Of a DNA stretch of 64,000 nt, positions 1 to 64,000 are shown piece by piece. The notes under the pieces are model-generated. The model saw only the letters and a list, made by a program, of their open reading frames with translations, had not been told where the DNA came from and did not search any database. The stretch is from a bacterium (GTDB lineage: Bacteria > Hinthialibacterota > Hinthialibacteria > H5-UNCL2). Where the stretch lies: NCBI GenBank assembly GCA_015075175.1, contig JABTUV010000002.1, positions 1 to 64,000 of the forward strand. Reading direction: 5' to 3'. Both the position numbers and the translations under genes were made by a program. Numbering within the stretch: position 1 is the first letter of the stretch; each line of letters opens with the position of its first letter.

Positions 1-1806
1 TACACGGCACAGTCGAGTGATTCACAGGTACTGAACCGGTTTGCCGCCGCTACCCATACGGGATTGGCACAATTGCTTGCCGCGGGGAGCGGAGGGATCC
101 AATCCCTACCGATGACTGCCAACCATGGCGAACTGCTCTTTGGCTTCATTGATGTTTGCAACCAAGTCGCCAATGGACCCGATGCGGGCAAGCTGGATGT
201 CCACCTGGAGGTTTACGATGAACCGGCAACCATCCTGTCCGATACCAGCTTTACCCTGAAAGGGAAACTGCTTGGAACAGGCGGGAAGGTCAAATTGGGA
301 GAGCGGGCCGAAGAGGTTTTCCGCTACCCCGTCTTTCGAGGTGTCTGGCAGTCTGGACGCAGTTTCATCCTGGAAGATTATTCTCAATCTGATTTCGAGC
401 AGCCGGACGTTCCCACCTACAAAGAAACCCAGCAGAAGATGCTCGATACCGTGATTATTCAACCCTTGGAGGATGCATGGCAGCGAGTTGTCGATCTGGC
501 CAAGCAGGGGATTGAGACGGTCCTCGAAGTGGGTGGGAAGATCATTCGGTTTGCGGCCGATGCGGTAGCAAGCGGAAAGCAGATCATCGTGAGTGTATGG
601 AACCTGTTCACGGGCGGTCAGGGCAAGCCACTGCTCGAGGGTTCGCCCGAATATGCCATCGCCGAGCGGATCCTCACCCAGGCCCAGGAGCAAGCCGGGC
701 TTCAGTTTGGCATCGGCGGGTTTGTTAACCTCCAGACGGAGGATGGCCTGCTTGCGGGTACCGCGACGATGACGTTCGGCTATAGCGACTCCGACGTGAC
801 CGGAGTGGACGAGAGCCGCCTGGCGGTCTTCTGGTACGATCCCGACGATGGGGAGTGGGTCTACGTCGGAGGCGTGGCCGATCCGCAGCAGAATCAGGTC
901 TTCGCGACCGTTGATCGGTTGGGGACCTTCACGCTGGCTCCGATTCATCCCGAGGGATCGATTGGCATGAACGCCACGCCGCCGTCGATTGCGGCTGGCG
1001 GTGAGGAGACCGTCGTTGTGTGCGGTCCGCTCGTGGATAGCGCGGGCGATCCTGTCGCTGACGATACGGCGTATACGGTGACCACCGACCTTGGGGAGAT
1101 TGTGGCGCAGGACCAGGTTCCCGATGCGAGTGGCCTGCAGGTGTTTTCGAGTTCCGGCGAGCTTTCTTTTAGCTTGAGATCCTCGACCATCGCCGGCATC
1201 GCCAGCCTTCGGGTCGAGAGTCTGGCCGGTCGGGCGGTCGGGGAGGCCACTGTAGAGTTCACCGACGATGAGCCTCCCGCGGCTCCGCAAGGTGTCGTCG
1301 TGAAAGCGGACGACGAGGGCGCATGGCTCTACTGGGGCGACAACGCGGAGCCGGACATTGCCGGCTACCGTATCCATTTTGGGACCGAAGCCGGCGGCCC
1401 ATACGACGGCGGCGCTTCCATCCGCGGGTTGCCCTCCCCTGTGGACGTCGGCTTCGCGACTCAAGCGTACCTTCCGGGGTTGATCAACCGGACGGAGTAC
1501 CATGTCGTGATCACCGCGCTCGATCACGGCGGTAACGAAAGCCCGGGCGGGGAGGAGGTTTCCGTCCTGCCGACGGTGAAAGGTGACTGCGACGGCGACG
1601 GGAACATAACGGAGAAAGACCTCCTGAACTTCTCGTACGGTTTCGGCGCCCTGGCGGACGATCCCGACTACGTTCCGCTGGCGGACGTAAATGGGGACCG
1701 GCAGATTGACGAGGAGGATGTTCTTTCGTTGCTGAGCGCGATTGAATCGCCCGCCGAGGCGCAGAAGGCGCGACAGAAGCAACTGCTGCGAGAGCTGGCG
1801 TGGTAG
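1..1806 (+). CDS. Secreted/surface protein with fibronectin type III-like and C-terminal dockerin type I domains (5' end missing)
   Basis: The frame is open from base 1, so the true start lies outside the window; the first start-like codon (TTG at 64) is probably internal. About 600 residues are visible. Residues ~420-510 (counted from base 1) have a fibronectin type III pattern (PPAAPQGV, then AYLPGLINRTEYHVVITALD). Residues ~529-580 carry two calcium-loop repeats of dockerin type I/EF-hand type: DCDGDGNITEKDL and ADVNGDRQIDEEDV. The N-terminal part, with a helical stretch near 150-190, is not recognised. By family, dockerins bind Ca2+ and dock to cohesins or act as general surface modules; planctomycetes and relatives carry many with unknown partners. 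It points away from the recombinase and is probably host chromosome. Domain calls are fairly sure; function is unknown. Confidence 0.75.
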   Translation, partial: YTAQSSDSQVLNRFAAATHTGLAQLLAAGSGGIQSLPMTANHGELLFGFIDVCNQVANGPDAGKLDVHLEVYDEPATILSDTSFTLKGKLLGTGGKVKLGERAEEVFRYPVFRGVWQSGRSFILEDYSQSDFEQPDVPTYKETQQKMLDTVIIQPLEDAWQRVVDLAKQGIETVLEVGGKIIRFAADAVASGKQIIVSVWNLFTGGQGKPLLEGSPEYAIAERILTQAQEQAGLQFGIGGFVNLQTEDGLLAGTATMTFGYSDSDVTGVDESRLAVFWYDPDDGEWVYVGGVADPQQNQVFATVDRLGTFTLAPIHPEGSIGMNATPPSIAAGGEETVVVCGPLVDSAGDPVADDTAYTVTTDLGEIVAQDQVPDASGLQVFSSSGELSFSLRSSTIAGIASLRVESLAGRAVGEATVEFTDDEPPAAPQGVVVKADDEGAWLYWGDNAEPDIAGYRIHFGTEAGGPYDGGASIRGLPSPVDVGFATQAYLPGLINRTEYHVVITALDHGGNESPGGEEVSVLPTVKGDCDGDGNITEKDLLNFSYGFGALADDPDYVPLADVNGDRQIDEEDVLSLLSAIESPAEAQKARQKQLLRELAW

Positions 1807-1816
1807 GCCCAACTGA

Positions 1817-2569
1817 CTATGCAATAGAACCAAATCTGGAGTCGGCGGAAGCCTGGGCCAAGCGGTAGGCCTCCGCTACCGCCTCCGTCGAGGGCCGCAG
1901 GTAAACGCTCGTGGCCCGCAGGGTCTTGTGCCCCACTTGCTTTTGGACGATCGGCAGCGGCAGCTTGTGGTGGTGGATGTACGCCATGAGGTGGGCATGG
2001 CGCAAACCATGGACCGTAAGCCGGTGCAAAGACCGGCCGCAGGAGTCCTTGCCGTACTCTTGGTCCAACCCTGTCTTTCTGACGTAGCGCTGGAAGATCT
2101 GCCGGATCCGGTTTTCGGAATAGTGCCAGTTCGGGTGCCCAGGCGGATGGAAGAGGTACGTCTCCGGCTTGAGGATTCTTCCCAATCGCCGGGTTGCTCG
2201 ACCCTCTCGTTTTAGCAGGCTCAGAATCTCGTTGAGCAGCCCCCGCGGCGCGTGGCTGATCCTGAACTGCCGCGTCTTCGTCTTGGCAGCTGGGAAAGTG
2301 ATCGATCCTTGGGCGAAGTTGACGTGCTTAAGTTGGATCCGCACGAACTCCCCGACTCGACAGCCGAGTTCGTAGATCAGCCGCAGCATCAACTTGTGCC
2401 GGTAATCGGTGATGGAATCGAAGAGTTGCTGAAGTTCCGGGAGCGTCAAGTACCGTATAGTCTCGCCAAAACGCTCGTATTTTTGGGAAGATTTCACATT
2501 TGAAGAAACGCCCCGTCTGGGGCCTTCATTTTGCCCTGAAATATCCTTGTTTTGCGCCATTCTCTTCAC
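1817..2569 (-). CDS. Tyrosine recombinase/integrase, short form
   Basis: A 250-residue phage-integrase-family recombinase, catalysing DNA strand exchange through a 3'-phosphotyrosine. The catalytic set is visible: Arg in LGCRVGE, Lys in KTKTRQF, HGLRHAH (His-x-x-Arg), GHKTLRAT, and the nucleophile Tyr in SVYLRPS. It starts at GTG 2569 or ATG 2560; a stop three codons upstream excludes a longer form. The catalytic domain begins near residue 40, so the usual ~100-residue N-terminal core-binding domain is largely missing. It may be an orphan recombinase with a partner, or a truncated one. It is convergent with the dockerin gene and lies just beyond the 3' end of the defence operon, a common place for an island integrase. 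Its target site cannot be read from the sequence. Confidence 0.88.
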   Translation of the reverse strand: MKRMAQNKDISGQNEGPRRGVSSNVKSSQKYERFGETIRYLTLPELQQLFDSITDYRHKLMLRLIYELGCRVGEFVRIQLKHVNFAQGSITFPAAKTKTRQFRISHAPRGLLNEILSLLKREGRATRRLGRILKPETYLFHPPGHPNWHYSENRIRQIFQRYVRKTGLDQEYGKDSCGRSLHRLTVHGLRHAHLMAYIHHHKLPLPIVQKQVGHKTLRATSVYLRPSTEAVAEAYRLAQASADSRFGSIA

Positions 2570-2586
2570 ATTGGTTCCCTAATGTG
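2567..2586. repeat. Inverted repeat at the recombinase start
   Basis: CACATT (2567-2572) and AATGTG (2581-2586) form a perfect 6-bp inverted repeat around an 8-nt spacer, overlapping the GTG start of the recombinase. It could be an operator or a recombinase-binding half-site pair. No function is shown. Confidence 0.35.
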
Positions 2587-3022
2587 AAAACGCAAGCCAC
2601 CTTCTTAAAGTTATCGATCGAGCAGAAAGTGAGAGTTGTCTTGTGCCGCTGAGGAAGGCGGCTGGCAGATCACTTGTTTTCCGATCCGCGCTGAACGCCC
2701 CGGACATAGCAGCGTCACTGCGCATCCGTCCGCTCCCGATCTTCGGACGGTTTGAGTTCCCTCGATTGACGACAGCGGCGACTTTGGCCCAATTCTGCCA
2801 CCATCGCTCGTACAACCACCGTCCCTCGACCGGGGTCAAACCAACCCGAACCCCGGTGTCGCGCGAGGCAACCGCCTTATGAAACAGAGCACTGTAAGCG
2901 AAACGTAGCGCATGCGATCCCAGGATGGATGGGTTTCCTGCCCGTGTCTGTGGATGCACTGTGATCGTGATTCCCTTTCCCCTTTCGATTCAACCACACA
3001 AACGGCGTGCTTTCTCGGTTGC
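2587..3022. other. Gap between recombinase and helicase genes; no convincing gene
   Basis: About 435 bases downstream of the helicase stop. The minus strand is open for about 126 codons (2579-2959), but its translation matches nothing I know and has no good start or ribosome-binding site. I see no clear terminator, tRNA or repeat. Confidence 0.4.
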
Positions 3023-6000
3023 CTACTCCAACAAACGCAACACCAGATCCGCGCCATCTCGGAGATCATCTGCGCGAAGTTCTTCGACCCTCCATGGTGG
3101 ATTGCCCTCACGCAGCCGCCGGCGAATGAAGCGGTCGCGGCGGAGGTTGGGGCCTCTATGAAATGCTGCGCCGTCGACGTAAATGGCCAGTCGGCGTTCC
3201 GGAACTGCGAAATCGGCCACGGAGATCGGTGCTTCTCCATCCCTCGCGGCTACGGGAACCTGCTTCTGGGGATGGAAGCCATGCTGCTCGAACAGGCGCA
3301 GGAAGCGGAGTTCCAGCGGGGAACCGACGCCGGCGTGATAGGCTTCCAGCCAGGGAGCGGGATCGTCAAGGTCACCTGTTTCCAGTGGAGCGGGTCCCGG
3401 CGCCGCTTGGGCAAGCTCATCCAAGGCTGGGATGATCTGCGGCCAGGAGAGCATGTCGTGGTAGCGCTGATTGCCGTATGCCTTAAGGCAGCGGTAGCAC
3501 GCCGTCTCGCAATCTCTGTGGTCGAGATGCACGAGGGTACTCCTTGCCACGTCGTTGAACTGCTGCGCGATGCGCTCCAAGTAGCCACTTCCCCCCAGGT
3601 TCGGGTCGACGAATGTGACGCACAGGAGATTGCACTGGTCTTCGCGAACGGTGGACACCCACGGTCCTTCCAGTTCGAATTCCAACTCCCTTTCATCCAG
3701 CATGAAGTGGAGCCGTATGCCATTCAGTAGCGCGTATCCAAGCGACAGTCCCCAAGAAGTCCATTGATCCGTCCGCTCGGTCGCCGGAACGGGCAACAGA
3801 AGGCGAAGAACCTCGACCTGAGCGGCAGCAACGATCGCAAAGGGGCGAGGAGAAGTACCCCTCCGCGGACAGTCAGGCGCATGTCCATTGCCGTTTTGAT
3901 CCTGCGCGCCGGCTTGTGGATTCCTGCGCCCACCGCGCTGGTTGTCGATGGGTACGGGTGGGTCCAACTTGCGCCCGCATTCAGGACAAAGCAGGAAACC
4001 TCTTGCACCCATGTGGAGCATCGGCTGGCCGCTGTCCAGCTCCGCATCCGTGGGTGGTAGGCTTTCGTTCAACCAGCGCACCTCTTCCATGCTGCTCAGG
4101 CGCAACGCCCAGCCGTTAGGGAACCTCCAGCGCCCATGAACAACACCATCCCACTGCGGGTGAATCTTGACGAGGTTGCGCATGGCAAAACGATCCTCTT
4201 CGTCAAGAATCGGCTGCTCCTCGTGTTTGGCTACGAATCCGGCAAACTCGTACGCAGGACATCCTTGAGCTGGGCCGCTGGTACTACACCGTGGACAGCG
4301 GGGTTGATCCGCCGCGTAGCGCAGGTCGCAGATGGTACAAACCCGGTACGTCCAGCTTGGCCCCTCCGTACGAGGGTTCCAGGGAGAAGCCCGGTCCAGG
4401 CCTATCACGCGCCAGCGGCGCCCGCGGGCATAGACCAGGGCGTCTGGTTGAAATTGACCGATACCGAATCGTCGAATGGTGCTGACGGGATCCTCTTCGT
4501 GGGCGTCGCGGAGCAGGCGCAACGTTGCCGGTTCCGAAGGGAATTCGTACCCAGGCAGCAGACCGAATTCAGCGAAACGCCGCAATGGATAGCCCGCAGA
4601 GCGGTCGTCGGCGTCGTTCCCCTCTCCCCTGCGACTCGTTGGAATGCCGAGCAAGCGAGCGACAAGATCCCCGGCACTGGTCCCTGCGTGTCGGTTCATC
4701 AGCGACTGAGCGTAGTGGTCGAGCGCGTGTCGTAATTCGATCACCTGCCGAGACGTACGACTGAACACGTCTCGTATTCTGCCGGGCAGGTTCGTCAGGT
4801 TTGCGCGCAAGAAACAGTCATCGAGCCCAGTGGTGTTTAGCACATCCGCGTCCCACGCCTCGTGTGCAACGGTCAGTGCATGGTCCACTTGGCGCTCAAC
4901 GGCGGCAATCAGCTCGTCAACTCGCTCCTGATTGATCTCACCCGTTGGAGAGATATACTCCACCATTCGTCCCGCCAATCCCGGTTCCGCGGCCCCAAGC
5001 ACAATGGCATTCAGGTGGCGGGCGATGACATCGCGGTTGGCCAGGGAGACGATAGGGGCAGGTACTTCGCCCGCGATCATCTCGGCTGGGCGCTCGTAGA
5101 AGTACTGATCGTGCGGAGTGCGGCGGGCGTATCCCAGAACAAGCCCCACGCGGGCGCGGCGTCCCGCTCGTCCACCGCGCTGGGCATAGTTGTCTGGCCG
5201 CGGAGGCACGTTCCGCATGACGACTGCATCCAGGCCACCCACGTCGATTCCCATTTCAAGCGTCGGGGAGCAGGCGAGCACGTTTGTCGGAGACTCCCCG
5301 GCGGGTGCCTTGAAGTCATCCTCCAGCTTGCTGCGAACGTCTGTAGTGATTTGTGCAGTGTGCTCTCCGGCCACCAGGGGAATAGCCTCGGGCATGAGAA
5401 TTCTCTCAACGCTCCGGTGGTGACGGACGTCCCCAGAACTCCATTGCTCAAGTGTCCCGTGGCAGCGCGGACACGGCAGTTCGGCTCGGGCCATCGCTGC
5501 CGCGTGCCCACATACTCCGCAGCGAAGGCGACTGCTGTCATCGAGCAAGCAGAGGAAGGTCGCCTCGGCGTTTACCTGCAGAAGGTGAGTGTTTTGACGA
5601 GAGCCGTAGAGGCGGGAGGCGACTAGGAAATTCCCATGCTGGAGGAATTCCAGGATCGCGACCATTGTGTTTTCGTCAGGATCTATGCCGCCGAGACGTC
5701 GCAGCAGATTCCGCAGCGCCACTTCCAAGTGCGGTGGGCGCCCACCGCGGCCCGGCGCGCGCCATGCGTTCGAGCATCCAATCCCAGCGGGAATCTCCGC
5801 TCGATCGATGTAGGGCAACACAGACTGGTCGCGATCCAGTGGGTATCCGTGCGGTTGCTTGATCCTCCGCTCCCACTGCGCCGCACCAACGAAATCGGGG
5901 CATTCGCTGGAGCGGGGATCATACTGGAGCATGACTCGTGAGAACGCACCGCGCGAGCGCATGGCGTCGAGCAGGACTCGGCAGATGTAGAAGAGATCCT

Positions 6001-8122
6001 CCGAGGTGACTCCAAGACGCTCTGCCAGCTCTCCACCACATGCATTCACGTATTCATCCAGGCGGTCGTATCCAATCCCGACCAGTCCGAGGTTCAGGAC
6101 CGTGGAGCGATAGCCCGCATTGACCGAAATGTCGTCCAGGAGCGGCGCCTCCTCGAAGGCGCGAATGCGTTCCAGAGCCTCGGTCGGAATCCAACGCGTA
6201 TTCTCCGGAAGATACGGACTGTCTCTCCCGTCGATGGCCGCCTGCCCCAGCAACTCCACGGCACGCTGGATCGACAGGCGTTGATGCTCCAGCAGAAGAC
6301 GATACAAGCGGCGGCGCATGCGGTCGTAGCGGCTTGCGAAGATGATGAAACGCGCCTGGTGGGCGGCATCTTGGCGGCTGTCGCTGAAGATCAGGAGACG
6401 TTCCTTGCCGTCGTGGCCGGGGCGATCTCGATTCGCTTCCGCAAGGGCTTCCACGAGCCCTTCGCCAACCACCTTCACAGCCGCGGAGGTTCCGAGCGAC
6501 ACGGACGTAATCACGTTGCGGCTGCCGGCGGTACCGCCGCAGCAGAGGCATCGCGTGCGCCCGGGCGCCAGAATCACGTTGAGAGGATAGTCATTCGGGT
6601 CCGCGCTGAAGACGCTTGCTGCCGGGGCGAACGATCCCGTCATCACGGGCCGGCCGCCCATCTGGGTCGGCCTTCTCTGAGGACCTCTGCGCCCCCGGCG
6701 CGTCGGCGGACCAGCCTCCGGCGCTTGCGCATCCTCCTCGACTTCCTCTTCCTCCGCCCATCCTTCCTCAAACCGGCCGGGTTCGTAGAGCATCCACTCC
6801 GGTCCCTGGCTCTCGTCGGCCTCGCCGCGCAAGCCGGCGCCGGGATCGCCCACGAACCGGAGGTAGTGCGCGCCGCAGTTGCGGCAGAGGTACAGCGGCG
6901 CCGTGGCTGAGTTGCACTCGGTGCAACGCTCCTCACCCCGCGGGTACAGCCGCCCACATTCCGGATTGATGCAGCGATGGAACTTCCAGCCGCCGCGGAT
7001 GAAACGATGTGCACGCAATCGCAGCGCTCCGGGCGTGCCCTCCGGCAGAGCCGCCCCCAGCACGAGGCCCGCTTCCACCTCACGACACAAGGAGTCGTCG
7101 GCGACGGTGGAACGGCTGCCCACCTCGCTGCGCAGGCACGCCATCAGTTCGCTCGCCGGCATGGGGCGGCGCACCAGCCAGCGGTGCAGGTCCCAGATCA
7201 GCCGGCACTGCCGCACCGCATCGGACAGCGGCGTCGTTTCGGGAATCCCGGCCAGTCGGCAGATGGCGCGCCCGACGGCCGCCGAATCGCCGAGGTCGAC
7301 AGGCTCAAGGTCCACGTCTGGCGGGGTAGCCGGATACTGCGCCTCTGGTGGGATTGCGATGTCCTGCAATTGCTCGCCAAATACTCGGATATCCGACTCT
7401 GGCGCGCCGGTGAGCGTGTTGAAGAAGCCCTGCACGGCCACGTCTCTGCGACTCCGGATCTCCGCCTCCGGCAGGTCGTCCTCGACCAGGGAGCGGATGG
7501 TCGCCGAGGTTCCCACGGGGACCAGCGTGGGGAACCGCCGCGGGCGGTCCGCCGCGGATACTTCCGCGCCCCAGTCCTGGCGGGCGCGCGCGAGGTGGGC
7601 GCGGAGGCGGCGCACCAGGAGCGCGACGTTGCTGCCGAGGTTGCCGCGGTAGGTGTGGACTTCGTCCAGCACGAGGAAGCGACAGCGGTGGTTGGCGAAA
7701 ATCGCCTCCCGGTCGGACGGGCGGACCAGCAGGTACTCCAGCATCATGTAGTTCGTCAAGAGGATGTGCGGCGGGTTGTCGCGCATCTCCTTACGCTTCG
7801 CCTGAGGCGTGCCGCGGTCGTACTGTTCCACCCGAATGGCGCCGGCGAATCCCGCGGTCTCCAGGTAATCCTCGATGCGCTGTCGCTGATCGTTGGCGAG
7901 CGCGTTCATCGGGTAGACGAGGATCGCCGTCAGTCCGGACTTTCTGAAGCGGGTTGCGTCCTCCCAGGCGTTCTGGATCACGGGCAGGAGGAAGGCCTCC
8001 GTCTTGCCGCTGCCCGTGCCCGTCGTGACGACCACCGGACGCGCGGTTGGCGACAGGAGTTCCTCGATGGCCTCGGACTGGTGGATGTAGGCGTGCTCCG
8101 TCCCGGCGCGCTGCTCCATCAC
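3023..8122 (-). CDS. YprA-family DEAD/DEAH helicase with DUF1998 and C-terminal nuclease-like domain
   Basis: A ~1,700-residue superfamily 2 helicase. Walker A TGTGSGKT is at residues 34-41, DEVH at 153-156, and motif VI QRGGRAGRR near 980. Several zinc-type cysteine clusters follow (CINPECG, CTECN, CRNCG; CGVCG with CPRCHG; CTICD with CPRCS). A DUF1998 module at ~1490-1560 has its usual Cys set (CETACYRCL). The last ~90 residues look like a Vsr/DUF559-type nuclease fold (SVADFAV, YVDGAAFH). Helicase plus DUF1998 in one chain is the YprA/MrfA architecture; DISARM splits it into DrmA and DrmB, and Druantia DruE is related. GTG 8122 is the first start codon, but the frame continues upstream to 8299 with plausible sequence, and a further N-terminal piece lies in another frame around 8300 (VLNEYRSYFR), so a frameshift probably hides ~60 N-terminal residues. 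It is the last gene of the defence operon. Confidence 0.85.
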   Translation of the reverse strand: MMEQRAGTEHAYIHQSEAIEELLSPTARPVVVTTGTGSGKTEAFLLPVIQNAWEDATRFRKSGLTAILVYPMNALANDQRQRIEDYLETAGFAGAIRVEQYDRGTPQAKRKEMRDNPPHILLTNYMMLEYLLVRPSDREAIFANHRCRFLVLDEVHTYRGNLGSNVALLVRRLRAHLARARQDWGAEVSAADRPRRFPTLVPVGTSATIRSLVEDDLPEAEIRSRRDVAVQGFFNTLTGAPESDIRVFGEQLQDIAIPPEAQYPATPPDVDLEPVDLGDSAAVGRAICRLAGIPETTPLSDAVRQCRLIWDLHRWLVRRPMPASELMACLRSEVGSRSTVADDSLCREVEAGLVLGAALPEGTPGALRLRAHRFIRGGWKFHRCINPECGRLYPRGEERCTECNSATAPLYLCRNCGAHYLRFVGDPGAGLRGEADESQGPEWMLYEPGRFEEGWAEEEEVEEDAQAPEAGPPTRRGRRGPQRRPTQMGGRPVMTGSFAPAASVFSADPNDYPLNVILAPGRTRCLCCGGTAGSRNVITSVSLGTSAAVKVVGEGLVEALAEANRDRPGHDGKERLLIFSDSRQDAAHQARFIIFASRYDRMRRRLYRLLLEHQRLSIQRAVELLGQAAIDGRDSPYLPENTRWIPTEALERIRAFEEAPLLDDISVNAGYRSTVLNLGLVGIGYDRLDEYVNACGGELAERLGVTSEDLFYICRVLLDAMRSRGAFSRVMLQYDPRSSECPDFVGAAQWERRIKQPHGYPLDRDQSVLPYIDRAEIPAGIGCSNAWRAPGRGGRPPHLEVALRNLLRRLGGIDPDENTMVAILEFLQHGNFLVASRLYGSRQNTHLLQVNAEATFLCLLDDSSRLRCGVCGHAAAMARAELPCPRCHGTLEQWSSGDVRHHRSVERILMPEAIPLVAGEHTAQITTDVRSKLEDDFKAPAGESPTNVLACSPTLEMGIDVGGLDAVVMRNVPPRPDNYAQRGGRAGRRARVGLVLGYARRTPHDQYFYERPAEMIAGEVPAPIVSLANRDVIARHLNAIVLGAAEPGLAGRMVEYISPTGEINQERVDELIAAVERQVDHALTVAHEAWDADVLNTTGLDDCFLRANLTNLPGRIRDVFSRTSRQVIELRHALDHYAQSLMNRHAGTSAGDLVARLLGIPTSRRGEGNDADDRSAGYPLRRFAEFGLLPGYEFPSEPATLRLLRDAHEEDPVSTIRRFGIGQFQPDALVYARGRRWRVIGLDRASPWNPRTEGPSWTYRVCTICDLRYAADQPRCPRCSTSGPAQGCPAYEFAGFVAKHEEQPILDEEDRFAMRNLVKIHPQWDGVVHGRWRFPNGWALRLSSMEEVRWLNESLPPTDAELDSGQPMLHMGARGFLLCPECGRKLDPPVPIDNQRGGRRNPQAGAQDQNGNGHAPDCPRRGTSPRPFAIVAAAQVEVLRLLLPVPATERTDQWTSWGLSLGYALLNGIRLHFMLDERELEFELEGPWVSTVREDQCNLLCVTFVDPNLGGSGYLERIAQQFNDVARSTLVHLDHRDCETACYRCLKAYGNQRYHDMLSWPQIIPALDELAQAAPGPAPLETGDLDDPAPWLEAYHAGVGSPLELRFLRLFEQHGFHPQKQVPVAARDGEAPISVADFAVPERRLAIYVDGAAFHRGPNLRRDRFIRRRLREGNPPWRVEELRADDLRDGADLVLRLLE

Positions 8123-8402
8123 CCGGGCCAGGCGCGGATCGAGCGGCAGGTCGTGCCAGCGCCGACCCTCGCGGAACGGGCGGTGGGCCTGGTAGAAGGC
8201 CCTGGGCCAGGAACCCGGTTCATCCAGCTCCCGCTCCAGCGCGGCCCGCGCGCCGGGTCCTGGCGCGAACCCGTCACCGGAAGTAACTGCGGTACTCGTT
8301 CAGAACATGATCCAGCGCACGAATGGATGCGTGTCATCCAATCTCGATGATCTTCGTTCAAGATAAGCGTTACGTTCCAGACGGACTTCACGCGGCCAGT
8401 AA

Positions 8403-8582
8403 TCATAATCGATATCGCATATCCGCCGTACCGACTTTCTTATGAATCTGAGCCATGGTTTCTTGTGCGTCGGTACTGTCACCGACCTTGGTCGCTGCTC
8501 GAGATATCTGGTCGCGAAAGAGCACGAGGCATTTTCCGTTCTTTCGTGCGCGCTCAGTATTGTATGCCATGCACAGGCTCAT
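8403..8582 (-). CDS. Small protein between RES toxin and helicase genes (59 aa, probably ~95 aa if a frameshift is repaired)
   Basis: ATG 8582 overlaps the RES stop codon as ATGA. The frame reads MSLCMAYNTERARKNGK and stops at 8403. Another frame continues naturally from about 8415 to 8300 (DIDYDYWPREV to THPFVRWIMF), so the real product is probably ~95 residues with one indel near 8415. It is basic and contains a hydrophobic CLVLF stretch. I recognise no family. The translational coupling and its place between a toxin-like gene and the helicase suggest an operon component, perhaps a regulator or an antitoxin. It is too short for most gene callers. Confidence 0.5.
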   Translation of the reverse strand: MSLCMAYNTERARKNGKCLVLFRDQISRAATKVGDSTDAQETMAQIHKKVGTADMRYRL

Positions 8583-9604
8583 CCCAACGGCGTGTACGGA
8601 TGATCACAAAGAGACTGCGTGGGCAGGTATTCCAGTGGCGCATGATGAGGCATAATCGGTTGCGCGATCTCGCGGCCGAAATGGAGAAGAAACGGCTTCA
8701 CGTAAATCTCTGATCTGAAGTCAAAGTTTTCTGCATCAAACATGCTGATTCGTTCACGAGGGCTAACCAAATCTATCACGTTGAGGGGAACCTGGACACG
8801 GAATTGCCCCACGACGACATTCTCGCCGATCGCCGGACGAACCTCCGCGAGACAGGTCTGTTCGTCCTGGCAGCCGTAGAAGTGAGAGATACCACGTGGA
8901 CTCATACGGGTCTCGGTCGTGATATTTATGGGGGCGCTTGTGAGCGCCTTGTTTCCCCATCTTTCATAGCCTTCCATTGCGCGTCTTGCACGGTAAATCA
9001 CAGTGCCGGGGTTGATCACACTGCGGCACTGCGACAAAGCACCGTCAAACACCTCCCAGAGTTCAACCTGCCCGATGTCATCAAGTTGAGCGACGTCTCC
9101 TCTGCACATCGCATCGAAGTGGATATTCCGCTGTCGTTCCAAGTCCTCGAAGAGTGTGAAACGGCGATCATGCTTGACCATCGCGCAGAATGTGGTCCAA
9201 TACTCCAGATAGTCCCCGTAACTGCTGAGAGGATGCTGGACTATCAACGGTGTTGTATCGAAGCGTGACATCCGGACGAGTGTCTGAGGGAGTTCGGAGC
9301 CGCCACCGAATGGGGAGAAGATTGCCTCGTAGTCAATCAGGATCTGTTCCAGGTCGTTGGTGTCGAACTGGTAGCCGCCCTCGGCACTTTCATACGGCAC
9401 CTGTTGGGCTGCATCCTCGTATTTGCGGCTGATTCCCTCGTCCACGAACGGAGACATGTCCCACAACGCCGCTACTGGAACATCTCTGGATCCACAAAAC
9501 TCGCACTCACCTGTCGTTCCCTGGCTCTCGATGAAGGCCCGGATCGCCGGATCGGCGAAGCAGTCGCGGCAGCAGAGTTTGTCGCCATCTTCGGCGCGGG
9601 TCAT
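8579..9604 (-). CDS. RES-domain protein with HEPN/RES N-terminal domain (NAD-degrading toxin-like)
   Basis: 341 residues. The N-terminus has a zinc-ribbon-like pair (LCCRDC and CEFCGS, residues ~11-40) and the helical HEPN/RES-type N-terminal domain. The RES domain starts near 200: Arg in IYRARR, Tyr in SHFYG and Glu in CLAEVRP match the conserved R-Y-E set of RES proteins, an ADP-ribosyltransferase-like fold. RES toxins are known to deplete NAD+ and stop growth. No Xre/Xre-like antitoxin of the ParS/RES type is adjacent. The gene instead overlaps the methylase 3' end by ATGA (9601-9604) and the next small gene by ATGA (8579-8582), so it is translated as part of the defence operon. I infer an abortive-infection arm triggered by the helicase/methylase machinery. 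The assignment is firm, the trigger speculative. Confidence 0.82.
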   Translation of the reverse strand: MTRAEDGDKLCCRDCFADPAIRAFIESQGTTGECEFCGSRDVPVAALWDMSPFVDEGISRKYEDAAQQVPYESAEGGYQFDTNDLEQILIDYEAIFSPFGGGSELPQTLVRMSRFDTTPLIVQHPLSSYGDYLEYWTTFCAMVKHDRRFTLFEDLERQRNIHFDAMCRGDVAQLDDIGQVELWEVFDGALSQCRSVINPGTVIYRARRAMEGYERWGNKALTSAPINITTETRMSPRGISHFYGCQDEQTCLAEVRPAIGENVVVGQFRVQVPLNVIDLVSPRERISMFDAENFDFRSEIYVKPFLLHFGREIAQPIMPHHAPLEYLPTQSLCDHPYTPLG

Positions 9605-10368
9605 TTGCGCCTCCGCTTCGCGGAGATGCCGCGCAACAGGGGGTGGGCGGCGTCGGTGTTGTTGTCGTCCTCCAGGTCGGGGAGGTCGATGACGGGTTGG
9701 GGGAGGTTTTCGTTCAGGGGGATGTCCCAGTAGGGGTCGTACTTGCGCGTGAAGGCGTCGAGGCCGATGGCTTTCAGTTCGTCGAAGCGGGCCAGGCAGA
9801 GGTCGGGCGCCTTGGAGTAGCTCTTGTGGCTGAAGGTGGAAAGCACGTGGGCGTACTGTTCGCGGGAGAGCCCGTAGGCGTCCGCGACCACCGCGTCAAT
9901 TGCCGCACGCAACTCCCAGCGGGCGTCGTCGCCCTCCAGCACGGGCCAGGTGAAGGGCGGGCGTGCCTCGCGCCATGCCTCACCCAGCTGCTCTTCCCAA
10001 AGATGCGCGTAGGCAACATTATTGCAGGAAAGCCTCAACGCAATGTGTGCGACGCACTTACCGGCAACGGATTGTAGAGATGGCCAACCGATAGACGCCA
10101 TGACGAATTCACTCAGGCTTGCTTGTATTCGCTGCCTCACTTGGTAGTCAAAGGGATAGGTGGAAATGACGGCCAGCAATTGAAGCATTCGTGAGGATGA
10201 CCTCGACCACGGAGCCTTGTCCGCAGTAACCGTGTGGCTACTTGTGCATCCAGGTGGAACGATTGCAGCCATCGTGCTGCGTGGGTTCGTCTTTGTCGAT
10301 CCAGACGTGGCACGCAGCATCAAGCGGTAGTAGCAGGCAGCTCGCGTTAGCCCTCGCCGTGAACGCAC
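9601..10368 (-). pseudogene. C-terminal part of the DrmMI-like methylase, separated by frameshifts
   Basis: From about 10200 downwards this frame reads as the end of a large Eco57I-type methylase: residues such as PPFTWPVLEGDDARWEL, VADAYGLSREQYAHVLSTF and KYDPYWDIPLNENLPQPV are typical of the C-terminal target-recognition region. The first ~60 codons are not convincing. Between 10649 and 10368 a further stretch in a third frame (LRVESVLRKLEISLAAAH) also looks coding. The simplest reading is one gene, 13885-9601, broken by at least two indels. Its stop overlaps the RES start as ATGA, as expected of the natural 3' end. If the breaks are real, the methylase has lost its C-terminus. Confidence 0.7.
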
Positions 10369-10648
10369 GTCCGCAATGCGAACTGCTTTGGAGGGACGGC
10401 TATCCCAGCGCGAGCTTTCATCCGACTGCCATTCTGCATCATACGCGCCGATCGGTTGCCCTCAAAACCAACAGGGCGTTGACTGCCACCATTGTCTGCA
10501 AGTGGTCCGGCGCTCTGGGATCATCTATCACGTCCAGGGCCAAGGGACCAGGATCTCTCTATCATCGTTAGTGTGAGCCGCGGCCAAGGAAATCTCCAGC
10601 TTGCGCAATACGCTCTCCACGCGAAGCGATGAGAGAGCCAGCAAAACT

Positions 10649-13600
10649 TCACAGTCGAGCCGGCTGTGCAGCTTCCGGCAGTGCCAATGAGTCTCCACTT
10701 AACGCGCGAATGTCCTCTATCGATAGGACCAGTGGATTGGAGTCATCGTCAAACAATTCCTCCAGATTCTGCATGTCAAACATGCAAGAGATTCCCGGAC
10801 TTGGTCCGCCTGAGGTCCCGACAATTAGTGCGAATTTCATCACAGGCGGAATATCGAAGAGCCTTTTCATGTTCTGGTACGAACGACAGGTCCGCCACCC
10901 GCCACGGAGTAACATCAAATGGCGGACGCCGGTCCAGCCCGGCGTCCCTTGGATCGACGCTGGCAAGACAAGACCGATATTTCCACCTCGAACGGTTAGC
11001 ATCACGACGCGCTCGCAGAAATACGCTGACAAGTCTGGGTCTCCTCGTCGGTAACCGAGGTTGTCTCCACCACAGACGGGGTAAAGCGCGTCAAGGGCCG
11101 CTTGAATTTGCGCAAAGTGTGAACCAAACCGCTGCCATGCGAGCCTTGCTGCGCCATTTCTGAGGATGGCCTGTGCGATTTCCTTGCGTTCGGAGGTTGA
11201 GTTGGCGGCTAAATACCGCTCATCCGACGTCGAGAAATACTCCTTTTCTTTTGGTCGGAACGTATCCCACGGCGGATTGCCGAGCACCGCGTTAAACCCC
11301 TGCTGCCCGTGCGGGATGCCGCGAGGATAGAAGACCTCGGGGTAGGTGAGGTCGTATGACAGCGCCGGGATGCATTCGACCGACGTAAGGAGCGCGTAGA
11401 TGGAATCGCGTTGCGCGGGGATCTCTTCCACGCCGAGTCCATGCGCGATCATCGCCCGGAGCGGTTCGGAGTCAATCGTCTCCGGCAGATCGCCGGTCTG
11501 GCCGATCACTCTCAGCAGGGCCGAATAGGCGTGGTCGTCGCAACGCTCCGCCCCCAGCATCACGCCCCCGCTCCACGCCGCGGCAAGCACCCGGAAGGGC
11601 AGGAGGGCGCGGTCGAGCTGGGCCTTGGTCTCCGCCTTGCGCACCAGTTCGGAGACGGTCGCGCCTACCCCGGCGTCCAGGTCGCCCACGTAGTGGATCG
11701 CCTCGCGCAGGGCCTTGTCGAACTCGATGTTGAGCCCCTGAACGAAAAGGTCCTCGACGGGCTCATTGCGGTTGCCGGGCCGGAAGATCAGGTGCTTCCA
11801 GAAGGGTCCGGTGAGGGAGTCGCCGACCACGAGGCGGTGGTCCAGGAACGTGAGGGGCATGCCCTCGGCCTGGGACTCCAGCCAGAGCGCCAGCTTGGCG
11901 AGTTCCACCGCCAGCGGGTTCTTGTCGACGCCGTAGAGGCAGTGGGTGGCCACGAGGCGCCGGCAGAGGGCGACCGCGAGCCGCTGGGAGAGGCCGGACT
12001 CGCCGCCCTCCGCCGCGTGGCTGGGGAGGTAGCGCACGAGTTCGTCTTCCGGGTCGGGCAGTTCGAGCACCCGCTGCCGCCAACCGGCGGCCTCCTGGCG
12101 CGCCTTCTGCTTCTCCTCCGGCTTCCGTGCGGACTCGGCCCTCTGCTCCGCCTGCGACGCCTGCTCATCGCAGTAGCGGCAGGCCTCGTAGAGCTTGTCG
12201 GCCAGGAAGCGGCAGGCCTCGACGAGGAAGTGCCCGCTGCCCATCGCCGGGTCGAGCACCTTGAGGTGGAGGATCTCCAGCGGGTGGGGATCGTTCTCCG
12301 GGCTGCATTTGGCGACCTGCGGGCCGAGCGTCTCCTGCACGAGGAAGCGCACGAAGGAGTGGGGCGTGTAATACGAGCCGGTCGCCTTGCGTCCGAGTCC
12401 GGCGCGGAGGTAGAGAAGCGGCCGGGCGGGATGGCCTCGATCCATTCGACTTGGTCTTCTTGCCGCGGGTGGGGGTCTCGTCTCTTCCGGCTCCTCGCTT
12501 TCGTTGTCCTCATCTTCAGAGAGGTCCACGACCGAGGTGTCTTTGGGATGGTACTTCTCCCCCTGGGCAAGGGGGACGACCACTTCGAGCTTCTGGCGGC
12601 GCAAGCGGCACATGGGCTCGGCGGTGATGCCCGGCTCGAGCTCGAGGAGCGCCTCGTAGACGCGCCCGAGGTCTTCCACGTCGAGCGGGCCGTAATGGAC
12701 GCGCTCGCGGGACTTCGTGCCCCGTTTAACAGCCGTCCAGAGGAGATTGTCAAGCAGATGGGCGACGGCGCGCTCACCCCAGGAAAGGCGGCCCAGGATG
12801 GGCGTGGCCGTGGGGCCGAACAGTGCTCCGCCGAGTGGCTTGACGTTGAGTTCCGTGCATTCCAGTCCCTCCGCCAGCATGCGGAAGAGGGTGCGAAGAC
12901 CATCTTCCAGGAAGCGCCCGGTCTGCTGGCCGGCGAGGACGGCTCGCGCGTACGGGGCGAGCGCGAGGCCGGGGGAGAAGGTCCGGCGCCAAAGTCCCGT
13001 GGAGGCAAAGGTGAACGAGCGGCCCGGGTCGTCGCCGGACTCCAGCTTCAGCACGAAGAGAAGGCGATAGACGGTGATCAGCCCCTCCCGCCAAAGCGCG
13101 CGGGCGAGGGCTTCGCGGTCGGTCTGTTCGGCCAACCAGTCGCGGTTGTCGGGGTGGTCGAGCACGCACTGGACGAAGCCTTCGACGGCACGGCGCGCCT
13201 GGAGGCGGAGTTCCTTGGTAACACGGGCCTGCTGCAGGCGGGCCTTCTCGACAAGGTCGGGCAGCGCGCGCACGCCCTCAGGCGAGGCGAGAGCCAAGAC
13301 GAAGCGGAGAGAGTCGGGAACATGGCGGCTGCGCTTCCAGTCCGGATCGAGCGGAATGCTGACGACGGAGTCGGGCCGCGCCGGATCGGAGAGCAGCAGC
13401 TGCAGTTCGATGCCGTTGGTAAGCAGTCCCAAACGCTCGTTGGTCGTGAGCAACACGCGCTGGGCGATCTTCTGATGGCTGTAGCGGAAGTGCCGCCCGC
13501 GTTTGGTGGGGGCGGCGAGGTCTTCGTTGAAGGACGTGGTCCAAACGCGGAGCCTGGCGCCGTCGTCGGCGATGAGGAGCGTGCCGCCGGATTCGAGGTC

Positions 13601-13885
13601 CTCGCGGGTTTGCACCTTCTCGGCTTCCTCGCAGTGGGAATAGCCGAGAAGCGGAATCAGCGGTTCGATGACATGGCTGAACACGCGCAGCGGACCGCCG
13701 CTGCCGGCCAGCATGCCGAGCTTGCGCCGCAGAACCTCCCAGCGCTCCTGCAGCTCGCGGCCTTCAACGCCGGCGGACTTAGGAAGCAGGTTCCTGCGGG
13801 AGAGTTCCTTCTCCAGCTCGAACTTCACGAACGGCTCGGGCAATGCCGGCCCCTGGAATTGGCAGGTAGTGAGGTCGAGGCTCAT
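10649..13885 (-). CDS. Class I DISARM-type (DrmMI-like) N6-adenine DNA methyltransferase, N-terminal and catalytic part
   Basis: A large adenine-specific DNA methylase of Eco57I/type IIG style. The SAM motif LDPAMGSGHF lies near residue 543 and catalytic motif IV NPPW near 868. The N-terminal third (from LDLTTCQFQGPALPEPF) is helical and family-specific; an acidic linker (residues ~460-480) precedes the catalytic core. I chose ATG 13885 because it forms an ATGA overlap with the upstream helicase stop (13882); a longer open frame to 14059 is low-complexity read-through. Methylation presumably marks self DNA, as DrmMI does in DISARM. The frame ends early at 10649 and the C-terminus continues in other frames down to 9601. 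The likeness to DrmMI comes from the motif layout plus the neighbouring DrmD-like gene. Confidence 0.83.
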   Translation of the reverse strand: MSLDLTTCQFQGPALPEPFVKFELEKELSRRNLLPKSAGVEGRELQERWEVLRRKLGMLAGSGGPLRVFSHVIEPLIPLLGYSHCEEAEKVQTREDLESGGTLLIADDGARLRVWTTSFNEDLAAPTKRGRHFRYSHQKIAQRVLLTTNERLGLLTNGIELQLLLSDPARPDSVVSIPLDPDWKRSRHVPDSLRFVLALASPEGVRALPDLVEKARLQQARVTKELRLQARRAVEGFVQCVLDHPDNRDWLAEQTDREALARALWREGLITVYRLLFVLKLESGDDPGRSFTFASTGLWRRTFSPGLALAPYARAVLAGQQTGRFLEDGLRTLFRMLAEGLECTELNVKPLGGALFGPTATPILGRLSWGERAVAHLLDNLLWTAVKRGTKSRERVHYGPLDVEDLGRVYEALLELEPGITAEPMCRLRRQKLEVVVPLAQGEKYHPKDTSVVDLSEDEDNESEEPEETRPPPAARRPSRMDRGHPARPLLYLRAGLGRKATGSYYTPHSFVRFLVQETLGPQVAKCSPENDPHPLEILHLKVLDPAMGSGHFLVEACRFLADKLYEACRYCDEQASQAEQRAESARKPEEKQKARQEAAGWRQRVLELPDPEDELVRYLPSHAAEGGESGLSQRLAVALCRRLVATHCLYGVDKNPLAVELAKLALWLESQAEGMPLTFLDHRLVVGDSLTGPFWKHLIFRPGNRNEPVEDLFVQGLNIEFDKALREAIHYVGDLDAGVGATVSELVRKAETKAQLDRALLPFRVLAAAWSGGVMLGAERCDDHAYSALLRVIGQTGDLPETIDSEPLRAMIAHGLGVEEIPAQRDSIYALLTSVECIPALSYDLTYPEVFYPRGIPHGQQGFNAVLGNPPWDTFRPKEKEYFSTSDERYLAANSTSERKEIAQAILRNGAARLAWQRFGSHFAQIQAALDALYPVCGGDNLGYRRGDPDLSAYFCERVVMLTVRGGNIGLVLPASIQGTPGWTGVRHLMLLRGGWRTCRSYQNMKRLFDIPPVMKFALIVGTSGGPSPGISCMFDMQNLEELFDDDSNPLVLSIEDIRALSGDSLALPEAAQPARL

Positions 13886-16800
13886 GACTTCGCCTCCGGC
13901 AGGAGCATCAGCACGCCGAGCGGCACGATCTCCGGCGCCCTGAGATCGCCACGGCCCCGCAGGTCGGCAAGCCGGTCGTGATACAGCCTCAAGACACCCT
14001 CGGCTTCCAGTCGAGCCCTGACCGGTTGCGAACGATCCTCGTGGAACGCCGCCAAGCACTGCTCCGGGTCCTTGCGAGAGGCCCAGCTACGGCTGGGGAC
14101 GCGGGGGACAGAGGCCGGATCATCGAACAGACCCACCTCCCACGGCTGGGCTCGTTCGGCGGCGTCGGTGATTTCGTCGGCGCGCTTCTTGAGCCACTCC
14201 GCCTGAGCCGCCATTTCCGTCTCCAACGTCTTCATGTGCGCCGCTACGAATGAATCGGCCATTGGACCGAAGCCCTGTTCGGCCGCAGCTTGCGCTTGCC
14301 CCTGGGCATCCTCCCACCAGTTCTTGTAATGCTTCTTCCAAAGGTCGGTCGTGCGCAACGCCTTTTTCGGGTCGGCCAGTCCGAGCCAATGGTCCGCTGA
14401 ATCCAGGAACTCCGCCGTTTCGTCCTGATTCACGCGGACGGCCAGTACGCGTTCCAGTTCCCGGCCGCGACGGCTGGCCATCCTCCCAAGGAATGTGAAG
14501 AGCAGGCTTGGTTCGGACACATTTGCGGCGACGGCGCTGGCGCGGGTATCCAGCCCCCTGCGGACGGCCTCGCCCAGGGAGAGGCTGCGGACGCTGTCCA
14601 GAGCGCGACGAACCAATGGATGCGCCCGCCCGAGATAGCCGACCGGGCGCTTCTTGTCATCCGCGGTAACGTCAATGTCCGTCGTAAGGCGGACCAGACG
14701 GGACTCGGCGTCATAGCCTGGCAGGTCGTCGAGATCGTGCAGCCAGTGCGGCGGCAGGCGGAGGGCGAAATGCGGATTGTCCAGGCTGCCGACCACTTGG
14801 CCGTTCTCCAGGAGCACAGCGTCGCACACGAACTGCGCGAGGTCCACGTGAGCTGCCTGCTCGCCGACGCGCGCGGCGTCCTCCGCTTCGTCTGAAAGGC
14901 GCTGCTCGGCATTCACGCCCGTGCCGCCGAGCCAGTCACACGAGCGCGCGGTCTCCCGGAAGCCATGCAGTACGCGGTCGATCTCTTCCAGCAGCTCGCG
15001 CGTCGCCTTGTCCGCGCCTTCGTTCTCCCGCTCTTCGTGAAGATCAAACAGAACCGGATCGCCGCTGAAGAGCTTGCCCTCCTCGTTGATGAGACCGTCC
15101 AGCAACTTAACCTGAACGAACTCATCTCCCAAGCTGACCCCCAACGTGTTGGGGACAAAGGTGAGGCGCGCCCTTTGCCGCTCCCACTTCATCACGAGGC
15201 GGAGGAGAATGCGCTCCTCGAAAGTCCCCCGGAGGTAGAGATAACGAACCATGGGGACAAGCGTCTGGCCATACCGGTCGATTCGGCCGTTGCGCTGCTC
15301 CAGGCGGTTGGGGTTGAACGGCAGTTCCAGATGTATCAGGTGGTGGCAGCGGTAGTGCAGGTTCAGGCCTTCCGCGGAGGCATCGGTGCTGACGAGAATC
15401 TGGTTTGTCATTTGCCCGGAATGTGGAGGTGGTCGCCGTTCGTTGGTTCTGGTCGTCAGTTCCACGAAAACTCTGGACTCCGGCAAGACCGGCGGACTTG
15501 AGACATGCCACGGCGGCGTCGAGACTGTCGGTGTACTCCGTGTAGACAAGTACGTTCGCGTGCGGCTCCGCTTTCCGAATGGACTTGATCGTGTCGACCA
15601 GAGCGTCGAGCTTTGGGTCCTGATGTAGGGCACCCTCAGCGAGGTCGCTCAATTCATCGAGGCGCGCCAGGATGTCGGCCACCTTCGACTCGCGGTACGA
15701 GCCGCGCCGGATGTCCTTCTGCAGGGACGCCAACTGGTGGCCGAGGTCCTCCGCCGCAAGGAGGCACTGCTCTTCTTCCTCTTCGAGTGTCACAGCACCG
15801 AATCGGTCCAGTTTGCGCTGGTAGTCGCGAAGTGTGCGAACGCGCTGGCGGCGCTCCTCCTGCTGCTCCGAAGCAGACTTGAGGAAACGTTCAAGGTTGA
15901 TTGCAACCGCGCTAAGCGTTGTGTGGCACGCCTTTACGGTCGAGACGCTGCGCTTGAGAAGAACAAACCAGGCGAGCACACTGGCGTAGTCATTGCCGCG
16001 GAAGGCTCGCTTGAGTTGCGGCGCAAGAAGATCCAATAGACCGCGCTGGAGATCCATGAACCGGTCGTGGTGCTTGGCGTCGGCCACTACCGGCACGGGA
16101 GTAACTTCCCGCTCGGGGAACATGGGTTTCGTCTGTCCAGGACTATCCGGATCCGGGATACGAAGGTGCTTCTTGAGGCGGCGAACCGCATGGTCGCGGT
16201 AGCGGTCTCCACGCAAAGCGCCGCGGCCGTCCACGAGCGAACTATCGAGCAGCTCGCATAGCGAAGCAAACGAGCGGTCGTTTCCGTCATGAGGGGTAGC
16301 CGTAAGCAGGAGGAGTGCATCGCACGACTTCGCCAGAACCTTCGCAAGGCGCCGGCGCTGCGTGTCCTCCCGCTCCGCGGCTGATCCGACGTCCATGCAA
16401 TGGTGCGCTTCGTCGATGACGACCACGTCGTAGGAGGTCCGCTCGAGCTGTTCCACAATCCGTTCCTGCTTGAGGAAATCGATGGACACCAGGCCATGGG
16501 AAATGTGGTCGAACGGATTCGCGCCGAGCTCCTGGCCACGACGCACCTCCTCCAAGGCAGCGCTGTCGATGATGCGCAGCCGAAGCCCGAAACGCTCCCG
16601 CATCTCCTCGTGCCACTGATTCAGGAGGAGGCCGGCGGGCGTGACGATCAGGATGCGATGCGCCAGGCGGCGCGCAATGAGTTCGGTGAGGACAAGGCCA
16701 GCCTGCACCGTCTTGCCGAGGCCGACATCGTCCGCGAGTAGCAGGCGCGTGCGGCTCATGCGGATTGCCCGGAGGGCGGGGACCAGCTGATAAGGTTCCA

Positions 16801-17107
16801 AGCGCAGCCTACCTGGCTGAACCGCGACCATAGCACTCGGTCCGAGAGCTTGCTCCAAGAGAAACGCCTGATGGTAGGCCAGCCAGTTGTCGAGATGGGC
16901 GGCCCGCTCAGGTTGGAGATCGTGACGAATCGGTTCTATCTCTTCCAAGGGAGAGAGGACGTCTACTTCCGCGCCCTGAGTCGAATGATCGAGCCCCCGC
17001 AAGCGGTAGAGAGTCTGAAGACCCAGTGACTCCGTTCCTACGACCTCCCACCGAAGGCCTCGCGCGGTTACTTCAGTACCGGGCAGGATGGCAAGTGGTT
17101 CAGCCAT
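13882..17107 (-). CDS. DrmD-like SNF2-family helicase, one frameshift
   Basis: About 1,075 residues when joined. It starts at ATG 17107 with a strong GGGAGG ribosome-binding site 7 nt upstream. Walker A is ADDVGLGKT (~residue 125), the DEAH box is VVIDEAHH (~230), motif III is LLTATPHDG, and the helicase C-terminal half has STDASAEGLNL and QRNGRIDRYGQ. The 5' frame carries residues up to ~15420 and the 3' frame takes over at MTNQILVSTDA, so a single-base indel lies near 15405-15420. The motif spellings and length match the SNF2-like helicase DrmD of class 1 DISARM, where it pairs with an adenine methylase, exactly its neighbour here. It is separated from the upstream SNF2 gene by 128 bp, the only sizeable gap in the operon, so a second promoter is possible, though I see no good one. 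Confidence 0.83.
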
Positions 17108-17235
17108 GTCGGCAACCTCCCAATATCAGCAGCAAAGGTCAAGGGATCACGTAAAGTCTTCTTGCACCATAGCAGAAATGCGCGATGCGGGGACCAGCAT
17201 CTCCGCTACAGAAACAAGCATGGCGGCACCAAACC

Positions 17236-20102
17236 TCATGCCGAACGTAGGTCCTGCAAGCCCAGCCGGAAGGTCAGCCGATTTGAAAGACTGTCTGGTA
17301 AAGGTATGGCTGATTCGGACTCTTCGGTAATGAGCCTGCTGACTTCTTCCTGGCCCATCACCACGCGAAACCACTGCTCGCGGTCGGTCATCACGCGGTA
17401 TTGCCGTTCGTCCGCGGCGCCGGCGAGGTAGGGGAGGTAGACCACGATCGGCTGCCGCCCCTCGGCCTTGCAGCCGATCCGGTCGATGCGTCCGGTGCGC
17501 TGCTCGATGCTGCTCGGATTCCACGCGAGGTCGTGGTGGATCACGTGGCGGCAGAAGCGCTGCAGGTCCACGCCCTCCCCCATCACTTCGCTGCACACGA
17601 GGATGTCCGGGAAGAAGGGCGTGTTGAAGGCTCGCATCAGCCGCGCCCGTGTTGCTCGGTCTGTCTCACCCGTGGCTACCTGTACGTTGGCGAGCGTGAC
17701 TCTGCTCGAATCTCCGGAATCGTCGGCGTCGCCGGCATCGACCCGAATGCCGCGGGTCTGCGTCCTTGCCGCCGCTTCCAGATAAAACCCACGTTCCGCC
17801 GTGGAGCATTGCGTCGTCAGAAACTTTACAAAGCCATCGAACTTCCCGAGCCAGGAGATACCCGAGCCGTCTTCGTGCCGCAGAACTCTGTCCACTGCGA
17901 CGGTTGGATCGATTGTGTCCAGTTCCGCCAGTGGGAAACAGCGGACCAGCGTCGACTGCACGCGCAGGAACCGGCGCATGACGTCGAGCATCCGCTCGCG
18001 ATCATCGTCGGACGCGCCGACCCTCTCCAGCGCGTCAGCGTGTTTCAGCAGGATCGCGTTCAACGCACCGTCAACTGCAATCCTCCCGGGCCTCGTTTTG
18101 TCGTCAAAATATCGGTTCTGCACCCTGTCAATCAGCCGGTCCACCTCTTCGTCGCTGGCCCCGCCCAACTGCCGCCGGGCATCCGCCATCAGTCGCCGCT
18201 CGATTTCGAAACTGATATGAAGGCGCAGGGCGCGGCAGGTGTAGCGGTAAAACGCGAACACCAGAACCTTCTCTCCGGCCTCCCACAGGTCCACAATTCT
18301 CCCCACCGTTGCGCTGATCTTGGGATGAGTTGCTCCCGACGAATCTCCGAGCATCCTGTCGAACTCACCGAGATACCACTGCGCGTGGCCAAGGTCTTCG
18401 CCCATGTTCGCCGTCTCGTCCTGTTCGTCCTTCTCGGCTTGCTTATTCTCGCGCGTGAAGCGGAACGCTTCATAAGAGGAGCAGAGGGCCTCGGCAAGGA
18501 GATCCTTACCCGGCTGAATTGCACTGCGGGCGGCCAGGAAAAAAGGCAGGAGCTGCCCCGGCGGAATCCTGAGTCCCCCCTGCCCATCGTGCCGTGTGAT
18601 GCCTTCGCCGTGGATACGTTGCCGGCGTGGGACTTCCGTCCCCACCCACAACTGGGCCTTGTTGTGGCGGGCGACCCAAGGGCGCAAGGCTTTTTCGGCC
18701 GAGTCGCGAGCCGTACGTGCGGCGTCGAAGGCGTCTACGACCCCGCGCTGTCGGTGTGTCAGTGCCTCCCGGTTACACGCAGTGAGCGCGTCCCACCACG
18801 ATTCGGTACCACCATCCGCGTCCTCAGGCTGCAACCGGCTCCACGCCTTCTGAAACGCGATCGCCGTCCGCTGGCTGTCGGTCAGTTGGTCGCCCAGGCT
18901 GGCAAGGCGGCTGCGAAACGCGTCCTGCTCCCCCAATTCCACGGTATTCCACTTCACGTCTCCGAAACGCTGCAGCACGCTGACGAGCTCGTGGTGCCCC
19001 AACTGGAAGGGCGTGGCCGTGAGAAACAGCATCCGATCGAAGGCATTTGCCATCGCCCCGTCGCCCAATCTAAGGTCCTGCTCGGAGTCCGGGCATTGCA
19101 GCGTGCGTGCGAGCGAGGTTCCCGGGTTCTTCAGGTGGTGGGCCTCGTCGAGCACGAGCAGAGGCGAGCGCCACCGGCTGCGTGCCAAGAGCTCCTTCCA
19201 AAGGTTGTCCTCCACCCGGCGGAGGGCGCGCCTTACTTCGTTGAGACGCTCCGTAAGGCGCTCATCCCCACCCCGCGCTCGGACTGGCATGTTCTTGAGT
19301 GCTTCGGCCAATTCCCGCAGTTCGATGCGGTCCAGAGCGCGTACCACCGCTTTGGGGACAGGATCATCGTCCAGTCTCTTGTGCTCGTCGCGGACTCCGC
19401 CGTTGTAGATCTCCTGCCAGGACTCGGGATCAGTATGGAGCAGGTGCGGCCACAGATCCTCCCGCAGTTCGTGCGCCCGCTCCTCGCTGAGCGCAAAAAG
19501 AAGCTGGCCGAGAAAGCGATGGATCTGTCCCTTTACCTGGATGAGCCGCCGAGCACCACCGCGACCATGCCGACGCAACGCCTCCGCAATCAGCGCGAGC
19601 CGTACCCATTTATCAGTCTGACTGCGGGACATCGCCCCTGCCCCACGAAGATCAGGTGGCAGCGTTCGCGTGGCGCGTCGTCCAAGAGCTTCATCAGCTC
19701 CACGCTATGCCGCGCGATGCCAAAGCGGATTACGCCCGGGTCCATCATTTCCTTGCGTGTCGCGCCTTCGCGGCGCAGGGGGCGCCGGCCTTCCAGATAC
19801 AACTCGCAAAACGTCGCAAGGTCCTGCTCCCACTTGTCGATCAGATTGGGGGGTACCATGAGGATGACGGGGCCTTTGGGGCTCTGGGTCGCGATACTGT
19901 AAGCCACGGCAAGGGCTACGTACGTCTTGCCCATGCCGACCTCGTCGGCGAGGATGACGCCCGGCTGACTCTTCAGGCGGCGCAGGATTTCGACCGACTC
20001 CGCGCGCTGACGGAGCTGGTCCGCCTCGGGCACCCGCTCATTCAGGCGCATGCCCAGGACAAGGTCCCTTGGTGGTTTGTAGATGTCGTTCAGTTTCGGC
20101 AT
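17236..20102 (-). CDS. SNF2/DEAD-type helicase of the PLD-associated family, one frameshift
   Basis: About 955 residues when joined. It opens with MPKLNDIYKPPRDL. Walker A is ADEVGMGKT (~residue 50), the DEAH box LVLDEAHHLKN, motif III FLTATPFQLG, and the C-terminal helicase half ends with EQRTGRIDRIG. The 5' frame runs 20102-19590 and the 3' frame 19632-17236. The break sits in a G-rich run near 19640, where one extra or missing G restores VGQGAMSRSQ. The start overlaps the upstream PLD stop by 13 nt. This helicase and the PLD protein look like a fixed pair, as in many defence islands; the ATPase probably translocates on DNA and feeds the nuclease. It is distinct from the DrmD-like helicase downstream. 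Confidence 0.82.
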
Positions 20103-22197
20103 CGCTCTAATACCCGATCCCAGAATTGCAGTGCACCGGCGCCAAGCCGGTCACGAATACAAGTGACGTCGGAGTCCAGCCGATTCGCCAGTTCTCCCAG
20201 AAACGGCCGGAAGATCGCCTCGAAGTCCGGCTTGCTGAGAGCGCCGTCGCGCGGTTGGTAGTCCACTTCACGCAGCACAATCAGGAAGTCGGCCAAGGAC
20301 AACAGTGCCTCGTCCGCCGCGCCGTCGGCTGCAGCGAGATTCCCGGCCATGCGCTCCGCGAGCGGTTCAATGCCGATCAGCCCCCGGAGATGCCATTCCA
20401 CGGCTTGCCGACTCCAGACCGGCCGCTCCAGGTTGGCGCGCAAGCGCGCAAGGATGCGCGCGCGCCGGCGGATGCGATGCAGGAAGGTAGCCTCCAGGTC
20501 GTAGCGCCGCAGCGGATCGAGGTCGGGAGGGGTCGCCGAGTCGAGGTCGTCGTCGAAGATGTCAGAGGGCTTGCTCTGCCGGGCCCAGACCCTGAAGGCG
20601 GCACTGGGATCCGACGCGGCCAGAATCCAGAGCATGTCGTCCGCCGACATCTCACTCAGCGACTCCGGAGCGGGCAACTTGTGGCTGTCTTCGACATTGA
20701 GGGGAAGGAAGGCCTCGTTCCCGCCCCAGCGAACCAGCAAACGCTCTGGAGGCTGGACCGGCGACCAACTCAGTTCGACAGTCTCTGGCCTTCCAAATTC
20801 CTCCCAGGAGACATGGCCGATTAGATGGTCCTGCTGCCGGCCGCAGGCGTACACATCCCACGCCTCAGGCAGCCGATCCGGCGCCAGGTACAGGAGTACC
20901 TGCCGGACATCCCCAGCCCGATACGTCGCGCCAAGGAATCCCCGGGGTACAGGCGAGGCGGCGGCCTGCTCCTCCTCGTCACGTTCTGGTTGTGCACCAA
21001 GCCACTCCGCGGCGTCCGGGTCGGCGATCACAACTACGTCGGGCCACACAGCCGCAAGCTGACCGACATCCCGTCCGAAAGCCACGCGTTCCACCAGCGT
21101 GAGCAGGTTGGCCTCCGCATTGCGATGGCCGCCGATGCCCATTCCCGCGCAGGTGAAGTTCGAGGAGCCGATCATGAGCGCGTAGCACGAAGGGGACTGC
21201 AGTTCAGCAAGAACTGCGTGCCACGGCCGGACATTCTGCTCTTCGTCCTTTGCCGGGGCGTGGCAACCGACGCCGTGGCCTGGTACTTGAGTGGCGTTTG
21301 CACCAGAGAGCGGGGGGCGGCCAGACGAGGAATTGCGGCTTGGGCATCCTCACACACGGCAGGTACACAGAAGTCGATCTTTCGACTGGTTCCGCGAGCC
21401 ATCAGCTTGCACAGCGACGACACTACGCGGCACTCCTCGCCGTCAAGATCGAAGAAGGGAGATGCAACGCGCACCTTGTCAGGAGAAGAACCATGCTTCC
21501 GGCACGCGGTGACGGCTTCCGCGAGGCTGCTCCGTTCCATCCCGCCCGTCGCCGCGGCAGGCAACGTGAACACCAGCTGCTGCCGGGTGGTCCCTCGCCG
21601 CTTGATGGGAGTCCAATGCTAGACCTGCCGTTCGACGTGAGAGAGGAAATTACTTGCGCGCCGGACCTCCGGTAGGTCGACTCCTCCCCTTGGTACCATG
21701 TTGATGAGTGAACGAAGGAAGGCGACAGCTTCTTGCAGCGCCTCGGTGTCGGCCTGCTGCGGAGAGAGGTCGATGGCTCCGGCCACCTCGAAGTTGGTGC
21801 GATAGCCCGGCTCGGTGAGATTCGCGGATGCCACGATGATCCGAATATGCCGGGTCCATGCCAGCAGGGAGAGTTTGGCGTGCTGCTTACCGGATGGAAG
21901 ACGCACTGGCAGAACGTCCCACCGCAGCGAATGCTCTACGCCCGCCTGGGTGTGGTCGACGAGGACCCCGGCGTAGGCGCCGCCCAAGCGACTCTCACGT
22001 TCCAGGAGGAATGCGAAGTCTTCGCGATTCGGGTCGGACTCGATCTCGAGGAAGCGCGCTAGGCATTGCTCATCAAAGAGGCCCGGATCGAACGTGTAGG
22101 TGGTCGCAAGGCATCCCATCGGATCACCCGCCCCCTGCGGAGCCCTCCACAGGTCCAGCATATGGCCGCTGCTCGCTGACTTCGCGCGCCTGCTCAT
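20090..22197 (-). CDS. Phospholipase D-fold (HKD) nuclease-like protein, frameshifted
   Basis: About 700 residues reconstructed from three frames (22197-21619, 21573 to ~21280, ~21275-20090). The N-terminal HKD half shows HAKLSLL and ASANLTEPGYRTNFEV, the usual His-x-Lys plus Asn/Glu pattern. The second half has RPWHAVLAELQ followed by GSSNFTCAGMG and HRNAEANLL, where the Lys of HxK is Val. Proteins of this kind are DNA nucleases or DNA-end-binding factors in defence islands (compare DrmC). The start forms an ATGA overlap with the preceding gene (22194-22197) and the stop lies inside the helicase start region, so the three genes are coupled. If the second active site is truly degenerate, the protein may act as a dimer using only the first HKD motif. 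Confidence 0.72.
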
Positions 22198-23485
22198 GAG
22201 AGGTCCTTATGGAATCGTCTAATGGGATGGCTGCGGTATTCATGAACGTAGCGGTCAGGCTGGATCTCACGGCGCGCCACGCGATAGGTGTGTCGCATGT
22301 AAATACGTTCGCGTCCGATACGGTCGAACCAGGGACGCTTGCCCTCCGCCGATTTGCCACGCTGGACGATCTCGTGATGCTCGCAGAGGACGAGGGCACA
22401 GGCTGCCGCGTCCATGGGGACCTCAAAGCGGCCGAACCGCTCGACGAACAGGTGCGGAAGCGCGGCGCCAACGAGGCTTATGTCCGCGAGCGCATGGTGT
22501 GCGGCAGTGAATCGGTCGTGCAGGCCATTCACGCTCTGGCAGAATTCCTCGTCGCGCGCGACTTCTGGCACGGGGTATCCCTGAGCGTCGCGTCGAGCAG
22601 ACTCGGAGCGGAGAATGTCGAAAGCATCCTGCAGCCTGCGAGCGAAGGCCTCATAGGCACGAATCGCCTGAAGTAGTGAGCCGTACTCCGGAGCCCGCCG
22701 TTCAAGCAGGTGGTGGACTTCTTCCTCCTCGTAGCCGTCGTCCTCAAACTCATCCTGAAGTTCCCACATCAGTGGCAGTACTCCAAGACCGCGTCCGGAG
22801 GTGGACAGGACGAGTTCCCGCAGAAAGCGCCTCTCCCGAGTCCGTCCGCCCGAAGGAGCGAACGCATGGGCCAATTCCTCCCACGCGTCGCTCCTCCATC
22901 TCGGTTGCGTTCGGGGCGGCTTTTCGCCAAGGCTCCGCCGCACTGCATCGGACCAGCGCGTCAGGAGCGACTGGACATTGCGAAGGTTCGCGAAACCCAT
23001 TCCGCGCGCCCAAGGCGTCCGCAGCTCCGCATTCAGGCCCGGCGCGAGGTGGACGTCAGAATGCCGAGGTGCGCCGCCAGGCGTTTGTCAGACGCCATGG
23101 AACCCGAAATGCGTGGGGTCTTCAGATAACTCCGGGCGTCGACGTAGCCATGCTGTTGCAGCGCCCGTCGCGTTACCAGCGTTCCCGACACCCAGATCGA
23201 TGGATCCTCCCGGACGGACGAACGATCGCCTCGACGATCAGCCACTCCCAGACGAGGTACGGTGAGGGCATCTCGGTAGGCGGGACTGTCTTCGAGGTCT
23301 TCCGGACGAGGAGCACCCACAGCCATGGCGGTGAGAAACCGGATGCGCTGCATGCGTTCGCGCACAGCCGGCACGAGTTGCACGTGCCAACTGGTCGGCA
23401 ATTTGGTACAACCCAGCGGATCCAGCGAACCCTCACTGGACCCGGGTGGGTCGTACGCCGTCAGAAAAGGGAAGAACCGCCGCAC
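22194..23485 (-). CDS. Conserved protein of unknown function, first gene of the defence operon, several frameshifts
   Basis: About 430 residues when pieced together. It starts at GTG 23485 (RRFFPFLTAYDPPG). After RIRFLTAMAVG the frame changes; SPYLVWEWLIVEAIVR is read in a second frame near 23250, then DPSIWVSGTLVTRRALQQHG and SYLKTPRIS return to the first. From about 23045 a third frame gives DVHLAPGLNAELRTPWARG and runs to 22194. Each junction restores a continuous, natural-looking sequence, so single-base indels are likely near 23280, 23220 and 23045. I recall relatives next to PLD and SNF2-helicase genes but know no domain name or activity. It overlaps the PLD start by ATGA. It may be a structural or sensing subunit of the same complex; that is inference from context. 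Confidence 0.62.
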
Positions 23486-24220
23486 CGCCTAGATCCTAAT
23501 AGGAGCAACCACAGACGACCTCGTCGTTTCGTAGCGCAGGAGATGACCTTCACGCCGACGTGTTCGCGGCGCCGGACCGGGATGTCCTTGCGTGCAGCCG
23601 CGCAACGTCGAGCGACGACGTCGCCACGATGATGTTAGCGCTCCGGCACCGACTCGATCGTGCAAAGGCTGCCCGAACGCTTCCCGACCTTCTGGGCCAG
23701 CTGCCCGCGTCCGCCGATATTGCCGTACTCGAACTCTCGAAGCGCGACCAGTTTGCCGTAGCCGCCCTGGGTCCCTACCTCGACTTACGCTGGGCGGGCT
23801 GCAGGGCTTGCAGCGTCCATCGACAGTCGCGAGCATCGGCGGACGTATTAGTACCACGAACCACTCAACAGTGTTGTTTAGTGTCGATCAGCGGTCAATG
23901 GGTTTTCCGGCATTCGCCTGTCATCCGGACTCGTTCTCGTTTTCGCGAGGAGGTGCCGATCGCGCGTAACCAGGCATCACCGTTGCACGCCACATTGACC
24001 CGTGGGGCCGCCATTGACAATCGCGCTACCTTCTGCCTCGGTTTGTCGGGGATCATTCGCTTGGGAGAACGCGAATGACAGAAGGGCGGAGGGACAACCC
24101 GCTCCAGAGGTTCCGGCGTGTACCAGTTCTGGGAGGGATGAGCAGCAATCTCCCGCTGGGCTTCACATCTACCATCATCAGCCCAATGCCAAATTCATCG
24201 TTGACACCTGCCTGTCGGCA
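23486..24220. other. Divergent intergenic region upstream of the defence operon and the multi-HTH gene
   Basis: About 735 bases. It should hold the promoter of the defence operon (leftward) and of the HTH gene (rightward), but I cannot name clear -35/-10 boxes. A 48-codon stretch on the minus strand (about 23785-23638, YGKLVALREFEYGNIGGRGQ) and an overlapping plus-strand frame both look mildly coding; neither has a start with a ribosome-binding site. The region could hold a decayed small gene. Confidence 0.4.
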
Positions 24221-26794
24221 ATGGAAAACTTGTCCGTAACCTTCCTTCCTGCATTTCGGAGATTGTTGCTCGGAAAGGACTCCCTCAAGGCTGATATCGG
24301 AAAGATGTTAAAGGACGAGATCAGGCGACTCGCACAAAAGGAACTGGAGTCGGTCGTCCGGACCCTGCGTGGCGACCTTGCCGACCTCAAGCGCATGCTG
24401 ACCGAGCACATGCGCATCATGGGCGAGTCCGGCCGAATTGATGTGCTACCTGTCAAGGCTCCTCGCCTGCAGGGCAAAAAGACCGCAGTGCCCGCGTCGG
24501 GGGGGCCTCAGAAACGAATTACCGGCAAGATGATCCGTCGCATGCGCCAGCAGCTCGAACTCTCGCAAGCCGACTTTGCGCGTCTTGTCGGCGTATCGGT
24601 CCAGTCCGTACGGAATTGGGAGCGCAAGGTCGGGCAACTCCGTTTACTCGGGAACACACCGCAGGCGATCCTGGAAGTGGCGGAAATGGGGACAGAGGAG
24701 GCGCGCCGCAAACTGGGGAAACCGGGCCCCGTAGCGTCTCCGCCGCCCGCTCAAGTCCACCGCCGCACTGCCCCGCAAAAGGCCAAGGTCGCTGCGCCAA
24801 AGCCCGGCAGGCGGTCCGTTCCTGCGCCCGAGAACATCGTCGAGGAGATTCCAACCACCGGTAGGATGGTCCGGCAGCAGCGGGAGCGGCTCGGTCTCTC
24901 CCAGTCCGACTTTGCCCTTCTGGTCGGTGTTTCTAGTCATTCGGTATATCAATGGGAGAAGAGAACCGGTCAGACCAAGTTCCGTGCGAACACGGCTACT
25001 GCCCTCATTCAGGTGGTTCGCATGGGAAGGGAGGACGCGCGGCGCAGGCTGGACGAGTTGGCTGGCCGGACATCCTCGGAACCGATCCCGGACCGTCGCC
25101 GAACTCCTGCCGCAGCGGCTACCGCGACGACCGGAAAGGGAAAGCCGGGGCGTTCTCGTAAGGAAGTCGTTGAGAACACGGTCGAGAACACAGTCGAAGA
25201 CACGCCCATTACGGCCAAGATGATTCGGCATCATCGCGAGAGACTTGGGCTGACGCAGGGAGGGCTGGCCAAGTTGCTGAACGTCCACCTGCGCTCCGTC
25301 TATCAGTGGGAACACAAGCCTGGCACACTTCGCTTTCTGGGGGACACGAAGAAGGCCCTCCTGGACGTCATGGCCCTGGGGGTGGGACAGGCTCGGCGAC
25401 GACTGGAGGTGCTGGAAAACGGGCAACCGGCGGAGACGGGTGTATCCGAAGAACGCTCAACGGCCGGGGACATGACCCATGCAACCCTGCCGAACCCGCC
25501 GGTCGCCGTCATGGAGGATGGTCCCATCACCGGGAGTTCAGTACGGGCCCTGCGTAAGCAACTGGGCGTTTCTCAGGCAGATTTCGCTCGGCTGGCCGGT
25601 GTCCATACTCAGACGGTGTATCAGTGGGAACATAGACCCGGGGTGCTGCAATTCAAGGGCGACACCAAAGAGGCCGTCTTGAAGGTCATGGCCTTGACTG
25701 CCGGACAAGCCCAGCGCCGCCTGCAGGCGATTGAACAGGGGGTGCCAGCGAGCAGGGACATCAAACGTCCCGAGACAGCGAAGGTCAGGGCGCCGAGGCC
25801 TGCGAAGAAGCCGCGGTCCGTCGCCCAGGAACCGGAAGCCGGCCGGACTACCGGGCGCTCCATCGGGAACCTGCGGCAGCGGCTGAGTCTTTCTCAGGCC
25901 GACTTCGCTCGGTTGGTCGGTGTCCATACGCATACGATCTGTCAGTGGGAGCACAAGCCCGGCCCGCTAACGTTCCGCGGCAAGATCGAGGACGCTGTTC
26001 TGGCGGTGCGAGAGATGACCCCAATGGATGTCGAAACCAAACTCGAGGCGTTGAAGCGAATCCCCGACGCTGGACGCACGAGACGCCGGATCGGTCAATC
26101 GAAGACCACGGTCGACGACGCACGCACCACGATGGAGCAACCTTTGCCGGAGTCGACTTCCACACCACCGGCCACACTCCCTCGCGAGACCCCCACGAAT
26201 CCGCGGGAGGCTGCTGAGTCGAAGGCCGGAATCAATGCAAATCCGGCGGGCAACGAGGTACCCGACCGCCGAACGGCCGAGGATACGACCGGAGCAGGCA
26301 CGCCGGTCCACCCGGTTCCCCAGGTCGAAGGGGATGATTCATTTACCGCAAGTACGATCCGGGCCCCTGCGCAAACGGATGGGGATTCGCAGGCGGATCT
26401 TGCCCGGCTGGTAGGCGTCCACACGCAGACCGTCTGTCAGTGGGAACGTAAGCCCGGGCCGCTGCAATTCCGCGGCAACGCAAAGAGCGCTCTCTTGGCG
26501 GTTCGAGGCATGAGCTTGGTGGAAGTGGAGACGAAACTTGAGGCAGTGCGAGGAGTCCTCGGCGCTGGACGAGCACGGTCTCGATCCGGTGGATCGACGA
26601 GCAAGGGCGACAACGGGCGCCCCACGACCGAGACGTCCATGCCGCAAGTGTCCTCTCCGCCAGATAGTCCTCCTCCCGAGGTTTCGGCAAGGCCAGCTGC
26701 GCCGGCCGCTTCCGAGTCGACGACCCGGAATGCTACACAACCGGCGGAAAAGACGGCGGGGCAGTCGGGTGGAGAGGGAATGCCCACGATTTGA
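24221..26794 (+). CDS. Protein with six tandem XRE-type helix-turn-helix domains on disordered linkers
   Basis: 857 residues from ATG 24221; the frame is open further upstream, but that part looks non-coding. Residues ~1-80 are a charged helical or coiled-coil segment. Six XRE-type HTH units follow at about 100-163, 212-275, 331-394, 437-500, 544-608 and 709-771. Each has the pattern S-Q-A-D-F-A-R-L-V-G-V, then SVYQWE or TVCQWE, then an RRLE-type helix. Linkers of 40-100 residues are rich in Pro, Ala, Thr, Lys and Arg and look disordered. Single-HTH relatives with a coiled-coil start are common in planctomycetes and related phyla. Six copies suggest a multivalent DNA binder, for example a regulator of tandem operators or a nucleoid-like protein. 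It is divergent from the defence operon and could regulate it. Unit 6 shows a compensated frameshift in helix 1. Confidence 0.82.
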   Translation: MENLSVTFLPAFRRLLLGKDSLKADIGKMLKDEIRRLAQKELESVVRTLRGDLADLKRMLTEHMRIMGESGRIDVLPVKAPRLQGKKTAVPASGGPQKRITGKMIRRMRQQLELSQADFARLVGVSVQSVRNWERKVGQLRLLGNTPQAILEVAEMGTEEARRKLGKPGPVASPPPAQVHRRTAPQKAKVAAPKPGRRSVPAPENIVEEIPTTGRMVRQQRERLGLSQSDFALLVGVSSHSVYQWEKRTGQTKFRANTATALIQVVRMGREDARRRLDELAGRTSSEPIPDRRRTPAAAATATTGKGKPGRSRKEVVENTVENTVEDTPITAKMIRHHRERLGLTQGGLAKLLNVHLRSVYQWEHKPGTLRFLGDTKKALLDVMALGVGQARRRLEVLENGQPAETGVSEERSTAGDMTHATLPNPPVAVMEDGPITGSSVRALRKQLGVSQADFARLAGVHTQTVYQWEHRPGVLQFKGDTKEAVLKVMALTAGQAQRRLQAIEQGVPASRDIKRPETAKVRAPRPAKKPRSVAQEPEAGRTTGRSIGNLRQRLSLSQADFARLVGVHTHTICQWEHKPGPLTFRGKIEDAVLAVREMTPMDVETKLEALKRIPDAGRTRRRIGQSKTTVDDARTTMEQPLPESTSTPPATLPRETPTNPREAAESKAGINANPAGNEVPDRRTAEDTTGAGTPVHPVPQVEGDDSFTASTIRAPAQTDGDSQADLARLVGVHTQTVCQWERKPGPLQFRGNAKSALLAVRGMSLVEVETKLEAVRGVLGAGRARSRSGGSTSKGDNGRPTTETSMPQVSSPPDSPPPEVSARPAAPAASESTTRNATQPAEKTAGQSGGEGMPTI

Positions 26795-26884
26795 GCTGGA
26801 GATTCCCGCAGTGGTGGTCCAAGCTGTCCCGGACTGGGCTGTCTGCCGCAACTCGGTATACCATGCAAGTCGAGCGCTCTCGGC

Positions 26885-27026
26885 CAAACGCCGAAACAGC
26901 CAGGCGTTGTGCACCGTTTGGACCGCGCACACACGCTGCGCCCGAACCCGGAACTCGGTGACCAGGTCATGGTAGATTCTCTGGGCTGAGAGACCCGACT
27001 CAGCTTGTCGAAAGTGACCTGGCGGG
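26885..27026 (-). pseudogene. Remnant resembling the N-terminal region of an IS21-family transposase (IstA)
   Basis: The minus strand from about 27012 reads FRQAESGLSAQRIYHDLV and then TEF; the next frame gives GFGRSVCARSKR. This resembles the IstA segment after the HTH in IS21 elements (GLSAQRIYQDLV, then a G-F-x-G-S-Y-x-S-V-K-R motif). Only ~45 codons remain, with a frame change and no start, catalytic DDE region or istB. It is a degraded fragment marking past IS21 activity. Confidence 0.45.
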
Positions 27027-27028
27027 CT

Positions 27029-27247
27029 CTATGCAGCCTGGTGTTGGGCGCGGATCGGCAGCGCGTCGAGCACGTCGCGCAGGTGCTGTTTGCGCATCAT
27101 GTTGATGAGACGGATCTTGTTGTCCCGCACGAACTTCAGGCCACTGGGCGGCATCTCCTGGGATTCGATATCGTCCTCGTCCGCCAGCCAGCCGGCTGGG
27201 TGGTCGTCGGCGGAGAGGAAATCGAGCGCCGGCGGCTCAGGCGCCAT
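27029..27247 (-). CDS. Small hypothetical protein, 72 aa
   Basis: ATG 27247 is preceded by GGGAGG at a 5-nt spacing, a strong ribosome-binding site. The product is acidic at the N-terminus (LSADDHPAGW, DEDDIESQE) and basic at the C-terminus (RDNKIRLINMMRKQHLRD). No family is recognised and no membrane segment is visible. It lies alone between the multi-HTH gene and a divergent membrane-protein gene, directly before the IS21-like remnant. It could also be the intact start of a gene cut short by the IS insertion. It is supported mainly by its ribosome-binding site and composition. Confidence 0.42.
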   Translation of the reverse strand: MAPEPPALDFLSADDHPAGWLADEDDIESQEMPPSGLKFVRDNKIRLINMMRKQHLRDVLDALPIRAQHQAA

Positions 27248-27426
27248 GCGAACCTCCCGATGGAACGGAACTGTACTTTTCGCGATTCATATCTGGCCCC
27301 TTTTCGCGCGTCCGCGTACCCGAGAACCGTCCCCCCAGGAGAAGGACCCGCCGCCGCCGGGTCTTGCATTCCAACCCCTCCGTGCCATAATGAAACGTAA
27401 CACTGTCTATTGGGAGTGCCCTCGTC

Positions 27427-28797
27427 ATGCGCCTTGACATGTTCTGGAAGACCCGCCGCCGGTTAGTGGCCAGCGTTTTCGTTGCTGCACTTGTCGTCGT
27501 ACTGCTTGGAGCAGTTGGCATTTTGGTTGCGCCCATTCTCTTTCTATCTTCCGAACAGGTCGCGAGGATGCAGGCCTTTATGGACAATCCCATCGGCTTC
27601 CCGGCTGAATGGGAGCACGCCGCCGACATCTCGCCTGAACTGGAGAAAGGTGTTCTCGACTACGAGGCGTCCTACGGTGCCTTCAGCGGAGCGGCTGGTT
27701 CCTTCACGGATATCGTCCGAGAGCTTGAGGGCAAGGTCGAGACCGGCGCCCTGTCGAGGGCCGATTGGGCAAACCTCACGCGGCTCGTGCAGAGCGAGAA
27801 TGAGCTTCACGCAGCCTTTGCCCAGATGGGTAGTGCCAGCGGTTACAACCTCTCGCGCGCACATGCTATCGACGACGGCTTCATGCTCAGGAACTGGACT
27901 GTTCAGCGCCTGGAGCAGTTGCGCGCCGTGGGCGCCGCGCGGCGAGGCGACTGGCGCCATGCCTTCGACACCGCTGCCGCAATTCTGGCGTCCGCCCGCG
28001 TTGACCCTCCGCGCGTGCCATTGTACTTGCGAATCGCTCAGCCCTCCCAGGTCGGAGCTTCCCACCTGCTTGCCGCCTTCGCCCGCGCATGCACGAGTCC
28101 CATTCTGTTGCGGGAGGTCCTTCTTGAACTCGAACCGTATCGTCCCGCGCCTCATCAAGACAAGGTCGATGCGCTCCTGGAGGAGAGAATAGCCATCCTC
28201 CTTCAGCGGCGCGCAGAAGGCCTTCCCGTCCACCTCGGACCGGAAATGACTGGGCGGGATCTCCTTCGCGCTGAGTACAACATGGAGCACTACGTGTCCC
28301 GACCTTCCGCCAGCCGACCTGTTTTCGACAACTCCTTCTCCGCCCGGTGGAGACAACTCAAGGAGACTCGCGAATACCTTGAACCACTTCCCGCCGACTT
28401 TCGCCGTTCGTGGTTGCGACTGCTTGCAGCTGAATTGATTGGACTGGATCGTCTCGCCGAGGACTACCTGTATCTCATGTTCGTCGAGGAGAAACCGCCG
28501 TTTGATACCTACCCATCCGGTGAGGCACGAACGTACTTCGACCTCGCGCGGTTGGCAATGGCTGAGAGAATCGTGGAACTGGAGCAGGGAGTCCGGCCAG
28601 CCCGGATGGAGGACCTCGTGCCAGCTGTCTTCCCCGAGCAGCTCATTGATGCCGAATCCGACAAACCCTACCTCTTCAGCGAGGCGCGTGGCCACTTCTA
28701 TGGTGTCGGCCCGAATGGACAAGACGATAGCGCGGTACTCGGCGCCGACGACATCGTGCTCGATGCTTCCTCGCTCGTCCGCCTGATAGCAGAATAG
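27427..28797 (+). CDS. Membrane-anchored hypothetical protein, 456 aa
   Basis: A single N-terminal membrane segment (residues ~13-42, VASVFVAALVVVLLGAVGIL) anchors a ~410-residue soluble, mostly helical domain, probably outside the cytoplasm. The C-terminus ends with a PYLFSEARGHFYGVGPNGQDD motif. This 'VGPNG-DD' ending recurs in planctomycete/verrucomicrobial hypothetical proteins that share a pseudopilin-like tail. No catalytic motif is seen. It starts at ATG 27427, or at ATG 27439 just before FWKTRRR; GGGAG lies ~10 nt upstream of the first. No operon partner is evident. The reading frame is intact and codon use is like its neighbours. Function unknown. Confidence 0.68.
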   Translation: MRLDMFWKTRRRLVASVFVAALVVVLLGAVGILVAPILFLSSEQVARMQAFMDNPIGFPAEWEHAADISPELEKGVLDYEASYGAFSGAAGSFTDIVRELEGKVETGALSRADWANLTRLVQSENELHAAFAQMGSASGYNLSRAHAIDDGFMLRNWTVQRLEQLRAVGAARRGDWRHAFDTAAAILASARVDPPRVPLYLRIAQPSQVGASHLLAAFARACTSPILLREVLLELEPYRPAPHQDKVDALLEERIAILLQRRAEGLPVHLGPEMTGRDLLRAEYNMEHYVSRPSASRPVFDNSFSARWRQLKETREYLEPLPADFRRSWLRLLAAELIGLDRLAEDYLYLMFVEEKPPFDTYPSGEARTYFDLARLAMAERIVELEQGVRPARMEDLVPAVFPEQLIDAESDKPYLFSEARGHFYGVGPNGQDDSAVLGADDIVLDASSLVRLIAE

Positions 28798-29196
28798 CAA
28801 ACGCAAGGCCGATTCCGACAAACGGGCTTCGGCAGCATGCGGGGATGTGCCGTGTTGCGTGTGTCCGCGGTGGACCGTCCGCGCTGGCATCACGCCGACC
28901 TCCGGCGGATCAGGCCGCGGCTCTTGGCGCGCTGGCAGTTCGCCTCGGCGCGCAGGTTGCCGACCAGCCGCTCGCGCGTGAACCGTTCGAGGGTCCCGAG
29001 GTGGTTGCGGAAGGAACCCAGCACGCCGGTGGAGAGTCAGACCTTGACGGAACCGCATGCATCCTGTAGACCTCCTCACATCGGGACAATCAGCAGAGCG
29101 CCCTGCCTGCCACAACACCTGCATCGGGCTGCCCAAGAACTCAGCTGAACTCCCAAAACGCATCCCTATCGCTCCGGCAGGCCAATGGAGGCCGAA
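28798..29196. other. Gap between two membrane-protein genes; possible short reverse-strand coding remnant
   Basis: About 400 bases. On the minus strand, about 29010-28885, a stretch reads GTLERFTRERLVGNLRAEAN and then ends in RAKSRGLIRRRSA and a stop. It looks like the tail of a real protein, but it has no usable start (a GAGGAGG site and ATG lie in another frame upstream). I cannot assign a family. Confidence 0.35.
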
Positions 29197-30459
29197 ATGC
29201 CAGCACCGCAGAAATACAAGACGCACCGGCTCCGAGACGGAAGAATCATCGATGCCCTAAAGGCAATTGCGGCTGAATTCCCCAACAGCAAGTCGACTCT
29301 TCAGCTTTCCTTCGCCGGAAAATCGCTCACATGGTCCGTCCTACAGACCGAAGACCACGAGGACATCGTCTACATCCGCGAAGCGGAATCCGCCCTTGTC
29401 GAATCGGCCACGCTCACGATTCACGAACCACTTCAGTCAAGCATCAGGATCGGCCGACTCGACGCTGTCGACGAAGTGACACTGAACATTGGCGAGAAAG
29501 TGAGCAACCGTGACTCAATTCGCCTCCTGTCAATCGCCGCGATGCATTTTCCACCGTATGAGCGCACGGAAGCTCTGGACAAGCTACTTGGCAACGAACT
29601 CGCCGAATTCTATCGGAAGCGAGACGAGGCACTGCTTCGCCTTGAGTCCATGACGCAAAAGCTAATCGAAGAGAATGAGTCCTACCGCCGTAAGGTGGAC
29701 CAGCAACTGGATGAGTCCAGGAAGAAGCTCCAGGCCGAGTATGAGATTCGGATTGAAGAGGCTAACGCCGAGCATGCAGAGCGCTTGTCGACTCTTGAAG
29801 ACCGTCAAGGCGCTCTCGACTCACGAACAAGGGAGCTCGACGATCGTGATGCGAAGCACAGCCGACGAGCCCTTCGGCAGGACCTGAAGAAAGAGCTCGC
29901 CAAGCGTGCCGAGAAGTTCACGCTCAGCCCGTCGACGACGCGCAAGCGTTACTTCATTCATGGCGCATTTCTGCTTCTGATATTCGCTTCTGCCGCTGTC
30001 GTTGCGTCTTCCATGTTTCAGGTCAGCCAGGCCGGTTCCGTCGGTTGGTTTTTCATGGTCAAGTCCGCTGTAGCCTCATTAGCAACTATCGCAGCGATCA
30101 TATGGTATGTCCGTTGGAACGACTTGTGGTTTCGCCGGCACGCGGACGAGGAGTTTGACCTCAAACGGCTTGAACTCGATATTGATCGCGCGAGCTGGAT
30201 CGCTGAGCTCATTATGGAATGGCAGGACAAGGAAGGTAAGGATCTGCCGCGGGAACTGCTGCTCTCTCTCACCGCCAACCTCTTCTCAGCGAAAGGCGAG
30301 CCTCCATGCGCACGTCATCCAACCGAGGACCTGCTTTCCCTCCTCTTGGGAACCGCAGCGGATGTGAATCTCAACCTGCCCGGCATCGGCACCGTTCACC
30401 TCGATAAGAAGGGCGGGAAACAACTGAAGAGAGCCCTCGAGGAGCGGGCCGATGAATAG
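29197..30459 (+). CDS. Coiled-coil protein with two transmembrane helices
   Basis: 420 residues from ATG 29197, chosen because GGAGG lies 5 nt upstream (an ATG 12 bases earlier lacks a site). Residues ~1-125 form a soluble domain. Residues ~135-235 are a long charged coiled coil (KLIEENESYRRKVDQQLDES). Two membrane helices follow at ~250-272 and ~283-305 (FLLLIFASAAVVASSMF; MVKSAVASLATIAAIIWY). The C-terminal ~115 residues are cytoplasmic and charged. Such coil-plus-two-helix layouts occur in membrane effectors and sensors of defence islands, but I see no known effector motif. It is adjacent to a nuclease-like gene downstream (200 bp apart). Function unknown; the frame is intact and clearly coding. 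Confidence 0.7.
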   Translation: MPAPQKYKTHRLRDGRIIDALKAIAAEFPNSKSTLQLSFAGKSLTWSVLQTEDHEDIVYIREAESALVESATLTIHEPLQSSIRIGRLDAVDEVTLNIGEKVSNRDSIRLLSIAAMHFPPYERTEALDKLLGNELAEFYRKRDEALLRLESMTQKLIEENESYRRKVDQQLDESRKKLQAEYEIRIEEANAEHAERLSTLEDRQGALDSRTRELDDRDAKHSRRALRQDLKKELAKRAEKFTLSPSTTRKRYFIHGAFLLLIFASAAVVASSMFQVSQAGSVGWFFMVKSAVASLATIAAIIWYVRWNDLWFRRHADEEFDLKRLELDIDRASWIAELIMEWQDKEGKDLPRELLLSLTANLFSAKGEPPCARHPTEDLLSLLLGTAADVNLNLPGIGTVHLDKKGGKQLKRALEERADE

Positions 30460-30659
30460 GATGGACAATCGGCAAACGTGTGGTTTCGCGGGCCTTCTAC
30501 CGCAACCTTCGGTGGGCTTGGAACTGCCTATCAATGGCCGTAGTACTGGGTGATTCCTTTTCAGTGATTAGCTTTCAAAAACAGAATGCACGAGACTTCT
30601 CTGGATATTAGATAGCGGCAGACCGCGTTGTCGCTGCGCAAAGGGAGGTGGAATAATAA

Positions 30660-31386
30660 ATGTCCCTCAAGACCGTAAGGGCTCAGCGGTTCGCTGACTC
30701 TGTTGGCGCTATGCTTCTGTCATACGCAGCACACGGTCTATCGACGTCGTCCTTGGAAGGAACTGGGAGATTACCTTAGGGATGGTCTCATCGTCGCGGC
30801 CGCAAGTGTTGCGGCTGAGGAACATCGCGCATCGGTACTAGAAAGAGAGTACATTCCCAACAACTGGAAGGGAAGAAAAGTCGACATCGTCGTGCAATCC
30901 GGTACATCGAGTTCTCCGAAGATCATCACTGCGGTCGAGTTGAAGTGGTGGCGGAGAGATGACGGCGGGAACTCGAGCAACCGAAGACGAGAAATCGTAG
31001 TAGACTTCTTGCGAATGGCAGCACTGGCCCCTTGTGTTGAGGTAGCTGGCTTTGTTGCCCTCCTCTCAACAATGTCGTCCTGGCAGAAGACCACCGGTAC
31101 TACATGCACCGACAAAGCGGTAATGGACTTGATTAAGAGCGCGGGAGTACAGAGGTGGGACGTGCGCGGCATGAGGAATTGTGCCGCGATTCGGGCTGCT
31201 ATTAGTGAGCTCAGTGGCCAGGTCCCTATCTGCAATATTTTCTATTCAGAGCTGTTGTCCATTCATGCTCTGACGCAGTCCAAGCAGACGATTGCCGTGG
31301 CGCATGTGTGGAGAATTCATAAACGTCAAAACAGCAAGTTCCTTAAGGACGATGTCGTCGAGAAGCTGGTCGAGCGGAAGAAGTGA
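30660..31386 (+). CDS. PD-(D/E)XK nuclease-like protein, one frameshift near the 5' end
   Basis: The true start is ATG 30660, with GGGAGGTGG about 7 nt upstream (MSLKTVRAQRFADSVGAM). The frame then changes near 30735-30745 and continues as RPWKELGDYLRDGL to the stop at 31386, ~241 residues in all. KVDIVV, about 17 residues, then TAVELKWW is the D-x(n)-E-x-K signature of the PD-(D/E)XK fold (D from VDIV, E and K from ELK). By family such proteins are restriction-type or recombination nucleases. No methylase or specificity partner is adjacent. It could be a lone defence nuclease or the remainder of a restriction system. Fold assignment is probable, activity unproven. Confidence 0.58.
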
Positions 31387-31496
31387 GAATGCATCTGGTG
31401 TTTTTCTCCATCCGAGTTCAGAATATGCCAGCGGCACCCCGTCTCAGCTTACTCTCTTCCAGACAATTCAGCTTCCGAGTCTTCTTTCCCGAAGGT

Positions 31497-31675
31497 TCAA
31501 TGTGCCAAGCTCCAAGATGCCGTCCGCTCGCGCATCTCGAGGAGCGGAATGCCCAGCATGTGCGCCGCGCGCGACAGGGTGATCACGTTCGCCTCCAGAG
31601 CCTTGCGCACGAGCAGGCTGAACCGGTCCTCCACGAAATCCTCCGGCGCAAGTGTCGGCGGCCGGGCCAGATTGA
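31497..31675 (-). pseudogene. C-terminal fragment resembling an ImmA/IrrE-family or XRE regulator tail
   Basis: The minus strand reads EDFVEDRFSLLVRKALEAN, then VITLSRAAHMLGIPLLEM, and stops at 31497. This 'LISLSRAAELLGI' ending is typical of ImmA/IrrE-type metallopeptidase or short XRE proteins. The upstream part is replaced by an IS21-like terminal repeat array at 31652-31750, so the gene appears to have been cut by an insertion and then partly deleted. Confidence 0.5.
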
Positions 31676-31750
31676 CCCAGCTGAGCTCGGCCGGTCTGAT
31701 CCACCAGCGTCGGCGAGTTTGACCCGCCCCGGTGTCGGCCGGTTTGACCC
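31652..31750. mobile_element. IS21-like multiple terminal repeats (element end without transposase)
   Basis: Imperfect direct repeats of the form (G)TCGGCCGGTTTGACCC occur at about 31652-31679 (ends AGATTGACCC), 31685-31702 (GGTCTGATCC), 31707-31725 (GAGTTTGACCC) and 31732-31750 (GGTTTGACCC). Spaced TTTGACC repeats of this kind are typical of IS21-family ends, where several IstA-binding sites are tandem. No istA/istB lies next to them. They sit against a truncated regulator gene, consistent with an old insertion. Confidence 0.5.
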
Positions 31751-31934
31751 ATTTCGCGGCCGCGTCGGGGTTGGCCGGGAGGGGGGCGGTGTTCTACGGT
31801 CTCCTACCGCCCGAGACGCGGCGAGAAGATACGGGAGATCACGCTGGACCTGTTTTTCGTACGCAATGCCGGCCGCAAGTACCGCGACTTGGCTGCGTTG
31901 CACGGCCTCATGGAACCGGAGAGCCCCATGCCGA

Positions 31935-32314
31935 CTATCGTGAACTGGCGCCACCTGTTTCAGGACGTGAGTTGGTGTTCGACTCGCGAACCGTGCGCAC
32001 CTCGTCCCGCAATGCCTTGCGCATCGCGTCATCAATCGACGACGGCTGGGCGAGCAGCTGCTCGACCACCTCATTGGCCCGTTCAACCAGGTCGATACGG
32101 GCCGCAGCCCGCATCAAGTGGCCGTACGCGAGCCGGATGTCAAATGGCGACGGCTCGTATCCCCTGCCTGAAAGCAAAGCCCGGATGGTGCACAACCCCA
32201 CCTCGGCGGCGAAAGTGGGTTCCTTGTCGACGTAGTCCCGAGCCGCGCGGATGAGCGTCTTCGGTTCCGCGTCACTGTCGCGGGCGCACTTATTCCTTTC
32301 CGCAACAGAAACTA
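31935..32314 (-). pseudogene. Orphan coding fragment of unknown family
   Basis: The minus strand is open from about 32314 to 31935 and reads like protein: ERNKCARDSDAEPKTL, RAARDYVDKEPTFAAEVGL, RGYEPSPFDIRLAYGHLMRA, RIDLVERANEVVEQLLAQ. No start codon with a ribosome-binding site is visible. The C-terminal end (SRPETGGASSR) looks fused to foreign sequence. Between this and the IS21-like repeats a plus-strand stretch (31805-31960, ITLDLFFVRNAGRKYRDLAA) also looks coding. I take the area as a graveyard of fragments at the junction of the defence and arsenic regions. Confidence 0.4.
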
Positions 32315-32479
32315 GTTAGCCGAAATGTGTGGGCACTTCGTATGCGGGCGATGCCAAGTGGCTCGGGGCTTCGCCGCGGGATGGTGCGTGTGGCCCAGAG
32401 CGACGAGGGTCTTCAGCGCCAGCAGCGCTGCCGGGGCCAGACGTACACCGAGGTCCGCTTACACCCACCTGATTTGTGC

Positions 32480-32524
32480 TTGACAAAGCGCTTGGGGATG
32501 ATGATTATCTGCGTGGTTGCGCAG
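32480..32524 (+). promoter_or_regulatory. Promoter and probable ArsR operator of the arsenic operon
   Basis: TTGACA (32480-32485), a 17-bp spacer and GATTAT (32503-32508) make a good sigma-70-type promoter. Immediately downstream CTGCG (32509-32513) and CGCAG (32520-32524) form a perfect inverted repeat with a 6-nt spacer. Its place over the start region fits repression by the ArsR encoded 33 bp further on. Confidence 0.6.
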
Positions 32525-32556
32525 AAACGCAGCAAAATCGGAAGAGGTCTTAGCCG

Positions 32557-32904
32557 ATGGACACCGAAGCCGCCCTTTTCAAGGTTCTGTCCGACTCCAC
32601 CCGCTTGCGCCTGGCCGTCCTACTCGCGTTGCGCGGTGAGACCTGCGTCTGCGATTTGGCCACCGCGCTGGATGCCCCCGACTTCAGAATCTCCCGCCAT
32701 CTCAGCATCATGCGCGCCTCCGGCATGGTCGAAGCCAGGCGCGAGGGTACCTGGATGCACTATCGCCTCGTCGATGGTCGCACCGGGCTGGAAACATGCC
32801 TGCACGCCTGTTTCCGCGACTGTCTCCACGACCATCCTACCGTGTGTGAGGACTTGGCGCGGTTGGCGGCCGGCGCTTGTCGAAAGGAGAAATGCTGTGT
32901 CTGA
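32557..32904 (+). CDS. arsR: ArsR-family As(III)-responsive repressor
   Basis: 115-residue winged-helix repressor of the ArsR/SmtB family. The ETCVCDLATAL segment (Cys-x-Cys-Asp-Leu in helix 3) is the classical trivalent-arsenic/antimony sensing site of plasmid-type ArsR. The recognition helix (RISRHLSIMRASGMV) follows. Extra cysteines lie near the C-terminus ([18 protein letters not shown]) and might strengthen metalloid binding. GAAGAGG lies ~9 nt upstream of ATG 32557, just after a strong promoter with an inverted repeat. It is the first gene of the arsenic operon, and its stop overlaps the next start by 8 nt. By family, arsenite binding releases the repressor from DNA. Confidence 0.93.
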   Translation: MDTEAALFKVLSDSTRLRLAVLLALRGETCVCDLATALDAPDFRISRHLSIMRASGMVEARREGTWMHYRLVDGRTGLETCLHACFRDCLHDHPTVCEDLARLAAGACRKEKCCV

Positions 32905-33337
32905 GAAGCTCAAGGTTCTTTTTCTGTGCACAGGGAATTCGTGCCGGAGTCAAATGGCCGAAGGCTGGGCGCGTCATCTGAAAGGCGATGTCGTGGCGCC
33001 GTATTCGGCGGGCATTCAAAAGCACGGACTCAATCCGCTGGCCGTCAAGGTCATGGCGGAAGCCGGGGTGGATATTTCCACGCACCGCTCGAAGACGGTG
33101 GAGGAACTCGGCGATGTCGCTCTCGACTACGTTGTGACGGTCTGCGACCACGCGCACGAAAGCTGCCCCCTCTTCCCCGGCAAGGCGAAGGTCGTGCACG
33201 TGGGCTTTGACGATCCGCCGCGCTTGGCGGCGGGAGCGGAGACGGAAGAAGAGGCGCTCGGCCACTACCGGCGGGTGCGCGACGAGATCCGCGCCTATGT
33301 GGAGACGCTCCCGGACGCCTTGGCGTCGGTGCAGTAG
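32897..33337 (+). CDS. arsC: Arsenate reductase, low-molecular-weight phosphatase type (thioredoxin-coupled)
   Basis: 146 residues from GTG 32897 (AGGAGA 7 nt upstream), overlapping arsR by 8 nt. The P-loop CTGNSCRS (Cys-x5-Arg) near residue 13 and the pair in CDHAHESCP (two Cys separated by six residues) match the Cys10/Cys82/Cys89 relay of the thioredoxin-coupled arsenate reductases of the pI258 type. The enzyme reduces arsenate to arsenite in the cytoplasm, passing the disulfide to thioredoxin. It is the first of three intact arsC copies in the operon. Confidence 0.93.
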
Positions 33338-33357
33338 GCCGCGCGGGGGAGGGAGAC

Positions 33358-33800
<443 letters not shown>

Positions 33801-33804
<4 letters not shown>

Positions 33805-34133
33805 CGATGCTGCCGTCGTACGCTTGGATGGTGCTCGCCGCGGTGTGCGAGATTGGCGGTTGCTTCGCCTTCTGGGCGTGGCTGCGGCTTGGGAAAAGCG
33901 CCGCCTGGCTCGTCCCCGGCATGCTCGCGCTGGCGGTCTTTGCCCTCGCGCTCACGCGCATCGAAAGCGCCTTCGCCGGGCGGGTGTATGCCGCTTACGG
34001 CGGCGTCTACATCGTTGCGGCGCTCGGCTGGCTCTGGCTGGTGGAACGACACGCTCCGGACCGCTGGGATCTCTTCGGCGCGGGCGTGTGTCTGATAGGA
34101 ACGACGATCATCTTGTTTGGACCAAGGACCTGA
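33801..34133 (+). CDS. YnfA/UPF0060-family small membrane protein
   Basis: 110 residues, four predicted membrane helices ([69 protein letters not shown]). The spelling [18 protein letters not shown] is characteristic of the YnfA family, which has the fold of small multidrug-resistance transporters. ATG 33801 overlaps the arsC stop as ATGA. YnfA-like genes recur in arsenic operons; an export or accessory role for a metalloid or its conjugate is inferred, not shown. Confidence 0.85.
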
Positions 34134-34157
34134 TCGAGGAAAGTGAGGACGGAGACC

Positions 34158-35021
34158 ATGACGCAACAAGACCCCAATGATATTCGCAATACCGTACGCG
34201 AGGGTTACGGGCGCATCGCCGCTGGAGAAGCAAGCTCCTGCTGCGGGCCGTCGTGCTGCGGGGGCGACTCGACCGGCACGTCCGCGCAATTGGCGCAGTC
34301 GCTGGGCTACAGCGACCAGGAACTGGCGGAGTTGCCCGAAGGGGCGAACCTGGGCCTGTCGTGCGGCAATCCGGTCGCGCTGGCCTCGCTGCGTGAAGGC
34401 GAGGTCGTGCTCGATCTCGGCAGCGGGGGCGGCTTCGACGTGTTCATCGCGGGCCGCAAGGTGGGGCCGTCGGGCCGCGCCATCGGCGTCGACATGACGC
34501 CCGAGATGCTCGCCCGCGCGCGCCGCAACCTGGCGACCTACCAGGAACAGACCGGGCTGGACAACGTCGAGTTCCGACTCGGTGAAATCGAGCACCTGCC
34601 CCTCGCCGACAACAGCGTGGACGTGGTCATCAGCAACTGCGTGATCAACCTGTCGCCCGACAAGCCCGCGGTGTGGCGCGAGATTGCCCGCGTGCTGCGG
34701 CCCGGCGGGCGGGTGTCGGTTTCCGATATCGCCCTGCTGCGCCCCTTGCCTGCGGCGGCGGTCGCTTCCGTCGAGGCGCTGGTCGGCTGCGTGGCCGGCG
34801 CCGCGCTGGTCGACGACACGAAGGAGATGGTCCGCGCCGCAGGGCTGGTCGAGGCGGAGTTCGAGATGAAGTCCGCCTACATCGACCAGATGGCCGACTG
34901 GTCCGATCCGGTATTCCGCGGCTGGCCGCGCATTTTCCGGACGGCACGAAAACCCAGCGACTTCGTGACCAGCCTCGCCGTGCATGCGCGCATGCCTTCG
35001 GGCGGATCGCGCGTGAACTGA
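34158..35021 (+). CDS. arsM: Arsenite S-adenosylmethionine methyltransferase
   Basis: 287 residues from ATG 34158; an in-frame GTG 15 bases upstream is possible but less likely. The SAM-binding motif is [12 protein letters not shown]. The three cysteines that bind As(III) in ArsM are present in [16 protein letters not shown] and LVGCVAGA. An N-terminal Cys cluster ([11 protein letters not shown]) adds further thiols. The enzyme methylates arsenite stepwise to methylated, partly volatile arsenicals. Its neighbour is a membrane transporter-like gene, and a possible methylarsenical permease lies further downstream. Confidence 0.93.
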
Positions 35022-35075
35022 GGCCGGGACCGAAGTGATCCGAAAGAGGCAAGGACACAATTCCGGAAGGCAGTC

Positions 35076-35504
35076 ATGAGGAGCGTGCTCTTCGTTTGCA
35101 CCCACAATTCGGCCAGAAGCCAAATGGCCGAGGCCTTGCTTCGGCGCCATGCCGGAGATCGCTACGACGCCATGAGCGCCGGGCTGGCGCCGGTCGGCCT
35201 CCATCCGCTGGCGGTGCGGGTGATGCGCGAAATCGGCATCGACATCTCGGGCCAGCAATCGAAGTCGCTGGAGGACTTCTCGCGGTGGGCGTTCGTCGAC
35301 TACGCGATTGTGGTGTGCGAAACGGCGGAACGGGAATGTCCGGGGCCCTTTCCTTCCGGCATCGAGCGACTGTATTGGCCGTTCGAAGATCCGGCCGCGC
35401 TCGTGGGCACGGAGGAGGATCGTCTTGCGCGGTTCCGGCAGGTGCGCGACGCGATCCAACAACGCATTCGGGATTGGCTGGACGAGAAGACGGCAAGTGC
35501 CTGA
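35076..35504 (+). CDS. arsC: Third arsenate reductase-like protein
   Basis: 142 residues from ATG 35076 (GGAAGG about 5 nt upstream). The P-loop reads CTHNSARS (Cys-x5-Arg kept), and the resolving pair is CETAERECP. The C-terminal half ([20 protein letters not shown]) is nearly repeated in the arsC remnant at 38322-38608, so these two share a recent origin. It belongs to the ArsC/LMW-phosphatase family; a different electron donor or substrate preference from copies one and two is possible. Confidence 0.88.
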   Translation: MRSVLFVCTHNSARSQMAEALLRRHAGDRYDAMSAGLAPVGLHPLAVRVMREIGIDISGQQSKSLEDFSRWAFVDYAIVVCETAERECPGPFPSGIERLYWPFEDPAALVGTEEDRLARFRQVRDAIQQRIRDWLDEKTASA

Positions 35505-35643
35505 GCCGGCCGGTCGCGTGGTCAAGTTGAAGAGAGGGTTTTACGTCATGATGCAAGGTAACACAGCGAATCGGCGACCAGGCGGGCATGGGCCCGGCAA
35601 TGTGCCTGTGGCTCCGCTCGCGCAAACTTCATGGAGGCAGTCT

Positions 35644-36228
35644 ATGCCCAAGTTGGAAGTCTACGACCCGGCCATGTGTTGCGCGACGGGCGTCTGCGGG
35701 CCGCAGGTGGATGCCACCTTGGTTCGGTTCGCCGCGGACGTGAAGTGGCTGCAAGGCGAAGGCGTGGAAGTGCGGCGTTATGGCCTGTCTCAGAACCCGT
35801 CGGCCTATGTTGAAAATCCCGTGGTCAGAGGCGCTCTGACCGAAGCGGGTGAGTCCGCCTTGCCCCTGACACTTGTCGATGGCGGAATCGTGGCCATGGG
35901 CGTTTATCCCACGCGAGATCAGTTGGCGGATTGGCTGGGCCTTTCCGCGCTCGGAAGCAGTCTGTTCACGCCGGCGGTAGCCGAGCTGGTCGCCATCGGG
36001 GCGTCCATCGCCTGCAACTGCCAGTCGTGCCTCCGTTATCACCTGAAGGCGGCCGGTGCGTTGGGCGTGAGCACCGCGGACATCGCGCGCGCGGTGGAGC
36101 AGGGCGCCAAGGTCAAAGACGCGCCGCATCAAGCCATTATGCGCCTGGCCACTCGGCTCTTGCAGTCCGACGGCGGCGCCCCGGCTGTGGCATCCGTCGG
36201 CACTGGCTCGGAAGCGGTAGGAGATTGA
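35644..36228 (+). CDS. arsD: ArsD metallochaperone fused to a C-terminal AhpD/carboxymuconolactone decarboxylase domain
   Basis: 194 residues from ATG 35644, with GGAGG 6 nt upstream. Residues 1-~100 are ArsD: MPKLEVYDPAMCCATGVCG has the Cys12-Cys13-Cys18 As(III) site, and TLVDGGIVAMGVYPTRDQL the usual end. Residues ~105-180 form a CMD/AhpD-type helical domain with CNCQSCLRYH, the CxxC-x3-His redox motif of alkylhydroperoxidase D. ArsD normally hands As(III) to ArsA, encoded 14 bp downstream. The fusion places a redox-active dithiol next to the chaperone site, which could reduce arsenic or protect the Cys triad. Separate arsD and CMD genes are more usual. Confidence 0.87.
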   Translation: MPKLEVYDPAMCCATGVCGPQVDATLVRFAADVKWLQGEGVEVRRYGLSQNPSAYVENPVVRGALTEAGESALPLTLVDGGIVAMGVYPTRDQLADWLGLSALGSSLFTPAVAELVAIGASIACNCQSCLRYHLKAAGALGVSTADIARAVEQGAKVKDAPHQAIMRLATRLLQSDGGAPAVASVGTGSEAVGD

Positions 36229-36242
36229 GGAAGTTTGAGAAT

Positions 36243-38050
36243 ATGACCATGGAAGCACAGATACAACCTGCCCACGATTCTTCGCTCGCCCCGCTCCTGG
36301 AGCGGCCCACGCGCTTTCTCTTCTTCACCGGTAAAGGGGGCGTCGGAAAGACGTCACTCGCGTGCGCCATAGCTGTGGCCCTGGCCGACCAGAGGCGGAG
36401 CGTGTTGCTCGTTAGCACCGATCCTGCCTCGAATCTGGACGAGGTGCTTAACCAGAGGATCGACGGTTCGTCCACGCCGATTGCCGGTGTCGCGGGGCTG
36501 TTCGCCCTCAACATTGATCCGGAAGCGGCTGCGCAGGCTTACCGCGACCGCATGGTCGGTCCCTATCGCGGCAAGTTGCCCGACGCCATCCTGCGCAGCA
36601 TGGAGGAGCAACTCTCCGGCGCCTGCACCATGGAGATCGCCGCTTTCGACGAGTTCGCCCGACTGCTCGGTGAACCTGCGCCACCGTCGGCTACGACCAC
36701 GTCGTCTTTGATACCGCGCCGACCGGCCACACGCTGCGGCTGCTGATGACGCTGCCCACGGCGGACCGGATTCCTCGAAAGCAACACGTCAGGGACCTCG
36801 TGCCTCGGGCCATTGGCGGGCCTGGAAAAGCAGCGCGCTGTCTATGAGAGGTCCGTGGCAGCCCTGGCAGACGAAGCACAGACGACATTGGTACTGGTGA
36901 GCCGGCCGCAATCGGCGCGTTGGCCGAAGCCGAACGGACGAGCCAGGAACTTGCGGCCTTGGGATTGCGCAATCAGCACCTGATCTTAAACGGGGTATTC
37001 CGCGCCTGTTGCCCGGAGGACCGTGCCGCGGTGGCGCTCGAGCGCCGTGGCATGAGCGCGCTTGAGGTCAAACAGGCATTTCTCTCGCGTCTGCCGCGAG
37101 CGGAAGTGTCCTTGCGCGGTTACAACTTGCTCGGCATCCCCGCGCTGCGAGCATTGGTCCGCAACGGCAGAGCCGAGCGTATCGAGGCAAGCGACCGGTC
37201 CCCGCTCGATCTGCCCCCGCTGGAATCGCTTTCGGCATTGGTGGATGACTTGGTTCAATCGGGAAGCGGCGTGATTATGACGATGGGCAAGGGCGGCGTG
37301 GGCAAGACCACCGTGGCGGCAGCGATTGCGACGGAACTGGCGCGCCGGGGATTGCCGGTGCATCTCTCCACCACCGATCCGGCGGCGCACGAGGCGGCGG
37401 CGGCAGGCGAGATGGCTGGATTGGAGATCAGCCGGATCGACCCACGGGCCGAAACCGAGGCCTACGTCGAGCAGGTGATGGCCACTTCCGGCAACGGCCT
37501 CGACGCCAATGGCCGCGCAATGCTGGAGGAAGACTTGCGTTCCCCGTGCACGGAGGAGATTGCGGTGTTTCGGGCTTTTGCCCGGATTGTCGCCCAGGGA
37601 CTGGACCGTTTCGTGGTGTTGGACACCGCTCCCACCGGGCACACGCTGTTATTGTTGGACGCCACCGAGGCTTACCACCGGGAGATCGCGCGCAAGGCCA
37701 GCGACCTGCCCGAAGAAGTGCTGCAACTGCTGCCGCGGCTGCGCGACCCGCAGTTCACGCGAGTCTTGATCGTCACGCTGCCGGAAGCGACGCCGGTGCA
37801 TGAAGCGGCGGCGTTGCAGTCGGACCTGCGCCGGGCGCGCATTGAGCCTTTTGCCTGGGTCGTCAATCAGAGTTTTGCCCGCGCCGAGACGCGCGATCCG
37901 CTGCTGTTGGCGCGAGGCGCCGGCGAGGCGCCGTTCATTCATGAAGTTGTCCGGGACTTCTCGCGCCGCACGGCGCTGATTCCATGGGTCGCCCAGGAAC
38001 CCGTCGGCCCGGCAGGCCTGAAGCAGCTCTTCCAGACCACATCATCGTAA
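36243..38050 (+). CDS. arsA: Arsenite-stimulated ATPase ArsA, two-domain form, frameshifted in the middle
   Basis: About 600 residues when joined. The N-terminal half starts at ATG 36243 and has Walker A FTGKGGVGKTSLAC and the STDPASNLDEVL signature. The frame is lost near 36680. FDTAPTGHTLRLL (36706-36745) is in a second frame, and the chain resumes around 36900 with the C-terminal half: Walker A MGKGGVGKTTVAA, STTDPAAHEAA and VVLDTAPTGHTLLLL. Three indels between 36680 and 36900 are needed. ArsA binds As(III) handed over by ArsD and drives efflux; here the partner permease would be ACR3 or a PF03773 permease, as no ArsB is seen. Both nucleotide sites look intact if the breaks are artefacts. 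Confidence 0.85.
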
Positions 38051-38075
38051 TAGACACGATGAAAGGAGATTGATT

Positions 38076-38294
38076 GTGATCACGTATGTTTACGAGACGA
38101 TTCCCACGAGTCCCCAGGAGCCGCACCGCTACTACGAAATCCAGCGGCGCATGAATGAGGCGCCGTTGACCGTTCATCCCGAGACCGGTGAGCCAATTCG
38201 CCGGGTGGTGCTGGGTGGATTCGGGCTGCTCAGCTCCGGATTGCGCCGGGGCGGCTCGTCATGTTGCGACCCGCGTTCGGGCTGCTGCGGCTGA
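38076..38294 (+). CDS. FmdB-like small Cys-rich protein
   Basis: 72 residues from GTG 38076, with AGGAG 7 nt upstream. It begins ITYVYETIPTSPQEPHRYYE, like FmdB/zinc-ribbon regulatory proteins (which usually open with a 'PxYEY' strand), but the central CxxC pair is lost. The C-terminus ends in a double cysteine cluster, SSCCDPRSGCCG, fitting for metalloid binding. It may sense or buffer arsenite. The next bases run straight into an arsC remnant. Confidence 0.6.
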   Translation: MITYVYETIPTSPQEPHRYYEIQRRMNEAPLTVHPETGEPIRRVVLGGFGLLSSGLRRGGSSCCDPRSGCCG

Positions 38295-38321
38295 ACCTCT
38301 CGCGGAGGATGACAATCTCGA

Positions 38322-38608
38322 GGTGATGCGCGAAATCGGCATCGACATCTCCGTGCACAGGTCGAAAGCACTGGGGAACTTTCTCGCAATGGGCGTTTGT
38401 CGACTACGCCATTACGGTGTGCGAAAGGGCGGAGCGGGAATGCCCGGGGCCTTTTCCTTCCGGTATCGAACGACTGTATTGGCCGTTCGACGATCCGGCG
38501 GCTTTCCAGGGAGACGAGGAGGAACGCCTTGCGAAGTTTCGCGAGGTGCGGGAAGAGATTACAGGCAGAATCCAGGCCTGGCTCCAAGACCTGGCGGGCC
38601 GGGAGTGA
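38322..38608 (+). pseudogene. Truncated, frameshifted arsC remnant
   Basis: The sequence enters arsC homology at [17 protein letters not shown], without the N-terminal P-loop half. A frame change near 38385 then continues as [11 protein letters not shown] and [17 protein letters not shown] to the stop at 38608. It is closest to the third arsC of this operon. Lacking the catalytic Cys-x5-Arg loop, it cannot be an active reductase. It looks like a deletion between arsC paralogues that joined the remnant to the end of the fmdB-like gene. Confidence 0.7.
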
Positions 38609-38632
38609 AATCGATAGAGTGGAGACCTACAG

Positions 38633-39874
38633 ATGAGCAATGAAAACAAAACGGGCAACGTGAGCGACCGGCGCGCGAGCATGAGCCCCTTTGAGCGTTA
38701 TCTCACACTCTGGGTGGGACTCTGCATCATCGCCGGCATCGTGCTGGGCAAACTCGCGCCCGGCCTGGCCCAGACGCTGGACGGCATGGCGATCTACGTC
38801 AACAACGCACCGGTGGTCTCCATCCCCATCGCCGTGTGCCTGTTCTTCATGATGTATCCCATCATGGTCAAGATCGACTTTGGCTCCGTCATACGGGCGG
38901 GCAGGAGCGGCACACCGGTGTTGCTGACGCTGTTCATCAACTGGTGCATCAAGCCCTTCACCATGTACGGCCTCGCCTTCCTGTTTCTCGGCGTGTTGTT
39001 TCGCGGGTTCATCGGCGCCGAAGCGACCGACCTCGTGAAGATGCCCTTCGGCCTCGACCTGCCCGTGGGCGCGACGCACGGCGCGGGAACCGTCGTCCTG
39101 GCGGACGGCGTCAAGATGATGGAGATCCCGCTCTGGCGCAGCTATCTGGCCGGATGCATCCTGCTGGGAATTGCGCCGTGCACCGCGATGGTGCTTGTGT
39201 GGGGATACCTCGCGCGCGGCAACGACGGCCTCACGCTGGTGATGGTCGCCATCAACTCGCTCACCATGCTGGTGCTATACGGCGTGCTCGGCGGGTTCCT
39301 GCTCGGCGTGGGCCGGCTGCCGGTGCCCTGGCAGGCGCTGCTGCTCTCCATCGCCATCTACGTCGCCTTGCCCCTGGTCGCCGGATACCTCTCGCGCCGG
39401 TGGATTCTCGCGGCGAAGGGCGAGCGATGGTTCCGCGAGAAGTTCCTGCACGTGCTGACGCCGGTCACCATCATCGCCCTTTTGACGACGCTGGTGTTGC
39501 TGTTCAGCTTCAAGGGCGAGGTGATCCTGGGAAATCCGCTCACCATCGTTTGGATCGCGATTCCGTTGTTCATCCAGACCGTGCTTATCTTCGCGCTGGG
39601 CTATGGGCTGGCGCGCGTCTTGCGGTTGACGTACGAAGACGCCGCCCCGGCGGCGATGATCGGCGCCTCCAACCACTTTGAAGTCGCGATTGCTACCGCC
39701 GTGATGCTCTTCGGGCTGTCGTCCGGCGCGGCGCTGGCGACCGTCGTTGGGGTGCTGATCGAGGTTCCCGTGATGCTCATGCTGGTGCGCTTCTGCGTGG
39801 CCACGGCGGACCGCTTCCGCCGCGCGCCCGAGACGGCAGACGGACGCGAACCCAGCTTGGAGACGGCATCATGA
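38633..39874 (+). CDS. acr3: ACR3-family arsenite exporter
   Basis: 413 residues, ten predicted membrane helices. Features of ACR3 are clear: [16 protein letters not shown] near the N-terminus, the conserved Cys in [18 protein letters not shown] and the Glu in [13 protein letters not shown]. By family it exports arsenite (H+-coupled) across the inner membrane. GGAG lies 8 nt before ATG 38633. The frame is intact. It closes the classical ars operon; ArsA and ArsD upstream may couple to it. Also called ArsB of the ACR3 type in some annotations. Confidence 0.93.
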
Positions 39875-39965
39875 GTGGGTTCCGGATTCAATCTCTCGCA
39901 TCGGATGGCGGTCGTTGCAGCCGCCTTTCAGATTCTTGAGAACGGTTGTTCGAAAGGAGAACACG

Positions 39966-40753
39966 ATGAAGGCAATGATGACAATGGCGGGTGTTTGGTG
40001 TGGTGCATGGCGGGAGCGGTTGGGGCGGCGGAGATCGCTGCCACGCCACAGGACGCTCAGCGGCGGGCGTGGCGGCGGCGATCCAGAGTGCGGCCAGCGC
40101 GCAGCAGCGTACTGCGTGGTGTGCGAGCAGCAGGACGAGCCGACGGGCAGAAGCTGCAGGGCTCGTCAAGACGACCCTGACTTCGCTCGGCGCCAAGGCG
40201 CAGTGGACTGGCGTGGATCGCAAGGCGGCCGAAAACAAGGCGTTCGTGCAGAAATACGGCCTGGATCGCGCGCCCATGCCGCTGGTGCTCGTGCTGGCGC
40301 TTCCAACGGCGCGACCACCGGTGGGTTCGTCGCCCAGCAGGCGACGCGCCCGCTCTTGGAGGGCGCCATCGCCGGCCCGGCGCTGCAACAGAGCCTCCTG
40401 GCTCTGCAGGAGCGTAAACTGGTGTTGCTCTGTGTGCAAAACGGCAACACCCAGCAGAACGCGGAGGCCATGAAGGCGGTCCGGGAGTTCAAGGCCGATG
40501 CCCGCTTTACGCAGGCGACCCAGATCATCATGGTCGACCCCGCCAGCCAGGCGGAGCAGAAGTTCCTGGCTCAACTGAATATCGGCTCGGACACAAGGTC
40601 GCCCGACCGTTCTCCTGGCGCCGCCCAATGCGGCGCTGGGCGTCTTCACCGGCGCGACCACCAGGACGTGCTGGTCAACACCTGGTCAAAGCGCTGTCCT
40701 CGAGCGGTTGCGGACCCAGCGGCTGTGGACCGAGCGGCTGCGGACCGCAGTAG
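39966..40753 (+). CDS. Exported thioredoxin-like protein with SGCGP repeats, heavily frameshifted
   Basis: Pieced together from three frames, about 260 residues. A signal peptide starts at ATG 39966 (MKAMMTMA, then CLVWCMAGAVGAAEIAA in another frame). The body includes VKTTLTSLGAKAQWTGVDRK, QKYGLDRAPMPLVLVLA, SNGATTGGFVAQQATRPLLE, LQERKLVLLCVQNGNTQQNA and KADARFTQATQIIMVDPASQ, reminiscent of a thioredoxin-like fold without CxxC. The end has three SGCGP units before the stop at 40753. At least five indels are needed. Cys-rich tails of this sort could bind arsenite or copper in the periplasm. It directly precedes an ABC exporter, suggesting a joint role. No family name is known to me. Confidence 0.5.
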
Positions 40754-40797
40754 TCGCACGACCGTTCAGAGTTATTGACTTTCGGAGGAGAGGAAAA

Positions 40798-42016
40798 TGC
40801 GCATTCGCACCCTGGTCTGGAGGAGATTTTCGAACGGAAGAGTCGCAGCTGACGAGCTTCCTGGCGATTCTCCTGGGCATCAGCGTGATCGTTTCGATCA
40901 AGAACATCACGCACTATTCCGAAAATGGCGGTCGCGCGGGAGCTGGACGCGCTGGGGACCAACATCCTGATTCTGCCCAAGTCGGCATCCATGCAGGACT
41001 ATTACAGCGCCGACATGCAGGAGGAAGAGATCCCGGAGGAATATGTGACCACCCTGTCCACCTCCGATTTGTCGGGGCTGGACAACCTCTCGCCCAAACT
41101 GTCGGTCCCGCTGGAGCTGGAGGGTAGGCGCTTCATCCTGACCGGCATTCTTCCGAAGAATGAGTTCAAGGCGAAGATGGCCTGGCAGGGGGCGGGCATC
41201 TTCGCCCGCCCGGAGGGCTGCGGAACGGTGGTGGATCTGCCGCTGGCCGGCGTCGCTCCCGCGCCGGGAGAACCGGCGCAGCGGCGTATCATCGAGGACC
41301 TGGGCGAATCCGAGCTGCTTGTGGGCCACGACATGGCAGGCGAGCTCGGCATCACCGAGGGCCAGTCGTTCACTCTCATGGGCAAGGCGTTCCAGGTGAA
41401 GGCGATTCTGCCCATGACGGGGACGGTTGACGATGCGCGCGCCTTTGCCCACCTGCACACGCTGCAAGCCCTCGCCGGCAAGGGCGCCGTCATCAACGCC
41501 ATCGAGATCGTCGGCTGCTGCGAGCAGATCTCCAAGGGGCTGGTGCAAAAGATCAACCAGCTGCTGCCGGAGGCCAAGGTCGTCACCATCTCGCAGATTG
41601 TGGCGACGCAGGTTAACACCAACCACATGATGGCGCGGCTCTCGCTGCTCTTTCTCGTCATCATGGTGCTTGTCGGCGGCGCCAGCATCGCCAATTACAT
41701 GTACGCCAACGTCTACGAGCGGCGGCGTGAGATAGGCACCCTGATGGCGCTGGGGGCGGGCCCGAAGCTGGTGCTGCAGGTGTTCCTGCTCAAAGCGTTG
41801 CTGCTCGGAGTCGGCGGTGGTGTGGCGGGGTTCTTTTTGGGAAGCGCCGCAGCGTTGTGGTTGGGGCCGCGCATCGCCGGGGTACCCGTGCTGCCCATGC
41901 CCATACTGGCATTCTGGGCGCTCGTCGTCGCCATCGCGATTGCACTCGCCGCCAGTTTCTTCCCCGCCCGCCGGGCGGCCCGGCTCGATCCCAGTGTTGC
42001 CCTGCAGGAGGTGTGA
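40798..42016 (+). CDS. MacB/FtsX-type ABC transporter permease, frameshifted near the 5' end
   Basis: About 405 residues. It starts at ATG 40798 after a GGAGGAG site (MRIRTLVWRRFSN). The frame changes near 40845 (LTSFLAILLGISVIVSIKNI, first membrane helix) and again near 40923, then stays open (ARELDALGTNILILPKSASM) to 42016. A large extracytoplasmic domain (~45-270) is followed by three membrane helices and the FtsX/MacB motif YERRREIGTLMALGAGP. The ATPase gene follows after 3 bp. MacB-like systems use ATP to drive periplasmic export or mechanotransmission. A role with the preceding Cys-rich exported protein is inferred from gene order. Confidence 0.8.
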
Positions 42017-42019
42017 TCC

Positions 42020-42745
42020 ATGCTCAAATTGGAATCCGTCAGTAAGAGTTACAAGCATCGCGGCCGCGTGGTCAACGCCCTGGACGACGTGAGCCTGGAG
42101 ATCGGGAAGGGCGAGTTCGTTTCCATCATGGGGCCGAGCGGCAGCGGGAAGAGCACGTTTCTGCTCCTCCTGGGCGGCATGCTCACGCCCAGCCGGGGCA
42201 AAGTGCACCTGGGGGGAGTCTCGGTCTACGACCTTGCGCCCGCCGCGCGCGCCGAGCTGCGAAGGCAGAGGCTCGGCTTCGTGTTTCAGAGTTACAACCT
42301 CGTGCCCTATCTGACGGCGCTGGAAAACGTGCAGGTACCGCTTTTTCTGGCGGGGCTGTCCGGAGACCGGCAGCGCGAGCGCGCGCGGCAGCTTTTGGAC
42401 CGGGTCGGCCTTGGCGACCGAATGGACCACAAGCCGGCCGAGCTCAGCGGCGGACAGCAGCAGCGCGTGGCGCTGGCCCGCATGTTGGCCAACGATCCGG
42501 AGGTCATTCTGGCCGACGAGCCGACCGGCAACCTCGATCCCGAGACTTCGGGGATGATCCTGGATTTCCTGCAGTCATTGCACCGCGAGGGCCGGACCAT
42601 CCTGATGGTGACGCACGACCCGCGCGCCTCGGCCTACGCCCACAAGTCGCTCCGTCTGGCCGAGGGCCGCATCTCGAGTAACGGCGCGCAACCGAAGATT
42701 CATCCTTGCCCGTCGACGGACACCCGGGTCGAGCACCAAATCTAG
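42020..42745 (+). CDS. ABC transporter ATP-binding protein, MacB/LolD type
   Basis: 241 residues from ATG 42020, with AGGAGG ~8 nt upstream. Walker A GPSGSGKST, the Q-loop FVFQSYNLVPYLT, signature ELSGGQQQRVALARML, Walker B VILADEPTGNLD and the H-loop MVTHDP are all present. It pairs with the FtsX-type permease directly upstream. The C-terminal ~25 residues extend past the usual end and are unremarkable. Confidence 0.92.
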   Translation: MLKLESVSKSYKHRGRVVNALDDVSLEIGKGEFVSIMGPSGSGKSTFLLLLGGMLTPSRGKVHLGGVSVYDLAPAARAELRRQRLGFVFQSYNLVPYLTALENVQVPLFLAGLSGDRQRERARQLLDRVGLGDRMDHKPAELSGGQQQRVALARMLANDPEVILADEPTGNLDPETSGMILDFLQSLHREGRTILMVTHDPRASAYAHKSLRLAEGRISSNGAQPKIHPCPSTDTRVEHQI

Positions 42746-42854
42746 ATATTACAGATAGATAGCCTATTCATGACGGCCCTTGGGGCGAGCCTTCCGGGAG
42801 GAAGATCCGGCAGGTACAAAAAAAAGACTCGACGAATCATGATTATTTGGCGTA

Positions 42855-42866
42855 ATATGCAAATAG
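42855..42866 (+). promoter_or_regulatory. Candidate operator, copy 1 (ATATGCAAATAG)
   Basis: ATATGCAAATAG lies 25 bp upstream of the second arsR start. A similar TTGTACAAATAG lies before the next gene (43246-43257). The shared CAAATAG core in two promoter regions around an ArsR gene makes it a candidate binding site. Confidence 0.35.
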
Positions 42867-42891
42867 GTTGTTCGCGGAGGGAGGAGACGGC

Positions 42892-43212
42892 ATGGAACCC
42901 CAAGTGAAACGGCGCTACGAAGCCAAGGCCAATGTCATCAAGGCCATGGCCCATCCCACGCGCCTCTTTCTGGTCGACGAACTCTCCCGTGGGGAGCATT
43001 GCGTGATGGACCTCGCCGCCATGGTCGGCGACGACGTCTCTACCGTTTCCCGTCATCTGTCCATCCTCAAGAATGCCGGGATCATCACGGACGAACAACG
43101 AGGTACCCAGGTGTTCTACTCGGTGCGGGTTCCATGCGTGTTGAACTTCTTCTCCTGCGTGGAAGGGGTGCTTGCGGCGGACCTTGAGGAGCGCAGTTGC
43201 GCGCTGCGATAG
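42892..43212 (+). CDS. Second ArsR/SmtB-family repressor
   Basis: 106 residues from ATG 42892, with GGAGGAG 6 nt upstream; an upstream in-frame start is less likely. It is a winged-helix repressor (NVIKAMAHPTRLFLVDEL; recognition helix TVSRHLSILKNAGI). The sensing cysteines differ from the first ArsR: GEHCVMDLA has one Cys in helix 3, and VPCVLNFFSCVEG adds a Cys pair near the C-terminus, a pattern seen in ArsR proteins next to PF03773 permeases. It probably controls the downstream permease/efflux genes in response to a thiophilic metal(loid), which I cannot specify. Confidence 0.87.
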   Translation: MEPQVKRRYEAKANVIKAMAHPTRLFLVDELSRGEHCVMDLAAMVGDDVSTVSRHLSILKNAGIITDEQRGTQVFYSVRVPCVLNFFSCVEGVLAADLEERSCALR

Positions 43213-43245
43213 AGTCGTCTTTTTTTTGGCTCGATATCTGGCACA

Positions 43246-43257
43246 TTGTACAAATAG
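43246..43257 (+). promoter_or_regulatory. Candidate operator, copy 2 (TTGTACAAATAG)
   Basis: TTGTACAAATAG lies about 20 bp before the permease start, after a T-rich run (43221-43227). The core matches copy 1. TGTACA is itself palindromic. It may place the permease operon under the second ArsR. Confidence 0.35.
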
Positions 43258-43275
43258 ACACGATTGGGAGCGCTC

Positions 43276-44813
43276 ATGAACTGGCGAAGTGAATGGAAAA
43301 AACTTGCACTGATGGCGGGAGTGTTCCTGCTGTTCTTCTGGCTGCCCGTGGATCGCGCGCGATTCACCTCCGGCATCATGGAGGCGCTCCAGCTTTCGCG
43401 CTGGTATGCCCGCGAACACGTGCTGCTTTGCCTCGTCCCCGCCTTCTTCATCGCCGGCGCGATTGGCGTCTTCATCAGCCAGGCGGCGGTCATGAAGTAC
43501 CTGGGCGCGCGCGCCAACAAGGTGCTTGCCTACGGCGTGGCCTCGGTGTCCGGATCCATCCTGGCCGTCTGCTCATGCACCGTGCTGCCGCTGTTCGCGG
43601 GCATTTGGCGGATGGGCGCGGGGCTGGGGCCGGCCTGCGCGTTTCTGTATTCCGGCCCGGCCATCAACGTCCTGGCGATCATCCTGACGGCGCGCATCCT
43701 CGGTATGGGCTGGGAATTGCCCGCGCCGTCGGCGCCATCGCGTTCAGCGTCATCATCGGACTCATCATGCACTTCGTGTTTCGCAAGGAAGAGGACGCGA
43801 AGGCCACCTACAGGCGGGCATGCCGGAACCGGAGGTGACCCGGCCGCTCTGGCAGAACGCCGCGTTCTTCGCGGTGATGGTGGGCATTCTCGTCTTCGCC
43901 AACTGGGGCGCCCCCAACGACTTCCACTTCGAGATGAAGACGGCAGCCAGTTGCATGCAGCCATTGTGGGTGCACCCGAAGATGCCACCGTGGCGGGCAG
44001 TGTGTACACGGTGAAGCCGATCAATCCTCACCGGGGTGGGCCGGAGATGACCATTCTTGCGGCCGACATCGCTTCGATGGTTCCGGTCGAGAGCGCCTGG
44101 ACCACACTGTGGCAGAACAAGTGGCTGATTACCTCGCTGTTCGGGATCGCATTCGGGTTGACCTTGATCTTCTGGTTCGGGCTGGCGTGGTGGAAGGTGG
44201 TACTCGCGGCGATTCCTCCGCCGTGCTCGCGCTGGCGTTTCGGGGCGAGGGCATGTGGGTGCTCCTGCCGTTCTCCGCGGCTGTCATTGGCCTCTCCGTG
44301 ATTACGGCGAGCAAGGAAGGCGAAACGCGCGACTGGTTCGCGGCGACGTGGACTTTCGCCAAGCAGATCATGCCGCTGCTTCTCTTTGGCGTCCTGATCG
44401 CCGGATTCCTGCTGGGACGACCGGGGCATGAAGGGCTGATTCCCGGCAAGTACGTCGAGATGCTGGTCGGCGACCGGCCCGACACGTTTCTCGCCATTAC
44501 GGGAATGGGGAGGGGCGTTCGAGTCATTCGCCAACGCCGTCTGGCCGCTGTGGACGAACTTCTTCGCCAGCGTTTTGGCGCGTTCATGTATTTCGCGACC
44601 CTGACCGAGGTCCCGATCCTGCAAGGGCTGATCGGCGCGGGCATGGGCAAGGGGCCGGCTTTGGCGCTGCTGTTGGGCGGTCCGGCGCTCAGCCTCCCCA
44701 ACATGCTGGTGATCCGCAGCATCATGGGTACGAAGAAGACCGTCGTCTTCTGTTCGCTCGTCGTCGTGATGGCGACCATCAGCGGAATCGTTTTCGGGGC
44801 GGTGTGGGCATGA
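43276..44813 (+). CDS. PF03773-family permease (ArsP/DUF318 type), frameshifted
   Basis: About 510 residues from ATG 43276 (GGGAG 6 nt upstream). The first half shows SILAVCSCTVLPLFAGIW and GPACAFLYSGPAINVLA, the CSC motif and small-residue segment of PF03773 permeases, a group that includes the methylarsenite exporter ArsP. Frames change near 43730 (AVGAIAFSVIIGLIMHFV), 43820, 44020 (TTLWQNKWLITSLFGIAFG) and 44215 (LPFSAAVIGLSVITASKEG). The last part (TLTEVPILQGLIGAGMGKGP, LSLPNMLVIRSIMGTKKT) is the usual end. The stop overlaps the next start (ATGA at 44810). With arsM upstream, methylated arsenicals are one possible substrate; copper or mercury are alternatives. Confidence 0.78.
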
Positions 44814-46239
44814 CAACGACACGCGCAAAATTGCAGGGCGCATGTTGGCGCTTCTGTTTGCCTCGCTGGGCCTCGTCGGGTGCGTGGCTATGCGTCCCAC
44901 CGATCCCTACCGGCCGGTCGTCGCCTCCCCCCGCGTCGCCGCGCCACCGGCGGCGCAGGTTTCGCAAGCCGCGCCGAGGCTCGATTCGAACCCGTTCGCC
45001 TGGAGGAGGCCATCGCGGTAGCGTTGGAGAACAATCCCGAACTGGCCGCAACCGGTTTTGATGCGAGGGCGCGGAGGCACGGCGAGACGCCGCGGTCGGG
45101 CGAGATTGCCCGAGCTTTCCGCGCAGGGCGCGTTCACCCACCAGCTCGACGACCTGCGGCTCGTGCCCGCGCCATCGTAACGGAGAGGCGGGGGTCTTCA
45201 GCGATCAACTGACATCGGAGACCTCGTTTTGCGCCTGCCGCTCTACACCGGCGGCCGGTTGACGAGTGAGGTCCGCGCGGCGGAACTCCTCAGCCAGGCA
45301 GGCCGATATCGCCTGGGGCGGACGCGCGAGGAACTCGTCTTCAATGTCACGAGCGTGTTTTACAGCATCCTGGCGCAGGAGAAGGTCATCGAGTCGCTGG
45401 TGTTTTCGCAACAGGCTCTCCAGTCCCATCTGGCGCGCGTCAACGATCTGATCGACGCGCAGAAAGCGGCCCGCGTGGACCGGCTGCGCACGGCGGTGCG
45501 GCTGTCGGACGTGGAGCAGAAGCGGGTCCGCGAGGAGAACACCCTGGCCATCCAGCATCGCGTGCTCGCCAACCTGCTGGGAATCGAGACGGCGACTGGA
45601 TCGCTGGAGATCGAGGGTGAGCTGGAGAATGCGGCGCTCTCCGTTGCCACACCGGAGACAGGCATTGCCGAGGCGCTGTCGCAGCGCGCGGATTACCTGG
45701 CGGCGCGGCGGGAGCTGGAAGCGCAGGCGCGGCGCGTGGACGCCGCCCGCGCGGGGCATGCGCCGACGGTCGGCCTCTTCGCCTCCTATGGCGGACGCTG
45801 GGCCGTCGACCCGACGGACCACCCGGCCGGGACCGACGACGCCGAGGACGTGGGGCAGATTGGGGTCGATATCCAGGTCCCTCTCTATCAGGGCGGGCGC
45901 ATTGAGGCGCGCGTGAATGAGGAACGCGCCCGGCTGGGCGCGGCCCAGGAGCGGCTGCGCAAGCTCGAGTTGCAGGTCCGCCTTGAAGTGGAGACGGCGC
46001 TCGCCAATCTCTCCTCGGCGCGCGAGCGCGTTCGCACCCTGCAGTCGGCCATCGATCAGGCGCGCGAGAGCCTGCGCATCGAAGAGGAGAAGTATGCGGT
46101 CGGCAAGGGCGCCATCGTGGACGTGCTGGACGCGCAGGCGGCTTTGCTCCTGGCGGAGACGAACTACTACCAGGCGCTGGCCGACCTGTCCGTGGCGCGC
46201 GCGCAACTCGAACTGGCGATGGGGGGGCAAGTGGAATGA
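44810..46239 (+). CDS. TolC/OprM-type outer-membrane efflux lipoprotein, frameshifted at the 5' end
   Basis: About 475 residues. ATG 44810 overlaps the permease stop as ATGA. After a frame change near 44840 the signal peptide reads MLALLFASLGLVGCVAM with a lipobox LVGC. More changes near 44995 and 45065-45215 precede the long intact part from ~45225. That part has the two structurally repeated OEP halves (LRLPLYTGGRLTSEVRAAEL; IDVQVPLYQGGRIEARVNEE-like) and coiled helices ending in LAETNYYQALADLSVARAQL. It forms the outer-membrane channel of the tripartite pump encoded by the next two genes. The stop overlaps the adaptor start (ATGA at 46236). Confidence 0.85.
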
Positions 46240-47569
46240 TCCGAGCATGGATTTCCGTGAAGGACGCGACACGAGGATTCGGCTGCGCGTGCGGCAGGGT
46301 TCGCCGGCCTTCTCTCCCTCCTGGTGGTCTCGGGCTGCGGCGGCGGAGCTGCGAGCACCCCGCCGGCAGGGCGCAGAAGAAGCTGCCGCTGGTCTCCATC
46401 GAAGCGGCGACCCGCAGCACGATGACGCGCGGCATCGACCTGACCGCCGAGGTCGTGTCCGTCAACGCCGTGCGCATCAGCTCCATGGTCGAAGGCCCGA
46501 TCGGCTTCTGCCCATGGCGCGAGGGCGACCGCGTCGAGGCGGGAGAGAAGCTGGTCGAGATCGACCGGGAAATGTACCGGGCCGAAGTCAAGGCGTCCGA
46601 GGCGGCGCTGGCGGTGGCGGTGGCCAAGCTGGCCGACCTGCGCGCGGGTACGCGGCCCGAGGAGATCGAGAAGGCGCGACAGAGCGTGCGCGAGGCGGAA
46701 GAGAGCGCGGCGTATGAGAAGGACGACTTCGAGCGCATCGCGCAGTTGGTTGGAAAGGGTTCTCTGGCGGGCGAAGAGCTGGAGAAGGCGCGCGTCAAGC
46801 GAACCGCGGCGGAGGCCAAACTCTCCGCCGCTCGGCAGCAGCTGGAGATGCTCGAAAGCGGCTCGACGCGCACCGCCATCGCGGTGCAGGAAGCAACCGT
46901 GAAGGAAGCGGAGGCCAAACTCGAGCTGGCCCGCGCGCGCCTCGCGGAATGCATCATCGCCGCGCCCTTCGCCGGAACCATCACCGCGGTTCTGGTTCGC
47001 CAGGGCGACATGCCCGCCGCCATGAAGCGCGCCGCTCTTGGAAATGGCCGACCTGGACTCGCTGGTGGTCCGCTGCGCGGTCCCCGAAGCGCAGGCGGGC
47101 GCCGTGAAGCCAGGAATGCAGGCGGAGATTGGACTGGATGCTCTTCCCGGCGTGACGCTGTCGGCCGGGGTGGTGCGTGTCTATCCCGAGCTCGACCCGC
47201 GGATGAGAACGCGAACCGTCGAGCTTGCGGTCAAGGACGATGCAAACCTCGCGCCGGGGATGTTCGGGCGCGTCCGTTTGATCGTCGAATCCGTCGCTGA
47301 TGCCGTCGCCGTACCGGTCCAGGCGGTCGTCGTCACGCCCGCCGGCGGAGGTGGTTTTCATCGCCGCCGAGGGTAAGGCGGTGCAGCGCAAGGTGCAAAC
47401 AGGCATCGAGGAGGGCGGGCGCATCCAGATCCTTTCTGGAATCGAGCCAGGTGAGAAGGTGATCACGGCCGGCCAGGAGAAACTGAAGGACGGCGCGGAG
47501 AGGATCCGCCTGCCCGGTCCGCCCAAGGGCGCGGGAAAGCCGGCCGGCAGCGGGGAGCGCCCACAATGA
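46236..47569 (+). CDS. HlyD/RND-type periplasmic adaptor (membrane fusion protein), frameshifted
   Basis: About 440 residues. ATG 46236 overlaps the TolC stop. The first ~40 residues are disturbed by an indel near 46300. Then LVSIEAATRSTMTRGIDLTA leads into the barrel and lipoyl half (GDRVEAGEKLVEIDREMYRA), a coiled-coil hairpin (~46560-46930) and IAAPFAGTITAVLVRQGDMP. A frame change near 47030 continues as EMADLDSLVVRCAVPEAQAG; another near 47350 gives VVFIAAEGKAVQRKVQTGIE to the end. It bridges the inner-membrane RND pump and the outer-membrane channel. Stop and RND start overlap (ATGA at 47566). Confidence 0.82.
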
Positions 47570-50500
47570 GACTGACCCACTACGCGGTCCATCGCCGTCT
47601 TGCTACCAGCGCCATCGTGGTCGCGCTGGTGGTCCTGGGGGTGTATGGCCTCTTGCGGCTGCCGGTAGACTTTCTGCCCAACATTACCCACCGATGATCA
47701 AGGTGCATATCTGGTGGAGGGGCCACGCGGAGGAGATCGACAAGAGCATCGCCGATCCCCGAGCGGCAGATGGCGACCGTGGACGACCTGGACTACCTGA
47801 GTCCTCGTCCATCGAAGGCATGTATACCCTGCAGGCCAATTTCAGGTACGGCGTGGACGTGAACGTGGCGTATCAGGATGCGCTCGCGGCCATGGCGCGC
47901 GTGGCGCGCGAAGCGCCCAAAGACATGGACCCGCCGGTCGTCATCAAGGCGGACCCCTCGCAGTTGCCCATCGTGCAGGCTCACCGTCGCCAGCGACGAC
48001 TGGGACCTCGTGCAGATTCGCACCTGGGTCGATGAATGGCTGCAGGACCAGCTGCTGGCGGTTCCCGGCGTGGCGGGTACCGAGATCGTGGGCGGACTCA
48101 AACGGGAAATCCGCGTGCATCTGGATCCCATCGCGCACTGGAAAATACGGCATCGGACTGGCCGACGTACTGACCCGACTGCGGGAAGAGAACGTCGAAC
48201 AGTTCGGCGCCGCGTCACGGTCGGGCCAGAAATCATCGCCCGCACCATGGGCAAGTACCAGTCGCTCGATGAAATCCGCGACGTGCTGCGCGCGAGGCCA
48301 GGCCAAGGTTTACGTGCGCGACGTGGCCGAGGTGCTCGATTCGCACGAAGAGGCTCGCGTCGTCACGCGCCCTGGACGGCAATCCCTGCGTGGCTCTCCG
48401 TGCTCAAGCAGGCCGACGCGAACACGGTCGAGGTCGCTCAGGCCGTAAACCGGCGTCTCGCGGAACTGGCGCCGGCGCTGCCGGAAGGCGTGCGGATGGG
48501 CATGGTGGAAAACCAGGCCGACTACGTCAGCGCCGCGCTGGCGGGGGTGCGCAACGCCGCCATTGAAGCGGCCATTCTCGTGATCCTGATCGTCTGGCTC
48601 TTTCTGGGTTCGTTGCGGCAGGTGCTTGTCATCGCACTGGCGCTGCCGCTGACGCTGATCCTGAACTTCGGCCTCATGCAGCTGTCCGGGTTCTCCCTCA
48701 ATATCTTTTCTCTCGGCGGTCTCGTGATCGCCATCGGCGTCCTGGTCGACAACTCCATCGTCGTCATCGAGACGATTACGCGGAGGCGGCACGACCGGCC
48801 CGAAGACCCGATCAACGCGGTCGTGGTCGACGCGACATCGGAAATCGGACCGGCCATCGTGGCCGCCACGCTCTCCTTTCTAGCGTTGTTCGTGCCGTTT
48901 CTGCTGGTCCCGGGGCTTGTCAGCCTTCTGTTCCGTGAGCTGATCCTGGTGATCGCGGGCATCGTCGTGATCAGCCTGGTCATGGCGGTCACCGTGACGC
49001 CGATGATCACGGCGCTGGTGTGGCAAACCGGAGCGGCGGCGCAGGGTATCTCGCTTTGAGCGCATTTTGAGCGCGTGACGGCGGCCTATGGTTGGACGCT
49101 GAAAACGCTCGGTGCACGGTGGGTCGTGATTGCCGCGTTCGTGGCCGTTCTCGCATTGGCCGTGCTGCTGGCAGGGCGCATGGGAAGCGAGTTCCTGCCG
49201 CAGATGGATGACAGGCGCATCATGGTCAAGGTGAAACTGCCGACCGGCGCGTCGCTGGCCGAGACCGACAAGGTGTTTGCCCGGATTGAGAGGGAGATCG
49301 GACAGGACGAACGCATCCAAAGCCTGTTCACCCTGTCCGGCGGGAAGGTCTGGGGGCTTTATACCTACGAGATCGCCAACGAAGGCGAACTCAATCTTCA
49401 GCTGGTCCCCCGGCACGCCCGCGACATGAGCACGCAGGAGTATATCGACTACCTTCGCCCGATGGTCGGCAAGATACCCGTCCCCGGCGGCAATGCGATG
49501 GTCATGCAGAGCAAGATCAAGGGCATCCGCAAGCTGGGCGACGCGGACATCGAGGTCAAGATCAAGGGACAGGACATCGAGCGGCTGTACGATCTTGCCC
49601 GTCAGACGGCCGGCGCCATGAACGGCTTGGAGCACTTCACCAACGTCTATGTCTCGATGGACATGACCAAGCCCGAGTACCGGGTGCAAGTGGACCGGGC
49701 GCGGGCGGCGGAACTGGGCGTCTCCATCGGCGACATCGCGGATACGATGCGGTCGCTTATCACCGGGGCGGTGGCCACGCGCCTCCGCGACGGCGACGAG
49801 TATTACAACATCCGCGTGATGATCCCCGAAAGCAAAATGATCGCGCGCCGCGACGTGGAGAATCTGCCGCTCAAGTGCGCGCAGGGCGGATACCTGCGCA
49901 TGAAGGACGTGGCCGAAGTGCGCCAGGCCGTCGGACCGGTCGAGATCGTGCGCGAGGACCAGGTCAAAGAGGTGGTCGTGCGGGGCGACGCCGCCGGCGT
50001 AAGTGTCGGCCAGGCGCTCGGCGAACTCCAGGCTTCCCTGGCGAGCATGGACCGGCCCGTCGGCTACGACTTCACCTATGGCGGTCAGGCGCAGATGATG
50101 GCGGAAATGAAGCGGACCCTGCTGGCGATTCTGGTTTTCGCGATCTTCTTCTCGTTCATTGTGCTGGCCGTGCAGTTCAATAGCTTGAGGCTGCCGGCGC
50201 TCATTCTGGGAAGCGTTCCCTTCTGCCTGGCGGGCCTCGTGTTCATCATGCTCGCGACCGGCCTGCCGCTCGGCGCAACGGTCATTATCGGCGTTCTCGT
50301 CGTCGTCGCGGCGACCGTCAACGACGGCGTGCTGCTGCTGACCTTCGCCAACGAGTTGAGGGCAAGGGGCGGCATGTCGGCCCGGGACGCGGTCCTCGAT
50401 GCGGCCAAGATTCGCCTTCGCCCCCGCGTGATGACCACCATCGCCATCCTGGTGGGATTCATCCCGCTCGCGCTGGCTCTGGAGGCGGGGGGCGACATGC

Positions 50501-50625
50501 TCCAGCCCATGGCCGCCGCCGCCATCGGCGGCCTGCTGATGGAGATGCTTGTCGCGCTGTTTCTGATGCCGTGTTTCTACGACATCACATCTCATAGAAC
50601 CATTCAAATGGAGGCAACAACATGA
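47566..50625 (+). CDS. RND-superfamily efflux pump (AcrB/MdtB-like), frameshifted
   Basis: About 1,020 residues. The first half starts at ATG 47566 (LTHYAVHRRLATSAIVVALV). Indels lie near 47690, 47745, 47800, 47980, 48145, 48210, 48295 and 48370; the frame is open from ~48400 to 49059 (VLVDNSIVVIETITRRR is the TM4 motif). The second half, 49075-50625, is intact (VIAAFVAVLALAVLLAGR; FSFIVLAVQFNSLRLPALIL). The TM4 acidic motif is not the CzcA/CusA type, so a drug or metalloid-conjugate pump is more likely than a divalent-metal pump. It works with the adaptor and channel upstream. The stop overlaps the next small gene (ATGA at 50622). Confidence 0.85.
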
Positions 50626-50843
50626 AGATTCAGATTCTGGGCACGGGATGCCCCGGTGCAAGAAGCTGGCGGACGCGACCGCGGCCGAAGGAGCCAGGCT
50701 CGACGACGAGGGAGAAGATCACCGACATCAGCGAGATCATGAAGTTCGGCGTGATGATGACGCCGGGACTGGCCGTGGATGGCGTCGTCAAGGCGGTCGG
50801 GAAGGTCCCGTCGCTGGAGGAGTTGAAGGCGCTGCTGAACTGA
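50622..50843 (+). CDS. Small thioredoxin (TM0996/MTH895 type), frameshifted
   Basis: About 76 residues. ATG 50622 overlaps the RND stop as ATGA. It opens MKIQILGTGCP; an indel then shifts to RCKKLADATAAEGARLDDE, restoring CPRC, the active-site CxxC of redox-active disulfide protein 2. A second indel near 50700 returns to EKITDISEIMKFGVMMTPGL (cis-Pro in MTP) and GKVPSLEELKALLN. Such mini-thioredoxins supply dithiol reducing power; here it could serve arsenate reductases or the exported redox proteins that follow. Confidence 0.78.
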   Translation: MKIQILGTGCPGARSWRTRPRPKEPGSTTREKITDISEIMKFGVMMTPGLAVDGVVKAVGKVPSLEELKALLN

Positions 50844-50933
50844 GGCAAGACGAAGGCCCCGGGTTGCCCGCAAGTCATGGACCGCCCGAGGGTGAAGACA
50901 CAGACAGACCAGATTGGCAGGGAGGGACGGATC

Positions 50934-51622
50934 ATGCCACAGACAATCGGACGGAGAGAGTTGATGAGCGCCGCAGGTGCGGCCGTGGTCGCGGGCGCAC
51001 TGGGCGGAACGGCATTCGGGCAGGCGACCCCAGCCAAGCACCGCATCATCGGCGTCTGCTGTAGTCCCCGCAAGGGAAAGACCACGTCTGCCGCCTTGCG
51101 CCTGTGCCTGGACGCCGCGCGGGAACAACTCCGGAGCTGCAGACGGAGTTGATCGAACTCGCGGGGCTCAGCATCCCCGCACAGCTGGCCGCCGGCCAGC
51201 CGCTGCGCGATGGAGAAAGGGACGATTTCCCCGACCTGGCGAAGCGACTGGGGGATCCCGCCGTGGTCGGCATCATCGTCGGCTCGCCCGTCTATTTCGG
51301 CAACATGAGCGCGCTATGCAAGGCCTTCCTGGACCGTTGCGGCGCGTTTCGCTCGGACAAGTTCAAGCTGCGCAACAAGGTCGCCGGAGTCTTGGCGGTC
51401 GGCAGCGCGCGCAACGGCGGCCAGGGAGCTGACGATTCGCTCCATCCAGACCGCATTGATGTGCCAGGACATGATCATCGTCGGGGACGGACAGCCCTCG
51501 TCACGCGTCGGGGCGACCCTGTGGAATCAGAACGACTCGATTGCCGAGGACGACTTCGGCACGGACACGGCGGGAAATCTCGGCCGCCGCGTCATGAACT
51601 GGCCGGCATTGTTGCACGATAG
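50934..51622 (+). CDS. NADPH-dependent FMN reductase/iron-sulfur flavoprotein family with Tat-type signal, frameshifted
   Basis: About 230 residues from ATG 50934. The N-terminus has a twin-arginine signal (GRRELMSAAGAAVVAGAL). The flavodoxin-like core starts with IIGVCCSPRKGKTTSAALRL (phosphate-binding loop), changes frame near 51130, then reads VVGIIVGSPVYFGNMSALCK and LDRCGAFRSDKFKLRNKVAG. After 51430 another frame gives QDMIIVGDGQPSSRVGATLW. It resembles multimeric flavodoxin-type reductases; ArsH is a distant cousin. Export of a flavoprotein fits a periplasmic redox role next to the thioredoxin and CcdA genes. The exact C-terminus is uncertain. Confidence 0.68.
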
Positions 51623-51690
51623 AACGGATAGACCGGGCCGGGTATCCGAACCGGGTATTGCGGAGCGGGGCAATCAGGGAAGGGGCCATC

Positions 51691-52486
51691 ATGTCTGCAT
51701 GCAGCGTAGGTTTCGTGGGAGCAGGGCGCGTCGCGAGAATTCTGGTGGGAGGCTGGGCGAAAGCGGGGACGCTGCCGGTAGGCATCGTTGCCAGCGACAT
51801 CGATCCGGCAGCCGGTGAGTTGCTGCGATCGGTTTGCGGAGACGTCAACGTGGTCGCTGAAGTGTCGGCGGCGGTGCACCAGGACCTCGTGTTTCTGGCC
51901 GTGCACCCGCCGGCCATCAAGGACGTCGCGCCCGCGATCAGGGACGCACTCGCAAGTGACGCGATCCTCGTTTCACTGGCGCCCAAGTTCACCATCGCGA
52001 AGCTCTCGGAGATGCTGGGCGGCTTCTCGCGCATCGCGCGCGTGATTCCCAATGCCCCTTCGCTGGTCGGGCGTGGCTTCAATCCCGTGGCCTTCGCTGC
52101 GAGTTTGCCGGCGGACGCGCGGCAGCAGGTGGAGCGCCTGCTGGCCCCCCTCGGTGCGTACCTGGGGTTCCCGAGGACCAACTGGAGGTCTATGCCGTAC
52201 TGGCGGCGATGGGACCCACGTACTTCTGGCCGCAACTGTACGGGAACTGAAAAGTTGGGCGAGGCTTTCGGACTGGACGGCAGGCAGGCGCTGGAAGCCC
52301 TGGACAAGATGCTGTGGGGTCGTCGCGACGATGCGCGACTCCGGTCTGTCGGCGGAAGAGGTGGTGGACCTCATTCCCGTCAAGCCGATGCGGGAGGAAG
52401 TGGACACGCTGGTTGCGGCGTATCGCGCCAAGCTCGGCGCACTGCGAGAGAACTGCGGCCGTAACTGCGGCCTGCGGCGTCGATGA
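51691..52486 (+). CDS. NAD(P)-binding protein of the pyrroline-5-carboxylate reductase-like family, frameshifted
   Basis: About 265 residues from ATG 51691. The N-terminal Rossmann motif is SVGFVGAGRVARILVGG, followed by VFLAVHPPAIKDVAPAIRDA and RVIPNAPSLVGRGFNPVAF, the ProC pattern (NTP replaced by NAP). After indels near 52175 and 52310 the C-terminal domain reads TEKLGEAFGLDGRQALEALD and SGLSAEEVVDLIPVKPMREE. The end carries cysteines (RENCGRNCGLRRR). ProC makes proline, but relatives with unknown substrates occur in metalloid operons. I do not assign a reaction. It lies between flavoprotein and thioredoxin genes on the same strand. Confidence 0.65.
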
Positions 52487-52520
52487 TTTCATCAAGTATT
52501 ACGAACGGAGGATCGATATC

Positions 52521-53031
52521 ATGAGCGAGACAAGGCAGACACCGGGAGGAATCGTCAAGGCGGTGGTCGTGATCACACTGGCCGTAGTGGTCGGACTGGC
52601 GATCTATGCGAAGAATTCATCCGGTCACAAAACTGAGACATCGGGTAGCGGCGATGGTGCTGCGATTGCCGCGACTACAACCGGCCCCGAAGCCGCGTCG
52701 GTCGATGCGGCGACGGCCGCACTGGCGGCGGCCAGTCCCTTGGTGAACGTGGCCCTCCCCCGGCTGGTCGATCTGGGCGCGGGCAAGTGTGCATCCTGCA
52801 AGATGATGGCCCCCATCCTGGAGGAACTCAAAACGGAGTACCAGGGACGTTTCGACGTAACGTTCATTGACGTCTGGGAAAACCGGGAGGCGGGCCAGGA
52901 GTATGGGATTCGCGTGATCCCGGACCCAGATCTTCTATGACGCCGACGGCAACGAACTGTTCCGCCACGAGGGGTTCTTCTCCAAGGAGGACATTCTGGC
53001 GAAATGGGTGGAACTGGACGTTCAATTCTAG
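52521..53031 (+). CDS. Membrane-anchored thioredoxin-family protein, one frameshift
   Basis: About 170 residues from ATG 52521. A membrane anchor at ~12-30 (AVVVITLAVVVGLAIYA) and an Ala/Thr-rich linker precede a thioredoxin domain: LGAGKCASCKMMAPILEELK has the CASC active site, then YGIRVIPDP. A frame change near 52925 gives QIFYDADGNELFRHEGFFSK to the stop at 53031. It faces the periplasm and is probably reduced by the CcdA-type membrane protein encoded 27 bp downstream, forming an envelope dithiol relay. Confidence 0.85.
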
Positions 53032-53058
53032 CACCACCGTCTTTCACAGGAGTATCTC

Positions 53059-53757
53059 ATGCAGGAACTGTTCACGTCTCTGACCCGCGCGGTGGAAGGC
53101 TCTCCGGTGGTCGCGCTTTCGGCGGCTTTCATCTGGGGTGTGCTCTCCATCATCCTGAGCCCCTGCCACCTGGCCAGCATCCCGCTGATCGTGGGGTTCA
53201 TTGACGAGCAGGGGCGCATCTCGACGCGCCGCGCTTTTTACATCAGCTCGTTGTTTGCCGTCGGGATTCTTCTCACCATTGCGGCCATCGGTGTGATCAC
53301 CGCGCTGGCGGGACGCATGATGGGCGACGTGGGGAGGTACGGCAACTATTTCGTGGCGATCATCTTCTTCGTCGTCGGTTTGCACCTGCTCGGGGTGGTC
53401 CCGCTGCCGTTTTCGGGTCCGGGAAATGTCGGCATCAAGCGCCGCGGGATGCTGGCCGCCTTTATTCTCGGCCTTGTGTTCGGCATCGCCTTGGGGCCGT
53501 GCACCTTTGCCTACATGGCGCCGATGCTCGGCGTCACGTTCAAGCTCGGCGCCAACAACTTTCTTTACGGTGTGCTGCTCCTGGCGGTGTATGGCCTGGG
53601 GCATTGTTCGGTGATCGTACTGGCCGGTACCTTCACCGAGGTCGTCCAGCGCTATCTGAACTGGAACGAACGCAACAGGGGCGCGGTGTTGCTAAAGCAG
53701 ATCTGCGGGGTGCTGGTACTCCTGGGCGGTGTGTGGTTGATTTACACCGCACCGTGA
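53059..53757 (+). CDS. ccdA: CcdA/DsbD-type thiol-disulfide membrane transporter
   Basis: 232 residues, about six membrane helices, intact frame. A Cys in IILSPCHLASIPLIVG and another in ALGPCTFAYMAPMLG are the conserved pair that carries electrons from cytoplasmic thioredoxin across the membrane. CAGGAG lies ~7 nt upstream of ATG 53059. It probably reduces the membrane-anchored thioredoxin upstream. It is the last gene of the rightward operon and convergent with the P-type ATPase gene. Confidence 0.9.
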   Translation: MQELFTSLTRAVEGSPVVALSAAFIWGVLSIILSPCHLASIPLIVGFIDEQGRISTRRAFYISSLFAVGILLTIAAIGVITALAGRMMGDVGRYGNYFVAIIFFVVGLHLLGVVPLPFSGPGNVGIKRRGMLAAFILGLVFGIALGPCTFAYMAPMLGVTFKLGANNFLYGVLLLAVYGLGHCSVIVLAGTFTEVVQRYLNWNERNRGAVLLKQICGVLVLLGGVWLIYTAP

Positions 53758-53804
53758 ACTCGATGCACGGGGTGAAGGGGGAGACTGCTGAAGCTGCGCT
53801 GGCC

Positions 53805-53824
53805 GGATGCCTGATCATCCTTTT
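53805..53824 (+). terminator. Possible terminator between convergent operons
   Basis: GGATG (53805-53809) and CATCC (53816-53820) form a 5-bp stem with a 6-nt loop, followed by TTTT. It lies between ccdA and the convergent P-ATPase gene. The stem is short, so the call is weak. Confidence 0.35.
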
Positions 53825-53860
53825 GCGGCCACTATCTTGAGGGCGACCCACCCCACCGCT

Positions 53861-56022
53861 CTATCTGTGGATTTGCAGCAATCGCAGGCTGTTGAAGACA
53901 ACGAGCAGCGTGGCGCCCGTGTCGGCGGCGATGGCCATCAGAGCGAGGCCATCCCGAGCAGTGTCAGGATAATGAACAGGAGCTCAGTCCCAGAGCGAAT
54001 ACGATATTCTGCTTGATGATGCCAAGCGTCCGCCGCGAGTGGCGAATCAACCAGGGCAAACGAGACAGGTCGTCACTCATCAGCCACGTCGGCCGTCTCC
54101 AAGGCGGCGTCTGTACCCATCGCACCCATGGCGATGCCGAAGGTCGCCGCCGCCATGGCCGGGGCGTCGTTGATGCCGTCGCCCACCATGGCCACATGTT
54201 TGTGTTCGCGCACCAGTCGACCGATGGCCTCGACCTTGTCCTCGGGCAGCAGTTCGGACCGAATTCCTCGATGCCCGCCTCGGCCGCGATAGCACGGGCC
54301 GTGCCCTCGTTATCGCCGGTGAGCATCACGACCATCTTCACCCCGGCTTGCTTGATCGCCTCGATGATCCGGGGAACGTCGGCTCGCATGCGGTCGGCGA
54401 TGCTGAGCAGTCCGCAGACATGGGTATCGTTGCCGACGGCGACAACCGTGTGGCCGGCATCCTCCAACTCCAGCGTCCGCGAATGTACCTCATCCGTTTC
54501 CTGGTTCTTTTCGTGCATGAAGCGATGGCTGCCGATCCAGTACTTCCGCCCGTTCAGGCTGGCTTCCGCGCCTTTCCCCCGGACCGCCTGAAATCCTTCG
54601 GCCGCTGCCGGCTGAATGCCGGCCTCGCGCGCCTTACGCACAATGGCCCGCGCAAGGGGTGCTCGCTATTGCCGTCAAGCGCTGCGGCAAGCTCCAGAAG
54701 TTCCCGTTCCGTATGCTCGTTCAGGGGAAGAACCCGTTGCACTTCCGGCCGGCCGTAGGTGAGTGTTCCCGTTTTGTCCAAAGCCAGGGCTTGCAGCCGG
54801 CCCATCGCCTCAAGGTAGACGCCTCCCTTGATGAGCACGCCGCTTCGGGCCGAAGCCGTCAGTGCCGAGACAATGCTCACCGGGTGGAGATCACCAGTGC
54901 GCACGGGCAGGCGATGACCAGCATCACCAGGCCGCGATAGATCCATTCTGACCAGGATGCCGAAAACAGAAGCGGCGGCAGCACCGCGATGGCAATGGCC
55001 AGGAACATCATGAGCGGCGTGTAGTAAACGGCGAACCGATCCACCCATTGTTCACTTCGGGCCCGGCGAGTCTGTGCGCCTTCAACCATGTGGATGATTC
55101 GAGCCAGGGTGGTGTCCGACGCCGGTTTCGTTGTCTGGAACTCCAGCGCCCCGTCCTGGTTAATCGTGCCGGCATAGACTTCGTCCCCGGGCGTCTTGGC
55201 CACGGGCATCGATTCCCCGGTAATCGGCGCCTGGTTGACCGTGGACTCGCCCTTGGTCACCTTGCCGTCCAGAGGAATGCGTTCTCCCGGCCGGACGATC
55301 ACCGTCGCACCGAGCGGCACATCCTCGACGGGCTTTTCATGAGCGTCGCCGTCATCCGGGCAGACGCACCGCGCCGTGGGCGGTGAAATATCCAGCAGCG
55401 CGCCGATCGCGTTCCGCGCCCGCTCAACGCTCCAGTGCTCCAGGAGCAGTGCCACGGCAAACAGAAAGGCTACCGTCGCCGCCTCGAACCACTCGCCGAT
55501 TGCCATCGCGCCGATCACGGCGACCACCATGAGGAAGTTCATGTCCGGTCGCAGTCGTCGCCCGGCCTGGACAGCCTTGGGCGCGACGTACCAAGCCCCG
55601 GCAATCACCGAGGCCACGTAAAGCAGAACCGCCGACAGGGTAAACGCGTGTTGTTCCGTACCGTCTCCGGCAAAGGCATCCATCAGGCTGCCGTGCAGCA
55701 TCCAATGGGTAACGAATCCCGCCACGAGCAAGGCACCGCTGGCGATGGCCATCACCAGGCGACCATGCCGCTCCCAGAACGAGCCCTGCGCCTTCTCGGC
55801 TCGCCTTTGCCATGGCGAGGCCCTCATGCCGGTACCGTTGACGGCGGATACGATCCGCGCCTCGTCGACTGCCTCGGGGTCGTACTCGACGCTCATCCGG
55901 GCATTGAGCACATCACATTCCAGATCGACCACCCCGGGCAGTCCGCCGATCTCCCGGCGCAGGATGGCGACCTCCTCCGCACAGTCGAGTCCTTCTACTC
56001 TATAGTCGGATCGTCGCTTCAT
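53861..56022 (-). CDS. Heavy-metal-translocating P1B-type ATPase (CadA/ZntA-like), frameshifted
   Basis: About 720 residues from ATG 56022, with GGAGG 6 nt upstream. The N-terminal metal-binding domain has a single-Cys DCAEEV motif, a form seen in Zn/Cd/Pb ATPases. The frame is intact to ~54890: TGES in [11 protein letters not shown] and CPCALVIST in the membrane channel. After an indel, [12 protein letters not shown] and the SEHPL motif follow; after another near 54625, [20 protein letters not shown] and [10 protein letters not shown]. Further indels near 54260 and 53970 split the GDGIND region, [20 protein letters not shown] and the last helices. It exports Zn2+/Cd2+/Pb2+ from the cytoplasm, complementing the czc-type pump upstream. 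Confidence 0.85.
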
Positions 56023-56210
56023 GATGCACCTCCAACCTGCCCCGCGGCAGCTACCCGGTCCGCGGGTTCCCTGGCATAGAGTAGGATCCGCGTTCCGGAG
56101 ACGGCGACTCCAACGGAACCGAGTCCGGTCTCCTCGAAGCACGGTGCCAGGAACCGGGCCATTCTCCATATTTCCGCGCGCTGCACCGGTTCACACCGCC
56201 GTTTCCCCAC
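56019..56210 (-). CDS. Small hypothetical protein between P-II-like and P-ATPase genes
   Basis: Up to 63 residues (GTG 56210, or a GTG inside, ~8 codons further on). It reads WRMARFLAPCFEETGLGSVG and SGTRILLYAREPADRVAAAG. It overlaps the 3' end of the P-II-like gene, and its stop overlaps the P-ATPase start as ATGA. No family is recognised. The tight packing supports a real coding sequence, perhaps a regulator of the ATPase. Confidence 0.42.
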   Translation of the reverse strand: MGKRRCEPVQRAEIWRMARFLAPCFEETGLGSVGVAVSGTRILLYAREPADRVAAAGQVGGAS

Positions 56211-56532
56211 GCTCCCCGGTTTCGATGCGCACCGCCCCAACCAGCTCGAGGACGTAGATCTTGCCATCGCCTCGCAGACCCGTGTGGGCGGCTGCTTCGA
56301 CGGCGGAAACCACCTCCACCACTCGCTCGTCTTCGCAGGCGACCTCCACGCGCGCGTGCGGAACGTAGTCGACCAGATCCTCGACCACGCGGTGGGGCGC
56401 ATTGCGCGCGCGCCCGCGGCCAAAGCCGCGCACGTCGCCGACGCTCATGCCCGACAGCGCCTCGATCTGGTGCAGGGCCGTGGTGACGGCCGAGAGTTTG
56501 TGCGGCTTGATGTAGGCGATCACGATTTTCAT
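56191..56532 (-). CDS. P-II-like signalling protein associated with metal efflux
   Basis: 113 residues from ATG 56532, with GGGGAG 7 nt upstream. MKIVIAYIKPHKLSAVTTAL and VGDVRGFGRGR, then GDGKIYVLELVGAVRIETGE, are the P-II/GlnB fold signatures. The T-loop lacks the usual uridylylated Tyr context and carries acidic, His-containing sequence (DYVPHARVEV). P-II relatives of this type sit beside heavy-metal RND pumps; they are thought to sense metals or nucleotides rather than nitrogen. It overlaps the preceding SpoIIAA-like gene by ATGA. Confidence 0.82.
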   Translation of the reverse strand: MKIVIAYIKPHKLSAVTTALHQIEALSGMSVGDVRGFGRGRARNAPHRVVEDLVDYVPHARVEVACEDERVVEVVSAVEAAAHTGLRGDGKIYVLELVGAVRIETGERGETAV

Positions 56533-56898
56533 GATGCGACTCCCCGCTGATTCACCCAGTTCCACGCTTCATCCATTCCGTCCTTGTAGAAGAACTTTAC
56601 CGGCGCGCCAAAACAGGCCAGAGAAGCGGGTTCCCCACTCCTCCCATTTCCGGTCTCCAACCACGGCGATGCGTCCGTAGTCCTTCATGTGCCCGGCATC
56701 GAATCGCAGGTCCTTCCACACGGCCTCTGCCTCGAAGCCCGCGAAATCCTGAAGCTTGATGAAGAAGCGCGTCTTCCCGTGCGCTTCGAACATCTCCTCC
56801 AGCACCGGCAGCACGCGCTCATAGTCTTCGTTCGTCAGTTTGCCGCAAGCCGTCATCGTGACGACCCGGTCCTGATTGATCTCGTCGATCGTGAGCAT
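56529..56898 (-). CDS. SpoIIAA-like (STAS-fold) protein, one frameshift near the 3' end
   Basis: About 122 residues from ATG 56898. TIDEINQDRVVTMTACGKLT, VLEEMFEAHGKTRFFIKLQD and AVWKDLRFDAGHMKDYGRIA match the SpoIIAA-like family PF11964. Near 56610 the frame changes; APVKFFYKDGMDEAWNWV then runs to a stop that overlaps the P-II-like start (ATGA, 56529-56532). The recovered ending is typical of the family, so the break is probably a sequencing indel. The role in metal operons is unknown; a membrane-associated sensing or lipid-binding function has been suggested for the family. Confidence 0.78.
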
Positions 56899-56919
56899 GG
56901 TATCCTCCGTCTGTTGAGC

Positions 56920-59900
56920 TTACTTCCTCTCCGGGGCGATGCTGAACCACTTGTAGAGCGCGGGCAGGACCAGGAGCGTCAGAATGGTGGAACTCACCAA
57001 CCCTCCAACCACCACCGTTGCCAGTGGGCGTTGCACTTCGCTGCCCGTACCGTGCGAAAACAGGAGCGGCAGGAGTCCGAGCGCCGTGGTCAACGCTGTC
57101 ATCAGCACGGGACGCAGGCGCAGGCAGGCGCCCCGCACCGAGGCCTCGTCCATCTGCACACCATCGCGCAAAAGCTGATTGAGATACGTGACGAGCACCA
57201 TGCCGTTCTCCAGCGCAATGCCGAACAGCGCGATGAACCCGACCGACGAAGGAACCGAAAGATTCAGCCCCGTCAGCCATAGCGCGACCACGCCTCCCAC
57301 CAGCGCGAGTGGAATGTTCAGGAGAATCAAGAGCGCGTTGCGCATCGAGTTGAAGCTGCTGAAGAGCAGGAGAAAGACGAGCAGCAGCGTGACGGGTACT
57401 ACGATGGCGAGCCGCCGATTGGCCTCCTGCTGCAGTTCGAACTGCCCGCCCCAGGTCACCAGGTATCCGGGCGGTAGGTCCACCTCTTGCGCAATGGCCT
57501 CTTGGCCGGCCTCGACAAACGAGCCGATGTCGCGCCCGCGCACATTGGTTTGCACCGTGATGAACCGCTGATTGTTCTCCCGCGTGATCTGCCGCGGGCC
57601 AACGATCTCCTCGACAAAGGCGACGTCCTCCAGCGGCACGCGAAGACTGCCCGGACCGGGAATCAGAATGCGGCGGATGGCTTCCACCGTCGTGCGATGC
57701 TCCGGATGGTACCAGACGGCGATGTCGAAACGGCGGACACCCTCAAAAATCTGCCCCGCCAGCTCGCCGCCCACCGCCGCGCGCACCACCTCCTGCACAT
57801 CGCGCACGTTCAGACCGTAGCGCTCCAGCTGGTCGTAACGCATGCGCACGCGGACCTGCGGGGTTCCTGTCACCTGGTCCTTCTGCGTCCGCCGCGCCGG
57901 GCACCTCGCGAATGACGTTGGCGATCTCCTCGGCCTTGGCGGCCAACACGTCGGTGTCCGGGCCGAAGAGCTTGATGGCCAGCTCGGCCTTGGTTCCCGT
58001 CAGCAGCTCGTCGACGGCGGCGGCAATGGGCTGGGTGAAGTTGAACTGCGCGCCGGGATAGTCCGCGAAGGCTTCGCTCATCATCGCCATCAGCTCTTCG
58101 GGTGAATCCGCGCGGGTCCACTCGTCCTGCGGCGCAAGCTGGACAAAGATCTCCGCGCTGTTGACCGGGTCGGCGTGCGCACCGACCTCGCCGCGGCCCA
58201 CGCGCGTGACCATCTGCCGCACCTCGGGGAACTGCCTCATCATGTCCTCTTCAAAGCGCGTCATGGTGTTGCCCGCCTCCTCCAGGGAGATGGAGGGCGC
58301 CATGGTGGCGCGAATCAGGAGGTCGCCCTCGTTCAGGCGCGGGAGAAACTCGGAGCCCAGCCGGGGAAAATCACCACTCCGAGCGCCAACATGGCCAGCG
58401 CCAGGGCCGCCGCGAGCACGCGCCAGCGCACGAACAGCCGAACGATCGGGCGGTAAGGCATGAGCAGGAGCCGCACCACGAGGTGTTCGCCCGCCGGCTT
58501 CTCCCGGCCCGCTGCGCGTCGAGGGCGTCGCATGAAGAGATGGGCGCAAATCGGCGCCAAGAGCATGGCAAAGAGCAGCGAGCCGAGCATCGCCAGCGAA
58601 ACGGTATACGCCAGCGGACGGAAGGTCTTGCCCTCCACTCCCTGCAGCGTGAACAGCGGCAGAAACACGAGGATGATGATGGTGATGGCAAACAGAATGG
58701 GACGTCCCACCTCCGCGCACGCGCGCGCGACCACGTGGACGCGCGGTTCTGCCGGGTCGCTTTCGCGTAGCACCCGGTCCACGTTTTCCACCATCACGAT
58801 GGTGCCATCGACCATCATCCCGACGGCAATCGCCAGCCCGCCCAGCGACATCAGGTTGGCCGAGATGCCGAGGAGTTTCATCAGGAGAAAGGCGAACAGG
58901 ATGGAGAAGGGAATCGAAAGTGCGACCACGAGGCTCGGCCGCAGTCCGCCCATGAAGACGAGCAGCACGATGGCCACGAGCACGATGCCTTGGAGGAGCG
59001 CGTCGGTGACGGTATGAACCACGTTGCTCACGAGCGTCGCCTGATCGTAGTAGGGGATCACGCGCACGCCTTCGGGCAGGATCTGGTTGATCGCCTCCAT
59101 GCGCGCCTTGACGCGCTCGATCACGGTCGAGGTATTGGTACCAATCAGCTTGAGCACCATGCCCACGACCGCCTCACCCTTTCCGTTGGCGGTCGCGAGA
59201 CCCTGGCGCAGTTCGCCGCCCACGACCACGCCCGCGACCTGCCGCAGGTACACCGGCGTGCCGTCGACCGTCTTGAGCACGATGGTCTCCAGATCCTCGA
59301 TGTCTTCCGCCAGTCCGATGGAGCGCACAATGTACTGCTCCGCGTTCTTGACGATGAACTGCGCGCCCACGTTGGAGTTGTTGGCCTCGACCGCCTCGAC
59401 CACTTCGTGGATCGTGAGCCTGTAGCGCAGGAGATCGTCGGGACGGATTTGCACCTGAACTGCTTCACAAAGCCGCCCAGCGAGAGGATCTCGGTGACGC
59501 CCTTTTCCGTCTGCAGGTTGTACTTGATGATCCAGTCCTGGATGGTGCGCAGTTCGTGAGGTCGTACTGCCCGCTGGCGTCTTCGAGCCGGTAGAACAGC
59601 ACCTGCCCCATGCCCGTGGTGATCGGTCCCATCTGCGGGTCTCCGAAACCCTCGGGAATCTGCTCGCGCGCTTCGGTGAGGACGCTCGCCCACGACCCGC
59701 CGCGCAAAGTAGATGTCGGTCCCGTCCTCGAAGTAGACGTTGACGACGGAGAGCCCGAAATTGGAGACAGAGCGGATGTGGTCGATGAGTGGCAGGCCGT
59801 TCATCGCGCTTTCAATGGGATAGGTGACGAACTTTTCGACCTCCTCGGGCGCAAGACCTTCGGTGACGGTAAACACCTGGACCAGCGCGGGCGTGACGTC

Positions 59901-60017
59901 CGGCAGGGCGTCGACGGGAAGGCGGCGGTAGCTCCACCAACCGCCGACGAGCACAAGCGCGCCGAGCGCGATCATGAGCCAGCGGGCTTTAAGGATGGCT
60001 TGCAGGAAGGGTAGCAT
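56920..60017 (-). CDS. czcA: CzcA/CusA-type heavy-metal RND efflux pump, frameshifted
   Basis: About 1,035 residues from ATG 60017. The N-terminus reads ARWLMIALGALVLVGGWWSY and LPDVTPALVQVFTVTEGLAP, clear heavy-metal RND features. Indels lie near 59700, 59560 and 59455; the frame 59454-58333 is intact and holds the proton-relay TM4 motif GMMVDGTIVMVENVDR. It changes at ~58340 to LGSEFLPRLNEGDLLIRATM and at ~57885 to RVRMRYDQLERYGLNVRDVQ, ending LPALYKWFSIAPERK. It exports divalent or monovalent metals (Zn/Cd/Co or Cu/Ag) from the periplasm with the adaptor and channel encoded just upstream; the TM4 spelling does not decide between them. Confidence 0.87.
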
Positions 60018-60028
60018 CGGCAGTCTCC

Positions 60029-61338
60029 TTAATGCGAGTGGCCGGCGTGGGGGTCGATACTGCCCTTGACCAGCTCCGCTTTCAGGATGAACGCCCCGGT
60101 TGCCGCATACTGCTGCCCGGGCTGGAGACCTTCGAGAACTTCCATCTGGTCCGCGTCTTCGCGGCCCAGTTGCACCGTTCGCGGGTGGAATCCCTCATCG
60201 GACCGCACGAAAACGACGCGGCGGTCTTCAATTGTCTGGATGGCGGTCTTGAGCACGACCACCGGCACGCTCGTCCTGCCGGCAGCGACCTGCCCGGTGA
60301 TAAACATCCCCGCCCTCCAGCGGCCATCCGGATTGGGCAGAACCACGCGCGCGAGTGAGGTGCGCGTCTCCTCGCCGACCACCGGACCGATATAGCTGAT
60401 CACACCCGTGCTCGGCTCGACGCCTTCCCCGGCCGTGATGCGCACCGTCTGGCCTCGTCGCACCTGCGGGATGTTGCGCTGGTAGACTTTCAGGTCGATC
60501 CACACGGTGGAAAGGTCGGCGATGGTGAAGGGCTGGCTCGTCTCCTCGAGGACCTCGCCGCGCGTGATGTGCTTTTCGATGATGGTTCCATCCGCGGGGG
60601 CGGTGAGGTCGTAGAGCGTCAAGGCGGCATCGGGATGGCTCGGGAGCGATTTGAGGTACTTCTCCGCAAAACCGACGGCATGCAGCTTCTGCTCCACCGC
60701 GGTCATCTGGATCTGCGCCTCGCGCACGGCCTGACGCGCTTCGAGGTAGTCCTGCTCCGGGGTCAGCTGCTTCTCGAAGAGCTCCTTTTCGCGCTCGAAG
60801 GTCGCCTGGCGCAGCTCGACGCGTTCGCGCGCGGCCAAGTACTCCGCCTTCAGGTCGGCCAGGTCGCGACTCTCCAGCACGGCCAGGACATCGTCCTGCC
60901 GGACCCGGTCTCCCAGGGTGGCGCGCACTTCTCGGACAATCCCGCCGATTCGGGGCACGACGTGAATCAACGCGTCCTCGTTGAGTCGAACTTCACCCGG
61001 AAACTCCACGTGGGTCGTCAGCGTTCCGGCGGTGGCTTCGGCGATGCGGATGCCGAGGCGCCCCAACTCGTTGCCCGGAAGGGAGACGACCTGTTCGCCT
61101 TCCCCTTCGGCATGCTCCTCGTGCGCGCCTTCCGGCGTTCCGGCGTGCTCTTCGTGGCCTTTCTCGCCGGCGTCGTGGAGGTGCGCTTCGGGCGTCGCGG
61201 CGTGCTCCTCATGGCGCTCCGGCACGGGCGCGGCAGATATCCGTCCGGTCCACCGTTCCGGAAGGTCGTTGCCCAGGATGACGGCAACACCGCCCGCCAG
61301 CAGGACGACTGCCGTCGAAAAATCAGGACTCTCTTCAT
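60029..61338 (-). CDS. czcB: CzcB/CusB-type periplasmic adaptor with His-rich N-terminus, one frameshift
   Basis: About 436 residues from ATG 61338, which overlaps the channel stop as ATGA. The membrane anchor reads MKRVLIF, then after an indel in a T-run (61318-61322) TAVVLLAGGVAVILGNDL. A His/Glu-rich metal-binding segment follows (RHEEHAATPEAHLHDAGEKG) and the protein ends HAGHSH. The body is a classical adaptor: GEVRLNEDALIHVVPRIGGI, a coiled hairpin, LTAPADGTIIEKHITRGEVL, then beta-barrel and membrane-proximal domains. The His-rich stretches probably capture periplasmic metal for the pump. The RND gene follows after 11 bp. Confidence 0.87.
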
Positions 61339-62733
61339 GGTTGCATCTCCTTGTTGTCAGTAGATGGATCGGTGGCGTCCCCGTGGGACGTCTCCAGCGG
61401 CGCGCCGATCAGGCCTTCCAGTTCGGCGAGCGCCTGCTGGTAGGCCGTCAGCGCCTCCAGGTAGCGGCCGCGCAGTTCAAAGACGCGCTGCTGCGCGTCC
61501 AGCACGCTGACGAGATCGAACTCGCCCAGCCAGAAGCCCTCCAGCAGCGCGTCATACACCGACTGCGCTTCGGGGATGACGTCGTCCCGCAGCCGCTCCG
61601 CCTCGCGCCACGCGGTGGAAAGCCGGCCGTACGCGTCCGGCTGTTGCTGCCGAGAGGCTGCGCGCGACCGCTGCTTCTTCTGGCCTCGGCCCCGCCAGTC
61701 GCTCCCGCGCGGCGGCGATATTGCCTTGGTTGCGGTCGAAGAGCGGCAAGGGGATGGACACCCCGACAACAAAGGCATGGTTGTCAGTTTCATTGTAGTA
61801 GCGCGCGCCCGCGCCGATGGACGGATCGGGAACGGCGCGAGCCTCGGCCAGCGCCAGCGCGGCTCGCCGCGCGGCCATCTCCGTTGCCCAGCGCGCCAAC
61901 TGCGGGTTCTGCGCCAGCGTGTCGTTCAGAACGGCTAATTCGGGCGCCGGGGGCATGAGTTCCAAGTTGCCCGCGACGGTGGAGAATACGGGTTCTCCAC
62001 CCCACTGGGCCGCCAGCCGGCGCCTTGCCGCTTCCAGCGCCTCGCTCGCCGTCGCCAGGTCCGTGCGTTGCGTTTCCAGCGCCACGCGCGCGCGGCGGGT
62101 TTCCACCGGCGAGACCTTGCCCGCCTCCACCCGCCGAGAGACGGTGTCGTGGGCGCGGCTGGCGACTTCAACCAAGCGCGCCGCCAGCTCGACGCGCTCC
62201 TGCGCCGCAAGCACCTCGACGAACGCGGCGTGCGTCTCCGTCACGAGTTCCAGCCGCCGCGCTTCCAGATCCCAGGCGGCGACATCGGCCTCCGCCTCGG
62301 CCAGCAGGCGGCGCTTCATGCGCTTGCCGGCCAGCTCGATGGTCTGGCTGAGCAGCAGGGTCCCTTCGGCGCCTTCCACCCCGCCAAGATCCTGCTCGCC
62401 GGACTGCCCGCCGAGGATGTCTTCCACCTCGGCCTCGAGTTCGGGATTGGGCGGCAGGCCCGCCTGCAACGCCTCGGCCTCCCGTGCCGCGACCTCGCGA
62501 CGGATGGCGACCAGGGCGGGATGGGCGCCAAGCGTCCGGTAGAGCGCGTCGTGAAGCGTGAGTGGACCAGTCGAGGCCGGTCGCTCGGTGGTCGCCGAAA
62601 TCGGTGTCTGCTCAAGCACCGGCCCGAGCGGTCTCGGTTCCGGCCAGCGGGCCTCGTAGCGCGTGCTTTCCATTGACGCGCATCCTGCCAGCAGGGCCAG
62701 AGGCAGGACGAACAGGTATCTTGCGAATCGCAT
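61335..62733 (-). CDS. czcC: CzcC/CusC-type outer-membrane efflux lipoprotein, one frameshift
   Basis: About 465 residues from ATG 62733, with GGAGG 7 nt upstream. The signal peptide has the lipobox LLAGCASM. The OEP fold is shown by LTLHDALYRTLGAHPALVAI, QTIELAGKRMKRRLLAEAEA and YYNETDNHAFVVGVSIPLPL, LFDRNQGNIAAARERL. Near 61690 the frame changes; the rest (SVYDALLEGFWLGEFDLVSV and LTAYQQALAELEGLIGAP) ends in a stop overlapping the adaptor start. It forms the outer-membrane exit of the metal pump. Confidence 0.86.
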
Positions 62734-62825
62734 ACTGGGTCCTCCGTCGCAAATGCAGTTCTGTGGGCACGACAAGCGTGGCTCACGGTTTGAAGAGAGC
62801 GGATCGTTGGACGAAGTGCGGAGGC

Positions 62826-63281
62826 TCAGGCGATGAGGATGACGGTCTTGAGGCAGAGCAACAGAGAGGAAACCACGGGTCTTGCATGGCCGGACGCGGC
62901 GAGAACCCGGGGACTCGGATCCAGGCAGCCGGCCGGGCAAGATTCGAACGGGCTTGCGGGAATCTGCGGCGTCTCGACGAGAGAGGTATCCTGCCGTGGT
63001 TGCAACGAGGTGTGTTCGCCCTCGGAGAGCAGGATATCGGTGCAGACGCAAGAATCAGCCGCTGATTCCCCGGTAATGGTCTCACGCGGCTGCCGCTGCT
63101 GGGCGGCCGCAGGGCACGGAACATCGCAATCCGTGTTGTCGGCATGAGGCAGCTCGATGGCTAAATGATCGCTCCCCAGGCACAGGGCAAGACCATGCGC
63201 CGATCCACCGGCCGCCGCCAGGTAGCGACGACCAACAGATAGACGAACCAGGAAGAGCGCGCGGCGCAGGATCGAAATCAT
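62826..63281 (-). CDS. Cys-rich exported hypothetical protein heading the metal efflux operon
   Basis: 151 residues from ATG 63281. A hydrophobic start (VGRRYLAAAGGSAHGLALCLG) is followed by a His/Asp/Cys-rich part: GSDHLAIELPHADNTDCDVP, CPAAAQQ, SCVCTDILLSE. A hydrophobic tail (VVSSLLLCLKTVILIA) ends the protein. Small proteins with this 'LCLGxDGHxAIE ... CxDIPL' pattern precede czcCBA-type operons in several environmental phyla, by my recollection. It may bind metal in the periplasm or regulate the pump. The frame is intact and codes up to 93 bp before czcC. Confidence 0.62.
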   Translation of the reverse strand: MISILRRALFLVRLSVGRRYLAAAGGSAHGLALCLGSDHLAIELPHADNTDCDVPCPAAAQQRQPRETITGESAADSCVCTDILLSEGEHTSLQPRQDTSLVETPQIPASPFESCPAGCLDPSPRVLAASGHARPVVSSLLLCLKTVILIA

Positions 63282-63800
63282 TGATCTAGACTAGTGCCTT
63301 TGCGTCGATGGTGCCAACCTCCCTTAGCGCAGATTACCGCCAACGGAGGATTTAGTCTTAACCACGCCTGCACCGGAATAGACGATGGGTTCTCGTGCCG
63401 CGGTAAGCAGCGAGCGGACGTTGGGGATCATCCCCCTACCTGCGCAAGCCCAGCCCGTGCGGCAGTGCGCCGACGGTCTCTTGCAGCCAGAATGAGAAAA
63501 GCCGGACAAGGTAGCCTCCAGTCCGAGAGCCCAGCAGGGGGGAACCTAAAAGGGAAACCCGCTGGCGTCCCATCACTTGTTCTCGATCGGTCGAATCTCT
63601 CCTGCGCCACCAACCATCGCCAGAATCCCGGCACGTATCGCCGGATGGAGAATCGGCCAAGCGGCGATGATTGTTGTGAGATCAGGAGGCAACGAGGTGA
63701 CCGAGCAGGAATTGCCCGTTCCAAGTGCCGACGTAGGTGCCGACACGGCTTTCTGAGAAGTGCCACAAGACCCCGCTTTATATGAAGTTATGTGCTGTCC
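63282..63800. other. Upstream region of the metal efflux operon; no convincing intact gene
   Basis: About 520 bases that should carry the leftward promoter; I cannot name -35/-10 boxes with confidence. On the minus strand, 63690-63575, TTIIAAWPILHPAIRAGILA looks like the C-terminus of a real small protein, of the kind often annotated next to tRNA genes with a spurious 'ERETGFEP' start read from the antisense tRNA. It is probably a remnant. Confidence 0.4.
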
Positions 63801-63804
63801 TGAG

Positions 63805-63832
63805 GCGGGTTCGAACCCCGTCTCCCGCTCCA
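63805..63832 (+). other. 3' fragment of a tRNA-Gly gene; probable attachment-site remnant
   Basis: GCGGG, TTCGAAC, CCCGT form a T-arm (one G-U pair), followed by CTCCCGC (acceptor 3' strand), a discriminator T and an encoded CCA at 63830-63832. This matches the end of a bacterial tRNA-Gly, whose 5' strand would be GCGGGAG. No such 5' half or anticodon arm exists upstream, so it is only the 3' end. tRNA 3' ends are classic integration sites of tyrosine recombinases. The sequence is not repeated at the recombinase end of the window as far as I can see. Confidence 0.62.
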
Positions 63833-64000
63833 TAATCCTTTGATCCGCAAGAACTTATATTTTTGTACTTCTTCCATTAAGCAAGATTTATTTTATTTAT
63901 TATAGTTCTCCATCGGGTTCCCCCACCACCGAAAAGTCGGACCCGAGACCCTCTTGATATTTCCTGCTGTCAGGGAGTCGCACTGCGAAGTCGCGATCCG
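63833..64000. other. AT-rich junction after the tRNA fragment
   Basis: 63836-63910 is strikingly AT-rich (runs of A and T, TTTATTTTATTTATTATA) against a GC-rich window, then composition returns to normal. The minus strand from 64000 to about 63895 is open in two frames and may be the 3' end of another gene. Too short to call. Confidence 0.35.

Follow-up and report, generated by a model that had tools for sequence, protein, structure and literature searches.

Two probable neighbouring anti-phage systems in one bacterial gene run: an Azaca/PDC-M27-like trio and an ARMADA-type operon of a putative third deep lineage

Introduction

Does a run of defence-like genes packed on one strand form a single composite system or several systems standing side by side, and are these of a described kind? 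This question was raised by the window, i.e., the whole 64-kb stretch of DNA analysed here, which makes up the first 64 kb of the 337,580-bp contig C12 in a MAG that is 84% complete; 14 genomes from its phylum were included. Co-oriented genes encoding PLD, SNF2, helicase, methylase, RES and YprA-DUF1998 proteins extend along the minus strand from 23485 to 3023, and a sequence-only reading had interpreted them as one composite defence operon of eight genes, possibly undescribed. ARMADA, which was named in 2025, is presented in the main text of the preprint as two types built from a BrxHII/RapA-like ArmA, a PglX-like ArmB and a YprA-DUF1998 ArmC with a C-terminal Vsr-type nuclease (Bell et al. 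2025; PMC12458937). In the present study, we found that the run probably consists of two neighbouring anti-phage systems, namely an Azaca/PDC-M27-like trio and an ARMADA-type operon of a third deep lineage. The anti-phage role that had been proposed for these genes was supported by homology.

Gene content and frame breaks of the run

The following features were assigned in the window:

22194-23485, minus strand: trio gene A (ZacA / PDC-M27A position), covering ORFs 23033-23485 and 22194-23000 and assigned from its location ahead of the PLD gene, which matches the Methylocystis and Vibrio trios
20090-22197, minus strand: trio gene B, PLD-like (ZacB / PDC-M27B-like), in at least three frames
17236-20102, minus strand: trio gene C, SNF2 helicase (ZacC / PDC-M27C-like), with one frameshift between 19590-20102 and 17236-19632
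17108-17235, no strand: probable boundary between the two systems, with no homology upstream of ArmA common to relatives
13882-17107, minus strand: ArmA, BrxHII/DrmD-like SNF2-family helicase
9601-13885, minus strand: ArmB, PglX-like adenine methyltransferase
8298-9604, minus strand: HEPN-RES protein, intact ORF 8579-9604, with the C-terminus in other frames to about 8298
3023-8310, minus strand: ArmC, YprA-family helicase with DUF1998/MZB and a putative C-terminal Vsr-like nuclease, its start placed near 8310
8119-8406, minus strand: spurious 95-aa ORF, read in another frame than the RES C-terminus and ArmC N-terminus that it covers

The run therefore comprises some seven genes, the majority of which are interrupted by frameshifts. 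The sequence-only reading was correct in placing them all on one strand, whereas its count of eight did not hold, since ORFs 23033-23485 and 22194-23000 probably belong to a single gene and the small gene that it had included in the operon is the out-of-frame artefact at 8119-8406. This ORF overlaps coding sequence in other frames and was rejected as a gene. The single gap longer than 100 bp that had been described was recovered at 17108-17235 (128 bp), as were the ATGA-type junctions, for example at 9601-9604 and between the ArmA stop (13882) and the ArmB start (13885).

At least eight frame breaks were found within 20 kb. Using tblastn with the relatives, we located a frameshift near 15405 in ArmA, another between 10673 and 10431 in ArmB, a break in the RES C-terminus after 8582 and a frameshift near 8290-8310 at the 5' end of ArmC; the PLD and SNF2 genes were also split across frames. 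Frameshifts of the same kind split the essential genes rplK and rplJ as well as nadC elsewhere in the MAG of the window (G000:C1, 258697-259112, 260116-260546 and 106672-107218, respectively). Because these genes are broken likewise, the breaks in the run suggest errors in assembly or base calling more readily than a decaying locus. Gene calls in this MAG in general need care on account of the frameshifts inside rplK, rplJ and nadC.

The upstream trio resembles Azaca and PDC-M27

The trio agreed with Azaca (ZacABC) and the PADLOC candidate PDC-M27ABC in having three genes in the order unknown-PLD-SNF2; the PLD domain of Azaca and the ZacC helicase have been noted previously (PMC10952713, PMC12278908). 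Gene C matched both PDC-M27C and ZacC in PADLOC (2e-24 each), its N-terminal piece matched PDC-M27C (1e-12), and an alignment with the Methylocystis homologue yielded an E of 2e-27. The profile matches of gene B (DrmC/ZacB/PLDc_2) were weak, with a direct ZacB match at 0.0024; its region 22152-21709 aligned with a Methylocystis ZacB-like protein at an E of 8e-14, and it reads HxK at the first site and GSSN at the second. For gene A, with the broken pieces as queries, no family or profile match was obtained, including ZacA and M27A. Residues 6-28 of the Vibrio M27A gave a weak local match to 23467-23399 (E 2.2), and a tblastn search with gene A and the PLD tail found no plasmid match.

Matching trios were observed on Methylocystis and Vibrio plasmids, with ARMADA genes absent among the annotated neighbours. 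The Vibrio plasmid trio scored 5e-172, 2e-219 and 0 against PDC-M27A, PDC-M27B and PDC-M27C, respectively, and among the Methylocystis plasmid proteins, A matched ZacA (weakly) and B matched ZacB (2e-11), gene B of the window being homologous to this ZacB-matching protein. The window trio differs from Azaca/PDC-M27 in its divergent sequence, in the unmatched gene A and in the breakage of all three genes. The trio is probably of an already known kind. For the trio, whose plasmid equivalent corresponds to known PADLOC systems, the suggestion that the run is possibly undescribed was not borne out; what remains of it concerns the ARMADA half alone, which forms an unnamed lineage.

ArmA, ArmB and ArmC

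The identities of ArmA and ArmB were supported by profiles and trees. ArmA matched the DrmD/BrxHII profiles, retained Walker A and DEAH, and showed 57-67% identity to the ArmA of relatives in both frames. ArmB matched the Eco57I / N6_Mtase and DrmMI profiles, carried the motifs DPAMGSGHF and NPPW, and was 48-61% identical to its relatives. ArmC, in which DEAD, Helicase_C and MZB were detected, shared 64% identity with the ArmC of locus L078; its MZB domain and helicase were fused in one gene, and in the tree it joined the ARMADA and Druantia rows, with DrmA lying elsewhere. The fused YprA helicase-DUF1998 protein that had been singled out from the sequence was thereby assigned to ARMADA, given the single gene, the ARMADA/Druantia branch and the ArmA and ArmB partners.

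Motif alignment indicated that ArmC of the window clade (described below) retains Walker A, DEVH, motifs V-VI and the DUF1998 cysteines, and that it lacks the long tail with which ArmC ends in type II. Within its C-terminal region, E, D, D and H positions were invariant in 10/10 members. An AlphaFold model of the last 119 ArmC residues, of moderate confidence (pLDDT 75), returned the I-Bth0305I catalytic domain as Foldseek rank 1 with a probability of 0.92, and its comparison with Vsr (1cw0) yielded a Z of 7.4 (<8) over 102 residues at 4.0 A. No match at E <= 0.001 was obtained when this model was compared with the PDB by Foldseek, and a PDB sequence search with the Vsr and RES regions gave nothing significant. 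These results suggested that the C-terminal nuclease of ArmC is of the Vsr type, as in the ARMADA class. Immediately downstream of ArmC and close to the end of the contig lies a tyrosine recombinase gene (window 1817-2569, minus strand); its presence hints that the island is mobile now or was so formerly.

We then compared the operon with other systems containing such proteins. It resembles class 1 DISARM in that the DrmD-like helicase and DrmMI-like methylase profiles match ArmA and ArmB. However, the YprA helicase and DUF1998 are fused, there is no drmA/drmB/drmC set and no PLD gene after ArmC, and in the trees of ArmA and ArmB the DISARM rows grouped on their own. DISARM membership was rejected by gene structure and trees, which agreed with the earlier statement that the run is not canonical drmABC DISARM. 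With regard to Druantia III, DruE was the nearest PADLOC profile family for ArmC, but the DruE rows stood apart from ArmC, no DruH-like neighbour was present, and the C-terminus was predicted to be Vsr-like rather than PLD; Druantia membership was likewise rejected. None of the TALON/BRIGADE genes (NERD, TPR-CSD, TBP, deazaguanine with two YprA helicases) was seen in the window operon, and the tree held no TALON/BRIGADE YprA rows.

Phylogeny and distribution of the ARMADA-type core

Trees were obtained by quick searches with SH-aLRT support only, and the ArmA and ArmB rows of the window were joined from in-frame pieces. The type I references came from Nocardioides, Sphingobium, Acidithiobacillus, Chlorohelix, Planktothrix, Euhalothece, Thermus and others, and the type II references from E. 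coli ATCC 8739, Streptomyces, Nostoc, Cylindrospermopsis, Microvirga and Haematobacter; Druantia III of E. coli ATCC 8739 and DISARM of the window's phylum were also included. In the ArmA, ArmB and ArmC trees, type I, type II and the window clade each formed a single group (support 96-100), and the window clade contained 11-14 rows with a support of 100 in every tree. Its stems measured 1.6-1.8 changes per column when type II was represented by six rows and type I by 10-14. In the ArmC tree, type I (14 rows), type II (6), Druantia (3) and the window clade (11) were four separate groups with supports of 99-100, and the stem of the window clade reached 1.83 changes per column. The ArmC of the window thus belongs to neither the type I (14 rows, support 100) nor the type II (six rows, support 100) YprA subclade, its own clade of 11 rows having a support of 100. 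The nearest neighbour of the window clade differed among the trees, being type II for ArmA and ArmB and type I for ArmC.

The window operon and type II (E. coli ATCC 8739, NC_010468) share the order ArmA-ArmB-ArmC and the SNF2, PglX-like and YprA-DUF1998-Vsr parts, and an ArmD (RelE-UvrD) homologue was present in five window-clade members. They differ in that the window clade is separate in all three trees and its ArmC is without the extra C-terminal domains. The strict type II order ArmA-ArmB-ArmC-ArmD was not observed; the window carries HEPN-RES and no ArmD, and in relatives ArmD precedes ArmC or is missing. Type I (e.g., Nocardioides pNOCA01) has the same three core families, and its ArmC carries one short nuclease region at the C-terminus, but it falls in a separate clade and usually begins with YprA. 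The operons of reversed order that were tested, from archaea and cyanobacteria, belonged to type I; among them, the haloarchaeal operon of ArmA, ArmB and ArmC nested there and not in the window clade. Collectively, the ARMADA half is a deep lineage that is unnamed in the main text of the ARMADA preprint (PMC12458937).

The core order ArmA-ArmB-ArmC recurred on single contigs of cyanobacteria and Chloroflexota. The window clade was rare, being detected in 2/386 cyanobacterial and 2/400 Chloroflexota genomes, and these four include genomes already known as carriers. No relatives were found in the viral contigs scanned with ArmA, ArmC, SNF2 and gene A.

Several further loci were observed during these searches. 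Two Chloroflexota genomes, G019 (L065, L066, L076) and G022 (L068, L069, L080), carry several ARMADA operons each, of type I and of the window lineage. On the Pseudanabaena plasmid ABRG53a (L086, 15356-28213), a window-clade ArmC ends against a convergent Druantia-type helicase gene, which is another ARMADA-Druantia pairing, outside Enterobacteria. Thermus and Allomeiothermus plasmids (L088, 1-17982; L095, 2167-17994) encode, in the order typical of type II, BrxL, ArmA, ArmB, ArmC and a UvrD resembling ArmD; their ArmA, ArmB and ArmC fall with type I, and these loci are possibly hybrid.

Gene content between ArmB and ArmC

The RES gene had been reported as part of the operon, and this was confirmed by its location between ArmB and ArmC at 8298-9604. 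Its product matched the Pfam families HEPN_RES_NTD1 (3e-19) and RES (4e-7), and, in line with RES toxins in general, it is a likely NAD+-consuming accessory. The RES proteins of L078 and L103 were 34% identical to that of the window, through to about 8400. The RES proteins of the two RES-bearing slot loci shared 34-37% identity with each other and 39% with a lone RES from another genome. Because the two slot proteins resemble each other no more than they resemble the lone one, RES appears from sequence comparison to be a visitor rather than a founding part of the operon.

The window clade swaps toxin/effector genes at this internal position, for which the following contents were recorded:

Window: HEPN-RES
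Hydrogenedentes: HEPN-RES, GmrSD-N and a SIR2-Argonaute fusion; two contigs, presumably adjoining ArmB
Tolypothrix: GmrSD-N
Desulfofundulus: a DUF262/GmrSD-like ORF, judged by sequence; two contigs
Chloroflexales ZM16-3: GmrSD-N and ArmD
Chloroploca: a thioredoxin-like protein and ArmD
Calothrix FI2-JRJ7: ArmD
Cyanobacterium L102 and Planctomycetota L083: nothing on the coding strand

The ArmD homologues (RelE-UvrD) between ArmB and ArmC belonged to Calothrix (two loci), Chloroflexales ZM16-3, Chloroploca and Pseudanabaena; they were full-length and showed 24% identity over 734 aa to E. coli ArmD. Insertion at this position is not unique to the window clade, because type I and type II operons also carry inserts between ArmB and ArmC. 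At L078 (5530-8805, minus strand), a 1091-aa SIR2-Argonaute long fusion (PADLOC pAgo, Aga_SIR2) adjoins ArmC after HEPN-RES and GmrSD-N. In Anaerolineae Bin_34 (L079, 6688-7497, plus strand), a gene with an Abi_C abortive-infection domain lies shortly downstream of ArmC.

Alternative readings of the locus

The shared strand, the tight spacing and the lone 128-bp gap would also suit a single composite system whose seven or eight genes act jointly, as the sequence-only reading had proposed. To examine the synteny, the genome collection was scanned with ArmA; 13 loci were recovered in which ArmA was full-length (50-64% identity), along with two in which it was partial. The trio was not found upstream of ArmA in any relative with a readable flank, and the equivalent trio stands alone on plasmids. 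Furthermore, relatives of the SNF2 protein were found neither in the 13 other genomes of the phylum nor in the 14 core-bearing genomes; none was found in 400 Chloroflexota genomes either, a search run without a positive control whose emptiness is weak evidence. The whole array was peculiar to this contig within the genomes searched, an outcome that the sequence-only reading had itself set against its proposal. On synteny, a single composite operon was rejected and is considered extremely unlikely, which takes a false "composite system" off the list. A decayed pseudogene island, whose function would be moot, would fit the number of frame breaks in 20 kb, but the ribosomal genes rplK and rplJ as well as nadC are equally broken in the MAG, identity to relatives continues across every core break, and the catalytic motifs are retained; decay is therefore regarded as very improbable.

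For the ARMADA half, the apparent third lineage might instead be published type II (or type I), having arisen as an artefact of thin sampling or being already counted inside the types. ArmD is common to type II and the window clade, ArmA and ArmB joined type II in the first trees with supports of 83-99, and the tree described in the preprint covers about 52,000 YprA proteins, so that sequences of this clade were probably included (PMC12458937). However, once six rows of type II and 10-14 of type I were in the trees, the window clade lay outside both types, its ArmC lacks the long type II tail, its ArmD precedes ArmC rather than following it, and the archaeal ArmA-ArmB-ArmC operon fell in type I, not in the window clade. 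We consider assignment to a published type rather unlikely. Returning to the reading as two neighbouring systems with a deep ARMADA lineage, we tentatively suggest, as a possibility held at less than even confidence, that this lineage represents a third ARMADA type. In such a type, the DNA-processing core of ArmA, ArmB and ArmC would be conserved, and the position separating ArmB from ArmC would serve as a plug-in slot (RelE-UvrD, HEPN-RES, GmrSD-like, SIR2-Argonaute), thereby coupling one recognition core to interchangeable killing or back-up effectors, several of which are predicted to consume NAD+.

Proposed mechanism

The main text of the preprint reports that all four genes of ARMADA II and their motifs are needed and that protection is non-abortive (PMC12458937). 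DruE, a helicase-nuclease related to YprA, loads on 3'-tailed DNA and cuts DNA (PMC13192584). By analogy, ArmC is most likely a DNA-engaging helicase-nuclease, ArmA a second translocase and ArmB a self-marking or sensing methylase. From the observed gene content, order, phylogeny, motifs and variable slot, together with the predicted Vsr-like fold, we infer the biochemical steps and the coupling of RES to the core as follows. ArmC would load onto 3' single-stranded tails of infecting or replicating DNA, translocate 3' to 5' and cut the DNA through its putative C-terminal Vsr-like nuclease. ArmA may act as a second, SNF2-type double-strand translocase or remodeller, and ArmB may methylate adenines, either to mark self-DNA or to sense missing marks. 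HEPN-RES, in the exchangeable effector slot, could provide an NAD+-consuming back-up if direct attack fails.

If this holds, a deep third lineage with movable effectors would help to tell the invariant machine from its swapped parts. The natural versions with and without ArmD would also allow a test of whether RES, GmrSD or SIR2-Argonaute can stand in for RelE-UvrD, a subunit that type II cannot do without. Divergently oriented from the defence operon, the window encodes a 930-aa protein (24002-26794, plus strand) in which one XRE/Cro-C1 HTH unit is repeated at least four and probably six times; this protein is possibly a regulator of unusual build.
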